Below the pieces are notes generated by a model, which did no database searches, was not told where the DNA came from, and worked only from the letters and a program-made list of their open reading frames with translations. 64,000 bases of DNA from Tribonema minus. Taxonomy: Eukaryota; Sar; Xanthophyceae; Tribonematales; Tribonemataceae. Of the stretch, positions 1-64,000 are shown in pieces (positions within the stretch are counted from its first letter, which is position 1; each line of letters starts with the position of its first letter). The stretch covers positions 62,001 through 126,000 of the forward strand of contig JAFCMP010000099.1 in assembly GCA_017506865.1 (NCBI GenBank). Direction: 5' to 3'. The position numbers and the translations under genes were made by a program.

Positions 1-60
1 CTGCTGGTACCTGGTTTTTTGTTCCATTTCGTGCTCAAATTGTTGAAAACTTTGACCAGC

Positions 61-346
61 CCGCGCACGTGCAGGCGAGACTACCTCAACACGCCTCCAA
101 CCCACCAGACTTCTTTCTGCTGTTCTGGTGCCGCCCCGCGCACGCATGCGTGCAGGCAAGACGTACTACCTCAACACGGCCACAGGCACCACACCGCGGC
201 TGTAGAAACGCCTCCAACCAACTGCACTTTATTCTGCTGTTGCAACAGGTGGTGGTTGTGCCAGCTGCGGGCGGCTGGCTGCCGATACGCCTCTGACCAC
301 CTTCATTCTGCTGCTGTTCTGGCGCCCCCCCCGCACGCAAATGCAG
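61..346 (+). repeat. Acceptor-side exon-echo array upstream of exon 347-542
   Basis: Three imperfect tandem units share a stretch ending in a CAG acceptor followed by a truncated copy of the next exon start (GCAAGAC...TACTACCTCAACAC). Junctions lie near 69, 157 and at the real exon (347). The first two copies lose the frame after about 30-60 bases. The shared intronic part includes CTTTCTGCTGTTCTGG and a CGCACGCA block before each acceptor. Confidence 0.75.
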
Positions 347-3300
347 GCAAGACCTACTACCTCAACACGGCGACGGGCGCCACGTCGCGGCTGTCGGAGG
401 AGCGCGCAGCAGCGCTCATTCAGGGCGCCGCCGCGACGAAGCTGGCGCCGTTCCGCTCGCGCGCGCTGGGGCATGGCGCGCTGTCGCTTGTGGACGTCGC
501 CGAGGGGCGCAAGTTCCACATGCACGCCGAGGAAAACTACAGGTATGTACACACTTTCTTGAGACAAAACAATGCAATGTAAAGTATGTGGCAGCTGCAG
601 CACTTCTGCAGGCGTGGTGGGTGCATCTGAAGTACTGGTGGGTGCATCACGCTAACCCTAATGCTACCCCTAACCCTATCGCGTCCGCACCCCTAACGGC
701 TCAGCTGCGTGCTGAGCCTGGCGATGGCGCTGCACCTGCACCCTAACCTTGATTCTCACCCTCACCTTAACCCTACGTCTAACCCTAACTCTCAGCTGCG
801 TGCTGAACCTGGCGATGGCGCTGCTCCCTGACAGTAATCTAACCCTACCCTAATGCTTACCCTAACCCTACCCCTACCCCTAACCCTCACTGCCTTTACA
901 GGCTGCACCCCCAGCGGCTCAGCTGCGTGCTGAACCTGGCGATGGCGCTGCACCTGCACCAGGGGCAGCTCGGCAAGGCGCGGCGCCTGTATGAGAGCGC
1001 GCTCGCAATATCGCCCGACAACTCGCTGGTGCAGCGCGCGTACGCCATTTTCCTGTTGGCCAGTGCGCAGGTAACTCGGTTGACCTTTCAGTAGTTGAGA
1101 ACTCTCTACAAGTATGCCAACGCAAAAATGAGAGCGCGCTCGCGATATCGCCCGACAACTCGCGCTCGCGATATTGCCCGACAACTCGCTGGTGCAGTGC
1201 GCGTACGCCATCTTCCTGCTGGCCAGTGCGCAGGTATGTTGATTGCACTTCAATTGATCTGAACTTCAACTTCCTCAAGCTGGTCATTTACATAAAAAAG
1301 GGATGAGAGCGCGCTCGAAAAATCGCCCGACAACTCACTGGTGCAGCGCACGAACGCCGTTTTCCTGCTGGCCAGTGCGCAGGTAACTTGGTTCAACTTT
1401 CAGTGTTCAAAAGTGCGATGTTGAAGAACTCCAAAGCAACCACACCCCCTGCAACGCCGCCCAACCACCCGTTGGGTGCACTCGCAACTTTCCTGCAGGT
1501 CACTGCACAGGCGAAATTGGTTCTTCTCAATTTTTTTCTCTTGTGTTTTCACATTCCGTCAAGTATGATGGGTGCTGAGCATGTGTCTCTGTGCTTTTGA
1601 GTTAAAGCAATACGCAAGTGCGTATTGTGACCTAACCCTAACCCTAAAACAAAGTCCTTGGGCGGGGGGAGGTGCCCGTTCCATGTGCAGTCGTACAGGC
1701 TCAATTAGCGTCTGGAAGTGCCGAGTGAGGCTAGGCAGGGGGCACTGCCTGAACCGCACAGAGTTTGTCACGTCGCCCACCGACTCGCGCGTACGCAGGG
1801 TTAGGGCTTGGCGCTGCGGTGCGGGCAAGGGCATGCGCGCATCACATGCTCAATCTTTGCAGTGTACACCACAACACTTCGCAGTATCGCGCTGAGAAGG
1901 ACAAGCGCCATACGCAAAGCATTTCGGGCGCGCCGCCCAGGCACTGGCAAATGGGGGCACTTGATATTACTACTCGCTCATTGCGAGCACAGCTGGGACA
2001 GCGCCCCCGCAGACATAATTTAAATTGCGGCGTCAAATCCTCGCACTGGGAGCCCTTGTGCATGTGCACCAAGTAATACCTCACCCCCCCCTTGCCCCCC
2101 ACCCCCCACCCCCGCCCGCGCACTGCTGACCAAACACTGCCGACAGGCGCCGCGCGCTGACACCGCCGCGCGCGCGCGCGCGCTGCTGAAAACCGCTGCG
2201 CGCAACGACCCTGATACCGCCATGACCAAGTTCAGGCTCGCAGAGCGCGCCTTCTACCGCTACGCGCTCGTGCTGGCGCCGCGCAGTGACCACCGCCGCG
2301 GCAGCAGTAGCAGCGGCGGCAGCGGCGGCGGCAGCGGCAGCAGCAGCAGTGCCCAGCAGAAGAACAACGCTCAGGCAGCTGTGGCAGCGGCGCCGCTGCT
2401 GCTGCTCCTGGAAGGGCCGTCAAAAGCCGTTGCCGCTGCCGCTGCTGCTGCTACTTCTAACGCCCTGGTTGTTGCTGGTGACGCCGCCGCTGCTGACGGC
2501 GGCAGCGGCTCTGGCGCCGCAGCCGCTGCCGCTGCTGCTGCCGCCGAGGGTGCGGCTGGCCCCAAGCGCAGCTCTAGAGGCAACGCGGACCGCACCGGCG
2601 CTGCTGCTGCTGCTGCTGCTGCTGCCGGCCGCGCAGCCACTGCCGCCGCTGCCCAAGCAGCAGAGATCAGCTTCACCGGCTCAGCAGCAAGAGACCTTCC
2701 GCCTTCGCAAAATCGAGCTGAACGCGGCAGCGGTGCGCGCACTGACGAGGCAGCACCAGCACCAGGGGGCTCGCAAGGGGGGGGCGGCGGCGGGGGGGGT
2801 CTGGGGGACATTCTGGAGGGGGGTGACGTGCCGGCGATGGCGATGCTCAGCTGGGCGCTGGTGCAGGAGCTCATCAGGGGCGCCGCGGACGCGGGCGATT
2901 ACGCGTATCGGCGAGCGCTGGCGTGCGCCGCGAGTGCCGACAGTGAGTCAGCGCTGAACTTAAGAATTCGACGCACGTTCATTGTGTGGTGCGGTAGCCA
3001 CTGCGCCTCAGCTCTAGCCCTGACCGATCGGCATCGGCGTAAACTGCAGCTGCCGACAGTGACCGATCAGCATCGGCGTAAACTGCAGCTGCCGACCATG
3101 ACATTGAGCCAGCGCTCAGCCGCAGCGTACGTTGCCGGAATCAGCGCCCAGCGCTACAAATGCCCTTGTGTCCTCACCATGAAAGCGTCGGCGTAAACTG
3201 CGACTGCCGACACTGAGCGATTGTGCCAGCCTGGTGTTGAGCGACCGCTATTACTTAGTCGCTGGTGATGCGTTGCCCTTCATTTGCACTGCTGGCCTGG

Positions 3301-6300
3301 GCGCACGCACCCGCTGACCCTAACCCTAACCCTAAGGCAGCTGGGACGCGCTGCGTCAACCCTAGCCCTAAGTGGCGGGCACCCTGTAACCCAGCCTGAG
3401 AGCGAGTGCCCCTCCTAACCTGGTCATGGCTGCTCCCGCTATCTTCGTATTGAGCACTAAATCTCAGCTATGAACTGTGCATGCGCAGGCCGTCGTTCAC
3501 CATTCTACTGCGTAGCTGCGCCTCACTTCTGAGCCCCAGTCCACATGTGCGCATCCCCCCATGCTGTTGCGCACTGCAATACTGCATAGTGCTGCCACAG
3601 TTCTAACCCTACCCTACCCCTAGCCCTAACCCAACCCTGTCCCCTGCGCTGTCCCGCAACACATGGACATCAGTGCGCGAGGCCGTGCGCGTGAACTATG
3701 TCGACGCGGTGCTGCGGCGGCACATCTACCTCCAATCAAACCCTAACCCTAAGCCTAATTCTAACTTCAACCCTAACCCTGACCCTAACCCTAACGTTAT
3801 CTCCTGCGCTCTCCCGCAACACGTGGACACCAGTGCGCGAGGCAGTGCGCGTGAACTACGTCGACGCGGTGCTGCGGCGGCACCCCAAGGGCGGGCCCGG
3901 ATCGGGTGAGAGCGCATACAGCACTGTGTACCGTTTTAATGGGTTTGCGTCGTGCATGCGGCGTACAAACATGTGGCCAAGGCGGTCAGCCGTGCTTGCT
4001 GTATGTGGATGCTGTATATGGATGGAAAGGGTAGAGGTCAGGTGTGGTCTGTTTTTCCTTCAAAACTCGTGATACTACATCGACGCGGTGCTGCGGCGCC
4101 ACCCCAAGGGCGGGCCCGGATCGGGTGAGTGCATACAGCTCTCTGTACTTTTTATTAATTCTCGCTCAGGGCGCGAAAATGCCCAGATGAATGGCATCTA
4201 ACTTGAAGCTTGCTGTGCGGACTCTACATGTCGTGTGACAGTCTGAAAGTGTCTCAACGACTTAATTGTAAAGGCGTTGCGTTAGGGCATGAAGCGCACA
4301 TGTGCGAGTGGAACCGTGCGTTTGTTTTTCATTTGGACTTGCTGAGACAGCTTGGGTTGGGCTTATTGGGCTTATTAATCCTACTTGTTGTTTGTTGTAA
4401 ATGCATTTTTTGCGTTTTTAGAATTATTGCCTATTCTCTCTCAGGAAATGGTTGTCGTTCTAATTATCATTACGTTTTCTGAAGTAATTGTACTCACTTT
4501 CAGGCATGCCCGCCGCACCCGCGCATATTCAGTTGCTTCGAAATGGTGTCCTTGTTTGGGGGTAAGATGCAGGAGAGAAGGCTGAGTGTAGGTCTACCAA
4601 TGTCCATATGATGACTTCAAGTTCAAGTTCAACCGCTTCGCGGGCGTCTTTGCGGCGCGTGAAAGCGGAGGGCAGGCGTGACAGCTGGCACCTCATGTGT
4701 ATACTTGCCCAGATTCAACACATTCAATCATGGCATACTCGGTCGAAAGTGCAAAAACAACTGCGACGAGGACGCTCAGTTGTGTAACTTCAACTTAAAC
4801 TTGAACCACCAGGCGTCCTGCGGCGCGCGGAGGCGGAGGAGAAGCGCGAGGAGTAGGGCCGCTAGCACTGCAATTATACTTCTATACATGCGCACATTCA
4901 CCAAACCTGATGTGACATGCTTGCTCGCAAGCGCAAAAACACCTGCCACGCGAGAGAGCTCAGTTGCATAACTCCAACATCAATTTGACCCAGGCATCCT
5001 ACGGCGCGCGGAGGTGGAGGAGAAGCGCGAGGAGTGGGGCGGCTGGCAGCGCATGCGCGATCCCACGCCGCCGCACCCCTCGCTGGCGACCTTCTGGTTT
5101 GACGCCGTCACCCAGGTGCGTTCTGGCGCACTTCTCTGTTGAAAAGTTCATTATTACGCTTGAACAGGACAAGACTATGGTTTGTTTAAGATCAGAGCGC
5201 ATGAGCGACCCCGCGCTGCCGCAGGCATCGCTGGCGACGTTCTGGTTCGACGCCGTCACGCAGGTGCGTCCCGGCGCACTTCACAGGTGAAGTTCACTTG
5301 AAGTTGAGCGGAATCAGGTGCGTTCTGGCACACTTCTCAGTTCAAGAAGCTCACTGTTTCGCTTGAACAGGACGTGACTATGCGTAGCTTTAGACCAGAG
5401 CGCATGCACAATCTGGCGCCGCCGCACCCATTGCTGGCGCCCTTCGGGTTCGACGCGTCGTCGCACGGGTGCTTTCAGGGCACCTCACAGTTGAAGAAGA
5501 GCTTATTTTTGCGCTTCTGTAGGACAGAAAAACGTGCATTCTGCGACGAGAGCGCTGCACGATTCGCCGCTGCCGCACCTGCCGTTGCTGGCGCTCTTCT
5601 GGTGCAACGCCGTCCGCAGGTGCGTGCGGCGTGGTGGTTCCTCAATGTTGAAGAAGCTCTTTTGTTTGCGCAAACTTGAACCAGATGGGCGAAATGGGAC
5701 GCAGTACTACAACGCCGCTTCCCAGGTATCTGAATGTCAAAGACGCTTATCATTGCAATCATAGTACCATAGAAATAGGGTGTGACGTGTACTGGACAAC
5801 AGCGCTACAGCGATCCGACAAGGGCAAGGGGGGGGGGGGGGGGGGGGAATACCTGTTGCTAGCGATGATCTGGTACGACGCCGTCACCCACTCAGGTGCG
5901 TCATGGTGTACCTCAATGTTGAAGAAGGGCACGACCTGCAGCCTGCAAGCCTGCAACCTTCTTTGGTGACAGCCGCTGCGACTGACGCAGGCACAGTAGC
6001 ACGGATATTGAGGGTGCTTATGTCTGCAGTGAAGATTGACATCTTGATTTCCAGTGACCACCACAGCGACCAGCTGCAATTATTGCATGTCACCAGCATC
6101 ACATGAGAAGGCCCAGTGCTGACAACACGTGGTAATCACAGCAACTTCTTATAAGTGGTAGTTCTTCATCGATGGCATGACTCTGAAGAACCTCTTTGTG
6201 AAGCACGAATGCGTCAATAGCCGCAAGGTCGACCATGAGCTTCCGTGTCCTCATTCTGCAGCCTCTGCCCCTTCCAAACGCAGAAAACCACTTGGAGTGG

Positions 6301-7169
6301 CTTTGAGCGCGATGACATATGGCGTCGGCGACGACAACGCGCTACCACAGTCAGGTACGCGCCGCCTTCACAGTGGTGATTTGAAGTACCGCAAAGACGG
6401 TGCAGAGACGCAAGCTGCGCGCTGTGCACTTGCCACGCGATGCGCCCTCGGTCAAGCAGGTGATTTGTAAATCGGTCCGCGTCTGCTTGGGATGGCACGT
6501 ACTTCAAGAATGGTGCGTACTTCAAAAAGCAACAAGCCGCATGTGGTGCACTGCAGCAGCGATTCAACGCCCACCAGCGGTTCAGAGGCATCACTACATC
6601 TGCGCAGCTCAACTCAGCTTGACTCTGACATCTGTACAGCAATGGCTTCTTGGCCATTCTGCATGGCACCTACGTTCTCTGTGTGGGATATCTCAGCACA
6701 TGCTGATGTGAATTTTTTTTGCCTGCAGACACGTCCGCCATTGCTGACGCATGGTGCTGTCGCCGGTGCGGTGCGTCACGGTGGAAGCGCCGATGGCGTC
6801 ACCTTCTCCTACGCAGCTGGACTCAGCTTGACTCTGATGTCTACACTTCTGATGTCTATACGTCAGAGTATAAGCTCTGCCAGCACGGGGGCTTCTTTCT
6901 GCCCTGCTTTTTTGCTGAAGCATCGTGCATCTACGTTCTCTGTGTGGAGTACATCAAAACAAGTGCGTGACCTTCGCGTCGACTGCTGCATGCTCTGCCG
7001 CTGATGCAGGGTGCTTTCGCCGGTGTGGTGCGTCATGGTGGACCCGGCCGACGGCCTCACCTTCTACTGCAATGCGCGCACGGGGCAGTGCCAGCTGGAT
7101 GACCCCTGTGTTCACGCGCGCGAGTCGCTGCGGTCTCCGCCGCCGGCGATTGAGCCGGAGGCCTTGTGA
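347..7169 (+). CDS. TPR and WW-like domain protein, 5' end outside window
   Basis: Exons supported by acceptor/donor and phase: 347-542, 902-1070, 2147-2942, 3834-3905, 4592-4658, 4994-5115, possibly 6406-6459, and terminal 7010-7169 with TGA. The first exon in the window opens in a WW-like strand (TYYLNTATG) and runs into an IQ-like helix (AALIQGAAATKL). Exons 902-1070 and 2147-2942 encode tetratricopeptide-like helices (LNLAMALHLHQGQ, RRLYESALAISPDN, FYRYALVLAPRSD). Exon 4994-5115 is a charged helix ending in another WW-like strand (LATFWFDAVTQ). The last exon carries a third (DGLTFYCNARTG). Such proteins are usually scaffolds; no specific function is assigned. Phases close from 347 to 3905 and from 4592 to 5115. 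The joins 3905-4592 and 6459-7010 do not close, so an exon is missing or misplaced. The N-terminus lies upstream of the window. Confidence 0.7.
690..900 (+). repeat. Acceptor-side echoes of exon 902-1070 with telomere-like tracts
   Basis: Two truncated copies of the exon start (CTCAGCTGCGTGCTGA..CTGGCGATGGCGCTG) lie at about 700-740 and 795-825. Each is embedded in CCCTAA-type repeats, and the real exon follows at 902. Confidence 0.75.
902..1070 (+). CDS. TPR exon of the TPR/WW gene
   Basis: The exon enters with one base, completing an Arg codon from the previous exon, and leaves in phase 0 at GTAACT. It encodes a textbook TPR helix pair: an N-L-A alanine-rich helix, a G-x-L turn, then ARRLYESALAISPDN. 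This is the best-conserved part of the protein. Confidence 0.75.
1128..1515 (+). repeat. Donor-side echoes of exon 902-1070
   Basis: Copies of the exon end plus GCGCAG|GTA donor lie at about 1128-1233 (containing an internal duplication of CTCGCGATATYGCCCGACAA) and 1301-1381. A further decayed copy may sit near 1477-1512. The intron flanks (ACTTCAA-type motifs) are partly shared. Confidence 0.75.
2147..2942 (+). CDS. Large exon: TPR helix plus Ala/Gly/Ser low-complexity insert
   Basis: The exon enters in phase 0 after CGACAG and exits at A|GTGAGT in phase 1. It starts with Ala/Arg-rich helices and FYRYALVLAPRSD. About 170 residues of Ser, Gly and Ala homopolymer follow, encoded by GCT/GCC/GGC repeats (about 2300-2680). 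It ends in a further helical piece (ALVQELIRGAADAGDYAYRR). The long ORFs on other frames here are low-complexity shadows. Confidence 0.65.
3300..3830 (+). repeat. Telomere-like tracts and acceptor-side echo of exon 3834-3905
   Basis: CCCTAA runs lie at about 3310-3342, 3602-3636 and 3732-3802. Between them (about 3655-3725) sits a near-copy of the next exon (GTGCGCGAGGC.. through GCTGCGGCGGCAC). It breaks off into a telomere-like tract before any donor. Confidence 0.75.
3834..3905 (+). CDS. Short exon of the TPR/WW gene
   Basis: Encodes REAVRVNYVDAVLRRHPKGG, a basic amphipathic helix. It is bounded by CACCAG and G|GTGAG and has phase 1 on both sides. A donor-side echo repeats its second half at about 4075-4125, with the same GGTGAG donor. 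Confidence 0.6.
4592..4658 (+). CDS. Probable short exon of the TPR/WW gene
   Basis: Phase 0 entry after GTGTAG and phase 1 exit at C|GTGAAA. It encodes YDDFKFKFNRFAGVFAA, and its end phase matches exon 4994-5115 exactly. The upstream join to 3905 is unresolved (phase 1 against phase 0). A possible intervening exon near 4504-4561 does not fit either. Confidence 0.45.
4813..4862 (+). repeat. Acceptor-side echo of exon 4994-5115, broken by a stop
   Basis: CAG plus the first ~48 bases of exon 4994-5115 are repeated almost exactly. The Trp codon of the exon (GAG TGG GGC) is GAG TAG GGC here, so this copy cannot replace the exon in frame. Confidence 0.75.
4994..5115 (+). CDS. Charged-helix / WW-like exon of the TPR/WW gene
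   Basis: Phase 1 entry (two bases complete an Arg codon) and phase 0 exit at CAG|GTGCGT. It encodes RRAEVEEKREEWGGWQRM, then proline-rich linker and LATFWFDAVTQ, resembling the central strand of a WW domain. Confidence 0.6.
5220..5900 (+). repeat. Donor-side echoes of exon 4994-5115
   Basis: At least four decayed copies of the exon 3' part (TGGCGACSTTCTGGTTYGACGC type) lie near 5224-5262, 5420-5475, 5568-5625 and 5850-5895. Most are followed by a GTGCGT-like donor and a TTGAAGAAG-type intron segment. A run of about 20 G sits at 5829-5848. Confidence 0.65.
6406..6459 (+). CDS. Possible short exon of the TPR/WW gene
   Basis: Eighteen codons (RRKLRAVHLPRDAPSVKQ) between GTGCAG and CAG|GTGATT, phase 0 on both sides, so it joins exon 4994-5115 in frame. 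There is no family support; the call rests on phase and splice sites only. Confidence 0.35.
6730..6860 (+). repeat. Echo of the terminal WW-like exon
   Basis: This segment resembles the start of exon 7010-7169 (GTGCTGTCGCCGGTG.GGTGCGTCA.GGTGGA) with small indels that break the frame. It continues into an ACTCAGCTTGACTCTGA segment that recurs near 10630, tying it to the downstream segmental duplication. Confidence 0.6.
7010..7169 (+). CDS. Terminal WW-like exon of the TPR/WW gene
   Basis: Enters with one base after GATGCAG and reads VLSPVWCVMVDPADG, then LTFYCNARTGQCQLDDP, ending at TGA (7167-7169). The W / G-LTFYCN-TG spacing fits a WW domain, though the second Trp is replaced. Its required entry phase (2) is not supplied by any exon I could define upstream. 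Confidence 0.6.
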
Positions 7170-8400
7170 ACCGCTAGCGAGACATAATATACTGCAAAGT
7201 GCCATGCATCGATTGGTGCTCAGACAAGTCTGCGCAACGCTTGCCTGGCAAGATATAATATACGATTCATCGATTGGTGCTCGGGGCGCCCACGAATCCG
7301 TGCAACACCTGCTCTGGGGGTGATGGTCGCTCACGTCTTGCTGCAGAGTCTGCACTGTGGTCCAGTGCGTTGAATGCACTGCATGTCACACAAGTATGTA
7401 CCTAAAGGCTTCTACTGCAAAGTCTGCATGGCACACATGCCGCGCTGCTGCGTTCCACAACGCCTGTATTCATTGAAGTTATGGTGCTTTACGTGCGAGA
7501 GTAGCTGCGGTCCCCGTTGCCGGTTTTGCGAATCATTGCTGACATCACGCGTGTACTGTGAGTGATTGCAGATGAAATGTTGTCATGCCACGCGGACTGC
7601 TTTGCAGAGGCGCCGCGCTGCTGCTTCCGTGATGCTCGGATCTGGTGCCGCGCTGCTGTCAATGACGCCTGTATCTGTTCAAGGCGTTGGCGCTTTTTTA
7701 ACAACGTGCGACCTGTGCATGCACTTGCGACAGGGGCGCCGGAGGCCACCGCCGCCCGCCAAAACCAGTTGTGAACAGGACAGTTGTGAACAGGACCGCA
7801 CCAGCGCACTACACGCTGGCTTTACTGTAGGGTTGATCTTCAACTGGCAATACGCTTATTTCACTGGCCATCTGCAGCGGTGCCCCCAAAGCACCCCCTC
7901 CCCTGAGGCTCCCCCCAACCACCCGTTGTTGCCTGTTCCAGATGGGGGGGGGGGGCGTACTGTACTTCCTTGCAGTTCATCAACACAGCAATACTGGTAC
8001 CAAACTGCTGCCTTCCCCTTGGCGCAATAAACACTTGGAACTGTCATCATGTTGCTGGATGCAATCCTATCGCAGTTTGCGTGCAGTTTATTGTGGCGTT
8101 GGCCTGCTGTTGCTTCTGTGGACTCCTTCAGTGGAGTAGGTGTGCATGTGCTTGGCACTTGTGCGCTCAGCAGAATTGCACGTGCCGTTTCACATGCAAG
8201 AGCAACGCGGGAAAACGTGCAGCGGTGCTCATCACCTTGCACTCATGACTACTACTAGTAGTACATTTGAAAAAAGACGTCGGCTGTATGCGCACAGATG
8301 CAGACAGAACTCGTGGAGTAACAGAAAATTCCACTCAAAATGTGCAGCCTGTACACAGTCAAATGGCCAGCTACATGTAGGGCACACATGACTCAGCGAC
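7170..8400. other. Intergenic region without a recognised gene
   Basis: No convincing coding exon is seen. It holds a local imperfect repeat (a CATAATATAC...CATCGATTGGTGCTC block near 7186-7226 and again near 7252-7292), G and C homopolymer runs near 7910 and 7950, and ordinary unique sequence. Confidence 0.4.
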
Positions 8401-10310
8401 GCGCACAGCTGTTGTAACAGACTAGATGGATTTTCTACATGAGGTGGCGTGCGCGGCAGCATAGGACCACAGCCATGCAGGGACCAGTGATGTAGGTAAC
8501 ATTTGACGTGCCTCAACGCACACATGGCATTTGCAAAGCCAACGCCGATGCACCAATATCATGCCACAACTCACTAACACGCATCAACCAGCAACTTTCA
8601 TGCAAGGGGTCACGGGCAAAACAGCAATTTACACGCAACACGTCATGGCCATAATAATCGCTGTTTTATTGTCTGCTCTGTGGTGAAACGAACCACGAGG
8701 GGCCAGCTAGCAAGCGCCGAGCCCTCTTGAAAAAAAAACAAGTGTCCAAGCATCTCTGCAGTAGTTCCTGAGCGCACCGCGTTCCACGCATTGACTTGTG
8801 CATTCTTACAGTTACCACAGCCCACAATCTCATTGCTCGCTGCAACTGCTGCTACAGGCATTCTCGATGGTGGTCAATTCATGGCTCTGTCAGACCGCTT
8901 GCCCCCCTCAGCAGAACCTCTGAGCCTTGACAAACTTCTTGGTGTCCGCGTTGCAGAACGCCCAGACCATGTTGGGATTGTATATGAGAGGAACTGGAAT
9001 GGGCGCATTTGGGTCATCACTAAACGCATCCCGAATCTCCACGATCGGTGCGTCGCACCCTGCGGCTTTCAGTTCCTTCTCGATGGTCGCCTTGGCGGCC
9101 TCAATGTCCTGCCCAAAGAGTTCAGGCCACTCCCTCTTCACGTCCGACATGTTCAAATTGAAGTGACAGGAAGTGGCCTGCGCGAAGGCGGCGTGCACGC
9201 GTGGATAGCAGCAGCACGGGCGCAGAGGGACTAAGTGAAGGGCGCGCAAGCATGCAGGCGAGGACAATAAGCATGGGACTTGCGCGTGTTGTATGGGTGA
9301 CAGGCATCGCACTGGCACCAGTACATACCTCTGCAATGTTGCCCACAACAAAGCATTGCCTCCAGTTAGACAGCGTTCTATTGTGCGACAGTTCAAATCT
9401 GCACATCCATTGCGTTCCTTGCAAACACAGCTGACGAGTTGGAGGCTGATTCACCTGAGAGCGCGCAAAACCTAGCTCTGAGTTGAAATTCAACCTGGGC
9501 TGCTGTTTGGATGAAAGGAGAAGGCCTTGACTTGGGGTGCCTGGTCAAGTTCTCATATCTCGTACTTCATGAAAAAATGAGTGCAGTAGTTGGTCAGCCA
9601 TGAGTCTTCTCTGCCGTCAAAATCTGAGTGTGCCTTGCGTTGGCATGAATTTAAAGGTAGCACACTTGCTAAGTAGTGCGGTTTATGCGTAATCACGCTC
9701 ATAAATGTTGAAGCACGTCATCGCGCGTGCGGCCAAGGGTACACACAGCAAGCGAGGACGATTGAACCACAATAAGCAGACGCCAGAAGACGCACTTCCA
9801 GATCGCTCATGCATGCACAAGCGCAAGGCCCCGCATCTGTGAAAAGACATGCCCATGCAGAGGATTCGAGAAGCACAAGCAGGCGACAGCGTACATATGG
9901 GAGATGATTTGGCTGCATGCCGACTCACCTCAGTGGATCACCCGGCAACTGTCGAAGCGCACAAGCTGGGCCGTGTGTGTGTGAGATCAAGTTGCCCCAT
10001 GTAGCGTAGCCTGGGGGGGGGGGTCCGCTCTATATACTTCTGTGAGGTGCGGCGCTGCGGTGATAATCTCACAAGGCGGTGATACTGTGCTGGGCCTGAA
10101 CCCTCCTATTTTTGTTTGTCCCGCTGATCAAAGTTTGCCACTTGCGTGTGTTAGTGATAGTAATGATCCTGAGGGGCCAGGTCAGATTGAAGTATAATAT
10201 TTAATTATTATGCTTCTCAGATGGCCTCATATGGCCTCAGATCTGCGTTGGCGTTCGTTGCTCGAATGGGGGGCGAGTCAACTTCCGCATCCCCTGGATG
10301 TGACGTGCAC
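8400..10310. repeat. Segmental duplication, unit 1 (paired with about 10447-12330)
   Basis: Several blocks recur in the same order about 2.0-2.4 kb downstream. They include GATGTAGGTAACAT and GCAAGGGGTCACG..C, the inhibitor gene, an ATACTTCTGTGAGG block (10033 versus 12080) and GGGGCGAGTCAACTTCC (10268 versus 12304). Divergence is substantial between blocks and low within the inhibitor ORF, so the copy is not recent. Confidence 0.65.
8908..9150 (-). CDS. Potato inhibitor I family serine protease inhibitor
   Basis: An 80-codon single-exon ORF from ATG at 9150 to TGA at 8908-8910. It matches the potato inhibitor I / chymotrypsin inhibitor 2 fold: N-terminal WPELFGQDIEAAKATIEKE, then an acidic loop, a proline-rich segment before the reactive loop, and the C-terminal strand VWAFCNADT. 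By alignment with barley CI-2 (M-E-Y-R-I-D-R-V-R) the P1-P1' pair would be Leu-Ile, suggesting a chymotrypsin- or subtilisin-like target. The two loop-bracing arginines of CI-2 are replaced by Met and Trp. The length is normal for the family. There is no signal peptide, so the product is probably cytosolic unless an upstream exon exists. The gene is convergent with the TPR/WW gene. Confidence 0.75.
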   Translation of the reverse strand: MSDVKREWPELFGQDIEAAKATIEKELKAAGCDAPIVEIRDAFSDDPNAPIPVPLIYNPNMVWAFCNADTKKFVKAQRFC

Positions 10311-10439
10311 TGCGGCCCTTGTGAACTATTTTGGCTGCTGTGGCTGACATCAGCCCTGATGTGACACATGCATGAGCCTTTTGTAAATCGCAGGTCTCCG
10401 GGCCCATGCTGTCTGACTCCGCATCGACTGATGCTTAAT

Positions 10440-10660
10440 CCGTCGCAGATACAGGGTGCTACCGGCAGTGCGATCTCATCTCATCCTGCTCCTAAATCAC
10501 CAGCCCCGGGTCGTCTCGAAGCGTGCAGGTTGCGTCGTCTGTTGGGCACTCCAGTCGCTGTTGCAAGGATGCTGTCGCCGCTGCTACTCGTCATGATGGA
10601 CCGCCGACGGCCTCACCTTCTCTTGCGTAGCTGAACTCAGCTCGAATTTGACATCTACCT
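10440..10660 (+). pseudogene. 3' remnant of the TPR/WW gene
   Basis: GCAGATACAGGGTGCT near 10445 and GTCATGATGGACCGCCGACGGCCTCACCTTCT (split around 10590-10620) match the terminal exon of the TPR/WW gene. They are followed by the ACTCAGCT segment seen after its echo. The frame is disrupted and no stop equivalent to 7167 is kept. It marks the start of duplication unit 2. Confidence 0.55.
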
Positions 10661-10699
10661 ATGTCTTGCCAGTGCTGCTGACCTACTTGGTATCTACTT

Positions 10700-12330
10700 C
10701 TCTAATTTCGCACCACGCCAGCGCATACGGAACACAGCGGCTCGCACCGCTTTTGTGAAAGACTAATTGCCTAATTGTTGCTTTGTGGGGGTGGACGTGC
10801 ACAGCAGCATAGCACCATGATGGGCATCCCAGAGACCGCTGATGTAGGTAACATATGACTTGGCTCAGCGTACACTACTAGCACGTGCAAATGAACGGCT
10901 GATGTAGTAACATGCATCTACTCAGCAAATTTCATGCAAGGGGTCACGAGCATAACAAAAAAGTACACAAAACATGCCATGGCCATGAAATCACTGTTTA
11001 TTGTCTGCACTGTGTGGGCCAGCTGGCAAACCTGACCCTAATCCTAACTCTAACCCTGACCCTAAGACGCTGATGAGTGGCGTCCATATTAAACCTACAG
11101 TACAGTTGTACGAGCCTTCCTGAAAGAGTAAAGCGCCCAAGCATCCTGCAGTTAGTAGTTCCTGTGCGCGCCGCGTTCCGTGCAATAATCGACGCCTCAC
11201 ACCTGCCATACTAGTAGCCTGCAATATCATTGGTTGCTAGAACTGCTGCCGCAGGCATTCTCGATGGTGGCCAGTCGTAGGCTCTGTCGGACCACTTGCG
11301 CTTAGCAAAACCTTTGAGCTTTCACAAACTTCTTGGTGTCCTGGTTGCAGTACGCCCAGACCGTATCGGGACGAAATATGAGAGGATGCGGAATTACTGC
11401 TTTTGGGTCATCGATGGGCACCTCATGCATTTCCACAATCGGGTCATGGCACCCTTCCTCCCTCAGTTCTTTCTCAATGGTCTCCATGGCAGCCTCGATG
11501 TCCTGCCCAAAGAGTTCGGGCCACTGCCACTAGAGGACATCTTCAACTTCAACTTCAAGTAGTGCCAATGAAGCCTACGAGCGAGCAAAAGAGCACCAGA
11601 GGCACAATGATTGCTTGTGAACATGAATTGCGTTCGTGCAGGCATGGTTGAGGTGGGCTCGGAGCCTTCACCAAGCTCACATGTGACAAGGCCTCTGACC
11701 GTTGTAAGCCCTAAGCTGTAATGGAAGCACACTGCAATGACTGCAGAATTATCATGGTGAAAGCATGCTCAGAAAATCTAGAAGCATGTCATCGAGCACG
11801 GGCACACAATCACAAAGCACTGCGAGGCGTTGCACTCAAGCCAAAGCTCTGTTCCAGATTGCCCGAGCATGCATACACGCAGAAGCGCAAGGCCGGCGTA
11901 CCTCCGGACGCACAGGCAAAATCAACTGGGTTCAGAAGCGCAGCAGGCAGGCAGATCATCTGCCCTGGCGTGATTATACGCCTCGCCTTCCAGAAGTCGA
12001 AGCGCGCTAGGTATGGGCTGGGCCGCGGTATGTGGAATGTTGGCAGAATTGTTCAGGCGGCGCAGCCAGTGGGGAGCCGATACTTCTGTGAGGCGCGCCG
12101 CTGCGGTCATACACGGCGGTGATGCGGGCTACTAAGATATTGTGTTTTCCCCGCTGAACATGTGAAGAGTTTTTGTGCTGCCTCCACAAGCATGCGTTGC
12201 GTGGCAGTTACGCGCTGATGGCCTGTAGTGCCACAGCATATGACCTTTGTTGTACGGTACACACATTGTCTGGCACACACAATCTCACGATTCTTCAAGC
12301 AGGAGGGGCGAGTCAACTTCCAATCGTGTG
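10700..12330. repeat. Segmental duplication, unit 2
   Basis: Second copy of the block at 8400-10310. It holds the degenerate inhibitor copy on the minus strand and ends about 75 bases before the NOC2 start codon, so unit 1 carries a copy of what is now the NOC2 upstream region. Confidence 0.65.
11302..11520 (-). pseudogene. Second potato inhibitor I copy, start region degenerate
   Basis: The reading frame from WPELFGQDIEAAMETIEKE to the stop TAA (11302-11304) is open and close to the 8908-9150 copy (KKFVKAQRFC identical). It keeps VWAY, a Leu-Ile P1 pair and RPD before the final strand. Upstream of the Trp codon the frame meets TAG, and the ATG near 11540 is out of frame. It is either a pseudogene, starts at the internal Met at 11487 (60 codons, lacking the N-terminal strand), or has an undetected upstream exon. 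It is divergent to NOC2. Confidence 0.6.
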
Positions 12331-12405
12331 GTTGGCTTTGGCTTGTGCGTTACTACATACTTGTGTTCGCAGAAGGTACACGCAGTTTGGCAGCAAGCTG
12401 TTACG

Positions 12406-13390
12406 ATGGGAAAGCGACAGAGACCTTCTGCAGTCGCAGAAACAAAGAATGCAAAGGCGAACAGTTTGAAGGGTGGGGAGCTTGCAGCTGAAGACCTCGA
12501 TGCCGATGCGTTCATGGCTGCATTTGGCGAAGAATTGGATGGATGTGAGCTAGACGGCGATCAAGATGTGAATGCAGACGGGGCTGGTGATACTGGTGAG
12601 TCTTGTCAAGCGATCTGGAAGTTGTGGGAATTCTAATCCCAGGTCGGTCACACTGCAGCATGTCCAAGTCTGTGCATACTGGTACATGTCCAAGTCTGTG
12701 CATACTGATTCTATTTGACTGGTGATTGTAGTTTGTTCACGACTCCATGATTCATTGGCTGGTGGTTGTAGACCGGGTTTGATGTTGACTCTGTGCAGAT
12801 GTGCTGTGTGCCACTAGGAAGCCTGGCTTAGTAAATGTCTGAATGCACACCGCTGGCCTCGGACCCAGGCAATTCGCAGCCTGGTGATTATGGTGCAAGC
12901 TTACAGCCTCTTGATCGGCTTCACTGCGCCGCACGCACCGCCTTGGCTCACGGGAACGCGCACGTGCAGCGGTGGCTGCCGGCTACATCTTACGCGCTAC
13001 ACACCCTGTCGTGCAGCTTGGGTTGTGTTGAAGCCGACCAGAAGTCATATCACATAGTTACACTCAACTCACAGTTGAACCGCACTGACGCCGCGGACAG
13101 ATGGCAGCGACGGCGAGCTCGACGATGCAGCGGAAGCAGAAGCGACGAGCGACGATGATGACGACAGCGCAGCCGATGACAGCGACAGCGGCGCCGCCAG
13201 CGGCAGCGACCCTGACGAATCTGGCGACGCAGCGGTGGGGGGCGCAGGTGACGCGGATGCGGGCGACGAGGACGACGCCAACAGGCACGCGCGCGAGCTC
13301 CGGGAACTGTCCGAGAAGGATCCCGAGTTCTACCAGTACCTCCAGGCGGAGGAGCCGGACCTGCTGGAGTTCGACCCGAAGGAGCTCGAG
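12406..13390 (+). CDS. NOC2 exons 1-2: acidic N-terminus
   Basis: Exon 1 (12406-12595) and exon 2 (13101-13390) share a split Asp codon and give residues 1-160. A long Asp/Glu/Ser/Ala stretch is followed by ELSEKDPEFYQYLQAEE, the conserved N-terminal Noc2 motif. The 505-bp intron between them contains a tandem direct repeat of about 25 bp (12660-12707). Confidence 0.85.
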
Positions 13391-16300
13391 GTGAGAGGGA
13401 TCGATTGGCTTGCTACAGCAGTTCTTAATTATGTTCATTGAAACCTTCAAGTGCTTGCCTAGCTTTTCTTGATATAGAGTATTTTTTCCCCATTTTTTTC
13501 TTGTTTGATTTAGAGCTTTTTCATATCTTTTTTTGCATGTTTGGGTGGCGGTCGCCCTTGTAGGGCTAAGGTTGGGGTCAGCCGCGCCCTGTGGAAGTCT
13601 TTGTCCTGCTTGGTCCTGTAGCACTGCAGCTGGCCGGGTTGGTGGCCCCTCTAGGGCTGGGGTTGGGCTGAGCCATGCCATACCTGCGGAGTTGGATTCT
13701 GTTGTGCGCTTGGTCTCGAGCGCGCAGCAGGCGCGGAGGCAGACCGCGCCACTTCCGGTTCCCCCAGAGAACTGCTGGGTGTACGTGCGCAGTCGCGTGG
13801 ACATTGTGTATGTGCACTAGCGCGATGCGCTGTGGCAGCGTCGGGACAGTGCGCTGATGGGGGGCCGGTGCGTGCTGCTCTCTCACAAAAACGCGTCTCG
13901 GAAAGACGCTCGGCAGGGGGCAGCTGGGGAGTTGCTGCCGGTGTCGCGCCGCGCCGCGAGCGTTGGGGGCGTCGATCGCCGGTGACGCTCGCATGCATGG
14001 CTAGTTGACATACCTGCATGTTTGTGCAAGGAGCACTGCAGAGCTGCTGGACGTTAGGTTCAAAGCTTCGAGGCAGCGGGGCGGCAGTTACGGAGCGTCA
14101 TCTTTAACTTCAACTCGTGCATGGCCGACGAGCTGGCCGCGGCCCTGACCCCAGCACTCACTATAATCCTCAACTTTTGACTTTAAGTTCATGCGCTCTT
14201 GTGTTCTGATGCGAACGCGCTGCCGCTCGTCACCCGCGCGCAGGTGTCGGACAACGAGGCAGAAGGGGAGGGGGGGGAGGAGGAGGGGGGGCGGGGGGGG
14301 AAGAAGAAGAAGGGGAAGGCAAAGGGTGGCAGCGAAGAGGGTATGGTGCTGACCAAGGCATCGCTCAGGGCGCTGCAGGAGGCGGCGTTCGTGCGCCGCA
14401 GCTTGAAGGGCCTCAAGCGGCTGCTGCTGGTGTTCCGGGCGGGGTGCCACATCGGCGAAGAGGTATGGCTCCCTTCATACCTATACCTACCTAGCCATTC
14501 ACGGCATCAGTGGTACACTATCAGTACAATATCAGTACACTGCTGTATGGCAGGCTGCAGTGTCAAGGGCCTCTAAGCGGCTGCTGCTGGTGTTCAGGGC
14601 GGGGTGCCACATCAGCGAGGAGGTACGGCTACATACCTACCCATTCACGGCGCTGATCAGTATTACACGATCAGTACACTATCAGTACACTGCTGTACGC
14701 AGGCTGCAGTGTCAAGGGCGTCAAGCAGCTGCTGCTGGTGTTCAGGGCGGGGTGCCACATCGGCGAAGAGGTGCGGCTGCCTACATACCTACCCATTCAC
14801 GGCAATCATTAGTACACTATCAGTACGCTATCAGTGCACCTGTACTGCAGGACCGCGAGGGTAGGAGATCTGGCGTAAACAGATGTGTGAGATGGGGTTG
14901 CAATGGCTCAACTCAAACGCGTCGCTTGCCTAGCCTGCTCTGCTGTGATGATGATCAGCAGCCGCGCTCACTCGACATGTCAACAGTCAACACACTCGCT
15001 TTTCTGTGGTAACGTTTAGCTGACATCAACAACAGCGTCGTTAGTGTGAAGTAGCAAAGTGGGTGCGAGGCTCCGCCCGCTGCCCGCATTGCGGGCGGGA
15101 AACTTCAACTTCAATGCGACGCCAGCGTACTCTTGCAGGGCCATGATCGTTGCTGCCGATGTAGCGGCTTGGCCGTCTCACGCAAAGGCGTGCACGACCA
15201 AGCACGCTCATCCAAACCATAGCCCCAGTTATTCTGGTCCTCCCTTGCATCACATGCCGCCTGGTTGGCGGCTATGCGCGGGTCACGTGCCACTTACCAG
15301 AACTGTGCCTCAGTACTATTGTGCCACTTCCCAGAGATCCGCTTCCAAGGCTGATTCTAATGCGCCGGCATTTTCTTGAGCGCCGACCTGATGATGTGAC
15401 AGGAAGCAAACAGAAACTCATACTTCAAGTACTCGGATGCTCGCAAGCAGTACAGCGGTGCTGCACTGTACACCTCCGCTCCGGCTGTGCCGTGCCGCGC
15501 CACGCGCATGACTCGTCAATGGCGACGACGACGATGCTCTTGCGAGGCGGAATCGATGACGCGCGTAGCTTAAGGAATTCAATCAATCACTACTGGTGGG
15601 CCAGCGACACGCACAAGCACGCACGCTCGCTGCTCACCTCTGCTCTGACCGCGCGCTGCGCGGCGCTGTGCGGCGCTGTGCGGCGCTGCGCGTACAGCCA
15701 TTGAAATGTGAATTTACAGCTTGCTCATGCAGCTGTAGTGACAAATAGCGTGCCGGGAAGCCTTGACGACTAATCAAGTGTGCCAATAAGCCATGAAAGC
15801 GTCAATCCTCAGCCTACCAGCGCCGTTATTGTAATATATCATGAGTAATCAACTGTGCCGTGCGCGCAGGCGGACGATGGCGACGCCGGCGGCCGCTTCG
15901 CTGCGTCGCACTCTCGCTAGCGTGCTCACTCCTCCCCCTCTGACCGCGCGCCGGGAAGCCATGCAAGTGCCACTCCATAGCCTACCAGCGCAGTGATTGC
16001 ATTTTATCAAGAGAATCACCTGTGCCGCGCGCGCAGGCGGACGATGGCGATGGCGACGCCGGCCGCGGCGGCGACCGCGCGCTCGCGCGGCGCTTCAAGA
16101 TCCCCACGGGCGACCTGTACAACGAGCTCATGGTCAGCTGCCTGTCCAATGCGCACAGGGCGTTCATGTTCCACACGTTCCCGGACCAGGTGCGCGCCGC
16201 GCGTGTGAGAGGAGCGTTGCCGCTTGAAGTGCTAGGCTTGAAGTTTGAGCAAATCAGACCACCGAAATTGCGTGTCCAGAGCGCACAGGGCTTTCATGTT

Positions 16301-19300
16301 CCACACGTTCCCGGACCAGGTGCGCGCCGCGCGTGTGAGAGGAGCGTCGCCTCTTGAAGTTCTGCAATGCGCACGACGCGCCTTCGTGTTCCACATTTTC
16401 CAGCCAGGTGCATGCCGCGCACATGTCCCAGGAATGTCGCGTCCTGAGGCTTGCGTGATGAGATGCTCAGGGGCCGCCCGCAGAGTGCTAGTTTGACGCG
16501 TTTGTTGAACTGGAATCGCTGTGCCTGCGCAGCACGCCCACAGAGATGGAGGGATCAGTGCACTCTCCCAGGCACTTGCGCGCGCCGGTGCGCACGGGTG
16601 ATAACTAAGGCACAACAGCGATGCTTGAAGTTTGAGGCCGTAACTGAGGTGCAGCACACGTGCACGTGCAGGATCACTGAGGCACAACATTGATGCTTGC
16701 GTGAAGGATCACTGAGGCACATCAGTGATGCTTGCAGTTCAAGGCTATGTCTGACCTGTTGCACGTGCATGTGAAGGCGCACCGCTGCACAGCTCTCTGC
16801 GACACACCGTGGCTCTGTCCCAGTTGCACGGTGTGAATGTCGACAAGACCTGGGGGACTGATTGACAACGCTGTGTGTACACAGCGGCGGCATGTGCGGG
16901 ATGAGATCGAGCACGCTCCGAACTGCTTCAGCGGGCAACGGCAGCTCACATTCACTTTTGCAAAAGCTGTTGAAGATTCAAGGAACTTGACTCGGAAGTT
17001 GACGTCCCTACACGCCGCATGCGATTGCTTCACAGGTGCAAGCCGCCCTGAGCCTGGCTGAGAGGGACATCGCCAAAGAGGAGCAGCAGCAGGAGGCTGC
17101 CGCCGCCGCTGCCACCAATGAGGCCGGCAAAGCGCGCAAGCGGAAGGGCAAGGCCGGCGAGACGGGTAAGCTCAGCGCTGACCCATTGCCTGAGCGTTGC
17201 TGACTTGGCACCAGACTCATGAGGAAATGAGCCACCTTTCACATCAACTCTGAAGCGCTCATCCGCTCGGCGCTCGCCCACGCACTCACGCATCGCGCGC
17301 CTGCGTGTGCTTGTGTATACAACGGCGTGCCGGCGGCCTCCTCCCGGTGGCTTGCGTGTGGACGCAAAGCGCTGATGCAGCCGCCCCATACCTACCAGCC
17401 CTCGCGAGCGCAAGCACACACACTCGTCAAATTTCACAGCAGTGGTTTCTGCCAAGAAAACAAAATCAAGAACAGCTGTGCGTCCACAAAATGTTGCACT
17501 TGCGATCGCACTTACACTTGCACTTGCGCTGGCGTCCGCGCGTGCCCCCTCCGCAGCAGCGGCGGCGTCGCAGCAAGCGCGCTTGCAGGCGGCCAAGGTG
17601 GCGCTTGCACTTGCACTTACATTGCAGTTACACTGGCACTTGCGCTTGCGTCTGCGCGCCCACGATTTCAGCCTGCACTTGCACTTCTTGCTTGCAGTTA
17701 CACTTGCACTTGAACTTGAACTTGTGCGCGTGCGCGTGCCCCCTCCGCAGCAGCGGCGGCGTCGCGGCAAGTGCGCCTGCAGGCGGCCAAGGAGGCGCGC
17801 GTCGGCGCGATACGCCTCACCAAAGCCGACTTTGCCGTCGCTGCAAAGCGCCCCTCGTGGCGCGCGATACAGGTGACCTAGCGTTAGGGTTAGCCTCAGG
17901 GTTTGAAAACACGTCGGCTCGTGGCGCGCAATACAGGTGACCTGATCATGCTTTGAGTCAGGGGTAGGGTTAGAAATACGTCGGGCAAGGGTTTGGTCAC
18001 GGCAAGCGTTACATGTGCCGGTAAGCGCCACTCGTGGCGCGCATTACTAGGTGACCTAGCCTTAGGGTTAGGGTTAGGGCTGGGACTGAAAGTACGTCGG
18101 GGTAAGGGTCGCATTACATGTGACCTGCTTTGTCTCAAGTCCCCTGTTAGGGTTAGGGTTACGGAGTTAGCGTGGCTCACCAAAGGCGATTTTGCTGCGG
18201 CTGCGAAGCGCCCGTCGGGGCGCGCGGTACAGGTAAACTACTCATGCTTCGGATCAGGGGTAGGATTAGGAGTTTTTAAGGGGTAGGATTTGGTCGTGGC
18301 ACGCGTCACATGTGACCTGTTCTGTTTACGTCCCTGTTAGGGTTAGGGTTGCGCAGTTAGGGTGCCTCGCTGAGACTTTGCCGTGGCCGTGGCGCGCGAT
18401 ACAGGTGACTTGCTCATGCTTAGAGTTAGGGTTGTTTCATTAGGTCAGGTCATGGGGGTCAGAGTGAGGGCTAGGCCGTGGCACTGCTCAGCATTTGGTT
18501 AGGGTTTACGGTTACGCTGTGAGGGTAACCTCTAAGGTTATGGCGCGCTTCTTCATGGCGCGCAATACAGGTGGCCTGCTCGGTGTCCGCGTTAGGGTTA
18601 GGATTAGGGCCATCATGTCACGTTCTAGGGTTGGAGTTAGGGTTAGGCCGTGGCACGCGGTAAGGGTGCCCAGCGTTTAGTTAGGGCTAGGGTCAGAGCC
18701 AGGTCATTGCGCATACATAGAACTGATGCTGTTACTTTCACGTGCGTTTCATGCACTGTACTACGCAGTGTGTAGTGTATGTGTGTGCTGTGCGTGGTGT
18801 GTAGTGTGTGCAGCATGTACTGTATGTTGTGTGTTGTGTGTGCGTGCGCGACATCGCTCTTGCGCCTGCGCATCGCATCTCGTCGATCGCCTCATCGCAG
18901 CCTGCGCTCCGCATGTCAACATTCCACCTATACCCCCCCCCCCCCCTCAGCTGCAGCCCGCGCTCCGCACACCAACATTTCACCTATACCTCCCCCCCTT
19001 ACCCCCCTCTCCTCCCTCCCCAATTCCCCACCACACCCCCCCCAACTCCCTTCCCCCCGCCGCAACGCAGCCCATGCTGTACGCGTTCCTGAAGGCGGTG
19101 GCGCACGTGCTGACGCAGCTCAAGGATCGAGACCTTCTGGCCTTCGTGCTTCGTGCGCTGCAGCACTACACCAAGCTGCTCGTGCCGTTCCAGAGCCTGG
19201 CGCGCAGGTGCGTCCTGGAGGCGGCACTGCGCAGTCTCTGCTACCCTTGTCAGTTGGGCCAGTGTGCTGTTCTTTTCTGCTGTTCTTTACAATGGCTGGA

Positions 19301-22300
19301 CTGATGAGCTTTGCTCACGCAGCAGCACTCGGCTCTGCGCCGCCGTGGCCGTCCCTCTGTGGTTCGACACTCGTGCTGTTCAAAGCAGTTGAAGTACGAC
19401 TAGGCCGGAGCTCATTTGCTCACGACAGGTCAGCCCTGTTACATAGCCAAGCTGCTCGTGCCGTTCCAGAGCCTGGCGCGCAGGTGTGCTGCGGCAGCAG
19501 CGAACAAACAACTGTGTGTAGACAGCAGTGCTCAAAAACGTGCACTTCGACGTGCCACAGTGCCCTTTTTGACTCACTCTGTGACCACGGTACTGCTACT
19601 CAGAGTCCTTGTCTTGGGACCGAAATTGTATTAGGGCATGTTATCATGACAAGACCGCAGGATCGCACGGACTCTCATGAAGTGCTCTCACAGTTGCTTG
19701 AGCTTCGTGGATGCCAGAGAATTGCACACTGTATAGAAATCAGCCCTGGCACAAGCGCCAATGTGGCATACACTTCAATCTCTATCCGCTCAACGGGAAT
19801 AGCAAATTGCGAGCGGAGTTGGTGTGCCGAAGCACTAAGTTTACCCTCAGCTCAACCCTCATCTCAGCTCAGAGAGGTGCGGAAAGCCATGCTCTCATGC
19901 GGAATAGTACTTTGACGCACCTGAAGTGCAGACGATGCAAGTCCAGCAAAGAAGATGGAACCACTTCGCAAACATACAAGTAGTGAACACGCCTTGTTGG
20001 ATTGTGAGCTGCAAAGCAAATCAAGGCACTCTCCTTGTTGATGAAGTGCAAATCACAGCTGAAGCCCCCCCCCCCCCTTCTTTGTTGTTGACTGTACCTC
20101 AAACTGCAGTTCGTGCCTGAAGCCCCCTGCCCCTTTCTACCTCGGCCATCACACACCTGAAAGTCCACTTTCCAACGCTGCATGCCTCTCTCTCTTGCAC
20201 CAGATACCTCAAGGCGATGCTGGGCCTGTGGGAGGGCGGCGCCGCCGGGGGCACGGTCAGCGACGACGCGGCCGCGCAGGCAAAAGAGAGCACGCTGCAG
20301 GTGAGCGCTGCTGCTGCCCCCACTTGCTGCTGAGCACCATTTGTCTTTATTGTTGTGGTGCAGTGATGCATGGCAGTCAAGCGCTGCAACATCGGCAGCA
20401 ACAACGCGGCCTCGCTGTTGAAGTTTGCAGTTGAGGTTTGTGCGTGCTGCAGTGCTCCGATCGACCCCCATTCATTCCCGTGCCTCAGCGTCGGTTGTTG
20501 ACTTCTCGACACGACATTATCACCACTTCAAGCCCCTGGAGTCCTTTGTATGGTATGTATGTATGGTATGCTGCATGTCATATATAAGCGCGCGCAGCAG
20601 GAGAGTCACTGTTGAACTTACCGTGCATCCGTGCCCCACAACATGTACACGTGCGCCGTGGCAGATCCCGAATGCCATGTACTGGCGCATGCGCAAATGT
20701 GTCCCTGGTACACCATCGTTGTGAACAGAGAAATAGATGCAGGTGATAATCTTTGCCCTGCTTGCGCAAGTTGCAACGCGTAGTCTAACCCTAAGCTTAC
20801 GTCCGCAGGTCCTGGCCTCTCTGCGCGTCCGTGCAGTGGCCGAGAACCAGCCGTTTCCCTCTGCAGAGCTTTCATACAGTATACCCTACCGTAACCTCAA
20901 CCCACCCACTATATCCTGTGGAGCTCTCATACTACATAGCAGGATACCTTACTTTAACCCTGAACCTACCCCGATGTCCGCAGGTGCTGGCCTTTTGCGC
21001 GTGCGCGATGGCCGAGAACCAGCCATTTCCCTTTCATACTTCTTCTAGAAGTATATATACCTTGCCCTTATTCTAACCTCAACCATATCTCCGCAGGTGC
21101 TGGCCTTCCTGCGCGTGCGCGAGATGGCCGAGAACCAGCCATTTCCCTTTGTTGCGCTTTCATGCAGCATATACCTCGCCGTCACCCGAACCTACCCCCT
21201 ACATCTGTGTCAAGTTTCATACGTTATATACCTTGCCCTCATTTTTTTAACCCTAACCCTACATGTGCAGGTTCTGGCCTTCCTGCGCGTGCGCGAGATG
21301 GCAGAGAACCAGCCGTTCCCCTTTGTGGAGGAGGTCCTCAAAGCGGCCTACCTGGCGTATGCGCGCAACTGCCGCTTCGTCAACGAGCAGACGCTGCCGG
21401 CGATCACGTTCCGCGGCAACTGCATTGTGGAGCTGTACGGCATGGACCTGGCCAGCGCGTATCAGGTGCGTCACACTTGCAGTAGTGAGTTGAACTACTG
21501 TGGACTACCCTAATCTTAGTGTATGGTGACTTGAAGTACGGTGAAGTTCCCTAGTCTAAGACGCTGCCCGTGACCACGTTAAGCGGCAACTGCATCGTCG
21601 AGCTGTACGGCATGGAGCTGGCCAGCGCGTATCAGGTGCGTCACACTTGCAGTGGGGTGACTGGAATTACTGTGAAGAACCCTGATTCAAGGCGCTGACC
21701 GGGATCACGTTTCGTGACAACTGCGGACCTGGCCAGCGCATATGAGGTGCGTCGCATGCCGTACTTGCAGCTGTACGCTGCGCTTTGAGACACCGAAGGG
21801 AGCAGCGCTCAGCGCCCCTGTAGTGGGAATGCGCGTGACAGAAAAAGGGGAGACAGCTTGTGAAATAGGCTGGGCAACATCCGGCGTGAGCCATTCGTGC
21901 AGTGCTGCGTCTGCTATCCACACTTCGAGTTCCTCTTAAAGTGCTCATGAATGTTTCACCGGCGCTGTATGTTGCGCCACAAATCACAACAATTGTTCCG
22001 AGCTGCCCATCACGATGCTACTTTGAAGTCCTTGTGGTGGGCTTTGGGTACTGGTCCTTGCAACAGCGTGAAGAATCTGCGAAGGGCATATGCCATCTGG
22101 CTGCTAGTGGGTGACATGCGAAGCATGGGTGCTGGCAGCTGATTGATCCAGTCACACTCTCAACTTCAACGCCGTAACCCCGAATTCAGCCCCGATAATT
22201 GTTGAGAGCATCGAGGTAGTGTACTTTGACGCACTCTCTCACCCCAGCTTCGGCCGCGCGTGTGAGCTGATCCTGACTATATTTGCTGGGCCAGCGTATC

Positions 22301-25300
22301 GCCTGAGAGCCAGCGAGCACATCAAGTATGCGACGATTACCACCCGCATTTCGGAAGCGAGCGTACACATTCGGTCTGCAAGCACCAGCACCCGTGCGGA
22401 CGCTCAACATGACGCATCGTGGTCGCTGCTAGGTTTTGGCCTTGCCACACTGAGTCGCCTCGCGCGCTGCGTAGCCATTATAAGGTCGCCGTCGCCGCAC
22501 TGCCTGAGACGGCGGGCAAGGCAGCTACGCACATGTCACCGTGAAGTCTGGGGTGTCGTTATGACGGTTACTGTGAGTAAGAGTAATCTGATCTTCAGCG
22601 TCATAATACCGAGATGGCCTCATGTATAAGTCGGCATCTTGTTGGTGGTGCTTGCACGTGCAACACACGGCATCACGCACAAAGCGCCCAGTGTCATTCA
22701 AGCAACGGCCACTTTCCACCTGCACTTCACGCAAGTCGTGTTTGTGTACGTGCGCCAGCTGGCGCTTCACCTGCTGTCCCCTCGACAAGTACATTCTCTC
22801 CGCCTGACTCAGCGGTCGCCTTGGAGTCTAATCAAGCGGTCCCTCCTCTCTGCCTGTAGTAAACACCTTCTTTCCGCTTGACTTTGCGGTTACGCGCGCA
22901 GGCCCCCTTGGTGTACGTGCCAGCTGACGCTGCACCTGCTGTACCCTTAATAAACACATTCTCTCCGCTCGACTTTACCCTCATGCGCGCGCGCAGGCCG
23001 CCTGAGTGTACGCGCGCCAGCACCAGCACCTGCCATTCCCTTAATAAACACATTCTGTCCGCCTGACCCTGCAGTCGCCTGCTGCCCTGTACTCGGTACC
23101 TTCTCTTCGACGGTGCGATCGGATGTGCGCAGGCTGCCTTCGTGTACATGCGCCAGCTCGAGCTGCACCTGCTGTCCCCTTAATTTACACCTTCTCTCCG
23201 CCCGACTTTGCAGTCGCCTGCATCTCCCTATTAATTGCCTTCTCTCTGCCTGGCTTTGCGCAGGCCGCCTTTGTGTATGTGCGCCAGCTGGCGCTGCACC
23301 TGCGCCAGGCCATCATCAAGAAGTCTGCCGACGCGGTCGCGGAGGTGCAGCGCTGGCAGTACTGCGCGTGCCTGCGGCTATGGGCGGCCGTGCTTGCAGG
23401 TACGTAGGTATTCAAGCGGTACCGGAAGTATGCATGTATAACGCGCTGGCAGTACTGCGTGTGCCTGCGGCTGCGGGCTGCCATGCTGCCAGGTTTGTAG
23501 TTGTTCGGTTGCAGTGTTGGCACGCATGTAGGTACTATAGTACTGCTGGCAGCATGCTGCGGTGCTGCAGAGTAAGCAGGGACCAAGAGAGCGATATTCA
23601 CGTATTTCAATATGCTGCAAAGTATGCATCATTGTAATGAGTACAGTTTCCGTGTAGGCATGAGACCAGTTCGCCCAGTACAGTGTTCATGAAGGCAATC
23701 ACCTCATGCTTGCAGGTACTGAGGTGCTTGGTTGCAGTGTGTGCAGATATTTGGAAGTAGATGGGAACTACTTCGCAGAACTGAAGGGGCGCTGATACTC
23801 CCAGCACCGTGCGCTTCGACCGCAACTCTGTCAAAATCCACACAGAAATCGCGCAAGCATGTTGCAGCACTTAGTTCAACAAATCTCGTGCTTATGCCGC
23901 CCCCCCTCACCCGTCCCCATTGTGCCCCCTACCCCCCCCCCCCCCGCCAGCCTACCCCGGCGAGGAGCAGCTGCGCGCGCTCGTGCACCCGCTGGCGAGC
24001 GTCATCGCGGGCGTCGTGCGCCTGTCGCCGGCGCTGCGCCACTTCCCGCTGCGCGCGCACTGCGTGCGCATGCTGCACCAGCTGGCCGCCGCTGCGCGCG
24101 TGCACATACCGACCGCGCCGCTGCTCCTGGAGGTACGCCTCGCGCTGTTTCCTGTGCTAGCCTGCTATTGGAGTAGTGAAGACAAGAGATAATGCTGCGG
24201 GTGTGTGCCTGGTCTACATGGCTACCGCCCCTGGAGGCACGCGTGCGAGCGTGCAGGCACGCATGTCCGCTTCGGTCTCCGTCGCTGCCTCAACTGTTTG
24301 ATTCAATGCGAGGTTTTATTTATCTCAGCATATACATACCTACCGCGCCGCTGCTCCTGGAGGTACGTGTGCAAGCCTGCACACGTGCATGTCTGCGGCC
24401 GCCTCAACTGTTTGCTTCAATGCAAAGTGTAATCTATCTATATATATACCCCCACCGTGCTGCTGCTCCTGGAGGTGTGCGTGCAAGCCCGCAGGCGGCC
24501 AAAGATGCGTTCGCGCTGTTTGCTGTGTCAGTGCTCAGCCTGCCATCCGAGTAGTGAGAGCGGGGGTGTGCCCGGTCTACATACCTAATGCGCCGATGCT
24601 CCTGGAGGAACGCGCGTGCGTGCCTGCTGCGGCCGCACCGGCGGCCAATGACGACGCCTATGCCCTGTTTCTTGTGGTAGCCTACCTTTCAAGCCATGAA
24701 AAGGGGAACGGGCCTCGAAGTATTCCGTCCGCCCCATATCAGCGCAACGACAATATGCCATTGCTTTGGATTGTTGTAATACATGAGCCTTGTGTGCCAC
24801 TCTGCTGCCGCCTCCTTATTTGTATTGAATAGGCGTGCCTCCACTTGCCGTTGCGTGATTCTTCGGGGCTGCACGTGCTGCACAGCGCCGCGCTGCACAA
24901 GCGGGCGCGCCGACCATGACCAGTACTTTTAGAAATGAACATGTTTGTGCGCTTGTGCTGGCGACTGCAGCAGTGCTCTGCAACAAGCTGTTTAACTTGC
25001 ATGCTGTTTGTCTGTTTGCCCTCGCGTGATCCCCCCGCGTGTTGCGGGTGCTGCACAGCGCCGCGCTGTACAAGCACCGACGGCGGCGCCAGTCCTTGAT
25101 TACACCTGTGTGCGCTTGCTCTGGCGACTGCAGCAATTCTCTTGAACAAGCTGTGCACCTGTTCCCCCTGTATGCTGCTTGACCGGCCGTTGCGTGATTC
25201 TCCGAGGCTGCAGGTGCTGCACAGCGCCGCCCTGCAACTGTGGCTGCCTCCCGTTCTGCTCGAATGCTTCCTGACTGCTTGCCTTTGTGTGATTCTCCGT

Positions 25301-28300
25301 GGCTGCAGGTGCTGCACAGCGCCGCGCTGCACAAGCGGCCGCAGCCGACGACTGCGGCGCCGCCGCAGCTGCACCTGCTCGTCAAGCTCCCGGGCACAAC
25401 CGCGGACACCAAGCCTGCCCAGGTATGCATCTAAAAGAAGTACTACAGAACAATACCTGAATGATGCTGAGCACATGCAAGTACGTGGGTGAGCGGTTGC
25501 TGCAGCTGCACCTGCTCGTCAAGCTCCCGGGCACGATTGCGGACACCAAGCGTGTCCAGGTACCCAACTACTCCCCGCATCTGCAGGACCCGACTACTTT
25601 GTAATCAAGCGGTTTCGAAAGCATAGAGGCGGTGGCATATAACCCAGAACCCGTCTCATCATCAGAGCGCCTCCAAAGTGACGAAGCACTGGCTGCACAT
25701 ACATACATTCGTACTTGCTCTGGCATGCGCACACCTGTCCCCATGTTTAAAACCTCCCCCCCTTCGGCCCTGGCCCCGCCCCCCTTTCCTCCGTACTGCT
25801 GCCTACCCAGCTACCTCACGCTCTACAGTTACGATGCAGTGTTGAACGAGACATCCCACCTGCCATGGGAGGGGGGGGGGTGGACATGCCTGCGCGTTCC
25901 TAACCCTAACCTTAACCCTAACCCTAACCCAAGTTTATGTGCACTCTCTCCAGTCTGCACGTCGCTGCACAACGCCTACCACTGCGAAGCCTGACGCCCC
26001 CCCCCCCCCCCCCCCCCCTGCGGCCAGGATGCGGTGGTGAATGAGACGTTCAGGCTGCTGCAGGAGGGCGTGGATCTGTACCGGCACATGGCCGCGTTCC
26101 CGGAGACGGCGCTGCCGCTCATCGCTGAGCTGCGCCACTTTGCAAAGTCCACCAAAGTGAGCACTCAAATACACTAATAGGCGAATTTAGGGACATCAGC
26201 ATCATTGCCACCATTGCATTGCAGCTAGAGGAGACGGCGCTGCCGCTCATCGCCGAGCTGCGCCACTTTGCAAAGTCCACCAAAGTGAGCATTGAAGTAC
26301 ACCCACAGAGCTACGCCGCTTGCAAAGTCCGCAGAAGTGAGCACTCAAAAACACTCATAGGCAAAGTACATGACGTCAGCCACCATTGCAGCTAAAGGAG
26401 ACGGCGCTGCCGCTCATCGCCGAGCTGCGCCACTTGCAAAGTCCACAAAGGTGAGCACGCAAGTACATTGATAAGGCACCCAAGTACACGGATAGAGCAC
26501 CCAAGTACACTGATAGAGCTGCGCCGCTTCACAAAGTCCACAAAAGGGAGCACCTGAGTACACGCATAAAAGGGAGCCCGAGCTCCTGAGCACACGCATA
26601 GAGCTGCGCCGCTTTGCAAAGTCCACAAAAGTGAGCATTTGAGCTCACTCATAGGCTCTGAGTCGTATACGAGCTGCGCCGCTTTGCAAAGTCCACAAAA
26701 GTGGGCATCACAGACCTGCGCCACTTTGTGAAAAGTGCACCAAAGTGAGCGCGCAAATACACTCATTGGCACAGTACATGCCATCGGCATCATTGCCACC
26801 CTTGCATTGCAGCTAGAGGAGACGGCGCTGCCGCTCATTGCCGAGCTGCGCCCCTTTGCAAAGTCCAAAAAAATGAGCACCCAAGTACGCTCATAGTCTA
26901 TGAGTCGTAGACGAGCTGCGCTGCTTTGCAACGTCCACAAACGTGAGGTTTTCATTAGAAGTTGAAAAGCACAGCTTCACAGGATCATTGCCGCTATTTA
27001 GCAGAATGTAGCATGGCATAGCTTGCAGCTACGAAGTGTGCCGCTGCACAAAACGCACGTGAGTAAATTTTGAGTTTTGCGGCGATTTGCATGGATGTCA
27101 CTGGGTTTCACCCCGCCTCCGTCATGCTGTGCAGCGGGTGCGGCACCAGTAAGTTTCCACTGAGGTTGACCTTTGTTATCGGTCTTTTGGCGATGCCAAC
27201 GCGTGCGGAGGCAGCGAATCTGCGCAGCGCTTGGGCTGGTGTCACACGCGGGTACAGCACGCGCCGCTGGACAAGGCCCCGCGTTCCGCGCGCGCTGACT
27301 GCCTGCAGCCGCAACACTCAGCGCGCTTCGCACACGCGAAACACCGCCCAACGGCGATGCACGCGAGGCGCTGTGCCACCGCGCCAACGCTGCCACGCCC
27401 CGATCCCCTGCAGTTGTTGCCCCTGCCGATTCGGGCAAGTGGCAGGCCGTGCCGAGTACACCTCGTGCTTCTTGCGATCGCCACGCGGTGAGCTGCCCCG
27501 CGGCATCTGCGCTTCGCTCATGCGGGCGGTGCTCGCAAGCCGCGTGTGCACACGCGCCGCGCCTCCCAACGGCGCTGCTGCTGCTGCGCACAAGCTCCGA
27601 GTCAACGCCCCGCACGGCCTGCCATCGCCGCTGCAGCAGCAGCTTGTGAAGCGGCAGGCCATGGCGAAGTGTGCCATGAATCTCTTTTCACGCCCCCCTG
27701 TGCTATGCGCATACGGGCGGCCTCACAGTTGTCAACGCTCGCGAGACGCACGTACTCCCGCCGGCGTCATACGCACAGCAACCTAAGCCCTAGTATGCAC
27801 AACAATCTGAGCCACCAACGCCCTCTCTGCGCCGCTGCCGCCGCAGGCCGTGAAGCGGCAGGCCATGGCGCAATGCGGCACAACCTCTGTTACGGTCCCT
27901 GCGCTCTGTGCGCGCAGGGAACCTCACCGTTCACACAACGCTCGCGAGGCGCACGCACGCTCGCGTGCCGCCCCATTACTAGCACCATTTTTGAGCCAGC
28001 GCCGCCGCGCTGCCCCTCTCCGCCGCCGCCGCCGCCGCAGGCCGTCAAGTGGCAGGCCATGGCGCGCGGCGTCATCGACTCTTTTCTGTCGCGGTCGCGG
28101 GAGGCGGTGGCGCGGCGCGCGGTGGCGCTGTGCTACTTTGGCCCCATGGGCGCCGGCGGCGCGGCGCAGCTCGAGTTCGAGGCGCTGCGCCAGGACGGCG
28201 AGCCCACCGCGATGGAGCGCTTCTCCGCGGCGCAGTCGCAGCACGACAAATACGTGAGGGCTGGCGCCGCCTGCGTTGATGAGCTGGCTGGCATTCATAC

Positions 28301-29386
28301 CCGGTGCTGCTTCCTGCTACTGTGCATGATGCATGCTATTTAGTTTTCTGATGCGAAGCGTTTGTGTGTCGTTCAAACAGCTGAGAAAGAGGGCAGTTGC
28401 GATGGTTCTCCGCAGCGCAGTCGCAGCACGGCAAATGCTTGAGTGCCCGCGTTAGCTGGCCGACACGTGCCTGCTGCTTTGGCGCGCGTTTGGAGCAGTG
28501 AAGGTGCCCTTTGTGCTCGCGTGCGTGTGATCAGTTGTTGGGGGTTTGCGGGGCGGATCGGATCACCTCTGTGTCGCTCAGGTAGCTTGAAAAAGGGGGC
28601 GAGGCCATCGCAATGGAGCGCTTCTCCGCGGCGCAGTCGCAGCGTGACCAGTACGTGAGCCGCTCGCCCCCCTGCACCGATCTTTTGCAATGTCCAACTC
28701 CTTTGCCATGTTCGCCATGTGCAAGTCAGTGTGGCTTACGCAGCAAACTGTCTAGGTACGCACACAAGTCGTGCTCTGTGCCTCGCTGTTGTTGTTTTTT
28801 GGCAAACGGGCATGCTTCGACTCCATCCTGCAGCCTGCTGCAGATGACGGGTCTCGTGACGGCAGGCTGGCATGAAGGTGTACGCAAAGTGCGCCTGTGC
28901 GGGCCGTAATGGTACGTACGCAAAGCGCTGTGCTGCGAGCCTGTCAGTTTGACGCGCAGCAGCTTGATCGCTGGTTGGCACAATGCCGCACCCTGCGCGC
29001 CCATCGCCCACCGGCCCTCGCCCTCCCCCTGACTTGTGCGTGTGCGCTACCTACCTACCTCTCTGCCGCTTGCGCCGCCGCAGATCGCGGGCCTGGCCGC
29101 CTCGCGCCCCGCGCACGACAAGTCCGGCAAGCCGCCCGCGAAGCGCGGCCGCGGCGGCGGCGGCGACGACGCAGACTCCGGCAGCAGCAGCAGCGACTAC
29201 GACAGCGACGCGGAGACGCGCAAGCCGGCCAAGAAGGCGCCCAAGAAGGCGCCGGCGGCATCGGCAAAGGCGCAGGCGACGGCGCGGCTCGCGCGCGCAG
29301 CGGCGGCGGCGCTGGCTAGTGGTGACCTTGGGGAGGACGCGCCAGATGCCGTGGGCGCGTTCGACCCCTCTGAGTGGAGCGACTGA
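12406..29386 (+). CDS. NOC2: Nucleolar complex protein 2 (NOC2/NOC2L)
   Basis: Noc2 acts in the nucleolus and nucleoplasm with Noc1 and Noc3 in maturation and intranuclear transport of pre-60S particles. Exons: 12406-12595, 13101-13390, 14244-14462, 16037-16189, 17036-17165, 17751-17872, 19071-19207, 20204-20300, 21271-21465, 23264-23399, 23951-24132, 25309-25422, 26028-26156, 28041-28253, 29084-29386. All fourteen junctions are GT-AG with matching phases, giving 869 codons and TGA, somewhat longer than yeast (about 710) or human (about 750) because of acidic, Ala- and Lys-rich stretches. Diagnostic pieces are KDPEFYQYLQ, YLKAMLGLW, AFVYVRQLALHLR, WQYCACLRLW, HFPLRAHCVRML, IPTAPLLLE and AAFPETALPLIAELRHF. 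The start ATG (TTACGATGG context) opens MGKRQRPSA. The coding sequence looks intact; the introns (about 14.4 kb in all) consist largely of exon-edge echoes. Confidence 0.93.
13391..14243 (+). repeat. NOC2 intron 2 with internal duplication
   Basis: A T-rich stretch (13440-13540) precedes two related segments, 13543-13590 and 13635-13680 (GGT.GGCCC..TAGGGCT..GGTTGGG..AGCC), an imperfect tandem duplication. No coding potential is seen on the plus strand. Confidence 0.5.
14569..14850 (+). repeat. Donor-side echoes of NOC2 exon 3
   Basis: Two copies of the exon 3 end (AAGCGGCTGCTGCTGGTGTTC...CACATCRGCGARGAG plus GT donor) lie at about 14571-14621 and 14722-14771. Each is followed by the same intron start (CTACATACCTACCCATTCACGG) and the same ATCAGTACACTATCAGTACAC tail found after the real exon. 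Confidence 0.85.
15860..16410 (+). repeat. Echoes on both sides of NOC2 exon 4
   Basis: An acceptor-side echo (GCGCAGGCGGACGATGGCGACGCCGG) lies at 15866-15900. Donor-side copies of TTCATGTTCCACACGTTCCCGGACCAG|GTGCGC lie at about 16280-16325 and, more decayed, 16365-16410. The real exon is 16037-16189. Confidence 0.8.
17540..17600 (+). repeat. Upstream echo of NOC2 exon 6 with both splice sites
   Basis: CCCCCTCCGCAG precedes a 40-base copy (17557-17596) of the exon start that ends AAG|GTGGCG. It therefore looks like a mini-exon with its own acceptor and donor. The surrounding intron is unusually rich in CACTTGCACTTGCACTT-type repeats. Confidence 0.75.
17880..18720 (+). repeat. Donor-side echoes of NOC2 exon 6 interleaved with TTAGGG tracts
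   Basis: At least five copies of the exon 6 end (CGTGGCGCGCRATACAG|GTGACCT type) lie near 17912, 18027, 18170-18233 (a long copy), 18382 and 18552. Each is separated by GTTAGGGTTAGGG-like tracts. Here the telomere-like repeat is in TTAGGG orientation on the plus strand. Confidence 0.8.
18765..18850 (+). repeat. TG-rich simple repeat
   Basis: GTGT/TGTG-rich low-complexity tract in NOC2 intron 6. It creates spurious ORFs on both strands. Confidence 0.6.
19071..20300 (+). CDS. NOC2 exons 7-8: start of the Noc2 core
   Basis: Exon 7 (19071-19207) reads PMLYAFLKAVAHVLTQL...YTKLLVPFQSLAR. Exon 8 (20204-20300) completes Arg and continues YLKAMLGLWEGG, ending STLQ|GTGAGC. A donor-side echo of exon 7 lies at about 19446-19485 (CTCGTGCCGTTCCAGAGCC..GCAG|GTGTGC). 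Confidence 0.88.
20805..21270 (+). repeat. Acceptor-side echoes of NOC2 exon 9
   Basis: Three copies of TCCGCAG|GTCCTGGCC..GCGCGTGCGCGA..GCCGAGAACCAGCC lie at about 20808, 20982 and 21096. Similarity to the true exon (21271) rises with proximity. Each unit ends in a TTTCATAC..TATA segment and CTAACC-like repeats. Confidence 0.88.
21271..21465 (+). CDS. NOC2 exon 9
   Basis: Sixty-five codons, phase 0 both sides. They give VLAFLRVREMAENQPFPFV, then AYLAYARNCRFVN and VELYGMDLASAYQ, matching the central Noc2 helices. Confidence 0.9.
21555..21755 (+). repeat. Donor-side echoes of NOC2 exon 9
   Basis: Two copies of the exon end: 21562-21634 (GGCAACTGCATCGTCGAGCTG..CAG|GTGCGTCACACTTGCAGT) and a shorter 21690-21746 copy with an internal deletion. 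The intron start is repeated with them. Confidence 0.85.
22720..23263 (+). repeat. Acceptor-side echoes of NOC2 exon 10
   Basis: Four copies of GCAGGCCGCCTTYGTGTACRTGCG type lie near 22728, 22900, 22996 and 23130. Each breaks after CTGCACCTGCTGTCCCCTTAA into a shared ACACCTTCTCTCCGCCTGACT segment. The true exon starts at 23264. Confidence 0.85.
23264..24132 (+). CDS. NOC2 exons 10-11
   Basis: Exon 10 (23264-23399) reads AAFVYVRQLALHLRQAIIKK and RWQYCACLRLWAAVLA. Exon 11 (23951-24132) reads EEQLRALVHPLASVI, then HFPLRAHCVRMLHQLAA and IPTAPLLLE. Together they are the most diagnostic Noc2 block. A poly-C run of about 14 directly precedes the exon 11 acceptor. Confidence 0.92.
23440..23560 (+). 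repeat. Donor-side echoes of NOC2 exon 10
   Basis: A copy of CGCTGGCAGTACTGCGTGTGCCTGCGGCTGCGGGC.. with a donor-like CCAG|GTTTGT lies at 23442-23492. More decayed pieces continue to about 23560. Confidence 0.7.
24325..24640 (+). repeat. Donor-side echoes of NOC2 exon 11
   Basis: Three copies of ATACCTACCGCGCCGCTGCTCCTGGAG|GTACGTG type lie at about 24330-24365, 24445-24480 and 24575-24612. Each is followed by a CGTGCAAGCCYGCA..GCGGCC intron segment. Confidence 0.82.
24865..25308 (+). repeat. Acceptor-side echoes of NOC2 exon 12
   Basis: Three copies of TTGCGTGATTCTYCGGGGCTGCA.GTGCTGCACAGCGCCGCGCTG lie near 24850-24905, 25023-25075 and 25190-25240, before the true exon at 25309. Each includes upstream CTCTGGCGACTGCAGCA and TTGTGCGCTTG blocks. 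Confidence 0.85.
25309..26156 (+). CDS. NOC2 exons 12-13
   Basis: Exon 12 (25309-25422) gives VLHSAALHKRP and LHLLVKLPGTT. Exon 13 (26028-26156) gives AVVNETFRLLQEGVDLYRH and AFPETALPLIAELRHFAK. Both match the conserved end of the Noc2 core. A poly-C tract of about 23 precedes the exon 13 acceptor, and one donor-side echo of exon 12 lies at 25502-25560. Confidence 0.9.
26160..27062 (+). repeat. Large donor-side echo array of NOC2 exon 13
   Basis: At least nine copies of GAGCTGCGCCRCTTTGCAAAGTCCACMAAA|GTGAGCA lie near 26225-26286, 26305-26340, 26397-26455, 26515-26550, 26603-26640, 26670-26705, 26710-26750, 26817-26880 and 26910-26948. Some copies (26222, 26395, 26815) include a CATTGCAGCTA acceptor-like stretch before the exon part and so resemble complete pseudo-exons. 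Confidence 0.88.
27630..28660 (+). repeat. Echoes around NOC2 exon 14
   Basis: Acceptor-side copies of GTGAAGCGGCAGGCCATGGCG lie near 27645 and 27848. Donor-side copies of GCAATGGAGCGCTTCTCCGCGGCGCAGTCGCAGC lie near 28400-28430 (short) and 28608-28655, the latter with a GTGAGC donor. The true exon is 28041-28253. Confidence 0.78.
28041..29386 (+). CDS. NOC2 exons 14-15: C-terminus
   Basis: Exon 14 (28041-28253) encodes MARGVIDSFLSRSREAVAR and continues to the DKY end. Exon 15 (29084-29386) is a Lys/Ala/Asp-rich nucleolar-type tail (KKAPKKAPAASAKAQATARL) ending FDPSEWSD and TGA. The basic tail is typical of nucleolar proteins. Confidence 0.85.
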
Positions 29387-30263
29387 GAGCAGAGAGCGAG
29401 TTCTTTGCATGAAGTCGGCGACAGTCTGGGGACTGCCCGCTGCTGTTTCCGATGCGTTGCGATGTAGCGTCCTCTCGATGCTGTTGCGGTGTTTGCGGTG
29501 CGCGCAACTTGCGCGTGATGAGGGACCAGTTCTAGTCACCTCCGAGTTGTGCTGCGGAGGCGCATGCTGTGCATGGTGCTGCCCCTACGCGTGCAGACTG
29601 CGCGGGCTGGGCGGAAGTTCGCGGGTGCGGACCGCCCGTTGTGCTGCGGGTAATGAGACATGGCACATTTAAGTGGCCCCAGTGAGGCATCTTCATTGAC
29701 ATTGGATGGTTGTGTGCCACGAACTGCCTTGAAATGCCAACGACTGCAGCGGGGCCTGCTGCTCCACTGTTCCCCAAGTACAATGCTTGTCTCACTCCCT
29801 CTCTTTTTAGTGACACTGCACCAGCAGGCCTGCACGCATGGCGCCATCTGAGTTGAGACAGTTTGACAAGGCTCATGTAAGAACGCCGCAGACCGTACTC
29901 TTGTACGTCAAGTCACAGCCTGTGCTTTTTCGTTTGTCCTTGTGACTCTGCGAACTAAAGAAAACACACTGCTTAATATGCTGTCATGTCAGGTCTACTA
30001 GTCTCTCATTAATTCAGAACAACGCCGTTCTTGGTGATCTTTCGTGTGATTTGTTGAAAAAGCAAGACTTCAATCGGAGATGGGCTCTGTGATCAGAGGT
30101 TGAAATCAGCAGCTTCAGTTCAAAAATTATTTTGGGCGGCTGTGATTCATCACAGCAAGAAGTTGAAGTTCAAGCAGTTGAAGTTTCATGGGGCTGTGCT
30201 CAGTCCTCTTCATCCGAGTCAGCGGAGCAGGCGTTCAAAAAGGGTTGAAAAAACACGCAGTTT
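29387..30263. other. Intergenic region after NOC2
   Basis: Presumed NOC2 3' UTR followed by unique, relatively AT-rich sequence (29,870-30,180). Nothing coding is recognised, and no echo arrays are visible here, in contrast to the introns on either side. Confidence 0.4.
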
Positions 30264-31773
30264 TTGACGCAGGAGGAACAAGCTGGCAGCAGCAGAGCGT
30301 GCGATGACCCCAAACCGTCTTCTCTGGAGGTATTTAAGATCATGGCTTCTCTATCGCTTCTCCCGAAGTGCGCATGGGGGTTGAACAAGGAGCTGCAGCG
30401 AGACGCGAAGCCGGCAGTCAGCGTCACCGCCACGGAGGACATGCCGTGCACCGAACTGCGAAGGATACTGGAAAGCAAGCTTGTCAAGCTCCTCTGTAGC
30501 ACGACGCGCTCCCTCAGCTCGAGCTCCCTGACAGCATTCAGTCGCTGGAGCTACGGCGTGTTTGCGCCCCGCTGCTGAGAATGCCTCCTCATCTCCAGCT
30601 CGTCACAATTAAGGCGCTGTCGAACTCAGCCAAGGGCGTAGCGGCGCTGCTCAATTCCCTGCCCGACAGCGTGCGCCATCTCAGTGTCGGCCAAGCCTCC
30701 ATGGGCCACTGGACTTGGTCAGGCGCGGGTGTAGATGTGGCACTGCCACCGAACCTCAAAACGCTCGAACTGAGCTCTGTGAGTTTCCAACGCTGCACGT
30801 TTCCCGCCTCACTGACGAGCATACACTTGAGGGGTGCTATCTGCAAGTCCCACACCAGCTGCCGGAATCCCTGACAAAGGCGAGGTTTGAGAGCATCACG
30901 CTGTTCCCTTACCCGGCAGCAGGTTTTGCATTCCCCCTTCCCCGCAGTCTTTGGCACCTGCAGCTGCAGCATTGGAACCCTGACTGGGCCATAGCGCCAT
31001 TGCCGCACGCGCTGGTGCACCTGTCCATCGCTTACGAGACTATACGTCATCATCATCATGGACTCCTGACGCCCACGCTCGCGCCACTGCCGCATACCCT
31101 GGAGACGCTCACCGTATCAACGTCGGGCGCCGAGACGGTGCACCCCATCCTGGGCCGACTGCCGCCGCGCCTGAGCGAGCTCAACCTGCAGGGCGCCGTC
31201 ACCTACGACGGGGCGCTCGGCCCCCTGCCTCCGAGCCTCACGTCCCTCCGCCTCGGGCGGAGCTTCACGCAGGCGCTGGGGCAGCTGCCAGACAGCCTCA
31301 CAGAGCTGCACGTGGCGCACCCTTATCGTCACCCTTCTGGAGACAACTTCGCGCGCAGCCGCTTTGATCGGCCGCTTGGGCGGCTGCCCGCTGCCATGCA
31401 AGTGCTCAATCTGCAGTACAGCGTCAACTTCAACCATCCCCTCGGCTGCCTGCCGGCGACGCTGCGCGAGCTGCGGCTCAGCAGGGCGTATGACCACCCC
31501 CTGCGGACGCTGCCACCGGCTCTTGAAGTGCTCGTGCTCGGCAATGAGTTCCAGCAGGAGCTTCAGCTGGAGCTGCCAAGCACGCTGCGCGTGTTCCGTA
31601 TGGGCGAACGCTTCAACGCGCCTGTCGTGCTGCCAGACGCTCTCCTCGAGCTGTACATTGGCGGCAGTTACACGCACCCACTGCACCTCAGGCCGTCACT
31701 GCGGCTCTTGCACGTGGGGGCCAGCTATCGGCACCCCATACCGCCTCTGCCGCTGACGCGAAAGTCCTGGTGA
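30264..31773 (+). pseudogene. FNIP/leucine-rich-like repeat protein gene, frame interrupted
   Basis: From about 30862 to TGA at 31771-31773 a 300-residue frame encodes ten or more repeats of about 22 residues of the form LPxSLxxLxLgxxFxxPL (for example LPPSLTSLRLGRSFTQALG and LPATLRELRLSRAYDHPL), as in FNIP/LRR-like solenoid proteins. The same repeat type continues upstream in another frame (LPDSIQSLELRR, LPPNLKTLELSSVSF, about 30503-30860) and stops being in frame near 30860, consistent with one missing base. A third frame (ATG 30342, MASLSLLPKCAWGL to about 30500) may be the N-terminus. No convincing intron explains either switch, so this is a decayed gene or a place with sequence errors. 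It is intron-poor, unlike its neighbours. Confidence 0.6.
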
Positions 31774-33784
31774 TGGTTTCACGGCCCGCAGCATCAGGCT
31801 GGGCACTTGGCGTCAGCGCCACGACCAAGAGGATCCACCAGGTCAGGTGAGGTGTGCGCCCATCTGGCATCGGCGCAGCGCATCGCGTGCTGCGAGGTAT
31901 TGCGTCGTATGTACCGAGATGCGTTGCATCGACACCGTGACCACCCGAATGCACAGGGCTGGGAGCGCCTGCACAGTTTGTATTAGGGGAGTAGCTGGTG
32001 TCAAAGCAAGTGATACGCGGCGTGCAGGCAGCCTCAGGGTGGAGTCCACCTTGGTGAGCGCAGCTGCCCGAGAGCTAGCCCTGTAGGGTAGCTTGCGGAC
32101 TATAGGAAGTGATTCAGCAGGAACGCTTATAGAGCTCCCTCCACCCCCCCTTCAAGTTGTGCAGTACTGTCAGCTGTGGTGATTGGCTCAGTCGCCTCAG
32201 TAGGTATCACGCTGCCAAGAAGCAACTCCACTCCCTGCTTCTGCAGCAGTGTCCATGTTGCTCGAGTGAGCTTTGGCACAAGCCCCGAGCGTCATTGTGG
32301 CAATGTCATTTGTCTGTGCATGCTCTACAACAGAAGTGCGACTTGATCTCGCCATTCTGCGCTTGCTGATGTCACATTTGCGCCATATGTACATTGCTGT
32401 GCATGCATGGCTAGCACCGGCAGAAACTCATCGCATGTCTTGTCATCTGGTGCATTTGTGGTGTGTTGCTGCCGCAGTACCGTTGTTGCAGACAAAGGCA
32501 GCCCAATGTGGTGCAGATGATTGCACACCCTCTGAGTATCCCTGTAGGAGTGCTGGCACACACTGTGTCTATGCGGGCCATGCTCATGTGTCTCGGACAT
32601 TGAAGCATACGCATACGCAATCATGGCCTGTGGCATGACTCAACGGTTGAACCACTTCCGCTTTACGTGATTGTGCCGCATGCCATTAATAGAGCATGAG
32701 CTCTTGTGCCTCAACATATGGATACCCATAGATAGAACGGTGACCCCCACCCGTGACGACTCTGTTTTGTAGACACGCCGATGTACAGGCGTAGCTGGAC
32801 CACTGAGCATCATCTAGCAATTGATCCCAGAGGGGGGCTATACCGTTCGGTGGCATTTGTTAGGCTGCACTATTCGCAACAAAAACACTGTGGCACATGG
32901 AATGCTTTCAATCATCTGGTTAGTTTCGCGTATCAGAAGTAGGGTTTTTGCCCTTCAAGCAGCAGTAATAAAGTTCATGTCCAAGAGCTCCCCCATCCCC
33001 TGCAAGTTCTGCCAACGAGTTCTGAAGCCTTCTTATCCCATATACCTATAACCTTCTAGAAAGATCTTATTAGCACTTTCGACCTCGAGCAACTCGTCAA
33101 TCAGACTCGGACGCTAAGTGTAAAATAGACTGCATTGGCGGCAGGGCGGCCGCCCTGGCAGCTTTCGCAGGAAGGAGAGAAGCGCTTGAGGTATGTAGAA
33201 CGTGCCTGCATCATTTTTGGTCCTGACAGTGTGTGCTGCGCTTGTAGTCTGCCTCAAGTCGACCCAAAATCACAAGATCAAACGTGATTTTGAGCAATAG
33301 CTTGATTACATCCGGCTCGGTAGCTTCACCGCCACCACGCCCACCGGAAAGGATGCTGTTCACCTTGAGCTGAGTAGCCGCTCCTGCTGTCGGCGCTAGT
33401 GGCACGAGCTCCCGTGTGCAGCTGCGCAAGCCAGAGCCCTCAGACTCCAGGTCAATTCAAATTTGCAGACCTGTGCAAGATCGTTGTAGGGTGATACACC
33501 TCTACCGCACCGCATACGGGGTGATGTTTGCTTGCCCGGCTTCCTGATCACATAGTTTCTCTTTTTCGTGAGGCACAGCTCTTATCCTCTGCGACTGAAG
33601 CCGGTCAACAACTGCAAACATCAAATCTGCGACAGTTGGTGCGCCAACTACATATGCTGGCTCGATTCACGTGTGCTCCCCACGGCTCAAGCTATGCAGA
33701 AACGCCTGCTGGATCTTGACTCTACTCGCCTGTCACTCAAGTGGACCGTTGTGTACAATTTGGCAGCAGGTCGCGCCCGCAATC
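31774..33784. other. Intergenic region between FNIP-like gene and PHD gene
   Basis: Mostly unique sequence with locally lower GC (32,640-33,130). No ORF with family features, no tRNA-like fold noticed, and no echo arrays. The promoter of the PHD gene presumably lies in its right part. Confidence 0.4.
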
Positions 33785-36700
33785 ATGGTGGCGAGGAAGC
33801 TCGGAAGCAGGGGAGGCAAAGGGCCTCCCAGGCCTAGGTCAGGCACGTTTGGGGTCCCTTCCAAGCAGGCGAGGTCTTCTGCTGTCTCGGATACGCGCGA
33901 GGGGATTCCGGAGGGGGCCTGCCAGGTGTGCGCGGAGCTGGTTCCGCCGGGGGCGGGGGAGCACGCATGCAACCCGATGCTGCAGTGCGCAAGTGAGTCT
34001 CGACTACAGAGTGCGCAGCGTCTGCTGACACTCGTCGCTTGCGCGCACGGCAGTTACGCTCGTCCGTTATGCCGTAGCTCGTGACGCTGCCGCGAGCGCA
34101 GCAGTTGGATTGTCGGTGCGGGTGCGTCACTTGCAGTACATAATAAGCGTCTGCACGGGGACAGCGGACACGCAACGCAGCGCTCGCCAACATGAGCGAT
34201 ACGTCGACAGTTCGTTGCTGTGCACAATGGCTGCCGCGTCTGCCACTCACGGCGGTGACGGGGGCGGGCCTTGGGTCCGCAGACGAAGCTGCAAGCCGTA
34301 CTGTTGAGCACAGGCGCTCGTGCAATTTGTGAGCGCTCCGTCCACTATAGTAATTCTAATTTTGCAAGATTCAGGGGTATCCTTGCGCCTCACTCACAGA
34401 GTGCGCCGTGAGACGCATGTATTGTCTCCATTTTCGGTGGGGCTGAGCGGCGTTGTGGAGATGTGACTAGGTATCCGCGCGCCAACTCTCGTGTGGGCTA
34501 TTACTGCTCGCACCAAGGCGGATACTCGTGAAGTGGCATTTCTCAGAAAGTACTATCAGCGCCGTCACACAGGCTTATGGTGGAACACAGGCACCCCGCC
34601 ATGTACAGTCGGCCCTGCCGCTTTGCCTGATCGCAGTCTCTGGTCGAAGGCGGCACAGTTGCCTCTGCAGCTGCTGCAGCTGTTGCTGGCGCTGCTGTTT
34701 CAGTTTTGTGTGTTGCACACAATTCATGGAGCGTTACAGAGTAGTGACGCTCTAACGCGAAACCTTTGTCAAGGAACTCTGTTCTCTTCATTGTCACCAG
34801 CTGCAGCTACCCACAATCTGCGCCTCATGCCGCTGCTGTGGCAGGCGCCACTGCGCTGTCTGCTCAAGCTCCCCGCTGTAACGACACTGCATGCGCACTC
34901 ACGTGCATACTGCAGAGCACACCCTGCATGCTAGCCTCTAAACTCACACCAATACCACATCCATGACGCTGCCGGCAACCTCACTTGGCGACTTCACTTA
35001 TACCCCCCCCCTACTCCATGACCTCACTAGCATGACCCTACTCGCAACCTCACTTGTCGACCTCACTTAATTGTCCCCCCCCTCCCCCACCTACCCCCCC
35101 ACCCCCCTATTCTCAGCCTGCGGCGTGCGCGTCCACGCCCTCTGCTACGACCCCTCCATGGCCGTCAACCCCCCTCCCGGCGCCCCCGCCCCCCCTCCTC
35201 CCCCGCCCCCCCCCCCTCCCCCCCCCCGGCCGCCACGCCCCTCCCACGGCGGCAAGAGCCTCGCCCTCATGCTGCCCCCCATCGTCGCCGGCAGCATCTC
35301 TCAGTCGCCGCAAATCACAGCAGGCGCCAACGCTCAGCAGCAGCAGGGGGGCAAGACCCTGGCGGCTGCCGCTGCGGCTGCGGCGGCGGCGGCGGCGCAG
35401 CGGCGCTGGCACTGCAAGCCGTGCGCGATGGGGGTGCTGCCGGAGCGGCTGACGTGCGCGCTGTGCGGGGGGCGGGGGGGGGCGCTCGCGGGGACGACGC
35501 GCGGGGGGTGGGCGCACACGGCGTGCGCGCTGTGGGTGCCGGTGGCGGAGGTTCACTTCATGGACAGGTAATTCACGATGTCATGCGGCGACGCCACTCA
35601 AAAGGCGTGTATTCAATGGCGCCGTATAGCGATGTAAGATGACGTGCGGGGGGCGCGGGGGGGCGCTCGCGGGGACGACACGGGAAGGATGGGCGCACAC
35701 GGCGTGCGCGCTGTGGGTGCCGGTGGCGGAGGTGCACTTCATGGACGGGTACGCATTTATGGCGCCGTAACGTAAATGAACGTGAGCACTGTGTGAGTGT
35801 GTGAGAAATGAAGGATGTAGGCGGGCGCACACGGCGTGCGCGCTGTGGGCGCCGGTCGCGGAGGTGCACTTCATGGACAGGTATGTAGGTATCAATGATG
35901 CAGTACCGCGATGTAAGCAAAAGGGAGCAGCATCGCGTGTACTTCTGGGAGTAGCTGCGACGCATGGCAACATTCATCAATGTCAGCATGGCGTATTCTG
36001 CAGGTATGGCTGGGCGCACACGGCGCGCGCGCTGTGGGTGCCTGTGGCGGAGGTGCACTTCATGGACAGGCGTGCATGTGATCGCCATATTGCGATTTAA
36101 TCAACAAGGAGCAGCATCGTGTAATTCTGCGAGGCAGCTGCGACGTATGGCAGCATCAATTTATGTCAGCATGGGTTTATTCTGCGGGTATGGGTGGGCG
36201 CGCGCTGTGGGTGCCGGTGGCGGAGGTGCGCTTCATGGACTGGTGTGTATGTACTTGAAATGGCGTCGTATCGCGACAAATATGAGCACCCTGTGATCCT
36301 GCGGGAAGACGAAGGAATTTTGTGGCTTGGCGCAGGCGCCGCGCGCGTTGGCGTTGGAGCACACGTATGCAATCACACCAGCGACAGGATCTGATAGGCA
36401 GCCCCAATTTTTTTTAAATGGTAGCTTTGTGGCGTTGAAGTGCATTTGAATGATCAGATTCCGACATTGAAGCAGCAGATGCGAGCAGCGATAGGCGCGA
36501 GAGGTCCAGAATAAAGTCAGCGCAGTGCAATCTTGAACCCCCGCCTTCTCTGATGCGCACGCCAGGCGGCTGAAAGCCAAAACGCCGCTTGCGAGAGACA
36601 TTCCTCAGATCGTGCGCGCCAAGACGCGCTGGCTATCCGTGTCCCTTGCGATTCTCGTCACACAAGTCAACGGTCGCGGCGGGCGTCATCCCGGCAGCGG

Positions 36701-38521
36701 GAGCGCTGGCGGAGCGTGCGTGTTGCGGCCTTTGCGTTCTTCAACTTCAATGCGTGCGTTCTTCAACTTCAACGCATACATTTGGAGAGGGCTGCCGGTA
36801 TGGCGCACCAGGGGGCGGGGGGGGGGGGGAAGGGGATTCATGCACGTCCGCGGATTCTGAAGGCGTGCATCTGAGGCAGGCTGGTCGCAAGCGGGCAGCT
36901 GCGATGTGCAGAGAGCGCCGCGCCGCTGCGGCTCCTTGCGCACAGGAGATGCAGCTGCGCGGGGGGTCGATGGCGGGAGGGGGCGCAGGGGGCGGGGGGG
37001 GGGGGGGGGAGCAGCCCGAGAACTAGCGCTGCGCATGTTGGTGGCAAAGCGAAGGCGTGCCTGTACATGATGCGGGCAGGGTGACGTCAACGCACATATT
37101 CCTGGGGTTGTCCTCCCCTTCAAACCCCTGGCGCTGCCCTTGATCAGAAACCGTCCCAGACTGAGGCGACCTGGACCATACTTTGCACGCCGCTTTGGTG
37201 TCGCCTTTGCGCGCCTCACAGTCACGGTCTTGCCGCCTTTGCGCTCACGCATTCGCTGGATATGAATCATCGCGTGCACGCCGCTTGTGTGTTCCCACCG
37301 GGCCCAGCACGCGCCTCGCAAATCGTGATCTTGCCCTGAAAGCTTGCGCATTTGCTCTGCCGTGTGCCTTGTGCCCGCCCCGCAGGGAACGTGGCGACTG
37401 GATATACATGGACGCGCTCAACCGGCAGCGGTTCACGCTGCGCTGCCAGTGAGTGCGGCACTATTATGCGTAGGCGTAGACTAGGCGTTACACTCTCACG
37501 CATATACATGCCTCGGAGTATCAGTTTTTTGTGTCGATGGGTGACTGCCCGTGTCAGGCACGCGCGTGTGCCATTCATATGCGCGCTGCAGTAGCAGTAA
37601 GTGAGTTACATCATGAAATTGTGTATGAACGCGCTCTACCGGCAGCGGTTCACGCTGCGCTGCCAGTAAGTGCGGCGCTATCATGCGTAGGCGTCACACT
37701 CTCTTGTACATACATACCGCGAAGTATCTGTGTTTGTATATTCACTGTTATTTTGTGAGTATACATGAAAGCGTTCAACCGAAAGCAGTGCATGCTGCGC
37801 TGCCAGTAAGTATGGCGCGCCATCATACGTAGGCGTAGCCGTCACACCCTTGGATGCATACATGCGTCAGAGTAGTTCAAGTGTGCGTGTCTCGTGTATG
37901 CCAGGCGCGCGCGCGCGCGCGATTTCTTCGTACTCTTCTGAATTGTCTATGAACTTGCTGTGCCGCTGTCCGCACAACAGACGAGCATAGACGGTGAAAC
38001 GCTCTCTGACATCCTTCCGCCGCTGCTGCCGCCGCCGCTGCTGCTACCGCCGCGGGATCTGCATGCGCAGCAAAACGCTCACCTCAGATTTATCCGACGC
38101 TGCTGCCGCCGCCGCTGTTGACACAACAAACAGACGAGCGTAGACTGTGAAATGCTCTCTAGCATCCTTCCGCTGCCGCCGCCGCCGCCGCTGCCGGAGG
38201 ATCTGCTGATGTGTGGCTTGCAACACGTTTTCTTTCATCCTGTCAGTGCTGCTGCCACCATCCACGCAACAAACAGACAAGTGTGCGCTGCGAAACGCTT
38301 TCCAACAATGTTCTGCTGGCGCCGCAACGGACAGACACGCGTAGACTGTGGAACGCGCCCTGACATCCCTCCGTTGCTGCCGCCGCTGCTGCCGCTGCCG
38401 CTGCTGCTGCTGCTGCCGCTGCCGCAGGATCTGCGGCGACAAGGGGTGCGCCGCCATTCAGTGCGCCGCCAGGGGCTGTGCGCTGGCGTACCACCCCGCA
38501 TGCATACTGCGCAGCCCTCAG
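33785..38521 (+). CDS. PHD/ePHD module 1 (exons 1-4)
   Basis: CQVC in exon 1 and QCATCG..VHALC across the exon 1-2 junction are followed by a Pro- and Ala-rich insert of about 85 residues before the closing WHCKPC of the first PHD finger. The ePHD follows: TCALC, GWAHTACALW and, after exon 3 (RGDWIYMDALNRQRFTLRC), CQICGDKGCAAIQC..CALAYHPAC in exon 4. Phases: 33992 phase 1, 35567 phase 2, 37448 phase 2, 38521 phase 0. Confidence 0.8.
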
Positions 38522-41500
38522 GTGCGCCGCCGCCGCCGTTGCGCTGCTGCTGCCGCTGCCGCTGAAGCGATTGCTGCCGTCGGATTCATCACTGCGCGAC
38601 TGCACGGGCGCACTGCTGCTGCTGCTGCCGCTGCGCTGCGCTGCTGCTGCTGCCGCTGTGGCACAGCCGCCGTGGTGCGCGTGCATTGTTGAAGCGCACC
38701 TGTCGGGATGCACGCTGAGCAATGCTGCTGCCGTTGTGCCGTTATCCACGCGCGTCGTGGGAGCTCCGTTATTGATTGGTTCACTGTGCGGCAATGCACA
38801 GGTGCACTAGGGTAGCCCCCCAGCTGCCGCTGCTGCACACTCATGGTTGTGCCGCCTCCTGTCGTGCAGCTGGTCATATCGGAGCCACGCGGCCGAATGC
38901 CTGGGGCTCGAGGCAGCGCTTGTGTCAATGTTGAAGTGGTGAAAGGTTCTACTTCACGAGTGAGCCGCCTCGATTTATGCATTACATGGCAGGGCGTTGC
39001 CTGCGGCGGCGCGCGCGGCCGATCGCCGCCACTGCGTTGCCAGACAGCGAGGTCCGCTACATTACCTACCGGCCGCGCAGCTTTACTTCAAGATTGAAGT
39101 ATCAAAATCTGTTGTTACTGTATACTTGTCTCCGTCCTGCGTCATGCGCTGCGCGGCAGGCGCGCCTGCGCGGCGCGTGCGGCCGATCGACGCCGCGGTC
39201 CCCGATGGCGACGTGCGCTACTACTTCAACATCGAAGTATCGAATCCTGACTGTTCTCTCAACTGTGTACTTCTCTCCGTTCTGTGTCATGTGCTGCGCG
39301 GCAGGCGCGCCTGCGGCGGCGCGTGCGGCCGATCGACGCCGCGGTCCCTGACGGCGAGGTCTGCTGCAACATCTACCGTACCACACGGCTCTAATACGAC
39401 ATTGTGGTATCATACCAGAAAAATCATACTGTGAAGTGTGTGTGATAGCAGCCTCATCTCCTCTTCTGTGCTTTGACGCTGCAGGCGCGCCTGCGGCGGT
39501 GCGTGCGGCCAATCGACGCCACTGTGAGGTGCTGCGTTGCCTGCCGCGCCGCGCAGCTCTACTTCAACAAAAATTGTCTACATGTCATAGATTATAACTT
39601 TGTCCTCGCTGTTTAATGCGTCAAACGAAGATTATAACTCCTCCTCGCTGTTTTATGCGTCAAACGGCAGGCACGGCTGCGGCGGCGCGTGCGGCCGATC
39701 GACGGCGCCGTCCCTGATGGCGAGGTGCGCTACTACTTCTACTGCTCCAAGCCGGCACACCAGGCGGAGGCGGTGGCGGGGCCGCCGACGCGCGTGGGCG
39801 CCGTCAACCTGGCGCAGTCACTCGCGCAGGTACGCATTTAAAAAATGGCAGCTTTCCAGGTCAAACATTCCCATCAAATTTGTTTAGAATTTGATGATAT
39901 TCTCAGAATATATACAATGAGTATCTTATGTCAACTTGCTGTTGAAATCTGCGCTTACGGCGCAAACACGCCTGAATGGTCGATGTCAAGCTCGCTACCA
40001 GGTCCTGTGCGTGTGCCTTGCCGCCGACGCGCGTGCGCGCTGTCAACCTGGCGCAGTCGCTCGCGCAGGTACGAGTCACATCTGCCAACCTGTGAATAGT
40101 ATACTTGAAGTATGTCCACTTGTGATTAAAATCATGGCTCATGGCGCAAACAAGCCCAAGCGGTCGGCGCCGTCGACCTGGCGCAGTCGCTCGCGCAGGT
40201 ACAAATCACCGGTCACACATGCGGACGAGCACACGCTTGATGGTGTGAGCACAAGATTTGCATTTCTTGCCCTTTTCATAGGGTGTCCGCCCCTCCAGCG
40301 GAAGAATGCAATAATCATATGTTGTTCATGTATCCATTGTATGGGTTTATACATGCGAAGCGGCCTGCGCAGCGACCGCGGCGTCCTGACGCATCACGCT
40401 TCGTGTCTGCCTCGCTGAGCGTCCGGATGCACTACATCGTTTAGCACGCCGGCACGCTTTGAATTTGTATGTGATATCCATCTATGAAAATGTTTAGAGA
40501 TGATGACTATCAGAGCAAGCGTTTGTTTTGAATCAATCCATCATTATTCATTCACACATACATGGGCTGGTCGGTGCGAAGCATCCTGACGCAACACAAG
40601 CCCTGCCTGGCTGAGCGCTGCCGCAGTTCTCACCAGGCTTCAGTGTGGCCCTCGTGAATGGTAGTCGCCTAACCCAAAGGCAACTCGCATGCACTTTGAA
40701 CCAGTCGGTAAAAAAAACTACAGATGAAGGCTCTTCTAAAGAACAAATGTCTTATGAAATCAACCTCTCACGTTTCATACATACATGGGGTTATCGGCGC
40801 TTGACATCCTGACGCGTCACGTTTGCTGTTGCTGAGCGCTGCCGCAGTTCTCGCCCGGTCACAACGTGGCCATCATGAACGCGCACGAGCGGCGCCTGCT
40901 GGGGATAAGAACCAAGATGCTGCGCTACGTGCGCGCGCTGCGCGCGGACGCGCAGGGGCACCCCCAAGGTGAGTGAGCGTCGCACTTCATGCTTGAAGTT
41001 GCGGACCAAGATGCTGCGCTACGTGCGCGCGCTGCGCGCGGATGCGCAGGCGCACCCCCAAGGTCAGCGAGCGTCGCTCTTCATGTTTGAAGTTGCTCAG
41101 AGGTGAACGCAAGTGACTGAAGTTTGAAGTGGTGATGTTATTCGGAGGTGCCGTGCTGTGGACGACGCCCGCATGTCTACGCGAGACATTTGCGGCGCCT
41201 GGTAGTTTAGGCTGCGCGCGTATGCGCAGGGGCACCTCCTGTACCCCCCCGGTGAGGGAGCGTCGCACTGCATGTCTGAGGTTGGCAATGTTTTGCTCGG
41301 AGGCCACGGGATGAGCGCAGGAGACTGGGTGCCTGGTAGTTGGAGCTGTGCGCGGGGGCACCCCCTGTCCCCTCATGGTGAGCGTCGCACTTCATGTTTG
41401 AAGTTGGCAATGTTGTGCCGCGGCATGAACGCAAGGGACTGACGGTGCCTGGTCGGTAAGGCTGCGCGCGGAGGCGCAGGGGCACCCCCAACGTGAGTGA

Positions 41501-44500
41501 GCGTCTCACTACATGTTACACTTCATGTTTGAAGTTGGTGATGATGCTAGGAGGCGCTGTGCGGTGGGCAGTGTCAACGCGAGAGATTCGCTGTGTTAGC
41601 GCGAGAAAACCGTGGTGCCTGGTAGTCAAGGCTGCGCGCGGAGGCGCAGGGGCACACCCTGTACCCCCGAAATGACGGCGCAGCGTCACACTTCATGTTG
41701 GAAGTTTGCGATGTTCATGTTCATCAGAGGTGCTGTGCGACGGGCGATGTCAGCGTATCGACGCAAGGAATTAGCGGTCCCTGGTAGTTTTGAAGGCTGC
41801 GAGCAGAGGTACGGGGGCGCCTCTGGATCGCCGAGATGAGGACTCAGGGGTAGCAGTACGGCATCGTGACAATCATAAATTAGGGGGGTTGGGGTCAGAC
41901 GACCGCACATGGCCGGGCGTGAATAGCTTCCAGCATCTTATCCATCGATCAGATGACATGTTGACGCACAATCTGCAACTAAAACGGCAAAGTCGCAGTG
42001 TACAAATTCCGGCCTTTTCTCCAACTGCTGCAGGCGATTCATAACATATCAGCAGCAGTGCTCAGCCAGGATCCCCGTCATCCCCCCCCCCCCCCCCCCC
42101 CGGTATACGTCTTGCCAGTCCTGTCTGCTGCCATGACTCCCATTGAAGCGCGTTGACGTCTCGCGCCGCCGCATTACGATTCGACGTCAAATTGGAGCAG
42201 CCAGCTGAGGTCCCCCCCCCCCCTCCCTCTACCCCCCCCTTCCCCCCACCCGCCTTCGCAGATGCGCAGGGCCAGGCGGACGCGAACGTGAAGCGGCCGC
42301 AGGAGGAGCCCCCCCCTCAGGACCCCGTCACCTTTGCCTCGTGGGCCGGCAAGCAGCTGGGCCTCGACCTGAGCGCTGCGCAGTTCTGGCCTGTGGTACG
42401 TATGTATCGGCATGCTACGTAGAGTATCAGCACAACGACTTCTGTGTGCAAGCTTTTTAGCCTTCAAGGCATGGGTGTCATTATACATGGAGGCCGGCTA
42501 TCAGCTCGGCCTCGACCTGAGCGCCGCGCAGTTCTGGCCTGTGGTACGTATCAACGCGCTGCTATTTATGCTTCGAAGTACATAAATTCAAGTTTGGCAT
42601 TTTCAGTGTTGTACTGCTCCTTGGGGCAGGTCATGTCGTTAGGAGAAGTTAAGTTTAGGAATGTATATACTTCGAAGTATATATATCCATAGAGGCCGGC
42701 AAGCAGCTGGGCCTCGACCTGAGCGCTGCGCAGTTCTGCCCTGTGGTACGTATTGGCTCGCTGCGTAAACGTTTACTTTGAAGTACATGAAAGCTGTGCA
42801 TTTTTAGTGCGTTGCTGGTGCTTGGGGCGTCAGGCAGGGCATGTCGTCCGGGGAAGTTATCATTGGTGTATACGTCTATATACATCTACACAGATAGAGG
42901 CCGGCAGGCAGCTGGGCCTTGACCTGAGTGCTGCGCAGTTCTGGCCCGTGGTACGTATCAGCCCGTAGCGTCAAATCCTGCCTAGTGTCACTGAATGTAT
43001 CTTCAAGTTGAAGTTGAGCGTGTCCGCACATTGAAGTGTCAGAGCCGCATGGAGCGTTCACCCACGGCCCGTTCCCCTCGGCGGCGTCCAGTAAGTTCAC
43101 AGGTTGTTTTCAAGTACCTACCCCTGACCTAACAGCAAAGGGCGTGGGCAAGTACACTCCTACCCTAACAGCGAAGCGGCTTGGCCTTGCTCCGCGCACT
43201 GCGCAGAATGAGACTCTCAGTGCGTGCTCGACTATCCCAGACCCTAATACAAGCCCTACCTGTCACCGCGCGCAGCAGGTCATTTAGGCGCTACGCAGAA
43301 TGATACACTCTTTTTGCGTACTCGAGTGACCCTTACCATAACCCTAACCCTACCTGTCGCCGCGCGCCGCAGGTCACCCAGGCGCTACGCAGAATGCGAC
43401 ACTCTCTGCGTACTCGACTAACCCTAAAACATAATTCTAACCTCATCTGTCGCTACGCAGAATGCGACTCTCTCTGCGTACTCAACAACCAACTCCAAGT
43501 ATGACTATAACCTTACCTGTCGCTACGCAGAATGAGACACTCTCTGCGTACTCAATTAACCCTTACCCTACCCCTAACTCTAACCCTACTTGTCACGAGT
43601 ACAGGTCAGCGAGTACTTTGCCGAAGACCACGACCCAGCGTGGCTGGAGCACCTGCTGACGAGCATTCGGGAGAGCGCAGGCGGCAGCAGTAGTGGCGGC
43701 GGCGGCGGCGGCGGCGCCGCTGCCGGCGGTGTCAATGGCACCGCGACGGCATTGCGAGACCTCGCTCTTGAAGCTGGAGCCGGTGAGTGACATTGAAGTT
43801 GAAGTTGTTGTTCGGTGAAGTTCTTTGGGCTGACTGTCAATATGATTTGACCGCTGACAGTAAGCTTGCGCGTGGTGCAATGTATTGATATACCATGTAC
43901 CTGTTTGTAAGTCCGCGTAGGAATTTGCAGCCCTTGTGGTCTTCTTGATGCTTCGCGGAGCTTGCTGACAGGCTCGTGATTCGCAGGACGTGCGTGTGCG
44001 CAGCGTGTCGCACAACTGCGACCAGACCTTGAGACCTGAAAAACCTGTGAAGAGTCCAGGGGCAAGGAGCAGCGCGTGCATCGTTTCGTGCTTGGCACCG
44101 ACCAGCAGGTGTAGGCACGCAACTGGTATGTATATAGAATGAATCGCACAAGCTCCACATAGGTACGCATATACATGGCGCGTTGCAATCCCTCTCCTGC
44201 GCTCGCAATCCCCCCTCCTCCCCCCCCTGAAGCATCCTCCACTCTGCAGCCCCTGTCCACGTGATAGAAGCATCCTCCATTCCGTAGCCCCCATAGGCAT
44301 GACATGAACACGTGACATCGATGCCATCGCCCACTGCTGCAGGCGCCACACGCGTAGGCAAGCCCCCCCCCATCCCACAGACCCGGCGCAAACCCTTACC
44401 TGCACTCGGCATCCCCCCTCCTCCCCTCAAACCAGCCTCCATGCCGCTGCCTCCCCTGTCGCCGTGAAACTGATTATCTCATGATGCCATGATGCCGTCG

Positions 44501-47500
44501 CACCCTGCCGCAGGCGCCACGCGCGTGGGCAAGGGGCCGCGCCCCCGCGCGTCGCCGCCGCCGCCCACGTCGCACGGCCCTACGGATGCAGTGAGGGCGC
44601 ACGGCAAGGTCACAGCGGTCGTTCAGCACGGCGAGCGCGAAGCGGGCGCGCAGGTGCGCCTTTTCTCTGCCTCTACTTCTGAAGTATTTACTTTTAAGAG
44701 TAGTTTCTTGGAAATATTTGGCATCATGGAGCTTTTTTGTTAAAAAAAAACGCCATTGCGTTGCTGCGTATGCGCTGGCACCGGTGCTGCGTGCGGGCGC
44801 ACGGCAAGGTCACCGCGGTCGTCCAGCACGGCGATCGCGAAGCCGGCGCGCAGGTGCGCCTTTTCCATGCCTTCGCTTCCGAAGTATTCAGTATTTTCCT
44901 AGTATTTTCTTAGAAACATTTGCCATCGTGGGCTTTTTTTGTCAAAAGCCGCCATTGCATTGCTGTGTATATGTACGCTGGAACCGGTGCTGCGGCGCTC
45001 GCACCGACGACAACGCTGCAGGTGCGTGCCGCCGCGTCGCCGTATGTACATCGAAATGCTTGTTTTCCGGTGCCGCGCCGCTCGCCGGCCGCGGCGCGTG
45101 CTGCTCCGGGGCTGCTGCTGCTGCGCACTGCGCGTGTGTGCGTGTGCGTGTGTGCCTAACCTAACCCTAGCCCGGCAAGGTCACCGCGGTCGTCCAGCAC
45201 GGCGAGCGCGAAGCCGGCGCGCAGGTGCGCCTTTTTCATGCTTCTACTTCTGAAGTACTTGGTATTTTCTTGAAAACATTCGCCATCATGGGCTTTTTCA
45301 GTATACATGAAAACCGCCACTGCTTTGCTGTGTAATATGCGTTGGCGCCGGTGCTGCGGCGCACGCCACCGACGACAACGCTGCTGCTCGCGGTGCATGC
45401 TGCAAACGGGGGGCACAGAAGGGGCAGGAGCGCCATCTCGCATGCTCCTGTGGAGCAGGCGTACATACCCTGTTGCGCACCGCCGCGTCGCCGTCTGTAC
45501 GTTAGGTCGACCCGCTTGTTTTCCGGTGCTGCTCGCCGGCTGCGACGAGCACTGCTCCCACCGCGTGTGCGCGCGCACGCGTGTGTCTGTGTGCGGGGGT
45601 CGGCAGATGGTACGGAGCGGCGGCAACAGCGCGCGCGACGCCGCCGCTAGCGGCGCATGCTGCGTCGGGGGAAGGAAAAGGGGGGGGGGGGCGTCGTCTT
45701 GGTTGGGTTCTCCTGTCGAGCAGCCATACATACCCCTGTCATGTGGCTGAGCGCTGTGCGCGCCCATGAAAATCACAGCTGCTGCGCTGCACGTACGGTT
45801 ATTTCATCAAAGGCGGCCGCTGGTGGCTAACCTCGACCCCTCCCGACTGCCTATCTATAGCCTGCGCGCTCGGCTCTTGTTGGCAGTGCCGCTTGCCGGT
45901 TGCTGCACTGCACCAAGGCCAACGTATAAGGTACATCGAAGGCCGCCGCTGGTTGCTGACAAAGGGGCAACTCATAAGTTAAATCAAACGCGGACGCTGG
46001 TGGCTAACCTCAACTCCGCCCGACTGCCCATCTGTCGCCTGCGCGCTCCTCTCGTGTTGGCAGTTCGCGGTGCGGCTGCTGCAGGCGCCGCTCGGCCCGC
46101 CCGTCAACGGCATCGAGATCGAGGGCCGGCAATGGCAGGTGAGCCGCAAATGCATGCACACCCTGTCGACACTGAGGACAGGCAGTACAGAGTGTCAGGG
46201 TTCTGCGCAGTGCTTGGAGGAACGCCGCAGCGTATGCATCACTGGTTGCTCAGCACAGACCAGCAGGCACACAGCTGCAGCGGAGTCTCAGCTGGTAGGC
46301 TAGCACGGCAAGTGAGCTGTCAATACATGCATACATGCATGCTTCTTGGCATCTGTACCCTCACGCTGTGCGCGCCGTTGGCGCGGGTGGCGGGGCTGCG
46401 CTGATCAGCAGACACCTGCCTCATCGCGTCTCAGACCGCTTGCACAGCGCCTTTGCATGGACACAGCGGCGTCGCAACGTCCTACGAGAGCGCCGCACCA
46501 GCGCTATGCACAATGTATAATCGCCTGCGCCGCCAGCGCAACGTACTCCTTCATTCTCTGCTCGCGGCTTTCAACTGTGCCTGCCAGCTATCGCCTCTAC
46601 TGCAGCTGTGCCTAACTCTCGTTGGCTGCCTGTCAGCACGAGGTGTGATTTTGGCACACTGCCAACTTCCCCGGGGGCTTGCCAGAAGTACCCATGCTAC
46701 GGTCCCCAATTGCCTATGCGCCAGCGCAACGTACTCCGTCAATCTATGCTTACAGCGCTGTCTCCTGCTCGCTGCTCCGTCCCGTCGCCGCAGCCGTGGC
46801 CTTCGCCTGGGGGCAGCGCTGCAGCAGGGGGCTTCACCCTCGCGCCGCGCGACGGCACGCGTCACATGCCTCAGCTGCTGCCGCCGCCGCCACCTGGCGC
46901 ACCCCACGGCACGCCACATGGCGCCTGCCACGGGGCGCCACATGGCACCTTCCAGGTGCCACCTGGCATGCCTGGAGGGCTGCCACCTGGCGCATCCACG
47001 GGCGCGGCGCCGCGCGGCGCGCTGGTGACGCTCCAGGGGGTGCGTCTGGGGGGGGCTGGCGCGGGGGGGGGTAGCGGCGGCAGGCCCGACGTGGCCATCG
47101 CGGACGAGCTCGAGGCCCTCAGCGCTCAGCTACGGGAGGTGACAGCGCTCAACGCCGCGAGATTGGACCCCATGGTGCGTTTCTAGCCTGAAAACTTGAG
47201 GTGTTTCTTTGTTTGTCTGCCGTGTTGCGGGCCGCCCGCGTCACACTGTGCTTGCTCGATGATCAGGTCGGTGGTCAACCGCAGGAGGTGACGGCGCGCA
47301 ACACCTCGAGACTGGAGCGTTTCTTTGCCTGAAAGTGCGAGACACTTCTCACCGTGTGCCTGTCATGCTGCATGCTCCACGCGTCACATACCGCACGTGC
47401 TCGATGATCGGGAGGTGACAGCGCTCAGCGCCGCCAGGCTGGACCCCATGGTGTGTTTCTCGCTCGAAAACTCTACAGTAGGTAGGTATCTCTGCTAGCC

Positions 47501-50500
47501 TACCAGTTAGTACTCTGCTATAGCTGTGTGCCTAGCCTTGCTGGTGTGTGCCACGCCTGGTCCCCCATTGCTCTGCGCTGCCGGGCATGCATGTACGCTG
47601 AACGTGCGCGCTGCTCGCTGCCGCTGCGTGCAGGCAGACGACCTCTCTCGCCTCTACTGCAGCTGTGCCTACTGCAGACTGCAGGTTGAGTGGTGGCTTG
47701 GAGCAAGAAGGATGCACGCAAACACGCGCGAACCGCCACGCGAACAAGTGCGAACAGTGGTCCAACGGCCTAATACAAACCAAAAAAGCGCTGCCGGGTA
47801 TGCATGTATGCTGAACGTGCGCGCTGCTCGCTGCTGCCGTGCGCAGGTGGACGACCTCCGCGCCAGGACGGCCAAGCACAGCGCCGAGCGCGCGCGTCGG
47901 GCTGAGGTGCGTGCTGCTGCCATCTGCCATTGGTATCATTTAAAATACTGTGGATATGACGGCACTGTTTGACTTGTGGCCAATGACTGCAACAGCGGCG
48001 AACACGGTTATTTGTGGAAGGCACTTGCGGCTACCCACTCCTTGTCACCTAGAGCTCTACGATCTTTTGATTCGTTTTCATTGAATTTGTTGTGGCAAAG
48101 CGACGGTTTCATGCAACTGAATTCTTCAAGGAAATGTTTTGGGAGCTGCGTTGCCGGCGAGGTGCCTGTTGCATCGCCGTGTTGCGACGCGCTCTGCCTC
48201 TGGTACCAGAAAGTGAGTCGAGGCGCACCTGTTGCAGAAATGGTGCGTTGGCGCCCCTTGCCGCATTCATGATCACGCCGCATAGCGCCAAGTGTGCACG
48301 CAGAGTTGAAGTGCGGGCTGCCATCGCTCACCGCATGGCTGCCTCCCTGATTGTCGCTCTACAACAACTTTTCTGAGGATTGGGCAGTTGGTGCTAAATC
48401 ACCCCATACTGCATTCATGATTACGTTGCACAGCGCCGAGCGCGCGCACAGGGCCGAGGTGCGTGCCGCTGCCATTTGCCCTTGGTGTCATCGATATTTT
48501 TTCTGACACAAAGACAGCTTCATGCAAATGAATTAGAAATTACTTTAGGCCGCCCGCCGCATCGCTGTGTTGCAACGCGCACCATCTTGGTGCCAGAAAA
48601 AAATGAGCTCCACGCACTGGGATCGCTAATCATCGCCCATCAATTGCATCGTCCTTGCGGCTGCGCAGCTGGTGCAGCGGTGGTCGCGCGTGCATCTGTG
48701 GGCGGCGGTGGCCAAGGCGCTCGCGGTGGGCGTGCAGGACCAGCCAGAGAACTTCAACCAGTTCCACCGCAACGACGGCCTCAGGTACGCTGCATTTCTC
48801 TCCGGTCCCCTCCTTGTGTTGTCTCCTCTTCGCACGCTCATGCCATGCACCTTACCTGACCCAAAACCGTAGCCCTAACCCGAACCCTCACCAGCCCGAG
48901 AACTTCCAACCTGTTCGACCGTAACGACGGCCTGAGGTACAGACGCATGTCTCTCTCGTTGCGTCCCCCTTCAAAGTGCACGAGTCTGCCTCAGACTAGC
49001 AGGTAGACGATTCAGTTGGCTTCTAATGTAGGTTTTGGGTCAGGGTTAGGGTAGGGTTAGGATCGGGCGCATTACGCGCAGGACAATGTCGCGTGTCCCC
49101 AGATCCTCTGGCCGGTGCGCCGGTCTCAATGCAATGACGGCCCCAGGGCTGCCATGCGCGTTCATTGCCATGTGCCCATCGCATGGCGCCCTTACGCTTC
49201 GCCTGGTGTGCGGGGGCGCCGGTGCTCGTGGGGCGCGGAGGGCGCGCGTTGATGTTGATGGCAGCGCTCGGCAAGGCCATCGCCGCGACCGCAGCGGTGC
49301 ACCGCACACCGTTGTGATGCATAACGCGTGGGCTGAGGCTGAAGTTGCGGGGCGTGCAAGAGCAGCGCATGGTCAATGGGGCATTGCGACGATGGGCGGG
49401 GGGGGGGGGGGGGGGACAAGCGCTCCCCCCTGCTCCCCCTGTGTGCATGCGTTTTCGGCCAGGACTTGCACTCCAAGTAGACTACACCAGACATGCTTCA
49501 ACAAACATTTTGGTTGCCTCTCGCGTTGCCATTCAGATGGCAGCCGCCTGACTTCCGAAGGACGTGCGCCAGGGCACCGCGCTGCCGGGACACGCACTGT
49601 GCAGTGACCCCCCATTAGCCAGTGCAATTAGCGTGAGGGTCAGGGCTCGTCTTACCTCTTCTTACCTTCAATGGCACTGCCTTCGTGGCAGCGCTCCTTC
49701 TGCTTGCGGCACTTGGGGCGCTCATCGCACGCCCTCTCACGCGTCTTCTTCGCGCGCAGCCGCCTAATTCCCATGGACGTGCGCCAGGGCACCGCGCCGC
49801 CACGACCACGGCCGTAGGTTGCAGGACACTCTCATTCCAACCTGTACGGCGTGGCTCACACCCCCTGATCACCTTGCTTGCAATGCTCCTCAGCTTCTTG
49901 CCTTTGCAATTTGAATTCCCATCCGCGCGCAGCCGCCTCATTCCCATGGACGTGCGCCAGGGCACCGCGCTGCCGGGCCACGGCGCGGAGCTTGCGCAGG
50001 CGCGCGCGCTGGAGGAGGCGGAGCGCGCGCTGCACCCTGCTGCCGCCGCCGGCGGTGGCGCCGCCGACGCCAGCAGGGCCACCAAGCCGGTGAGTCGTGC
50101 GCGTTGCGAAGAGCGTAGTGCACTCACAAGTCAGAGTATCAGGGTGGTCTGCAGGGACGCATCACTGACGTGTCGCAGCGCTCCCGCCTTGAACCTCAAC
50201 TGCTACTTCACATGTCAGCAGCGCGCGTGCGCTGCACCCTGCCGCCGCTGCCGCTGACGCAAGCAAGACCGCTGAGGCGGTCTGTTGCGCTGCAGCATGC
50301 GTCTAGAGAAAGAGGAATATAGCCTCTGAAGCGTGCGGCACCTTTACGAAGCGTTATGGTGGAAGTTGCAGCATCTGCAGCATTGGGCGCTTGGCACGGA
50401 GCAGCGAGGCTGGGCGCGCGCAGCTACGGCAGAGTACCAAGCGGACACGCAGTGCATGGCGTATCAGCAGGGGAGCCGGCACAGTGCACATTGGCCTTGT

Positions 50501-53500
50501 ACGCGAGTCTCACATCGCTCAGAGCTTGCTGTTCTGCGCGATGAGGCATGTGTGTAAGCACACGACTGACCACTACCGCTGTCCTGCTGCGTGCGCGCGC
50601 CGTTTCAGGACCAGGAGGACACGGTGTGCATGGTGTGCCTGCACGGCGACGACACGGCGCACGACGTTGTCTTCTGCGACGGATGCGGCGTCGGCGCGCA
50701 CACGTCGTGCTGCGGCGCACCCGAGTTCCTGGACGACGACGAGAAGTACCACTGCGAGTCGTGCGTATTCATGCAGGTGCGCACGTATGCAACTTCAAGA
50801 GTGCGCCGTGTATAAGGTATACTTCTGTTTTCAGTAGGTATTTTGTGTAGCGTCACCCCTAACACTAGCATTTTGCGTGCTTGACGACAACGAGAAGTAC
50901 CACTGCGAGTCGTGCGTCTTCATGCAGGTGCGTTCGCGCAAGCGTGCGCCCTAGGGGCGTTTCGGATGAGTGTAGGCAGGGCGCATACCATCTAGTGTTG
51001 TGCACTCTGGTACTATGGTTAGATCAAGTACCACTACGATTCGTGCGTCTTTATGAAGGTGCGCACGTATGCAACTTCAAGAGTGCATGTGTGCATGGGG
51101 GCACGCTCCATTCGGCTTTAGAGGATCGAGTAGATGGGGCACGCACCATTCAGTGTTGCAAACTCTACTGGTAGGGTTTACGAAAAGTGCCACTGCGAGT
51201 CGCACGCGTTTATGCAGTAGGTGTGCGAGCGCGCAACTTCGGCAGTGCGGTGTGAACCCAAGTGCTAGGGCTTGCGCGCGCCATTCGCCTTCGAAGGACA
51301 GAGTAGGTAGCGTACACACCATTCAGTGTTGCGAACTCTACTGGTAAGGTTTTCGAGAAATACCACTGCGAGTCGTGTGTCTTCGTGCAGGTAGGTGTGC
51401 GTGAAGTCTCCTTCGCAAGTGCGTGTGCGCAAGGTTGGTAGGTTTGCACTGCCTGTCATTGCGCACCTCATTCCTGCGCCTACTTGTCTTTGCCAGCAGG
51501 AGGGGGCACGCAGTACACACCGTCCAGTGATGTGAACCCCAGTGCTAGGGTTTGCGTGCGTTTCAATTTTTTTCTTTTCTAGTTGATCAAGATGCCTGAA
51601 ATTTCAATTTTCATCTTACTGGCATGCACTGAGTTGAGAGCATCTCGCCGCGTGCTTGCGTGCGCGCCGCAGGTTGCGAGGGCCGCCAAGATGCCGAACG
51701 CAGCGGAGGTGCTGACGTGCGCGCTCTGCCCTGTGAGACACGGAGGTATGTATGTATGCATTGCGTACTGCAATGTGACGCCCCGCTTGCTAATGCCTGA
51801 TGTTGGGCGTTACGTTAGGTTTGGGGTGAGTGCTCCAACATTTTATGCGATGAGGTCCCAAGACGCACGGTTCATGGCGTTCTTTCATGATCAGTGGCAC
51901 CAGTCCATCAAAGTGGCAGCGGCCCTCCGGTTCTGAATGCATGACGCGTGTGTGGGGGGGGCAGCCGCGCGCCCGTGGTGTGCGGATTCCATCCCTCGCC
52001 ACTCTTCCCCCATCAGTCGCGCAGTCCCCGATCGCGCAGGGTTAGCATGAACGAATGCCCAACCCTACCTAACCGTATCCTAAGCCTAACCCAACCCTTA
52101 CCCTAATCCTCTCACACGCACTTTATCGTGCTCCCGCGCGACGGCGGCACCTCAGCGCTCGACGCTCGCAACCCTAACCCTGATTCTGTGGGTTCATTCA
52201 CTTGAGTATCACATACTTGATCTTCATCCTCGGTTCCGAGCCCTAACCCTAACCCTACCCTCGCCCCCCGTGGCAGTGCTCAAGCGCACGAGCGACAGCC
52301 GCTGGGCGCAGCCTAGTGCTTTGCGTTCATATATCTGAAGTATTGCAGTATCGCCTCCTCCTTTTTGTTACCGCACGCTCTGAGCCCTAACCCCAACCCT
52401 AACCCTAACCCTAATTCTACCACCGTAGCAGTGCTCAAGCTCACGAGCAACGGCCGCTGGGCACACCCTACTTCTTTGCGTTCATGTACTTGAAGCAGCA
52501 CTTCATCTGCATCCTCGGCGTGCTCCACGCCCTAGCCCTAACCCGAACCCTAAGCCTCATCACCTCCTCCCATGGCAGTGCTCAAGCTCATGAGCGACAG
52601 CCTCTGGGCGCACCTGGCGTGCGCGCTGCGAGACTTGAAGTATAACTTCTTCTGGGCTCTGCGATCCAATCCTACTCTCCCCTCCCCCCCCCCGTGGCAG
52701 TGCTCAAGCTCACGAGCGACGGCCGCTGGGCGCATCCTACTTCTTTACATCCGTATGAAAAATGAATCAAAAGATCGTAGAGCTCTAGGTGAGAAGGGAT
52801 GGTTAGCCGCAAGTGCCCCCCACCCTTGAAGCATCACTTCATCTCCATCCACGGCTCTGAGCCCTGACCCTAAACCCTAACCTCATCCGGCGGCAGTGCT
52901 CAAGCTCACGAGCGACGGCCGCTGGGCGAGCCCTACATCTTTGCTTTCATATATTTGAAGCATCACTTCATCTCCATCCTTGGCTCCAAGCCCTAACGCT
53001 ACCCCTAAGCACCTCCTCCCGGGGCAGTGCTCAAGCTCACGAGCGACGGCCGCTGGGCGCACCCTACTTCTCTGCGTTCATATACTTCCAGTATCACGTC
53101 TTCCTCATCCTCGTCTTCAAGCCCCAACCCCAACTTTAACCCTGAACCCCAACCCTAACCGGACCCTAACCCTACTCCCGTGGCAGTGCTCAAGCTCACG
53201 ACCGACGGCCGCTGGGCGCACCTGGCGTGCGCGCTGTGAGACTTGAAGTACCACTTCATCTCCATCCTTGGTTGGCTCTGAGGTCTAACCCTAACCCTAA
53301 CCCTGATGTTACCCCTGTGGCAGTGCTCAAGCTCACGAGCGACGGCCGCTGGGCGCACCTGGCGTGCGCGTTGTGGGCGGAGGGCGCCTCAATTGAGGAC
53401 CTCGAGAGCATGGGCAACGTTGACATCTCCCGCGTCGCCATCGGCAAGGCTGCGGCGCCGCCTGCCCCTCAAGAATGGCCCGGCGGCGGCGGCAGCGGCG

Positions 53501-56500
53501 GCGGCGCTGCGACAGGTAAGAGAGGAGGACTCGTCTACGTCCACATCAAGTACCGTGATCCATCGTCTGGTAGTGTACCGCGTTCTGAGGGCTTGTTGGG
53601 AGCTCTGTTGCCATAGGCAAGGCCGCCGCGCCGCCTGCCCCTCAAGAATGGCCCGCCGGCGGCGGCGGCACGGCAGGTAAAAGAGGCTCACATTCTCATG
53701 TGTTTCGGTCTTATGTGGAGTGCCGTGATTGCTTGTTTACCAGAGTAAAGGTGCGTGCAGAGGGCTTTTTGGGAGCCGTGTGACCATAGGCAAGGCCGCG
53801 GCGCCGCCTGCCCCTCAAGAGTGGCCCGGTGGCGGCGGCAGCGGCGGCGGCGGCGCAGCCAAGAAAGGCTGCAGCAGCGGCGACCACGGTTGTTCGTGGA
53901 AGGCACTTGCGGCTAACCACACCTTGTCACCTAGAGCTCTACGACCCTTTTGGTTCGTTTCCAAGAGAGGAGGACGCACATGATGTCATCTTGATCTGGT
54001 GATCACTTGTATTTGTCGATGCCGAGTTCCGTGTTTGATTGTCTGCTAGTATGATGCTTTTGAGGGCTTCACAGGAGCCGTGTCGCCATCGGCACGAGCG
54101 GGGCAGCAGCAGCGGCGGCAGCGGCGGCGGCGGCGGTGCAGCAGGTGAAAGAGGATCACTTCCTCACGTTTACCTTGTTTCCATTTCCAGTAGCTGTGAA
54201 TACTTGTTTCTTTGTACAGTAAAGGTGAGTGCGGAGGGCTTAGTTGAGCCGTGTGACCATCAGCAAGCCCCCTGCATGGCCCCGTCTCAAGGCTGGCCCA
54301 GCGGCGGTGGCGGCAGCGCGGCAGGCGCAGGGGCAGCACTAACTTCATGTTCTTGCCCCAGTGTGGCAGGAGTGGCTTAGGCTAGGGTTAAAGTGTAGGA
54401 CAAGTACCCTGCTGCGTCGCGAGTGCGGTTAAGCTGCACGCAGCCGACGAGCAAGCGGTCCGCACACCCTAACCCTAACCCTCTTTCCGCGCCCACCTCT
54501 GGCTGCCCCCTAAAATCGCCCCCCTTGGATGTGACTTCAGCACTTCACTTGGCCCACTTCCCGTTGATGCTTGCGGCGCATGTTGCTTACCAGCGTGTAG
54601 AGGGCGTTTTCCCAGCCGCGTGACCATCGGTAAGCGCGCGTCGCCGTCTGCCCCTAGACTGGCCTGAGGATTGCAGCGGCAGCACAGCGGGCGCAGGTAG
54701 GAGAGGGGGACCCCATGATCACTTGTTTACGTCCGTGTCAAGTACCTTGAAGCTCTGCCTGCAGCTGCGTGCCTCGTGTCTTCGGCCTGTGCCAGACAGT
54801 ACTTTTAAGAGATGGCCATACGCTGGCGCTGCCCTACGCCTCTCCACAAAAAAACTACTTAGAAGTATCCTATTCCATACAAACGCCTGTTTCCCATTCG
54901 ATGCTTCCCGCTGTCCCTGCCGCATTGCGCAGATTTGAAAGTGCTGGCGCCGACCCTAGCCGGTGACGCCCACGGCGCCGCTGCCGCCGCCACTTGCTGT
55001 TTCTGTCATCAGGTGAGCTGAGCTGTTGGCTGAGTACTGCAGGGAGATCGACAGCTTGACCTTAGCGCTTTTGTCGGGGTATGTGTGGGGGGGGGGGGGT
55101 AGCGAGGTGACCGTCACGCCATGATCGCGAGCTGAGTTGCAGGCCACCACGTGGCATCACTACACAATTGTAACATGTACGATCTGCTGCAACGGCAAGA
55201 AGGTAAAACAGCGGCATCACTACACGACTGTAATGGGGAGGGGGGGGGGAGGTAGTGAGGCCGTGACACCTTAGCGATACGGTGACCAGCTGTGGCGCAG
55301 TCACCGGATGCTGCGTGGTGATGCTCAACAGACGGTCTGCACTTTGAAGTAGAGGTTGAAGTTGAGTTCACAACCTGGTGCAACAGCAGATGAAAGAAAG
55401 CGTGTCGATGTGGCTCTGCCTGGTTCTGCGTCCGAGGTCACCGGTCTGCAGTGATAACGCTTGTTCACATTGCCGTGAATTCCTGAAGCGGCGCAGCTGT
55501 ACTCCCGAAGTCACCGAATCTGCCCTGGCCTCGCTTGTTCACGCTGCCGATGTCAATTATTTTCCACAGAGCGACCGTCACAAAATTCTCCTCTGGTTTC
55601 GCATGTTTGCGTTGCGCATGTCAATACTGAGGGGCACCTGCTGACGTGCAGTTTGCATCGCCGACATGAATATCTTCCACACATCGGCGGTCACCGATCA
55701 TTGCTGACGTGAATATCTTCCACACAGCGACGGTCACCGAATTCTGCCCTCTGCGTTTGCTTGTTTGCATTGCTGCCGATGTCAATGCCTTCCGCAGAGC
55801 GAGGGGCACCTGCTGGCGTGCACCGAGGACGCATGCGCGCAGCGCTTCCACTTCCTGTGCGCGTGGTTCGCCGGCGCCGTGGTGGAGGCTCAGGTGAGCT
55901 CACCCCGTCTCTCGTCACGTATGACAGTACTGTCTTTGTGTGCAGCGTTCAGCTCAGCCCTACGTCACCCAATTTCAAACCCCAAACGATAGTCATTGTT
56001 TGCGCGCATTACCTACTACACCTCCACATGCAGCTTCACCCCTTAACGGAGGTCATGTCGCGCCGCAGTTTGTCCCCCCACCCCCCCCCCACACACCCTT
56101 CACCCAACCCCCTTTGCAACGCTTTCCACCGACACATGTCAAGCGAGCTCTGCTGCGTGCTCAAACAACCTCCCCAACCCTGCAACGCACACCATGGGCG
56201 GGTTTCATGAAAACTGACGGGATGGTTTCTGTGAATGTTGGCCATACTTCAACTGTGCAGATCGCCGACCCCGACATTCGCGTCCATGGTCCCCGCGCAC
56301 CACACGACATTCCCGGGGTTCCCAAACGACACCCCCATCTTTGCAAACACAGCACAGATACGTTTCATGAAAGCTGACGGAGCGATTTCTGTCCGTGCTG
56401 GCCATACTTCAACTGTGCAGATCGCAGACCCGACGTTCGCGTCCACGGTCCCTGCGCACCGCGCGACGTTCCCGGGCTTCCCGGGACTGCTCGCGCTGCG

Positions 56501-59500
56501 CGCGCTGTGCGGCGCGCACAGCGACGCCGCGCGCCCGTGCGCGCAGCAGCGGCGGCTGCGACGCAAGGTATGTACACAATTTTTTCTGGTTTGCTTTCCT
56601 ACCACACTGTTTTTAAAACAAAGCTACAGCTTCAGGCGCGCTAGTTTACCGGGTGTGTTCATGTGTTTACCTAGTGCCCTTCAGATGCATGCATTTCCAG
56701 CGCGGAGGTGAGGTGCGGCCAAGCGCGCAGCAGCGGCGGCTGCGACGAAAGGTGTGTATACTTCTGAAGTACAATTTTACTGTACCTACCTACCCACAGT
56801 ACAGATGCACGTTCTGTTTTGCGGCGGCGGCGCAGCGGCGTCTATGGCTTCAGGTGCGCTAGTTCACCAAGTGTGTCAATCTAGAGCCCTTCAGATGCAT
56901 GCGTTTCCGGCGCGGCGGCTCGGCACAGCGGCGCGCGCTGCAGCGGCGGCGGCGATGCAAGATTTGTATGTACGTACTACTTGATGTGAATTCACCATCT
57001 CTATATGCCTACCACACTGTGCAGATGCGCATCTTGTTTCGCCGCCGCAGCGGCGGCCGGCCATGGCGCAAGGTATGCTGTCAAACTCCTTCTATACCTA
57101 CCTACTGTGCTGCGCATGGCCGCGCGCCGCAGCCTTGCCATGGCATCGCGCTATACCTGCCACAGCATCGCAGACCACATGCCCGTGCGCGCTGCCATGC
57201 ACCCAGTGTAGTATGCACGCATGGCTGTACGTTGTATGATTTCATACCGAACACTCACCAGCCCTCCCCCCCCCCCCCCCCCCCCCTTTTCCCCCTGCCC
57301 CCGCAGCACGGCCTCACGTGGCACGATGCTGAACCGGGCACTCACTAGCGCGGATCCCCCATTTCCCCCTGCCCCCGGCTCACATGGCACGTTGCCGTAC
57401 CAAGCACTCACTTGCGCTGATCCCCCCCCTGTTTCCCCCCTGCCCTCCCAGTACGGCCTCGCCTGGGACCCCGCCTGCGACTCCGACAACCCACTGGAGG
57501 CGCAGATCGCCCCCGGCCGCGGCGGCGCCTTCAAGCTCAAGCAGCTGCGCCGCAGCTCTTTCGGCGGCGGCGGCGCCGCCACGCCGCCCGGCGGCGGCGG
57601 AGGCGGCGCGATGGGGGATGCTGAGGCGGGCCCGAGCGCTGCGGAGGTGGCGCCACTCGCGCCGCAGGGGGGCGACCAGGGGGCGGGGGCGGTGGCCTTC
57701 AGGGGCAGGGCGTGCGCCAGCTGCCTGTCCGTCGCCGCGCCGCAGGTGAACCCCAATTAGATCTGAAGTACCTCAAAATAAAATGCCGCCATTTTTTTTT
57801 TTAAGAAATGGTTTGTCCTTTAAGGTAGGAGCTAATCCAAAAATAACAGAAAAATCAATGCTATTGAAACAAATAAGAGGACTGAAACAATTCCAAGAGC
57901 TAAACGAAAATCCCAATACGATCGACTGAGCGTCCTTCGTGGTACGCGTAGTGTGGAGCACATGCAGAATACCACCGGTGACGTCGCCGACTTGACCCTT
58001 GATACGACACGTGGGCTGGCCGTGAATAGAGCAATGGGTGGGGCGCCCCGCCTCTTGTGGAGCGCTGCTGCCGTCGCTGGGCATCACATCTGTCGATGCT
58101 ATTCTCGCTGAGCGTGACGGACAGCGACGTGCTACTCGTAGCCCCCCCCAGGGGTTACGCATCCTTCAAACCGCCGGCACGACCCACATTCTGCTGGCGC
58201 TGACAGCGCGCGCCCGCCCACTGCCGCAGGAGGACGCCGAAGCGCCGCCGGCGCTGCGCGTGGTCGTCGTCGCCATGGCGGCGGGTGACGCAGCGCGGCG
58301 CGGCGCGGCGCGGCGGCGGCGTCGAGTGCACATCCTTATTCAAACCGCATGCATACATGCCCTAAACTCTGCTGGCGCTGACAGCGCGTGCGTGCCCCTT
58401 GCCGCCGCCGCAGGAGGATGCGGAAGTGCTGCCGGCGCTGCGCGCGGTCGCCGCGGCCATGGCGGCGGGCGACCCGGCGCAGCGCGGCGGCGTCGTCGAG
58501 TGCAGCGGCTGCGGCCTGCGCGTCCACTCGCGCTGTACCGCTCCACACGACGTGCATACTGTGCATACCTTAGCCTTGAGCCACCTTGACCGCAGACGCA
58601 CGCACGCTGCCGCCGCCGCCGATACTGCAGGAGGACGCCGAGTTGCCGCTGGCGCTGCGCGCGGTCGCCGTCGCCCTCACAGCGGGCGACGCGGCGCGGC
58701 GCGGCGGCTTCGTCGAGTGCAGCGGCTGCGGCCTGCGCGTCCACTCGCGCTGCTACGGCGGCGACAGCGACGGGCAGGGCGGGTTTCAGTGCCTCGCGTG
58801 CGCGCGCGGCGTCGCGACGGCGGAGACGGCGTGCCTGCTGTGCCCCACCAAGGGTGCGTTGAGCTGCTTTTTATGACTTCAGATTCATTTATGTACTTCG
58901 AAGTATAAAGCATTTAAAACATTTGTCGTGTGCGCGCGCGGCGTCGCGACGGCGGAGACGGCGTGCCTGCTGTGCCCCATCAAAGGGGGGCAGAGCCAGC
59001 TGCAGACGCACTCGCGGGTGCAGAGGGTAATATCTGGTCAGTCATCTCTGGTCAGAGGGTGATTGTAGAAGTACCTGTTGTGTGCATAAGCGGTGTCGCG
59101 ACGGCGGAGACTGCATGCCTGCTGTGCCCCATCAAGGGTGCGTGGAGCTGCTATTGATGACTTCAAATTTGTAAGTATTTGAAGTATCTGTCATGCGCGT
59201 GCGGCGTCGCGGCGGCGGAGACGGCGTGCCTGCAGTGCTCCATCAAGGGTGAGCTGAGCTGCTGTGAGGTACCGGGCGCCAGCAGCAGATGTAGTCGTCG
59301 TGGGTGCAGGGGGTTTGCAAAGGATCCACACCTGGTAGGAGGGGAAGTTGTACTTCATATTTGAAGTACTGACAGTAGTTGTTATGTGCGCGTGCGGCGT
59401 CGCGAAGGCGGACACCGCGTGCCCGCTGAGCCCCATCAAAGGTGGGCAGCGCTGCTGTTGGGTGCCGGGTGACAGCAGCAGGCGTAGTCGTGGGTGCAGC

Positions 59501-62500
59501 GGATGTGCAGTGGATTCACTCCTGGTTGAGGGGGGTTGTATTCTTAATTGCATGCGTGAGGTGGCGCGGCCTTCTGCCACGACGGCCGAAACTCGTGCTG
59601 AGCGCATGTGCACTGTGCGGCGCGCGTGTGTAACCCACCGCCTTTTGCTGCGCAGACGCATGGCGACTTGACCGTCTGTTGGCACTGATCTCATTGCTAC
59701 ACCGCTACGCACGTAGGCAGCGCCTTCTTCCGCCACGCGGACGGCCGCAACTCGTGCTGGGTGCACACGTACCACGCGGCAGGCGTGTATGGCGTTCAAC
59801 TTCAACCCAAACTTCACCTTCATTCCCGCTGCTGCTGTTCGCCGGGTGGACGCACAACGATCTATCCGTCCATTGACTGTCGTCATCAATACACCGCTGT
59901 GCGCACAGGCGGCGCGTTCTTCCGCCACGCCGACGGCCGCAACTCGCGCTGGGTGCACGCGTACTGCGCGGCGCACGCGCCCGGCATTCAACTTCAACCC
60001 AAACTTCAACTTCAACTTACCGCTGCTGCTGCATAGATGCGTGGCGCCTCATCCTTCCAACTGTCGTCATCGCTACACCGCTGCTTATCCAGGCGGCGCC
60101 TTCTTCCGCCACGCCGACGGTCGCAACTCGCGCTGGGTGCACGCGTACTGCGCGGCGCATGTGCCCGGCGTCGCGGTCGCCGTCACGACCGGCCGCGGCG
60201 GCGCGCGCGCGCGCGCGCGTCGACCACTCCGGCGTCCCCGTCGAGCTGCGGCGCGGCGGCTGCGTCGTGTGCGCGCGCAAGGTGAGCGCTGCTGCTGCTG
60301 CTGCTGCGCGTTGCTGGTGCGGGGGTCAAACGGGTTCGTGCGGGCCGCGCCGCCCTAGTCGCGCGCTAGGGTGAGGGTAAGGGGCATGTAGGTTGCGGCG
60401 AGCTGCGGCGCGGCGGCTGCGTCGTGTGCGCGCGCAAGGTGAGCGCTGCCGCTGCTGCTGCTGCACTGCTGCCCGAAGTAATGTGCGTGCGTGCGCGTGA
60501 GAACGCATCGCGCGGCCTTCACGAGCTGCGGCGCGGCGGCTGCGTCGTGAGCGCACGCAAGGTGAGCGCTGCCGCTGCCGCTGCTGCGCTCTGCTGCTGC
60601 TGCTGCGCGATGCTGGTGCACGGGTCAAAAGCGTGCGCGCGTGATGCCGCGCCGCAGCCGCGCCCTATGGCGCCATCGTGCGCTGGGTCGCATCAAATGT
60701 TGCGAAAAAGAAGTAAGCTGGACCTAAGTTGTCAGTTCTGGTGTGCTCCGTGAAACCTCCACACTCCAAGGGCCGTTCCCCATTTGATTCGCTTCTTGCG
60801 CGCGTCGCCGCCGCAATAACTTCACTCCTTACAGCCTGTTTGCGGTTTGAGTCGGTCCTGTTGTGCTTCGCTAATGCTCTCTGCTCAAAGGGCTTGTCTC
60901 CAGTTGATTCGCTTTCTGTGTACCTCACCGCCCCATTTGATTTGCTTCATGCGTGCGTTGCTGCTGCTGCAGATCGGCGCCGTCGTGCGCTGCGCGCACC
61001 CGCGCTGCTTAACCGTGTTTCACGCGACGTGCGGCGCGCTCAAGGGCCTGTACAGGTGCGTACCGCAGCTGTACTGCTGTAAAGTGCTGCTGTACTACTG
61101 TGAACTGTCATGCCCCCTCCTGCCGCGTGCCGCTGCGGCGTCGGTCAGAGGCGTGTGGCGTGACACCTGACACAGTAGCTGACTTTGACAATACCTCAAA
61201 TTAGACATTGGCGCGCTCTAAAGGGCCTGTACAGGTGCGTACAGCCGCTGTACCTTGCAGGTTCTGACAGTGTACTGCTGTGGACACTGACGCGTCGTCT
61301 GGCGAGGACGCGCCGCACGTCGTGTTGATTGCTGTACGCTATACACTTGCCGCTTTAAAGCACTCCAAGTTCGTCGAGAAACGAACTTGAAGTTTACCTT
61401 TTAGTATCAACAGCGTCTGTGCGGCAGCATAGACTGAGCGATGCTTTCTCATGCCCGTGCAGCCGGCGCGTTGCGCCCGGCGAGGACGCGCCGCGCGTCG
61501 TATTGACTGGTATACACTACAGTACCTACCTGCCGCTGCAAAGTACTCCAAGTTTAACGAGAGAAGTAAAGCTTTTCACTACGAGACGAAAACAAATAGC
61601 ACACACTGAGCAATGCATTTTTTTTTCCACCCCTGCAGTCGTCGCGTCGCGCCGGACGAGGACGCGCCGCGCGTCGCATTGCCTGGCACGGACTGCATAC
61701 TTGCCACTAACTAGTACTCCATGTGTCTCGAGAGAAGTATCCATTCTCGTGGAAAGCACACACACTGCAATGGCGAGGCAGCACAGACTGAGCAATGCCG
61801 TTTGCGCCCCCGCAGCCGGCGCGTCGCGCCGGACGAGGATGCGCCGCGCGTCGGCGGCGTCGCGTGCGCCTACCGGTCGCGCCGCGCGTCATTTTGACTG
61901 GTATACACTATGCACTTGCCATTTCGAACTCTAAGCTTTTTGAGATAAGTGTACCTTCTCATAAATGAGTACTTCGTACACACAATGCGCGTTTGCACGG
62001 CAGCTCAAACTGAGCAATGCAATATTTTGTGCGCCCCTGCAGCCGCCGCGTCGCGCCCGGCGAGGATGCGCCGCACGTGGGCGGCGTCGCGTGCGCCTAC
62101 CTCCATTACTGCGCGGAGCACACGCCGGCCGGCGTCTACCGCATCAGCACGGGGCACCTGGTCAACATCTGGGCCCTGCAGCGCATACGCACCGACCTGG
62201 ATAACGTGAGGCCTCGCGCAGTGTTCATTTCGCTATGTAGGCCTGTTCCGTAGCGACACGGTCGGTTCACGGTCGGTTATGCTCGGTACAACAAACGCCT
62301 CACTTGAACATGAAGTTAGCATCAGCACGGGGCACCTCGTCAACATCTGGGCGATGCAGCGCATCCGCAGCGACCTCGACAACGTAAGTTCCGTGCGCAG
62401 TATTCATTTCGCCCCATGTGGCGTACTTGATGTTAATGCGTTGCAGCGCATTGGCACCGACCTCGACAATGTGAGGCCTCGCGCGGTATCCATTTTGCTA

Positions 62501-63920
62501 TGTGGCCTGTTCCATAGGGTCACAGTCGGTCCACGGTCGGTTACGCTCAGTTCAAGAAACGCCTCACTTCAACATGCAGTTGGCATTGGCATGTCGCACT
62601 TAAAGTCCACGCACTGCAGCGCGTTCGTACCGACATCGACAATGTGAGGCCTCAGGTGGCATTCATTTCATGAGCCTGGCCTGCTCCGTAGTGGCTCGGG
62701 TCTGTTTGCTTGGTTGGACACAACGCCTTACTTCAACATGAGGTTAGCATCGGCAGCAAGGGGCACCTGGTTGACGTGCGCGCGCTACAGCGCATGCGCA
62801 CCAACCTTGACAATGTGAGACCTCGTACGCAGTGTTCATTTCGCTAGCGGAGACAGTGGCGCGGCGGCGTGTGGGTGCGCGCAGAGTTTGCTGTTCTGTG
62901 CACTGGACCCTAGCAGCACGCTGCCTGGTCCTTCCCGCGTTCGCCGTCGCGTGCGCCGCGCGCGCGGGCAACTTCCCTCGTGTGTGCTCTCCCCCTTTGC
63001 CCCCCCCCCACCGTGCACAGTGACCTCACGTTCATTGCCGCGCGCAGCCCTGCTGAGTTGCAGAAAGCTTGCTGATTTGAAGTCCAATGCGTAGCAGACT
63101 CGAATGCCGCAGGAGGCCTCCTGGAGCCAGCTGCTTCGCACAATACTTCATGTTGCCACAAGCGTCAACCATCGCCTTCACAGACGCCAAGCGAAGCAAG
63201 CAATTGCTCCTTGAAGTTGAAGTGTCTGGGTTCCGCTCACGCGCGCTGGCGGCGCAGCAGGCACTTGTGAACACATGGTCGTTGACACTGTGTGCATGAC
63301 CACGCCTGAGCCTCGGGGGCGTACTCGCCGAGATGCGACGTGTCCGCTCCAACACTCAGCAGGCACATCGCCGAATGCGCCTTCACCGCTGCTGTTGTGA
63401 CAGCGCAGAGTCTTGGCCGTTGCTGCCCGCACCGCAGCTTGCGAAGGCGTGCGCGCGCACTCGCGCGGAGCCTCCTTGCGTTTTAGCAGTCCCTCGTCGC
63501 AACAGCAGGGCCCAGCTCGCATTCGTCTCTGCGCGCTGCGTGCGCGCACTGCTCCCCTTACTTAGGGTTACGTTAGAGTTAGAGTGAAGGTGAGCCTTTA
63601 TGCTCGCCCCTCGCCCCCTACACATAGCGGGCTCGCACTGATTGCGACGTGTCCCTCGCTCCCTCGACGCAGGCGCGCCTAGTGTGAGGTTAGGGTTAGC
63701 GTGAGGTTAGGATGAGGGTCAGGTTTCATGCTCGCCCCTCGCTCCACACTCATAGTGGCCTCACATTCGTTGCTGCGCACTCGTGCACACAAATTCGCCT
63801 CCCGCTCCCCCGGTGCAGGCGCGGCTGCTGGCGGACTCTTCGAAGCGGCGCGAGCGCAGGAAGGGGCAGCGCGCGGAGGCCGTGGAGCGTCACTACAACG
63901 CGTGCCTCGACCACTTATTT
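33785..63920 (+). CDS. Protein with three PHD/extended-PHD modules, 3' end outside window
   Basis: Exons: 33785-33992, 35117-35567, 37386-37448, 38428-38521, 39671-39829, 40848-40968, 42262-42395, (43043-43090), 43605-43782, 44514-44653, 46064-46138, 46794-47174, 47847-47906, 48669-48784, 49933-50089, 50609-50776, 51673-51745, 53324-53515, 54933-55012, 55798-55893, 56421-56567, 57452-57745, 58631-58853, 60093-60281, 60973-61055, 62043-62205, 63819-63920. Phases close at every junction except inside 60093-60281. About 1400 codons are seen. Three PHD fingers are each followed by an extended PHD (C2HC knuckle plus second PHD), a combination known from BRPF, JADE and KMT2-type chromatin readers that bind histone H3 tails and nucleosomes. 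No catalytic domain lies within the window. The start (CAATCATGG) is plausible, but the frame is open further upstream, so the start is uncertain. Nuclear role inferred. Confidence 0.8.
34977..35110 (+). repeat. C-rich tract with short tandem repeat before exon 2
   Basis: Repeats of ACCTCACTT..GAC units interleaved with C-runs directly upstream of the acceptor at 35116. Likely polypyrimidine-tract expansion. Confidence 0.5.
35640..36245 (+). repeat. Donor-side echoes of PHD-gene exon 2
   Basis: Four copies of GGGCGCACACGGCGTGCGCGCTGTGGG..GGAGGTGCACTTCATGGACRG|GT lie at about 35685-35750, 35820-35881, 36005-36070 and 36192-36243. All keep a GT after the junction. Translated, each would repeat the ePHD knuckle (HTACALW). 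Confidence 0.88.
36246..37385. other. Intron 2 remainder, no coding exon recognised
   Basis: Contains G-runs near 36820-36835 and 36995-37010, a TTCAACTTCAA motif doublet (36738-36775) and otherwise unique sequence. The ORFs here lack family features. Confidence 0.4.
37617..38230 (+). repeat. Echoes between PHD-gene exons 3 and 4
   Basis: Donor-side copies of exon 3 (GGCAGCGGTTCACGCTGCGCTGCCAGTAAGT type) lie near 37625-37680 and 37768-37812. Acceptor-side copies of exon 4 with their intron (ACAGACGAGCRTAGACTGTGAAA..ATCCTTCCG then CTG repeats and GGATCTG) lie near 37976-38075 and 38125-38225, before the true copy at 38330-38450. A (GC)8 run lies at 37906-37922. Confidence 0.85.
38990..39670 (+). 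repeat. Acceptor-side echoes of PHD-gene exon 5
   Basis: Four copies of GCAGGCGCGCCTGCGGCGGCGCGTGCGGCCGATCGACGCCG type lie near 38993, 39150, 39302 and 39480. Each runs about 70 bases into the exon and then changes to a shared AACATCGAAGTATC..TCTGTTC intron stretch with a TTGAAGT-type motif. Confidence 0.88.
39671..40968 (+). CDS. PHD-gene exons 5-6
   Basis: Exon 5 (39671-39829) reads ARLRRRVRPIDGAVPDGEVR, then YYFYCSKPAHQAEAV and VNLAQSLAQ. Exon 6 (40848-40968) reads FSPGHNVAIMNAHERRLLG, then KMLRYVRALRADAQGHP. No named domain. A linker with helical, basic character follows the first ePHD. Confidence 0.75.
40015..40670 (+). repeat. Echoes between PHD-gene exons 5 and 6
   Basis: Donor-side copies of exon 5 (CGCGTGYGCGCYGTCAACCTGGCGCAGTCGCTCGCGCAGGTAC) lie near 40020-40072 and 40165-40202. 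An acceptor-side copy of exon 6 (GCCGCAGTTCTCACC..GTGTGGCCCTC) lies near 40618-40662. Confidence 0.8.
40990..41840 (+). repeat. Donor-side echo array of PHD-gene exon 6
   Basis: At least six units start with a copy of CTGCGCGCGGAKGCGCAGGGGCACCCCC and end in CTTCATGTTTGAAGTTGG..ATGTT. They lie near 41000-41110, 41209-41300, 41345-41420, 41458-41545, 41628-41715 and 41800-41830. Exon content shrinks from about 60 to about 25 bases across the array. Confidence 0.87.
42262..42395 (+). CDS. PHD-gene exon 7
   Basis: Completes an Asp codon and encodes a Pro/Glu-rich stretch followed by FASWAGKQLGLDLSAAQFWP, exit phase 0 at GTG|GTACGT. A poly-C tract (42080-42102) and C-rich acceptor region precede it. 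Confidence 0.72.
42500..42965 (+). repeat. Donor-side echoes of PHD-gene exon 7
   Basis: Three copies of GGCCGGCAAGCAGCTGGGCCTCGACCTGAGCGCYGCGCAGTTCTGGCCTGTGGTACGTAT lie near 42492-42550, 42690-42752 and 42898-42960, each followed by a TACTTCGAAGTA-type motif. Confidence 0.88.
43043..43090 (+). CDS. Possible small exon of the PHD gene
   Basis: Sixteen codons (SRMERSPTARSPRRRP) between TGTCAG and CCA|GTAAGT, phase 0 on both sides, so it can be included or skipped without changing frame. Ser/Arg-rich; no family support. Confidence 0.4.
43180..43604 (+). repeat. Five-unit tandem array before PHD-gene exon 8
   Basis: Units of about 85-110 bp: CGCTACGCAGAATGAGACACTCTCTGCGTACTCRA, CCCTAA-type repeats, then CCTGTCRCCGCGCGCAGCAGGTCA. 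The last unit runs into the true acceptor and exon start (ACAG|GTCAGCG at 43605). This is an acceptor-side echo whose unit is mostly intronic. Confidence 0.85.
43605..44653 (+). CDS. PHD-gene exons 8-9
   Basis: Exon 8 (43605-43782) encodes SEYFAEDHDPAWLEHLLTSI, then a Gly/Ser/Ala run. Exon 9 (44514-44653) is Pro/Arg-rich and ends KVTAVVQHGEREAGAQ|GTGCGC. No named domain. Confidence 0.72.
44785..45235 (+). repeat. Donor-side echoes of PHD-gene exon 9
   Basis: Copies of GGCAAGGTCACCGCGGTCGTCCAGCACGGCGAKCGCGAAGCCGGCGCGCAGGTGCGCC lie at about 44800-44858 and 45172-45230. Both are followed by the same TTCATGCYT..TTCTGAAGTA..TTGGTATTTTCTT intron stretch as the true exon. An acceptor-side echo lies near 44340-44372. 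Confidence 0.88.
45236..46063. repeat. Intron 9 with duplicated intronic blocks
   Basis: GCCGGTGCTGCGGCGC..CACCGACGACAACGCTGC and the CGTCGCCGT..GTAC..CTTGTTTTCCGGTGC block occur at 44985-45080 and again at 45350-45535. GGCTAACCTCRACCCC..CTGCCYATCTATMGCCTGCGCGCTC occurs at 45825-45880 and 46000-46052, the second copy ending at the exon 10 acceptor. Confidence 0.7.
46064..47174 (+). CDS. PHD-gene exons 10-11: Pro/Gly/His-rich linker
   Basis: Exon 10 (46064-46138) reads FAVRLLQAPLGPPVNGIEIE. Exon 11 (46794-47174) has imperfect PPGAPHG / APHGTFQVPPGMPGG repeats (about residues 25-75 of the exon), then a coiled-coil-like ADELEALSAQLREVTALNA. Phase 0 on all sides. Confidence 0.72.
46490..47460 (+). 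repeat. Echoes around PHD-gene exon 11
   Basis: Upstream, GCGCCAGCGCAACGTACTCC..CAATCT..CTGCTCGC occurs near 46525-46570 and 46720-46775. Downstream, decayed copies of GAGGTGACAGCGCTCARCGCCGCSAGRYTGGACCCCATGGTG lie near 47283-47325 and 47411-47452. Confidence 0.7.
47620..48470 (+). repeat. Echoes around PHD-gene exon 12
   Basis: A GCTGAACGTGCGCGCTGCTCGCTGCYGCYGTGCGCAGG block precedes both a truncated copy (47595-47655) and the true exon (47808-47906). Donor-side copies of CACAGCGCCRAGCGCGCGCACAGGGCCGAGGTGCGTGCYGCTGCCAT lie near 48284-48325 and 48428-48480. Confidence 0.78.
47847..48784 (+). CDS. PHD-gene exons 12-13
   Basis: Exon 12 (47847-47906) encodes VDDLRARTAKHSAERARRAE, a basic helix. 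Exon 13 (48669-48784) reads LVQRWSRVHLWAAVAKALA and ENFNQFHRNDGLR, exit phase 2. A donor-side echo of exon 13 lies at 48893-48940. Confidence 0.72.
47986..48080 (+). repeat. Dispersed repeat DR1, copy A
   Basis: About 90 bp: GCAACAGCGGCGAACACGGT, then TGGAAGGCACTTGCGGCTA, then CACCTAGAGCTCTACGATC and TTTGATTCGTTTTC. It recurs at 53870-53962 (+) and in reverse at 52755-52828. Confidence 0.75.
49535..49932 (+). repeat. Acceptor-side echoes of PHD-gene exon 14
   Basis: Copies of GCAGCCGCCTRAYTCCCATGGACGTGCGCCAGGGCACCGCGC lie near 49541-49592 and 49757-49800 before the true exon at 49933. Intron pieces (AGTGCAATT..GTCAGGGCTC and TTCTTGCCTTTGCAATTT) intervene. Confidence 0.83.
49933..50089 (+). 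CDS. PHD-gene exon 14
   Basis: Completes a Ser codon and encodes RLIPMDVRQGTALPGHGAEL, then an Ala/Glu-rich helix (ALEEAERALHP) and an Ala/Gly run. Exit phase 0. Confidence 0.72.
50609..50776 (+). CDS. PHD finger 2, complete in one exon (exon 15)
   Basis: VCMVCLHGDDTAHDVVFCDG, CGVGAHTSCCG, then KYHCESC: the full C4HC3 ligand set with canonical spacing and the FCDGCG core typical of histone-tail-binding PHD fingers. Phase 0 on both sides. It is followed by GTGCGC. Confidence 0.88.
50878..51400 (+). repeat. Donor-side echoes of the PHD finger 2 exon
   Basis: Four copies of GAGAAGTACCACTGCGAGTCGTGCGTCTTCATGCAGGTGCG type lie near 50888-50935, 51028-51070, 51182-51225 and 51355-51398. They carry shared intron pieces (TATGCAACTTCAAGAGTGC, ACCATTCAGTGTTGC.AACTCTACTGGTA). 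Confidence 0.87.
51673..55893 (+). CDS. Extended PHD 2 (exons 16-19)
   Basis: Exon 16 (51673-51745) gives LTCALCPVRHG. Exon 17 (53324-53515) gives LKLTSDGRWAHLACALWAEG, DLESMGNVDISRV and a Gly-rich tail. Exon 18 (54933-55012) gives TCCFCHQ. Exon 19 (55798-55893) gives SEGHLLACTEDACAQRFHFL, then CAW. Together this is a full C2HC knuckle plus second PHD. Phases: 1, 1, 0, 0. Confidence 0.83.
52055..53320 (+). repeat. Seven-copy acceptor-side echo array with telomere-like tracts before exon 17
   Basis: Seven copies of GTGGCAGTGCTCAAGCTCACGAGCGACGGCCGCTGGGCG lie near 52273, 52427, 52572, 52694, 52893, 53023 and 53178, before the true exon at 53324. Each unit contains CCCTAACCCTAA runs and a TTCATATACTTGAAGTATCACTTCATC-like stretch ahead of CTCTGAGCCC. 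Confidence 0.9.
52755..52828 (-). repeat. Dispersed repeat DR1, copy C (reverse)
   Basis: Reverse complement of the DR1 core (CACTTGCGGCTAACCA..CACCTAGAGCTCTACGATC..TTTGATTCAT). It is inserted within an echo unit of the exon 17 array, so it postdates at least that unit. Confidence 0.7.
53605..54700 (+). repeat. Donor-side echoes of PHD-gene exon 17
   Basis: Copies of GCCATMGGCAAGGCCGCGGCGCCGCCTGCCCCTCAAGARTGGCCC type lie near 53612-53685 and 53785-53865. More decayed copies lie near 54085-54145, 54258-54330 and 54625-54695. Each is followed by a GGTAAAAGAGG/TCACTTG-like intron start. Confidence 0.83.
53870..53962 (+). repeat. Dispersed repeat DR1, copy B
   Basis: Same orientation as copy A, with closely matching sequence from GCAGCGGCGACCACGGTTG to TTTTGGTTCGTTTCC. 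It abuts the end of an exon 17 echo (AAGAAAGGCTGCAGC). Confidence 0.72.
55430..55797 (+). repeat. Acceptor-side echoes of PHD-gene exon 19
   Basis: Repeats of GCYGAYGTSAATATCTTCCACAGAGCGACGGTCACCGAATTC type near 55540-55590, 55655-55700 and 55702-55745, plus GAGGGGCACCTGCTGACGTGCA near 55630. They precede the true junction TTCCGCAG|AGCGAGGGGCACC at 55798. Confidence 0.78.
56220..57120 (+). repeat. Echoes around PHD-gene exon 20
   Basis: Upstream, GTTGGCCATACTTCAACTGTGCAGATCGCCGACCCC..TTCCCGGGGTTCCC occurs at 56238-56330, then again at the true exon (56396-56490). Downstream, decayed copies of GCGCAGCAGCGGCGGCTGCGACGMAAGGTRTGTA lie near 56727-56765, 56925-56975 and 57040-57075. Confidence 0.82.
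56421..57745 (+). CDS. PHD-gene exons 20-21: linker and start of PHD finger 3
   Basis: Exon 20 (56421-56567) reads IADPTFASTVPAHRATFPGF, then LRALCGAHSDAARP. Exon 21 (57452-57745) reads YGLAWDPACDSDNPLEAQIA, FKLKQLRRSSF, a Gly-rich run, and ends RACASCLSVAAPQ, whose CxxC is probably the first ligand pair of PHD finger 3. Confidence 0.75.
57285..57451 (+). repeat. Acceptor-side echoes of PHD-gene exon 21
   Basis: CCCTGCCCCCGCAGCACGGCCTCACGTGG at 57292 is a truncated copy of CCAGTACGGCCTCGCCTGG at the true exon. The intervening GC.GAACC..GGCACTCACTAGCGCGGATCCCCC unit is repeated. A run of about 20 C lies at 57266-57286. Confidence 0.75.
57785..58150 (-). mobile_element. Possible retroposed sequence with A-tail in intron 21
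   Basis: On the minus strand an unrelated segment of about 360 bp shifts from GC-rich to AT-rich (TTTCAATAGCATTGATTTTTC) and ends in A11 (plus-strand T-run near 57787). This looks like an inserted cDNA or SINE-like copy: it interrupts the otherwise echo-derived intron and matches nothing else here. No target-site duplication could be identified. A minus-strand ORF of 129 codons runs through it but was not recognised. Confidence 0.4.
58185..58570 (+). repeat. Acceptor-side echoes of PHD-gene exon 22
   Basis: Two long copies: CCGCAG|GAGGACGCCGAAGCGCC.. at 58231-58325 and CCGCAG|GAGGATGCGGAAGTGCTGC.. at 58415-58540. The second keeps the zinc-ligand stretch VECSGCGLRVHSRC in frame. Both are preceded by a CATCCTTMWTCAAACCGC..CTGCTGGCGCTGACAGCGCG intron block. 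Confidence 0.87.
58631..62205 (+). CDS. PHD/ePHD module 3 (exons 22-25)
   Basis: Exon 22 (58631-58853) has FVECSGCGLRVHSRCYGG, FQCLAC, then the ePHD start CLLCPTKG. Exon 23 (60093-60281) has FFRHADGRNSRWVHAYCAAH and GGCVVCARK. Exon 24 (60973-61055) has VVRCAHPRCLTVFHATCGAL. Exon 25 (62043-62205) has VACAYLHYCAEHTPAGVYRI and HLVNIWALQRIRTDLDN. The ligand set is complete. Within exon 23 the frame changes across a (GC)n run near 60205-60222 (see findings). Confidence 0.8.
58925..59450 (+). repeat. Donor-side echoes of PHD-gene exon 22
   Basis: Four copies of GCGCGYGGCGTCGCGACGGCGGAGACGGCGTGCCTGCTGTGCCCCATCAARGGTG lie near 58933-58990, 59090-59142, 59196-59252 and 59388-59444, with TTTGAAGTA..TTGTCGTG intron joints. 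Each would encode the CLLCP knuckle. Confidence 0.9.
59700..60092 (+). repeat. Acceptor-side echoes of PHD-gene exon 23
   Basis: Copies of GCGGCGCSTTCTTCCGCCACGCSGACGGCCGCAACTCG lie at 59718-59790 and 59907-59985. Each ends in the same TTCAACTTCAACCCAAACTTCA intron motif, before the true exon at 60093. Confidence 0.9.
60390..60972 (+). repeat. Echoes between PHD-gene exons 23 and 24
   Basis: Donor-side copies of GAGCTGCGGCGCGGCGGCTGCGTCGTGTGCGCGCGCAAGGTGAGCGCTG lie at 60399-60450 and 60521-60572. Upstream of exon 24, TTTGATTYGCTTCWTGCGTGCGTYGC-type blocks recur near 60783, 60905 and 60937. Confidence 0.85.
61200..62042 (+). repeat. Echoes between PHD-gene exons 24 and 25
   Basis: A donor-side copy of exon 24 (GGCGCGCTCTAAAGGGCCTGTACAGGTGCGTAC) lies at 61210-61243. 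Acceptor-side copies of GCAGCCGGCGCGTYGCGCCSGGCGAGGACGCGCCGCGCGTCG lie at about 61295 (partial), 61460-61505, 61638-61682 and 61815-61870. Each unit carries CACACTGAGCAATGC and ..ACTGGTATACACTA..CTTGCC blocks. Confidence 0.88.
62320..62830 (+). repeat. Donor-side echoes of PHD-gene exon 25
   Basis: Copies of ATCAGCACGGGGCACCTSGTCAACATCTGGGC..CAGCGCATMCGCA.CGACCTSGACAACGT lie at 62325-62386. Increasingly decayed copies lie near 62443-62475, 62605-62648 and 62750-62822, each followed by GAGGCCTCGCGCAGT.TTCATTTCGCTATG. Confidence 0.87.
63550..63818 (+). repeat. Acceptor-side echo of PHD-gene exon 26
   Basis: TTTATGCTCGCCCCTCGC..CACA..TAGYGGSCTCRCA..GCAGGCGCG occurs at 63597-63680 and again at 63725-63825, the second copy leading into the true exon. 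GTTAGGGTTAG-like tracts lie at 63560-63580 and 63685-63720. Confidence 0.75.
63819..63920 (+). CDS. PHD-gene exon 26, last exon in window
   Basis: Thirty-four codons, phase 0: ARLLADSSKRRERRKGQRAE, then AVERHYNACLDHLF, ending at GTGAGT. A basic helix continues the protein beyond the window. Confidence 0.7.
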
Positions 63921-64000
63921 GTGAGTGTGCATTGTGTATATGCATAGCATATGCTGACCATTATTTATGAGTGGACGGTGTGCGTATGCGTGTGCATCGC

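Follow-up and report, generated by a model that had tools for sequence, protein, structure and literature searches.

Partial tandem copies of splice junctions beside exons in a 64,000-nucleotide stretch of Tribonema minus DNA

In three intron-rich genes of Tribonema minus, the ends of many exons recur as partial copies in the introns next to them. These copies, which we call echoes, are laid out in tandem, are concentrated at splice edges and show neutral-looking decay, and introns with more of them are longer. We consider it probable that they arose by recurrent repair of staggered breaks near splice edges, followed by expansion of the resulting arrays, while selection kept the exon intact.

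The stretch analyzed here (“the window”) comprises 64,000 nucleotides of nuclear-type eukaryotic DNA, and its three intron-rich genes all lie on the + strand. Our exon map holds 47 exons with 88 splice edges and was built from splice signals and reading-frame continuity, together with homology. The NOC2-like gene (12406..29386, + strand) has 15 exons that form a single open frame with GT/AG sites; its spliced product matches the Pfam family Noc2 (8e-79) and can be aligned over residues 358-732 with PDB chain 8fkv_NA (“Nucleolar complex protein 2 homolog”). For the multi-PHD-finger gene (33785..63920, + strand) 26 exons were mapped in the window, and since the last of these ends at a donor site the gene appears to continue beyond it. 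Its product matches zf-HC5HC2H_2 (Pfam, 4.2e-36), with four PHD-type families above cut-off and one just below. The frame stays open until exon 23, where it slips within a (CG)n run at about 60200-60240 (either a sequencing error or real), and exons 24-26 are open in the shifted frame. The third gene, at the left end of the window (347..7169, + strand), has WW (2.4e-05, just below the family's own cut-off) and TPR_14 (1.8e-06) matches; six of its exons were used, and its map is uncertain in that exons 2, 3 and 6 could not be joined into a continuous frame.

As control DNA we used an intronless FNIP-repeat gene (30340..31773, + strand; FNIP, 2.2e-19) and intergenic sequence, together with a small potato-inhibitor-I-like gene (8923-9150, - strand). 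A decayed copy of the latter lies at 11216-11525, and gene and copy are part of a segmental duplication of ~2.3 kb (8443-9131 versus 10790-11525; also 6999-7065 versus 10556-10621). Long C-runs occur at 35183-35227, about 42080-42100 and about 57262-57290; two are intronic and one, in PHD exon 2, encodes proline. Scanning the window with Rfam (gathering threshold) and for tRNAs gave no matches, and searching IMG/VR for a segment of NOC2 and for the FNIP protein gave no confirmed relatives.

To score echoes, the exon's own edge of 50 bp was searched in the adjoining intron and a match was counted if it exceeded the best of 100 shuffles. Echoes were found at 52/88 splice edges (18/28 in the NOC2-like gene, 27/50 in the PHD gene and 7/10 in the WW/TPR gene) and amounted to 128 copies in total; 36/88 edges had none. 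The last 50 bp of the exon recurred in the downstream intron at 31/44 donors and the first 50 bp recurred in the upstream intron at 21/44 acceptors, as against 1/34 and 1/33 tests (2/67 together) for the opposite edge of the exon. An earlier note on this DNA, made from the letters alone, had claimed that partial junction copies lie beside exons, with acceptor edges copied upstream and donor edges downstream, and our counts bear out both statements. These figures describe one window and three genes; echo calls depend on the threshold, and copies within one array are not independent events.

Mid-exon stretches recurred in 3/22 and 3/21 tests, and 2/120 intergenic/FNIP windows showed recurrence (0/18 for FNIP alone). 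Among coding-sequence edges that are not splice sites 1/8 had an echo, a weak one at the stop end of the WW gene. This edge (7119-7169) has its copy downstream of the gene, by eye at about 7490, and it leaves room for a cause that is exon-based instead of splice-based.

For later analyses we kept the hits that reached to within 10 bp of the junction, which comprise 120/128 echoes at 49 junctions. At least one kept echo was present beside 32/47 exons, so that “nearly every exon”, as the earlier note had it, was too strong; it also gave 1-9 copies per exon, and the highest number that we found at any one edge was 8. When queries were instead taken from the intron side (44 edges, three offsets each, low complexity unmasked), repeats were found in 59/132 donor and 67/132 acceptor tests. 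Of these 126/264 positive tests, likewise unmasked, 37 were at edges lacking a kept exon-side echo, and some near-edge repetition therefore includes no exon.

Self-comparison of the window gave the same picture of local, direct repetition, with 227 direct and 12 inverted self-matches. After masking of low complexity there were 187 direct repeat pairs, of which 181 lay no more than 1.5 kb apart and 6 lay farther. Local direct repeats take up 41% of the intron sequence and 32% of the exon sequence but are absent from all 9,634 bp of intergenic, FNIP and inhibitor DNA; none of the 181 local pairs links two exonic stretches. They group into 55 arrays, of which 49 hold at least 12 bp of exon and 47 span a splice junction. 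When the exon maps were rotated 500 times, the number of junction-spanning arrays averaged 22.8 and never exceeded 33. Counted singly, donor edges also exceeded the rotated maximum (26 observed versus 25), and acceptor edges were within chance (22 observed, with as many in 31/500 rotations).

Of the 55 arrays, six include fewer than 12 bp of exon, and none of these was counted as an edge array. One of the six overlaps PHD exon 4 by 7 bp and another contains exon-20 donor echoes; by eye, others resemble acceptor echoes whose exon part is short. That intron-only arrays are scarce is no artefact of detection, because at each of five settings the search recovered implanted intron-only duplications of 14-30% divergence in 112-120 out of 120 trials. 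Equal tandem duplication in non-genic DNA, which by the earlier note's own account would tell against its claim, was thus looked for with the repeat coverage, the intergenic/FNIP controls and the implant trials, and was not found. Its statement that the FNIP-like gene and intergenic DNA are free of echoes holds for FNIP and for the local arrays, and is qualified by the 2/120 windows, by the stop-edge echo and by short-period repeats outside mapped exons. The latter (35-56 bp periods; 16665-16735, 18890-18998, 39589-39666, 3021-3096 and 55656-55740) belong to another size class than the edge units of ~170 bp. A sequence of ~63 bp occurs three times in introns of the PHD gene (48020-48081, 53896-53960 and, inverted relative to these two, 52755-52817) and looks like a small dispersed element.

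Adjacent units are spaced at a median of 168.5 bp (IQR 135-192, n = 120), a length that resembles the nucleosome repeat, maybe by coincidence. The exon part of the echoes has a median of 41.5 bp (5-95%, 20-76 bp) and reaches the whole exon in 0/120 cases. The intron part was measured in the nearest unit and has a median of 113 bp (47/49 junctions, spacing up to 300 bp). Intron-side homology of the nearest echo was significant at 43/49 junctions, indicating that each unit was copied whole, exon part and intron part together. Where the exon was no shorter than the unit, its share of the unit was non-uniform (p = 0.003, n = 21); breakpoints appear to be anchored near the junction even in long exons, although the extension rule may shorten old exon parts. 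Within several arrays one or two exon breakpoints are common to the echoes, which points to founder duplications and then array expansion.

The individual arrays, all on the + strand, illustrate these features. In the NOC2-like gene the exon 13 donor array (26102..26947; functional edge 26156) holds 8 echoes, the exon 3 donor array (14395..14851) has tandem units of ~148-160 bp and the exon 6 donor array (17816..18656) is rich in TTAGGG. Further NOC2 arrays from the repeat-array analysis are at the donors of exons 4 (16139..16363) and 14 (28197..28675) and at the acceptors of exons 4 (15788..16066), 9 (20781..21326), 10 (22730..23303) and 12 (24844..25349). In the PHD gene, the exon 17 acceptor array (52177..53375; functional edge 53324) holds 7 echoes and lies in the intron where CCCTAA hexamers are most numerous. 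The first unit of the exon 6 donor array (40911..41823) is a tandem copy of 94 bp that is 93% identical, and in the exon 7 donor array (42344..42974) three echoes have an exon breakpoint, at 52 bp, in common. Four echoes each are found in the donor arrays of PHD exons 2 (35463..36253), 15 (50729..51401), 22 (58794..59550) and 25 (62141..62846) and in the acceptor arrays of exons 5 (38974..39742) and 25 (61291..62101); the exon 9 donor array (44591..45384) comes from the repeat-array analysis.

Across 44 introns, length was correlated with echo number (rho 0.78), with a slope of about 128 bp per echo (SE 18). We infer the direction of this relationship, namely that echoes lengthen introns, since longer introns also give echoes more room. 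The suggestion in the earlier note that junction copying lengthens introns agrees with this correlation, and its suggestion of a recurrent process that amplifies junctions agrees with the number of junction-spanning arrays and with the intron-side homology of the nearest echoes.

We propose the following course of events. DNA straddling the exon-intron border, about 20-76 bp of exon and 53-198 bp of intron, would be duplicated in tandem repeatedly. The exon-contiguous splice site (the first donor or the last acceptor), whose use we judge from the reading frame, would still give the normal protein, and the duplication would be tolerated. The extra border would become intron, and the intron would gain one unit. 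Founder duplications may then be multiplied by further local duplication or by unequal exchange, their copies decaying without function while the exon is held fixed by selection; duplications internal to exons would presumably be removed by selection. The founders would most likely stem from fill-in and end joining at staggered breaks, or at paired nicks, close to splice edges, with telomere-like repeats sometimes added at the break, and such breaks would cluster at splice edges. Repair of staggered breaks is expected to leave a short segment followed directly by its own copy in the same orientation, and the echoes are of this kind.

Telomere-like hexamers may hint at break repair, their enrichment being modest. 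Inside array spans, 23.8 kb of intron carry 34 clusters of them, and the 21.9 kb of intron outside carry 15 (p = 0.02, with array copies not being independent), which corresponds to 1.43 and 0.69 per kb, compared to 0.31 in intergenic DNA (3 in 9.6 kb). Hexamers of the CCCTAA or TTAGGG type are concentrated in introns, mostly in a single orientation per intron (17816-18656, 43196-43582, 52177-53375, 648-960 and 3601-3883), and CCCTAA is more often in the acceptor half of introns (37 versus 18). An orientation with CCCTAA toward acceptors and TTAGGG toward donors is suggestive, the independent cases being few; CTAAC also resembles a branch point. In horse, telomere-like insertions are attributed to break repair and the direct duplications at 3/66 telomere-like loci to staggered breaks (PMC7215372).

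Why should duplications accumulate at exon edges? A duplication over a donor leaves the first donor beside the exon and one over an acceptor leaves the last acceptor, so that neither kind need show in the protein. This tolerance of exon-contiguous sites is by itself enough to give the observed layout, in which donor copies lie downstream and acceptor copies upstream. The same tolerance covers duplications in the interior of introns, which are expected to be commoner and which our search detects well. The concentration at edges therefore needs a cause, unless the ancestral introns were very short. One possibility is that tandem duplication struck genes at random when introns were still 150-300 bp long, such that most tolerated events hit an edge, and that growth multiplied these founders. 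Under random placement, the share of tolerated duplications that straddle an edge is 21-24% on the present map and would be 30-33% if introns measured 690 bp, 58-63% if they measured 300 bp and 73-79% at 150 bp. The last value is not far from the observed 47/55 (85%), and the founder-plus-expansion structure of the arrays also fits this explanation. However, the observed share exceeds 65% (p = 6e-4), the 9.6 kb of intergenic/FNIP DNA have no local array, intron-only duplications would be detected, and the exon breakpoints lie near the junction even in long exons. We therefore regard random duplication in short introns as unlikely.

Another possibility is that splice junctions are duplication hotspots in this lineage, where a factor tied to splice sites or to the chromatin of exons would repeatedly cut the DNA around exon borders and refill a stretch about one nucleosome long, and introns would grow outward as a conveyor of ageing junction copies. 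This idea is tentative and we would give it somewhat less than an even chance. Donor and acceptor echoes are associated on the same exon (counts 17/12/2/10, p = 0.019) and show no association in the same intron (10/19/10/5, p = 0.059), and thus the exon would be the target of such a factor. The GC content of the edge, the adjoining intron and the exon did not differ between edges with and without echoes, and no sequence cause was found.

It could also be speculated that fragments of pre-mRNA around splice sites were reverse transcribed and entered the gene by ends-in recombination, leaving tandem copies. This would account for the anchoring at splice junctions and for the near-absence of echoes outside intron-bearing genes; however, the copies are local and contiguous, and no echo joining two exons was recognized with 44 exon-exon queries. 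The 19 alignments that cross an exon join by at least 12 bp were read as single-edge copies, PHD paralogy or low-complexity matches. An RNA-mediated origin is accordingly improbable.

If the echoes were alternative or decoy exons or splice sites, they would be under selection, and two observations could be taken in this sense: most keep their GT/AG sites, and their exon side is more similar than their intron side. Their divergence does not support it. Mismatch between echo and functional exon was 6.9/6.7/14.4% at codon positions 1/2/3 (109 echoes in the two well-mapped genes), and 36/42 indels in these echoes were not multiples of 3. The equal divergence at positions 1 and 2 indicates that echoes are without coding constraint, and the excess at third positions is of the kind expected from synonymous changes in the functional exon. 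Where the alignment spanned the splice dinucleotides, GT was kept in 64/72 donor and AG in 35/44 acceptor echoes, close to the neutral expectation of ~87% that follows from a site rate of 6.8%; these dinucleotides are neither retained nor purged by selection. Use of the echo junction would preserve the frame and the ORF in 1/95 echoes tested (the WW gene and PHD exons 23-26 were left out).

The identity contrast between the two sides is also not decisive. Because identity on the exon side is inflated when that side is used to find the echoes, we repeated the comparison with intron-side queries. Among 56 echo-echo pairs identity was 0.807 on the exon side and 0.750 on the intron side, the exon side being higher in 37 pairs and lower in 15, and among 34 exon-echo pairs it was 0.800 and 0.757 (exon higher in 19, lower in 14). 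One-sided versus two-sided divergence can explain this contrast at least in part, and we make no claim of selection or gene conversion. Function in the echoes is thus very improbable. The nearest echo was more similar to the exon than the farthest in 25/32 arrays, less similar in 6 and tied in 1 (p = 0.003).

Finally, mis-merged haplotypes or chimeric reads are hardly credible as the source, because divergence at codon positions 1+2 spans 0-16% (5-95%) with a two-fold excess at third positions, and an assembly artefact should be blind to codon position and should not spare intergenic DNA.

How introns lengthen without transposons is poorly understood. In the genes studied here, intron length can partly be read as a count of duplication events, each with a neutral clock in the exon part of its echo. 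If the pattern extends genome-wide, it would provide dated histories of intron growth, make the DNA beside each exon a natural test bed for neutral mutation and help to trace a mutational process able to recognize exon borders. Because most echoes keep intact-looking splice dinucleotides, they could also mislead gene predictors.

Several known systems share some of these features. In minisatellite-like intron arrays, tandem units multiply after a founder event, as we propose for the echoes; ordinary arrays of this kind are not known to be tied to splice junctions, whereas here the great majority span one. Tandem exon duplication and mutually exclusive exons likewise place repeated exon sequence in adjoining introns. 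In contrast, the copies described here are partial and neutral-looking, and the coding constraint that alternative or mutually exclusive exons would have was absent from them. Among the best-listed matches in the open-access literature we found no description of junction-anchored duplication arrays; other partial gene duplications are described in PMC10487979.

Introners are dispersed mobile elements that create introns (PMC9860276). They resemble the process proposed here in being recurrent and in altering introns in many genes. On the other hand, the echoes are local copies that carry exon sequence, and the masked direct pairs, nearly all of them local, showed no element with homologues scattered through the introns of several genes; the earlier note's distinction between this process and introner insertion therefore stands. 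Closer to our case is Rogers-type intron gain by tandem genomic duplication, where an exon-internal AGGT is duplicated such that the start of the new intron copies the next exon and its end copies the previous one (PMC3443670, PMC2891723). Both processes involve a local tandem copy of exon sequence that splicing hides while the protein frame is kept, as is the case here. The geometry is different, with 0/120 echoes within 15 bp of the position expected from such an event, and so is the outcome: in Rogers-type events new introns arise, while in the genes studied here existing introns lengthen.
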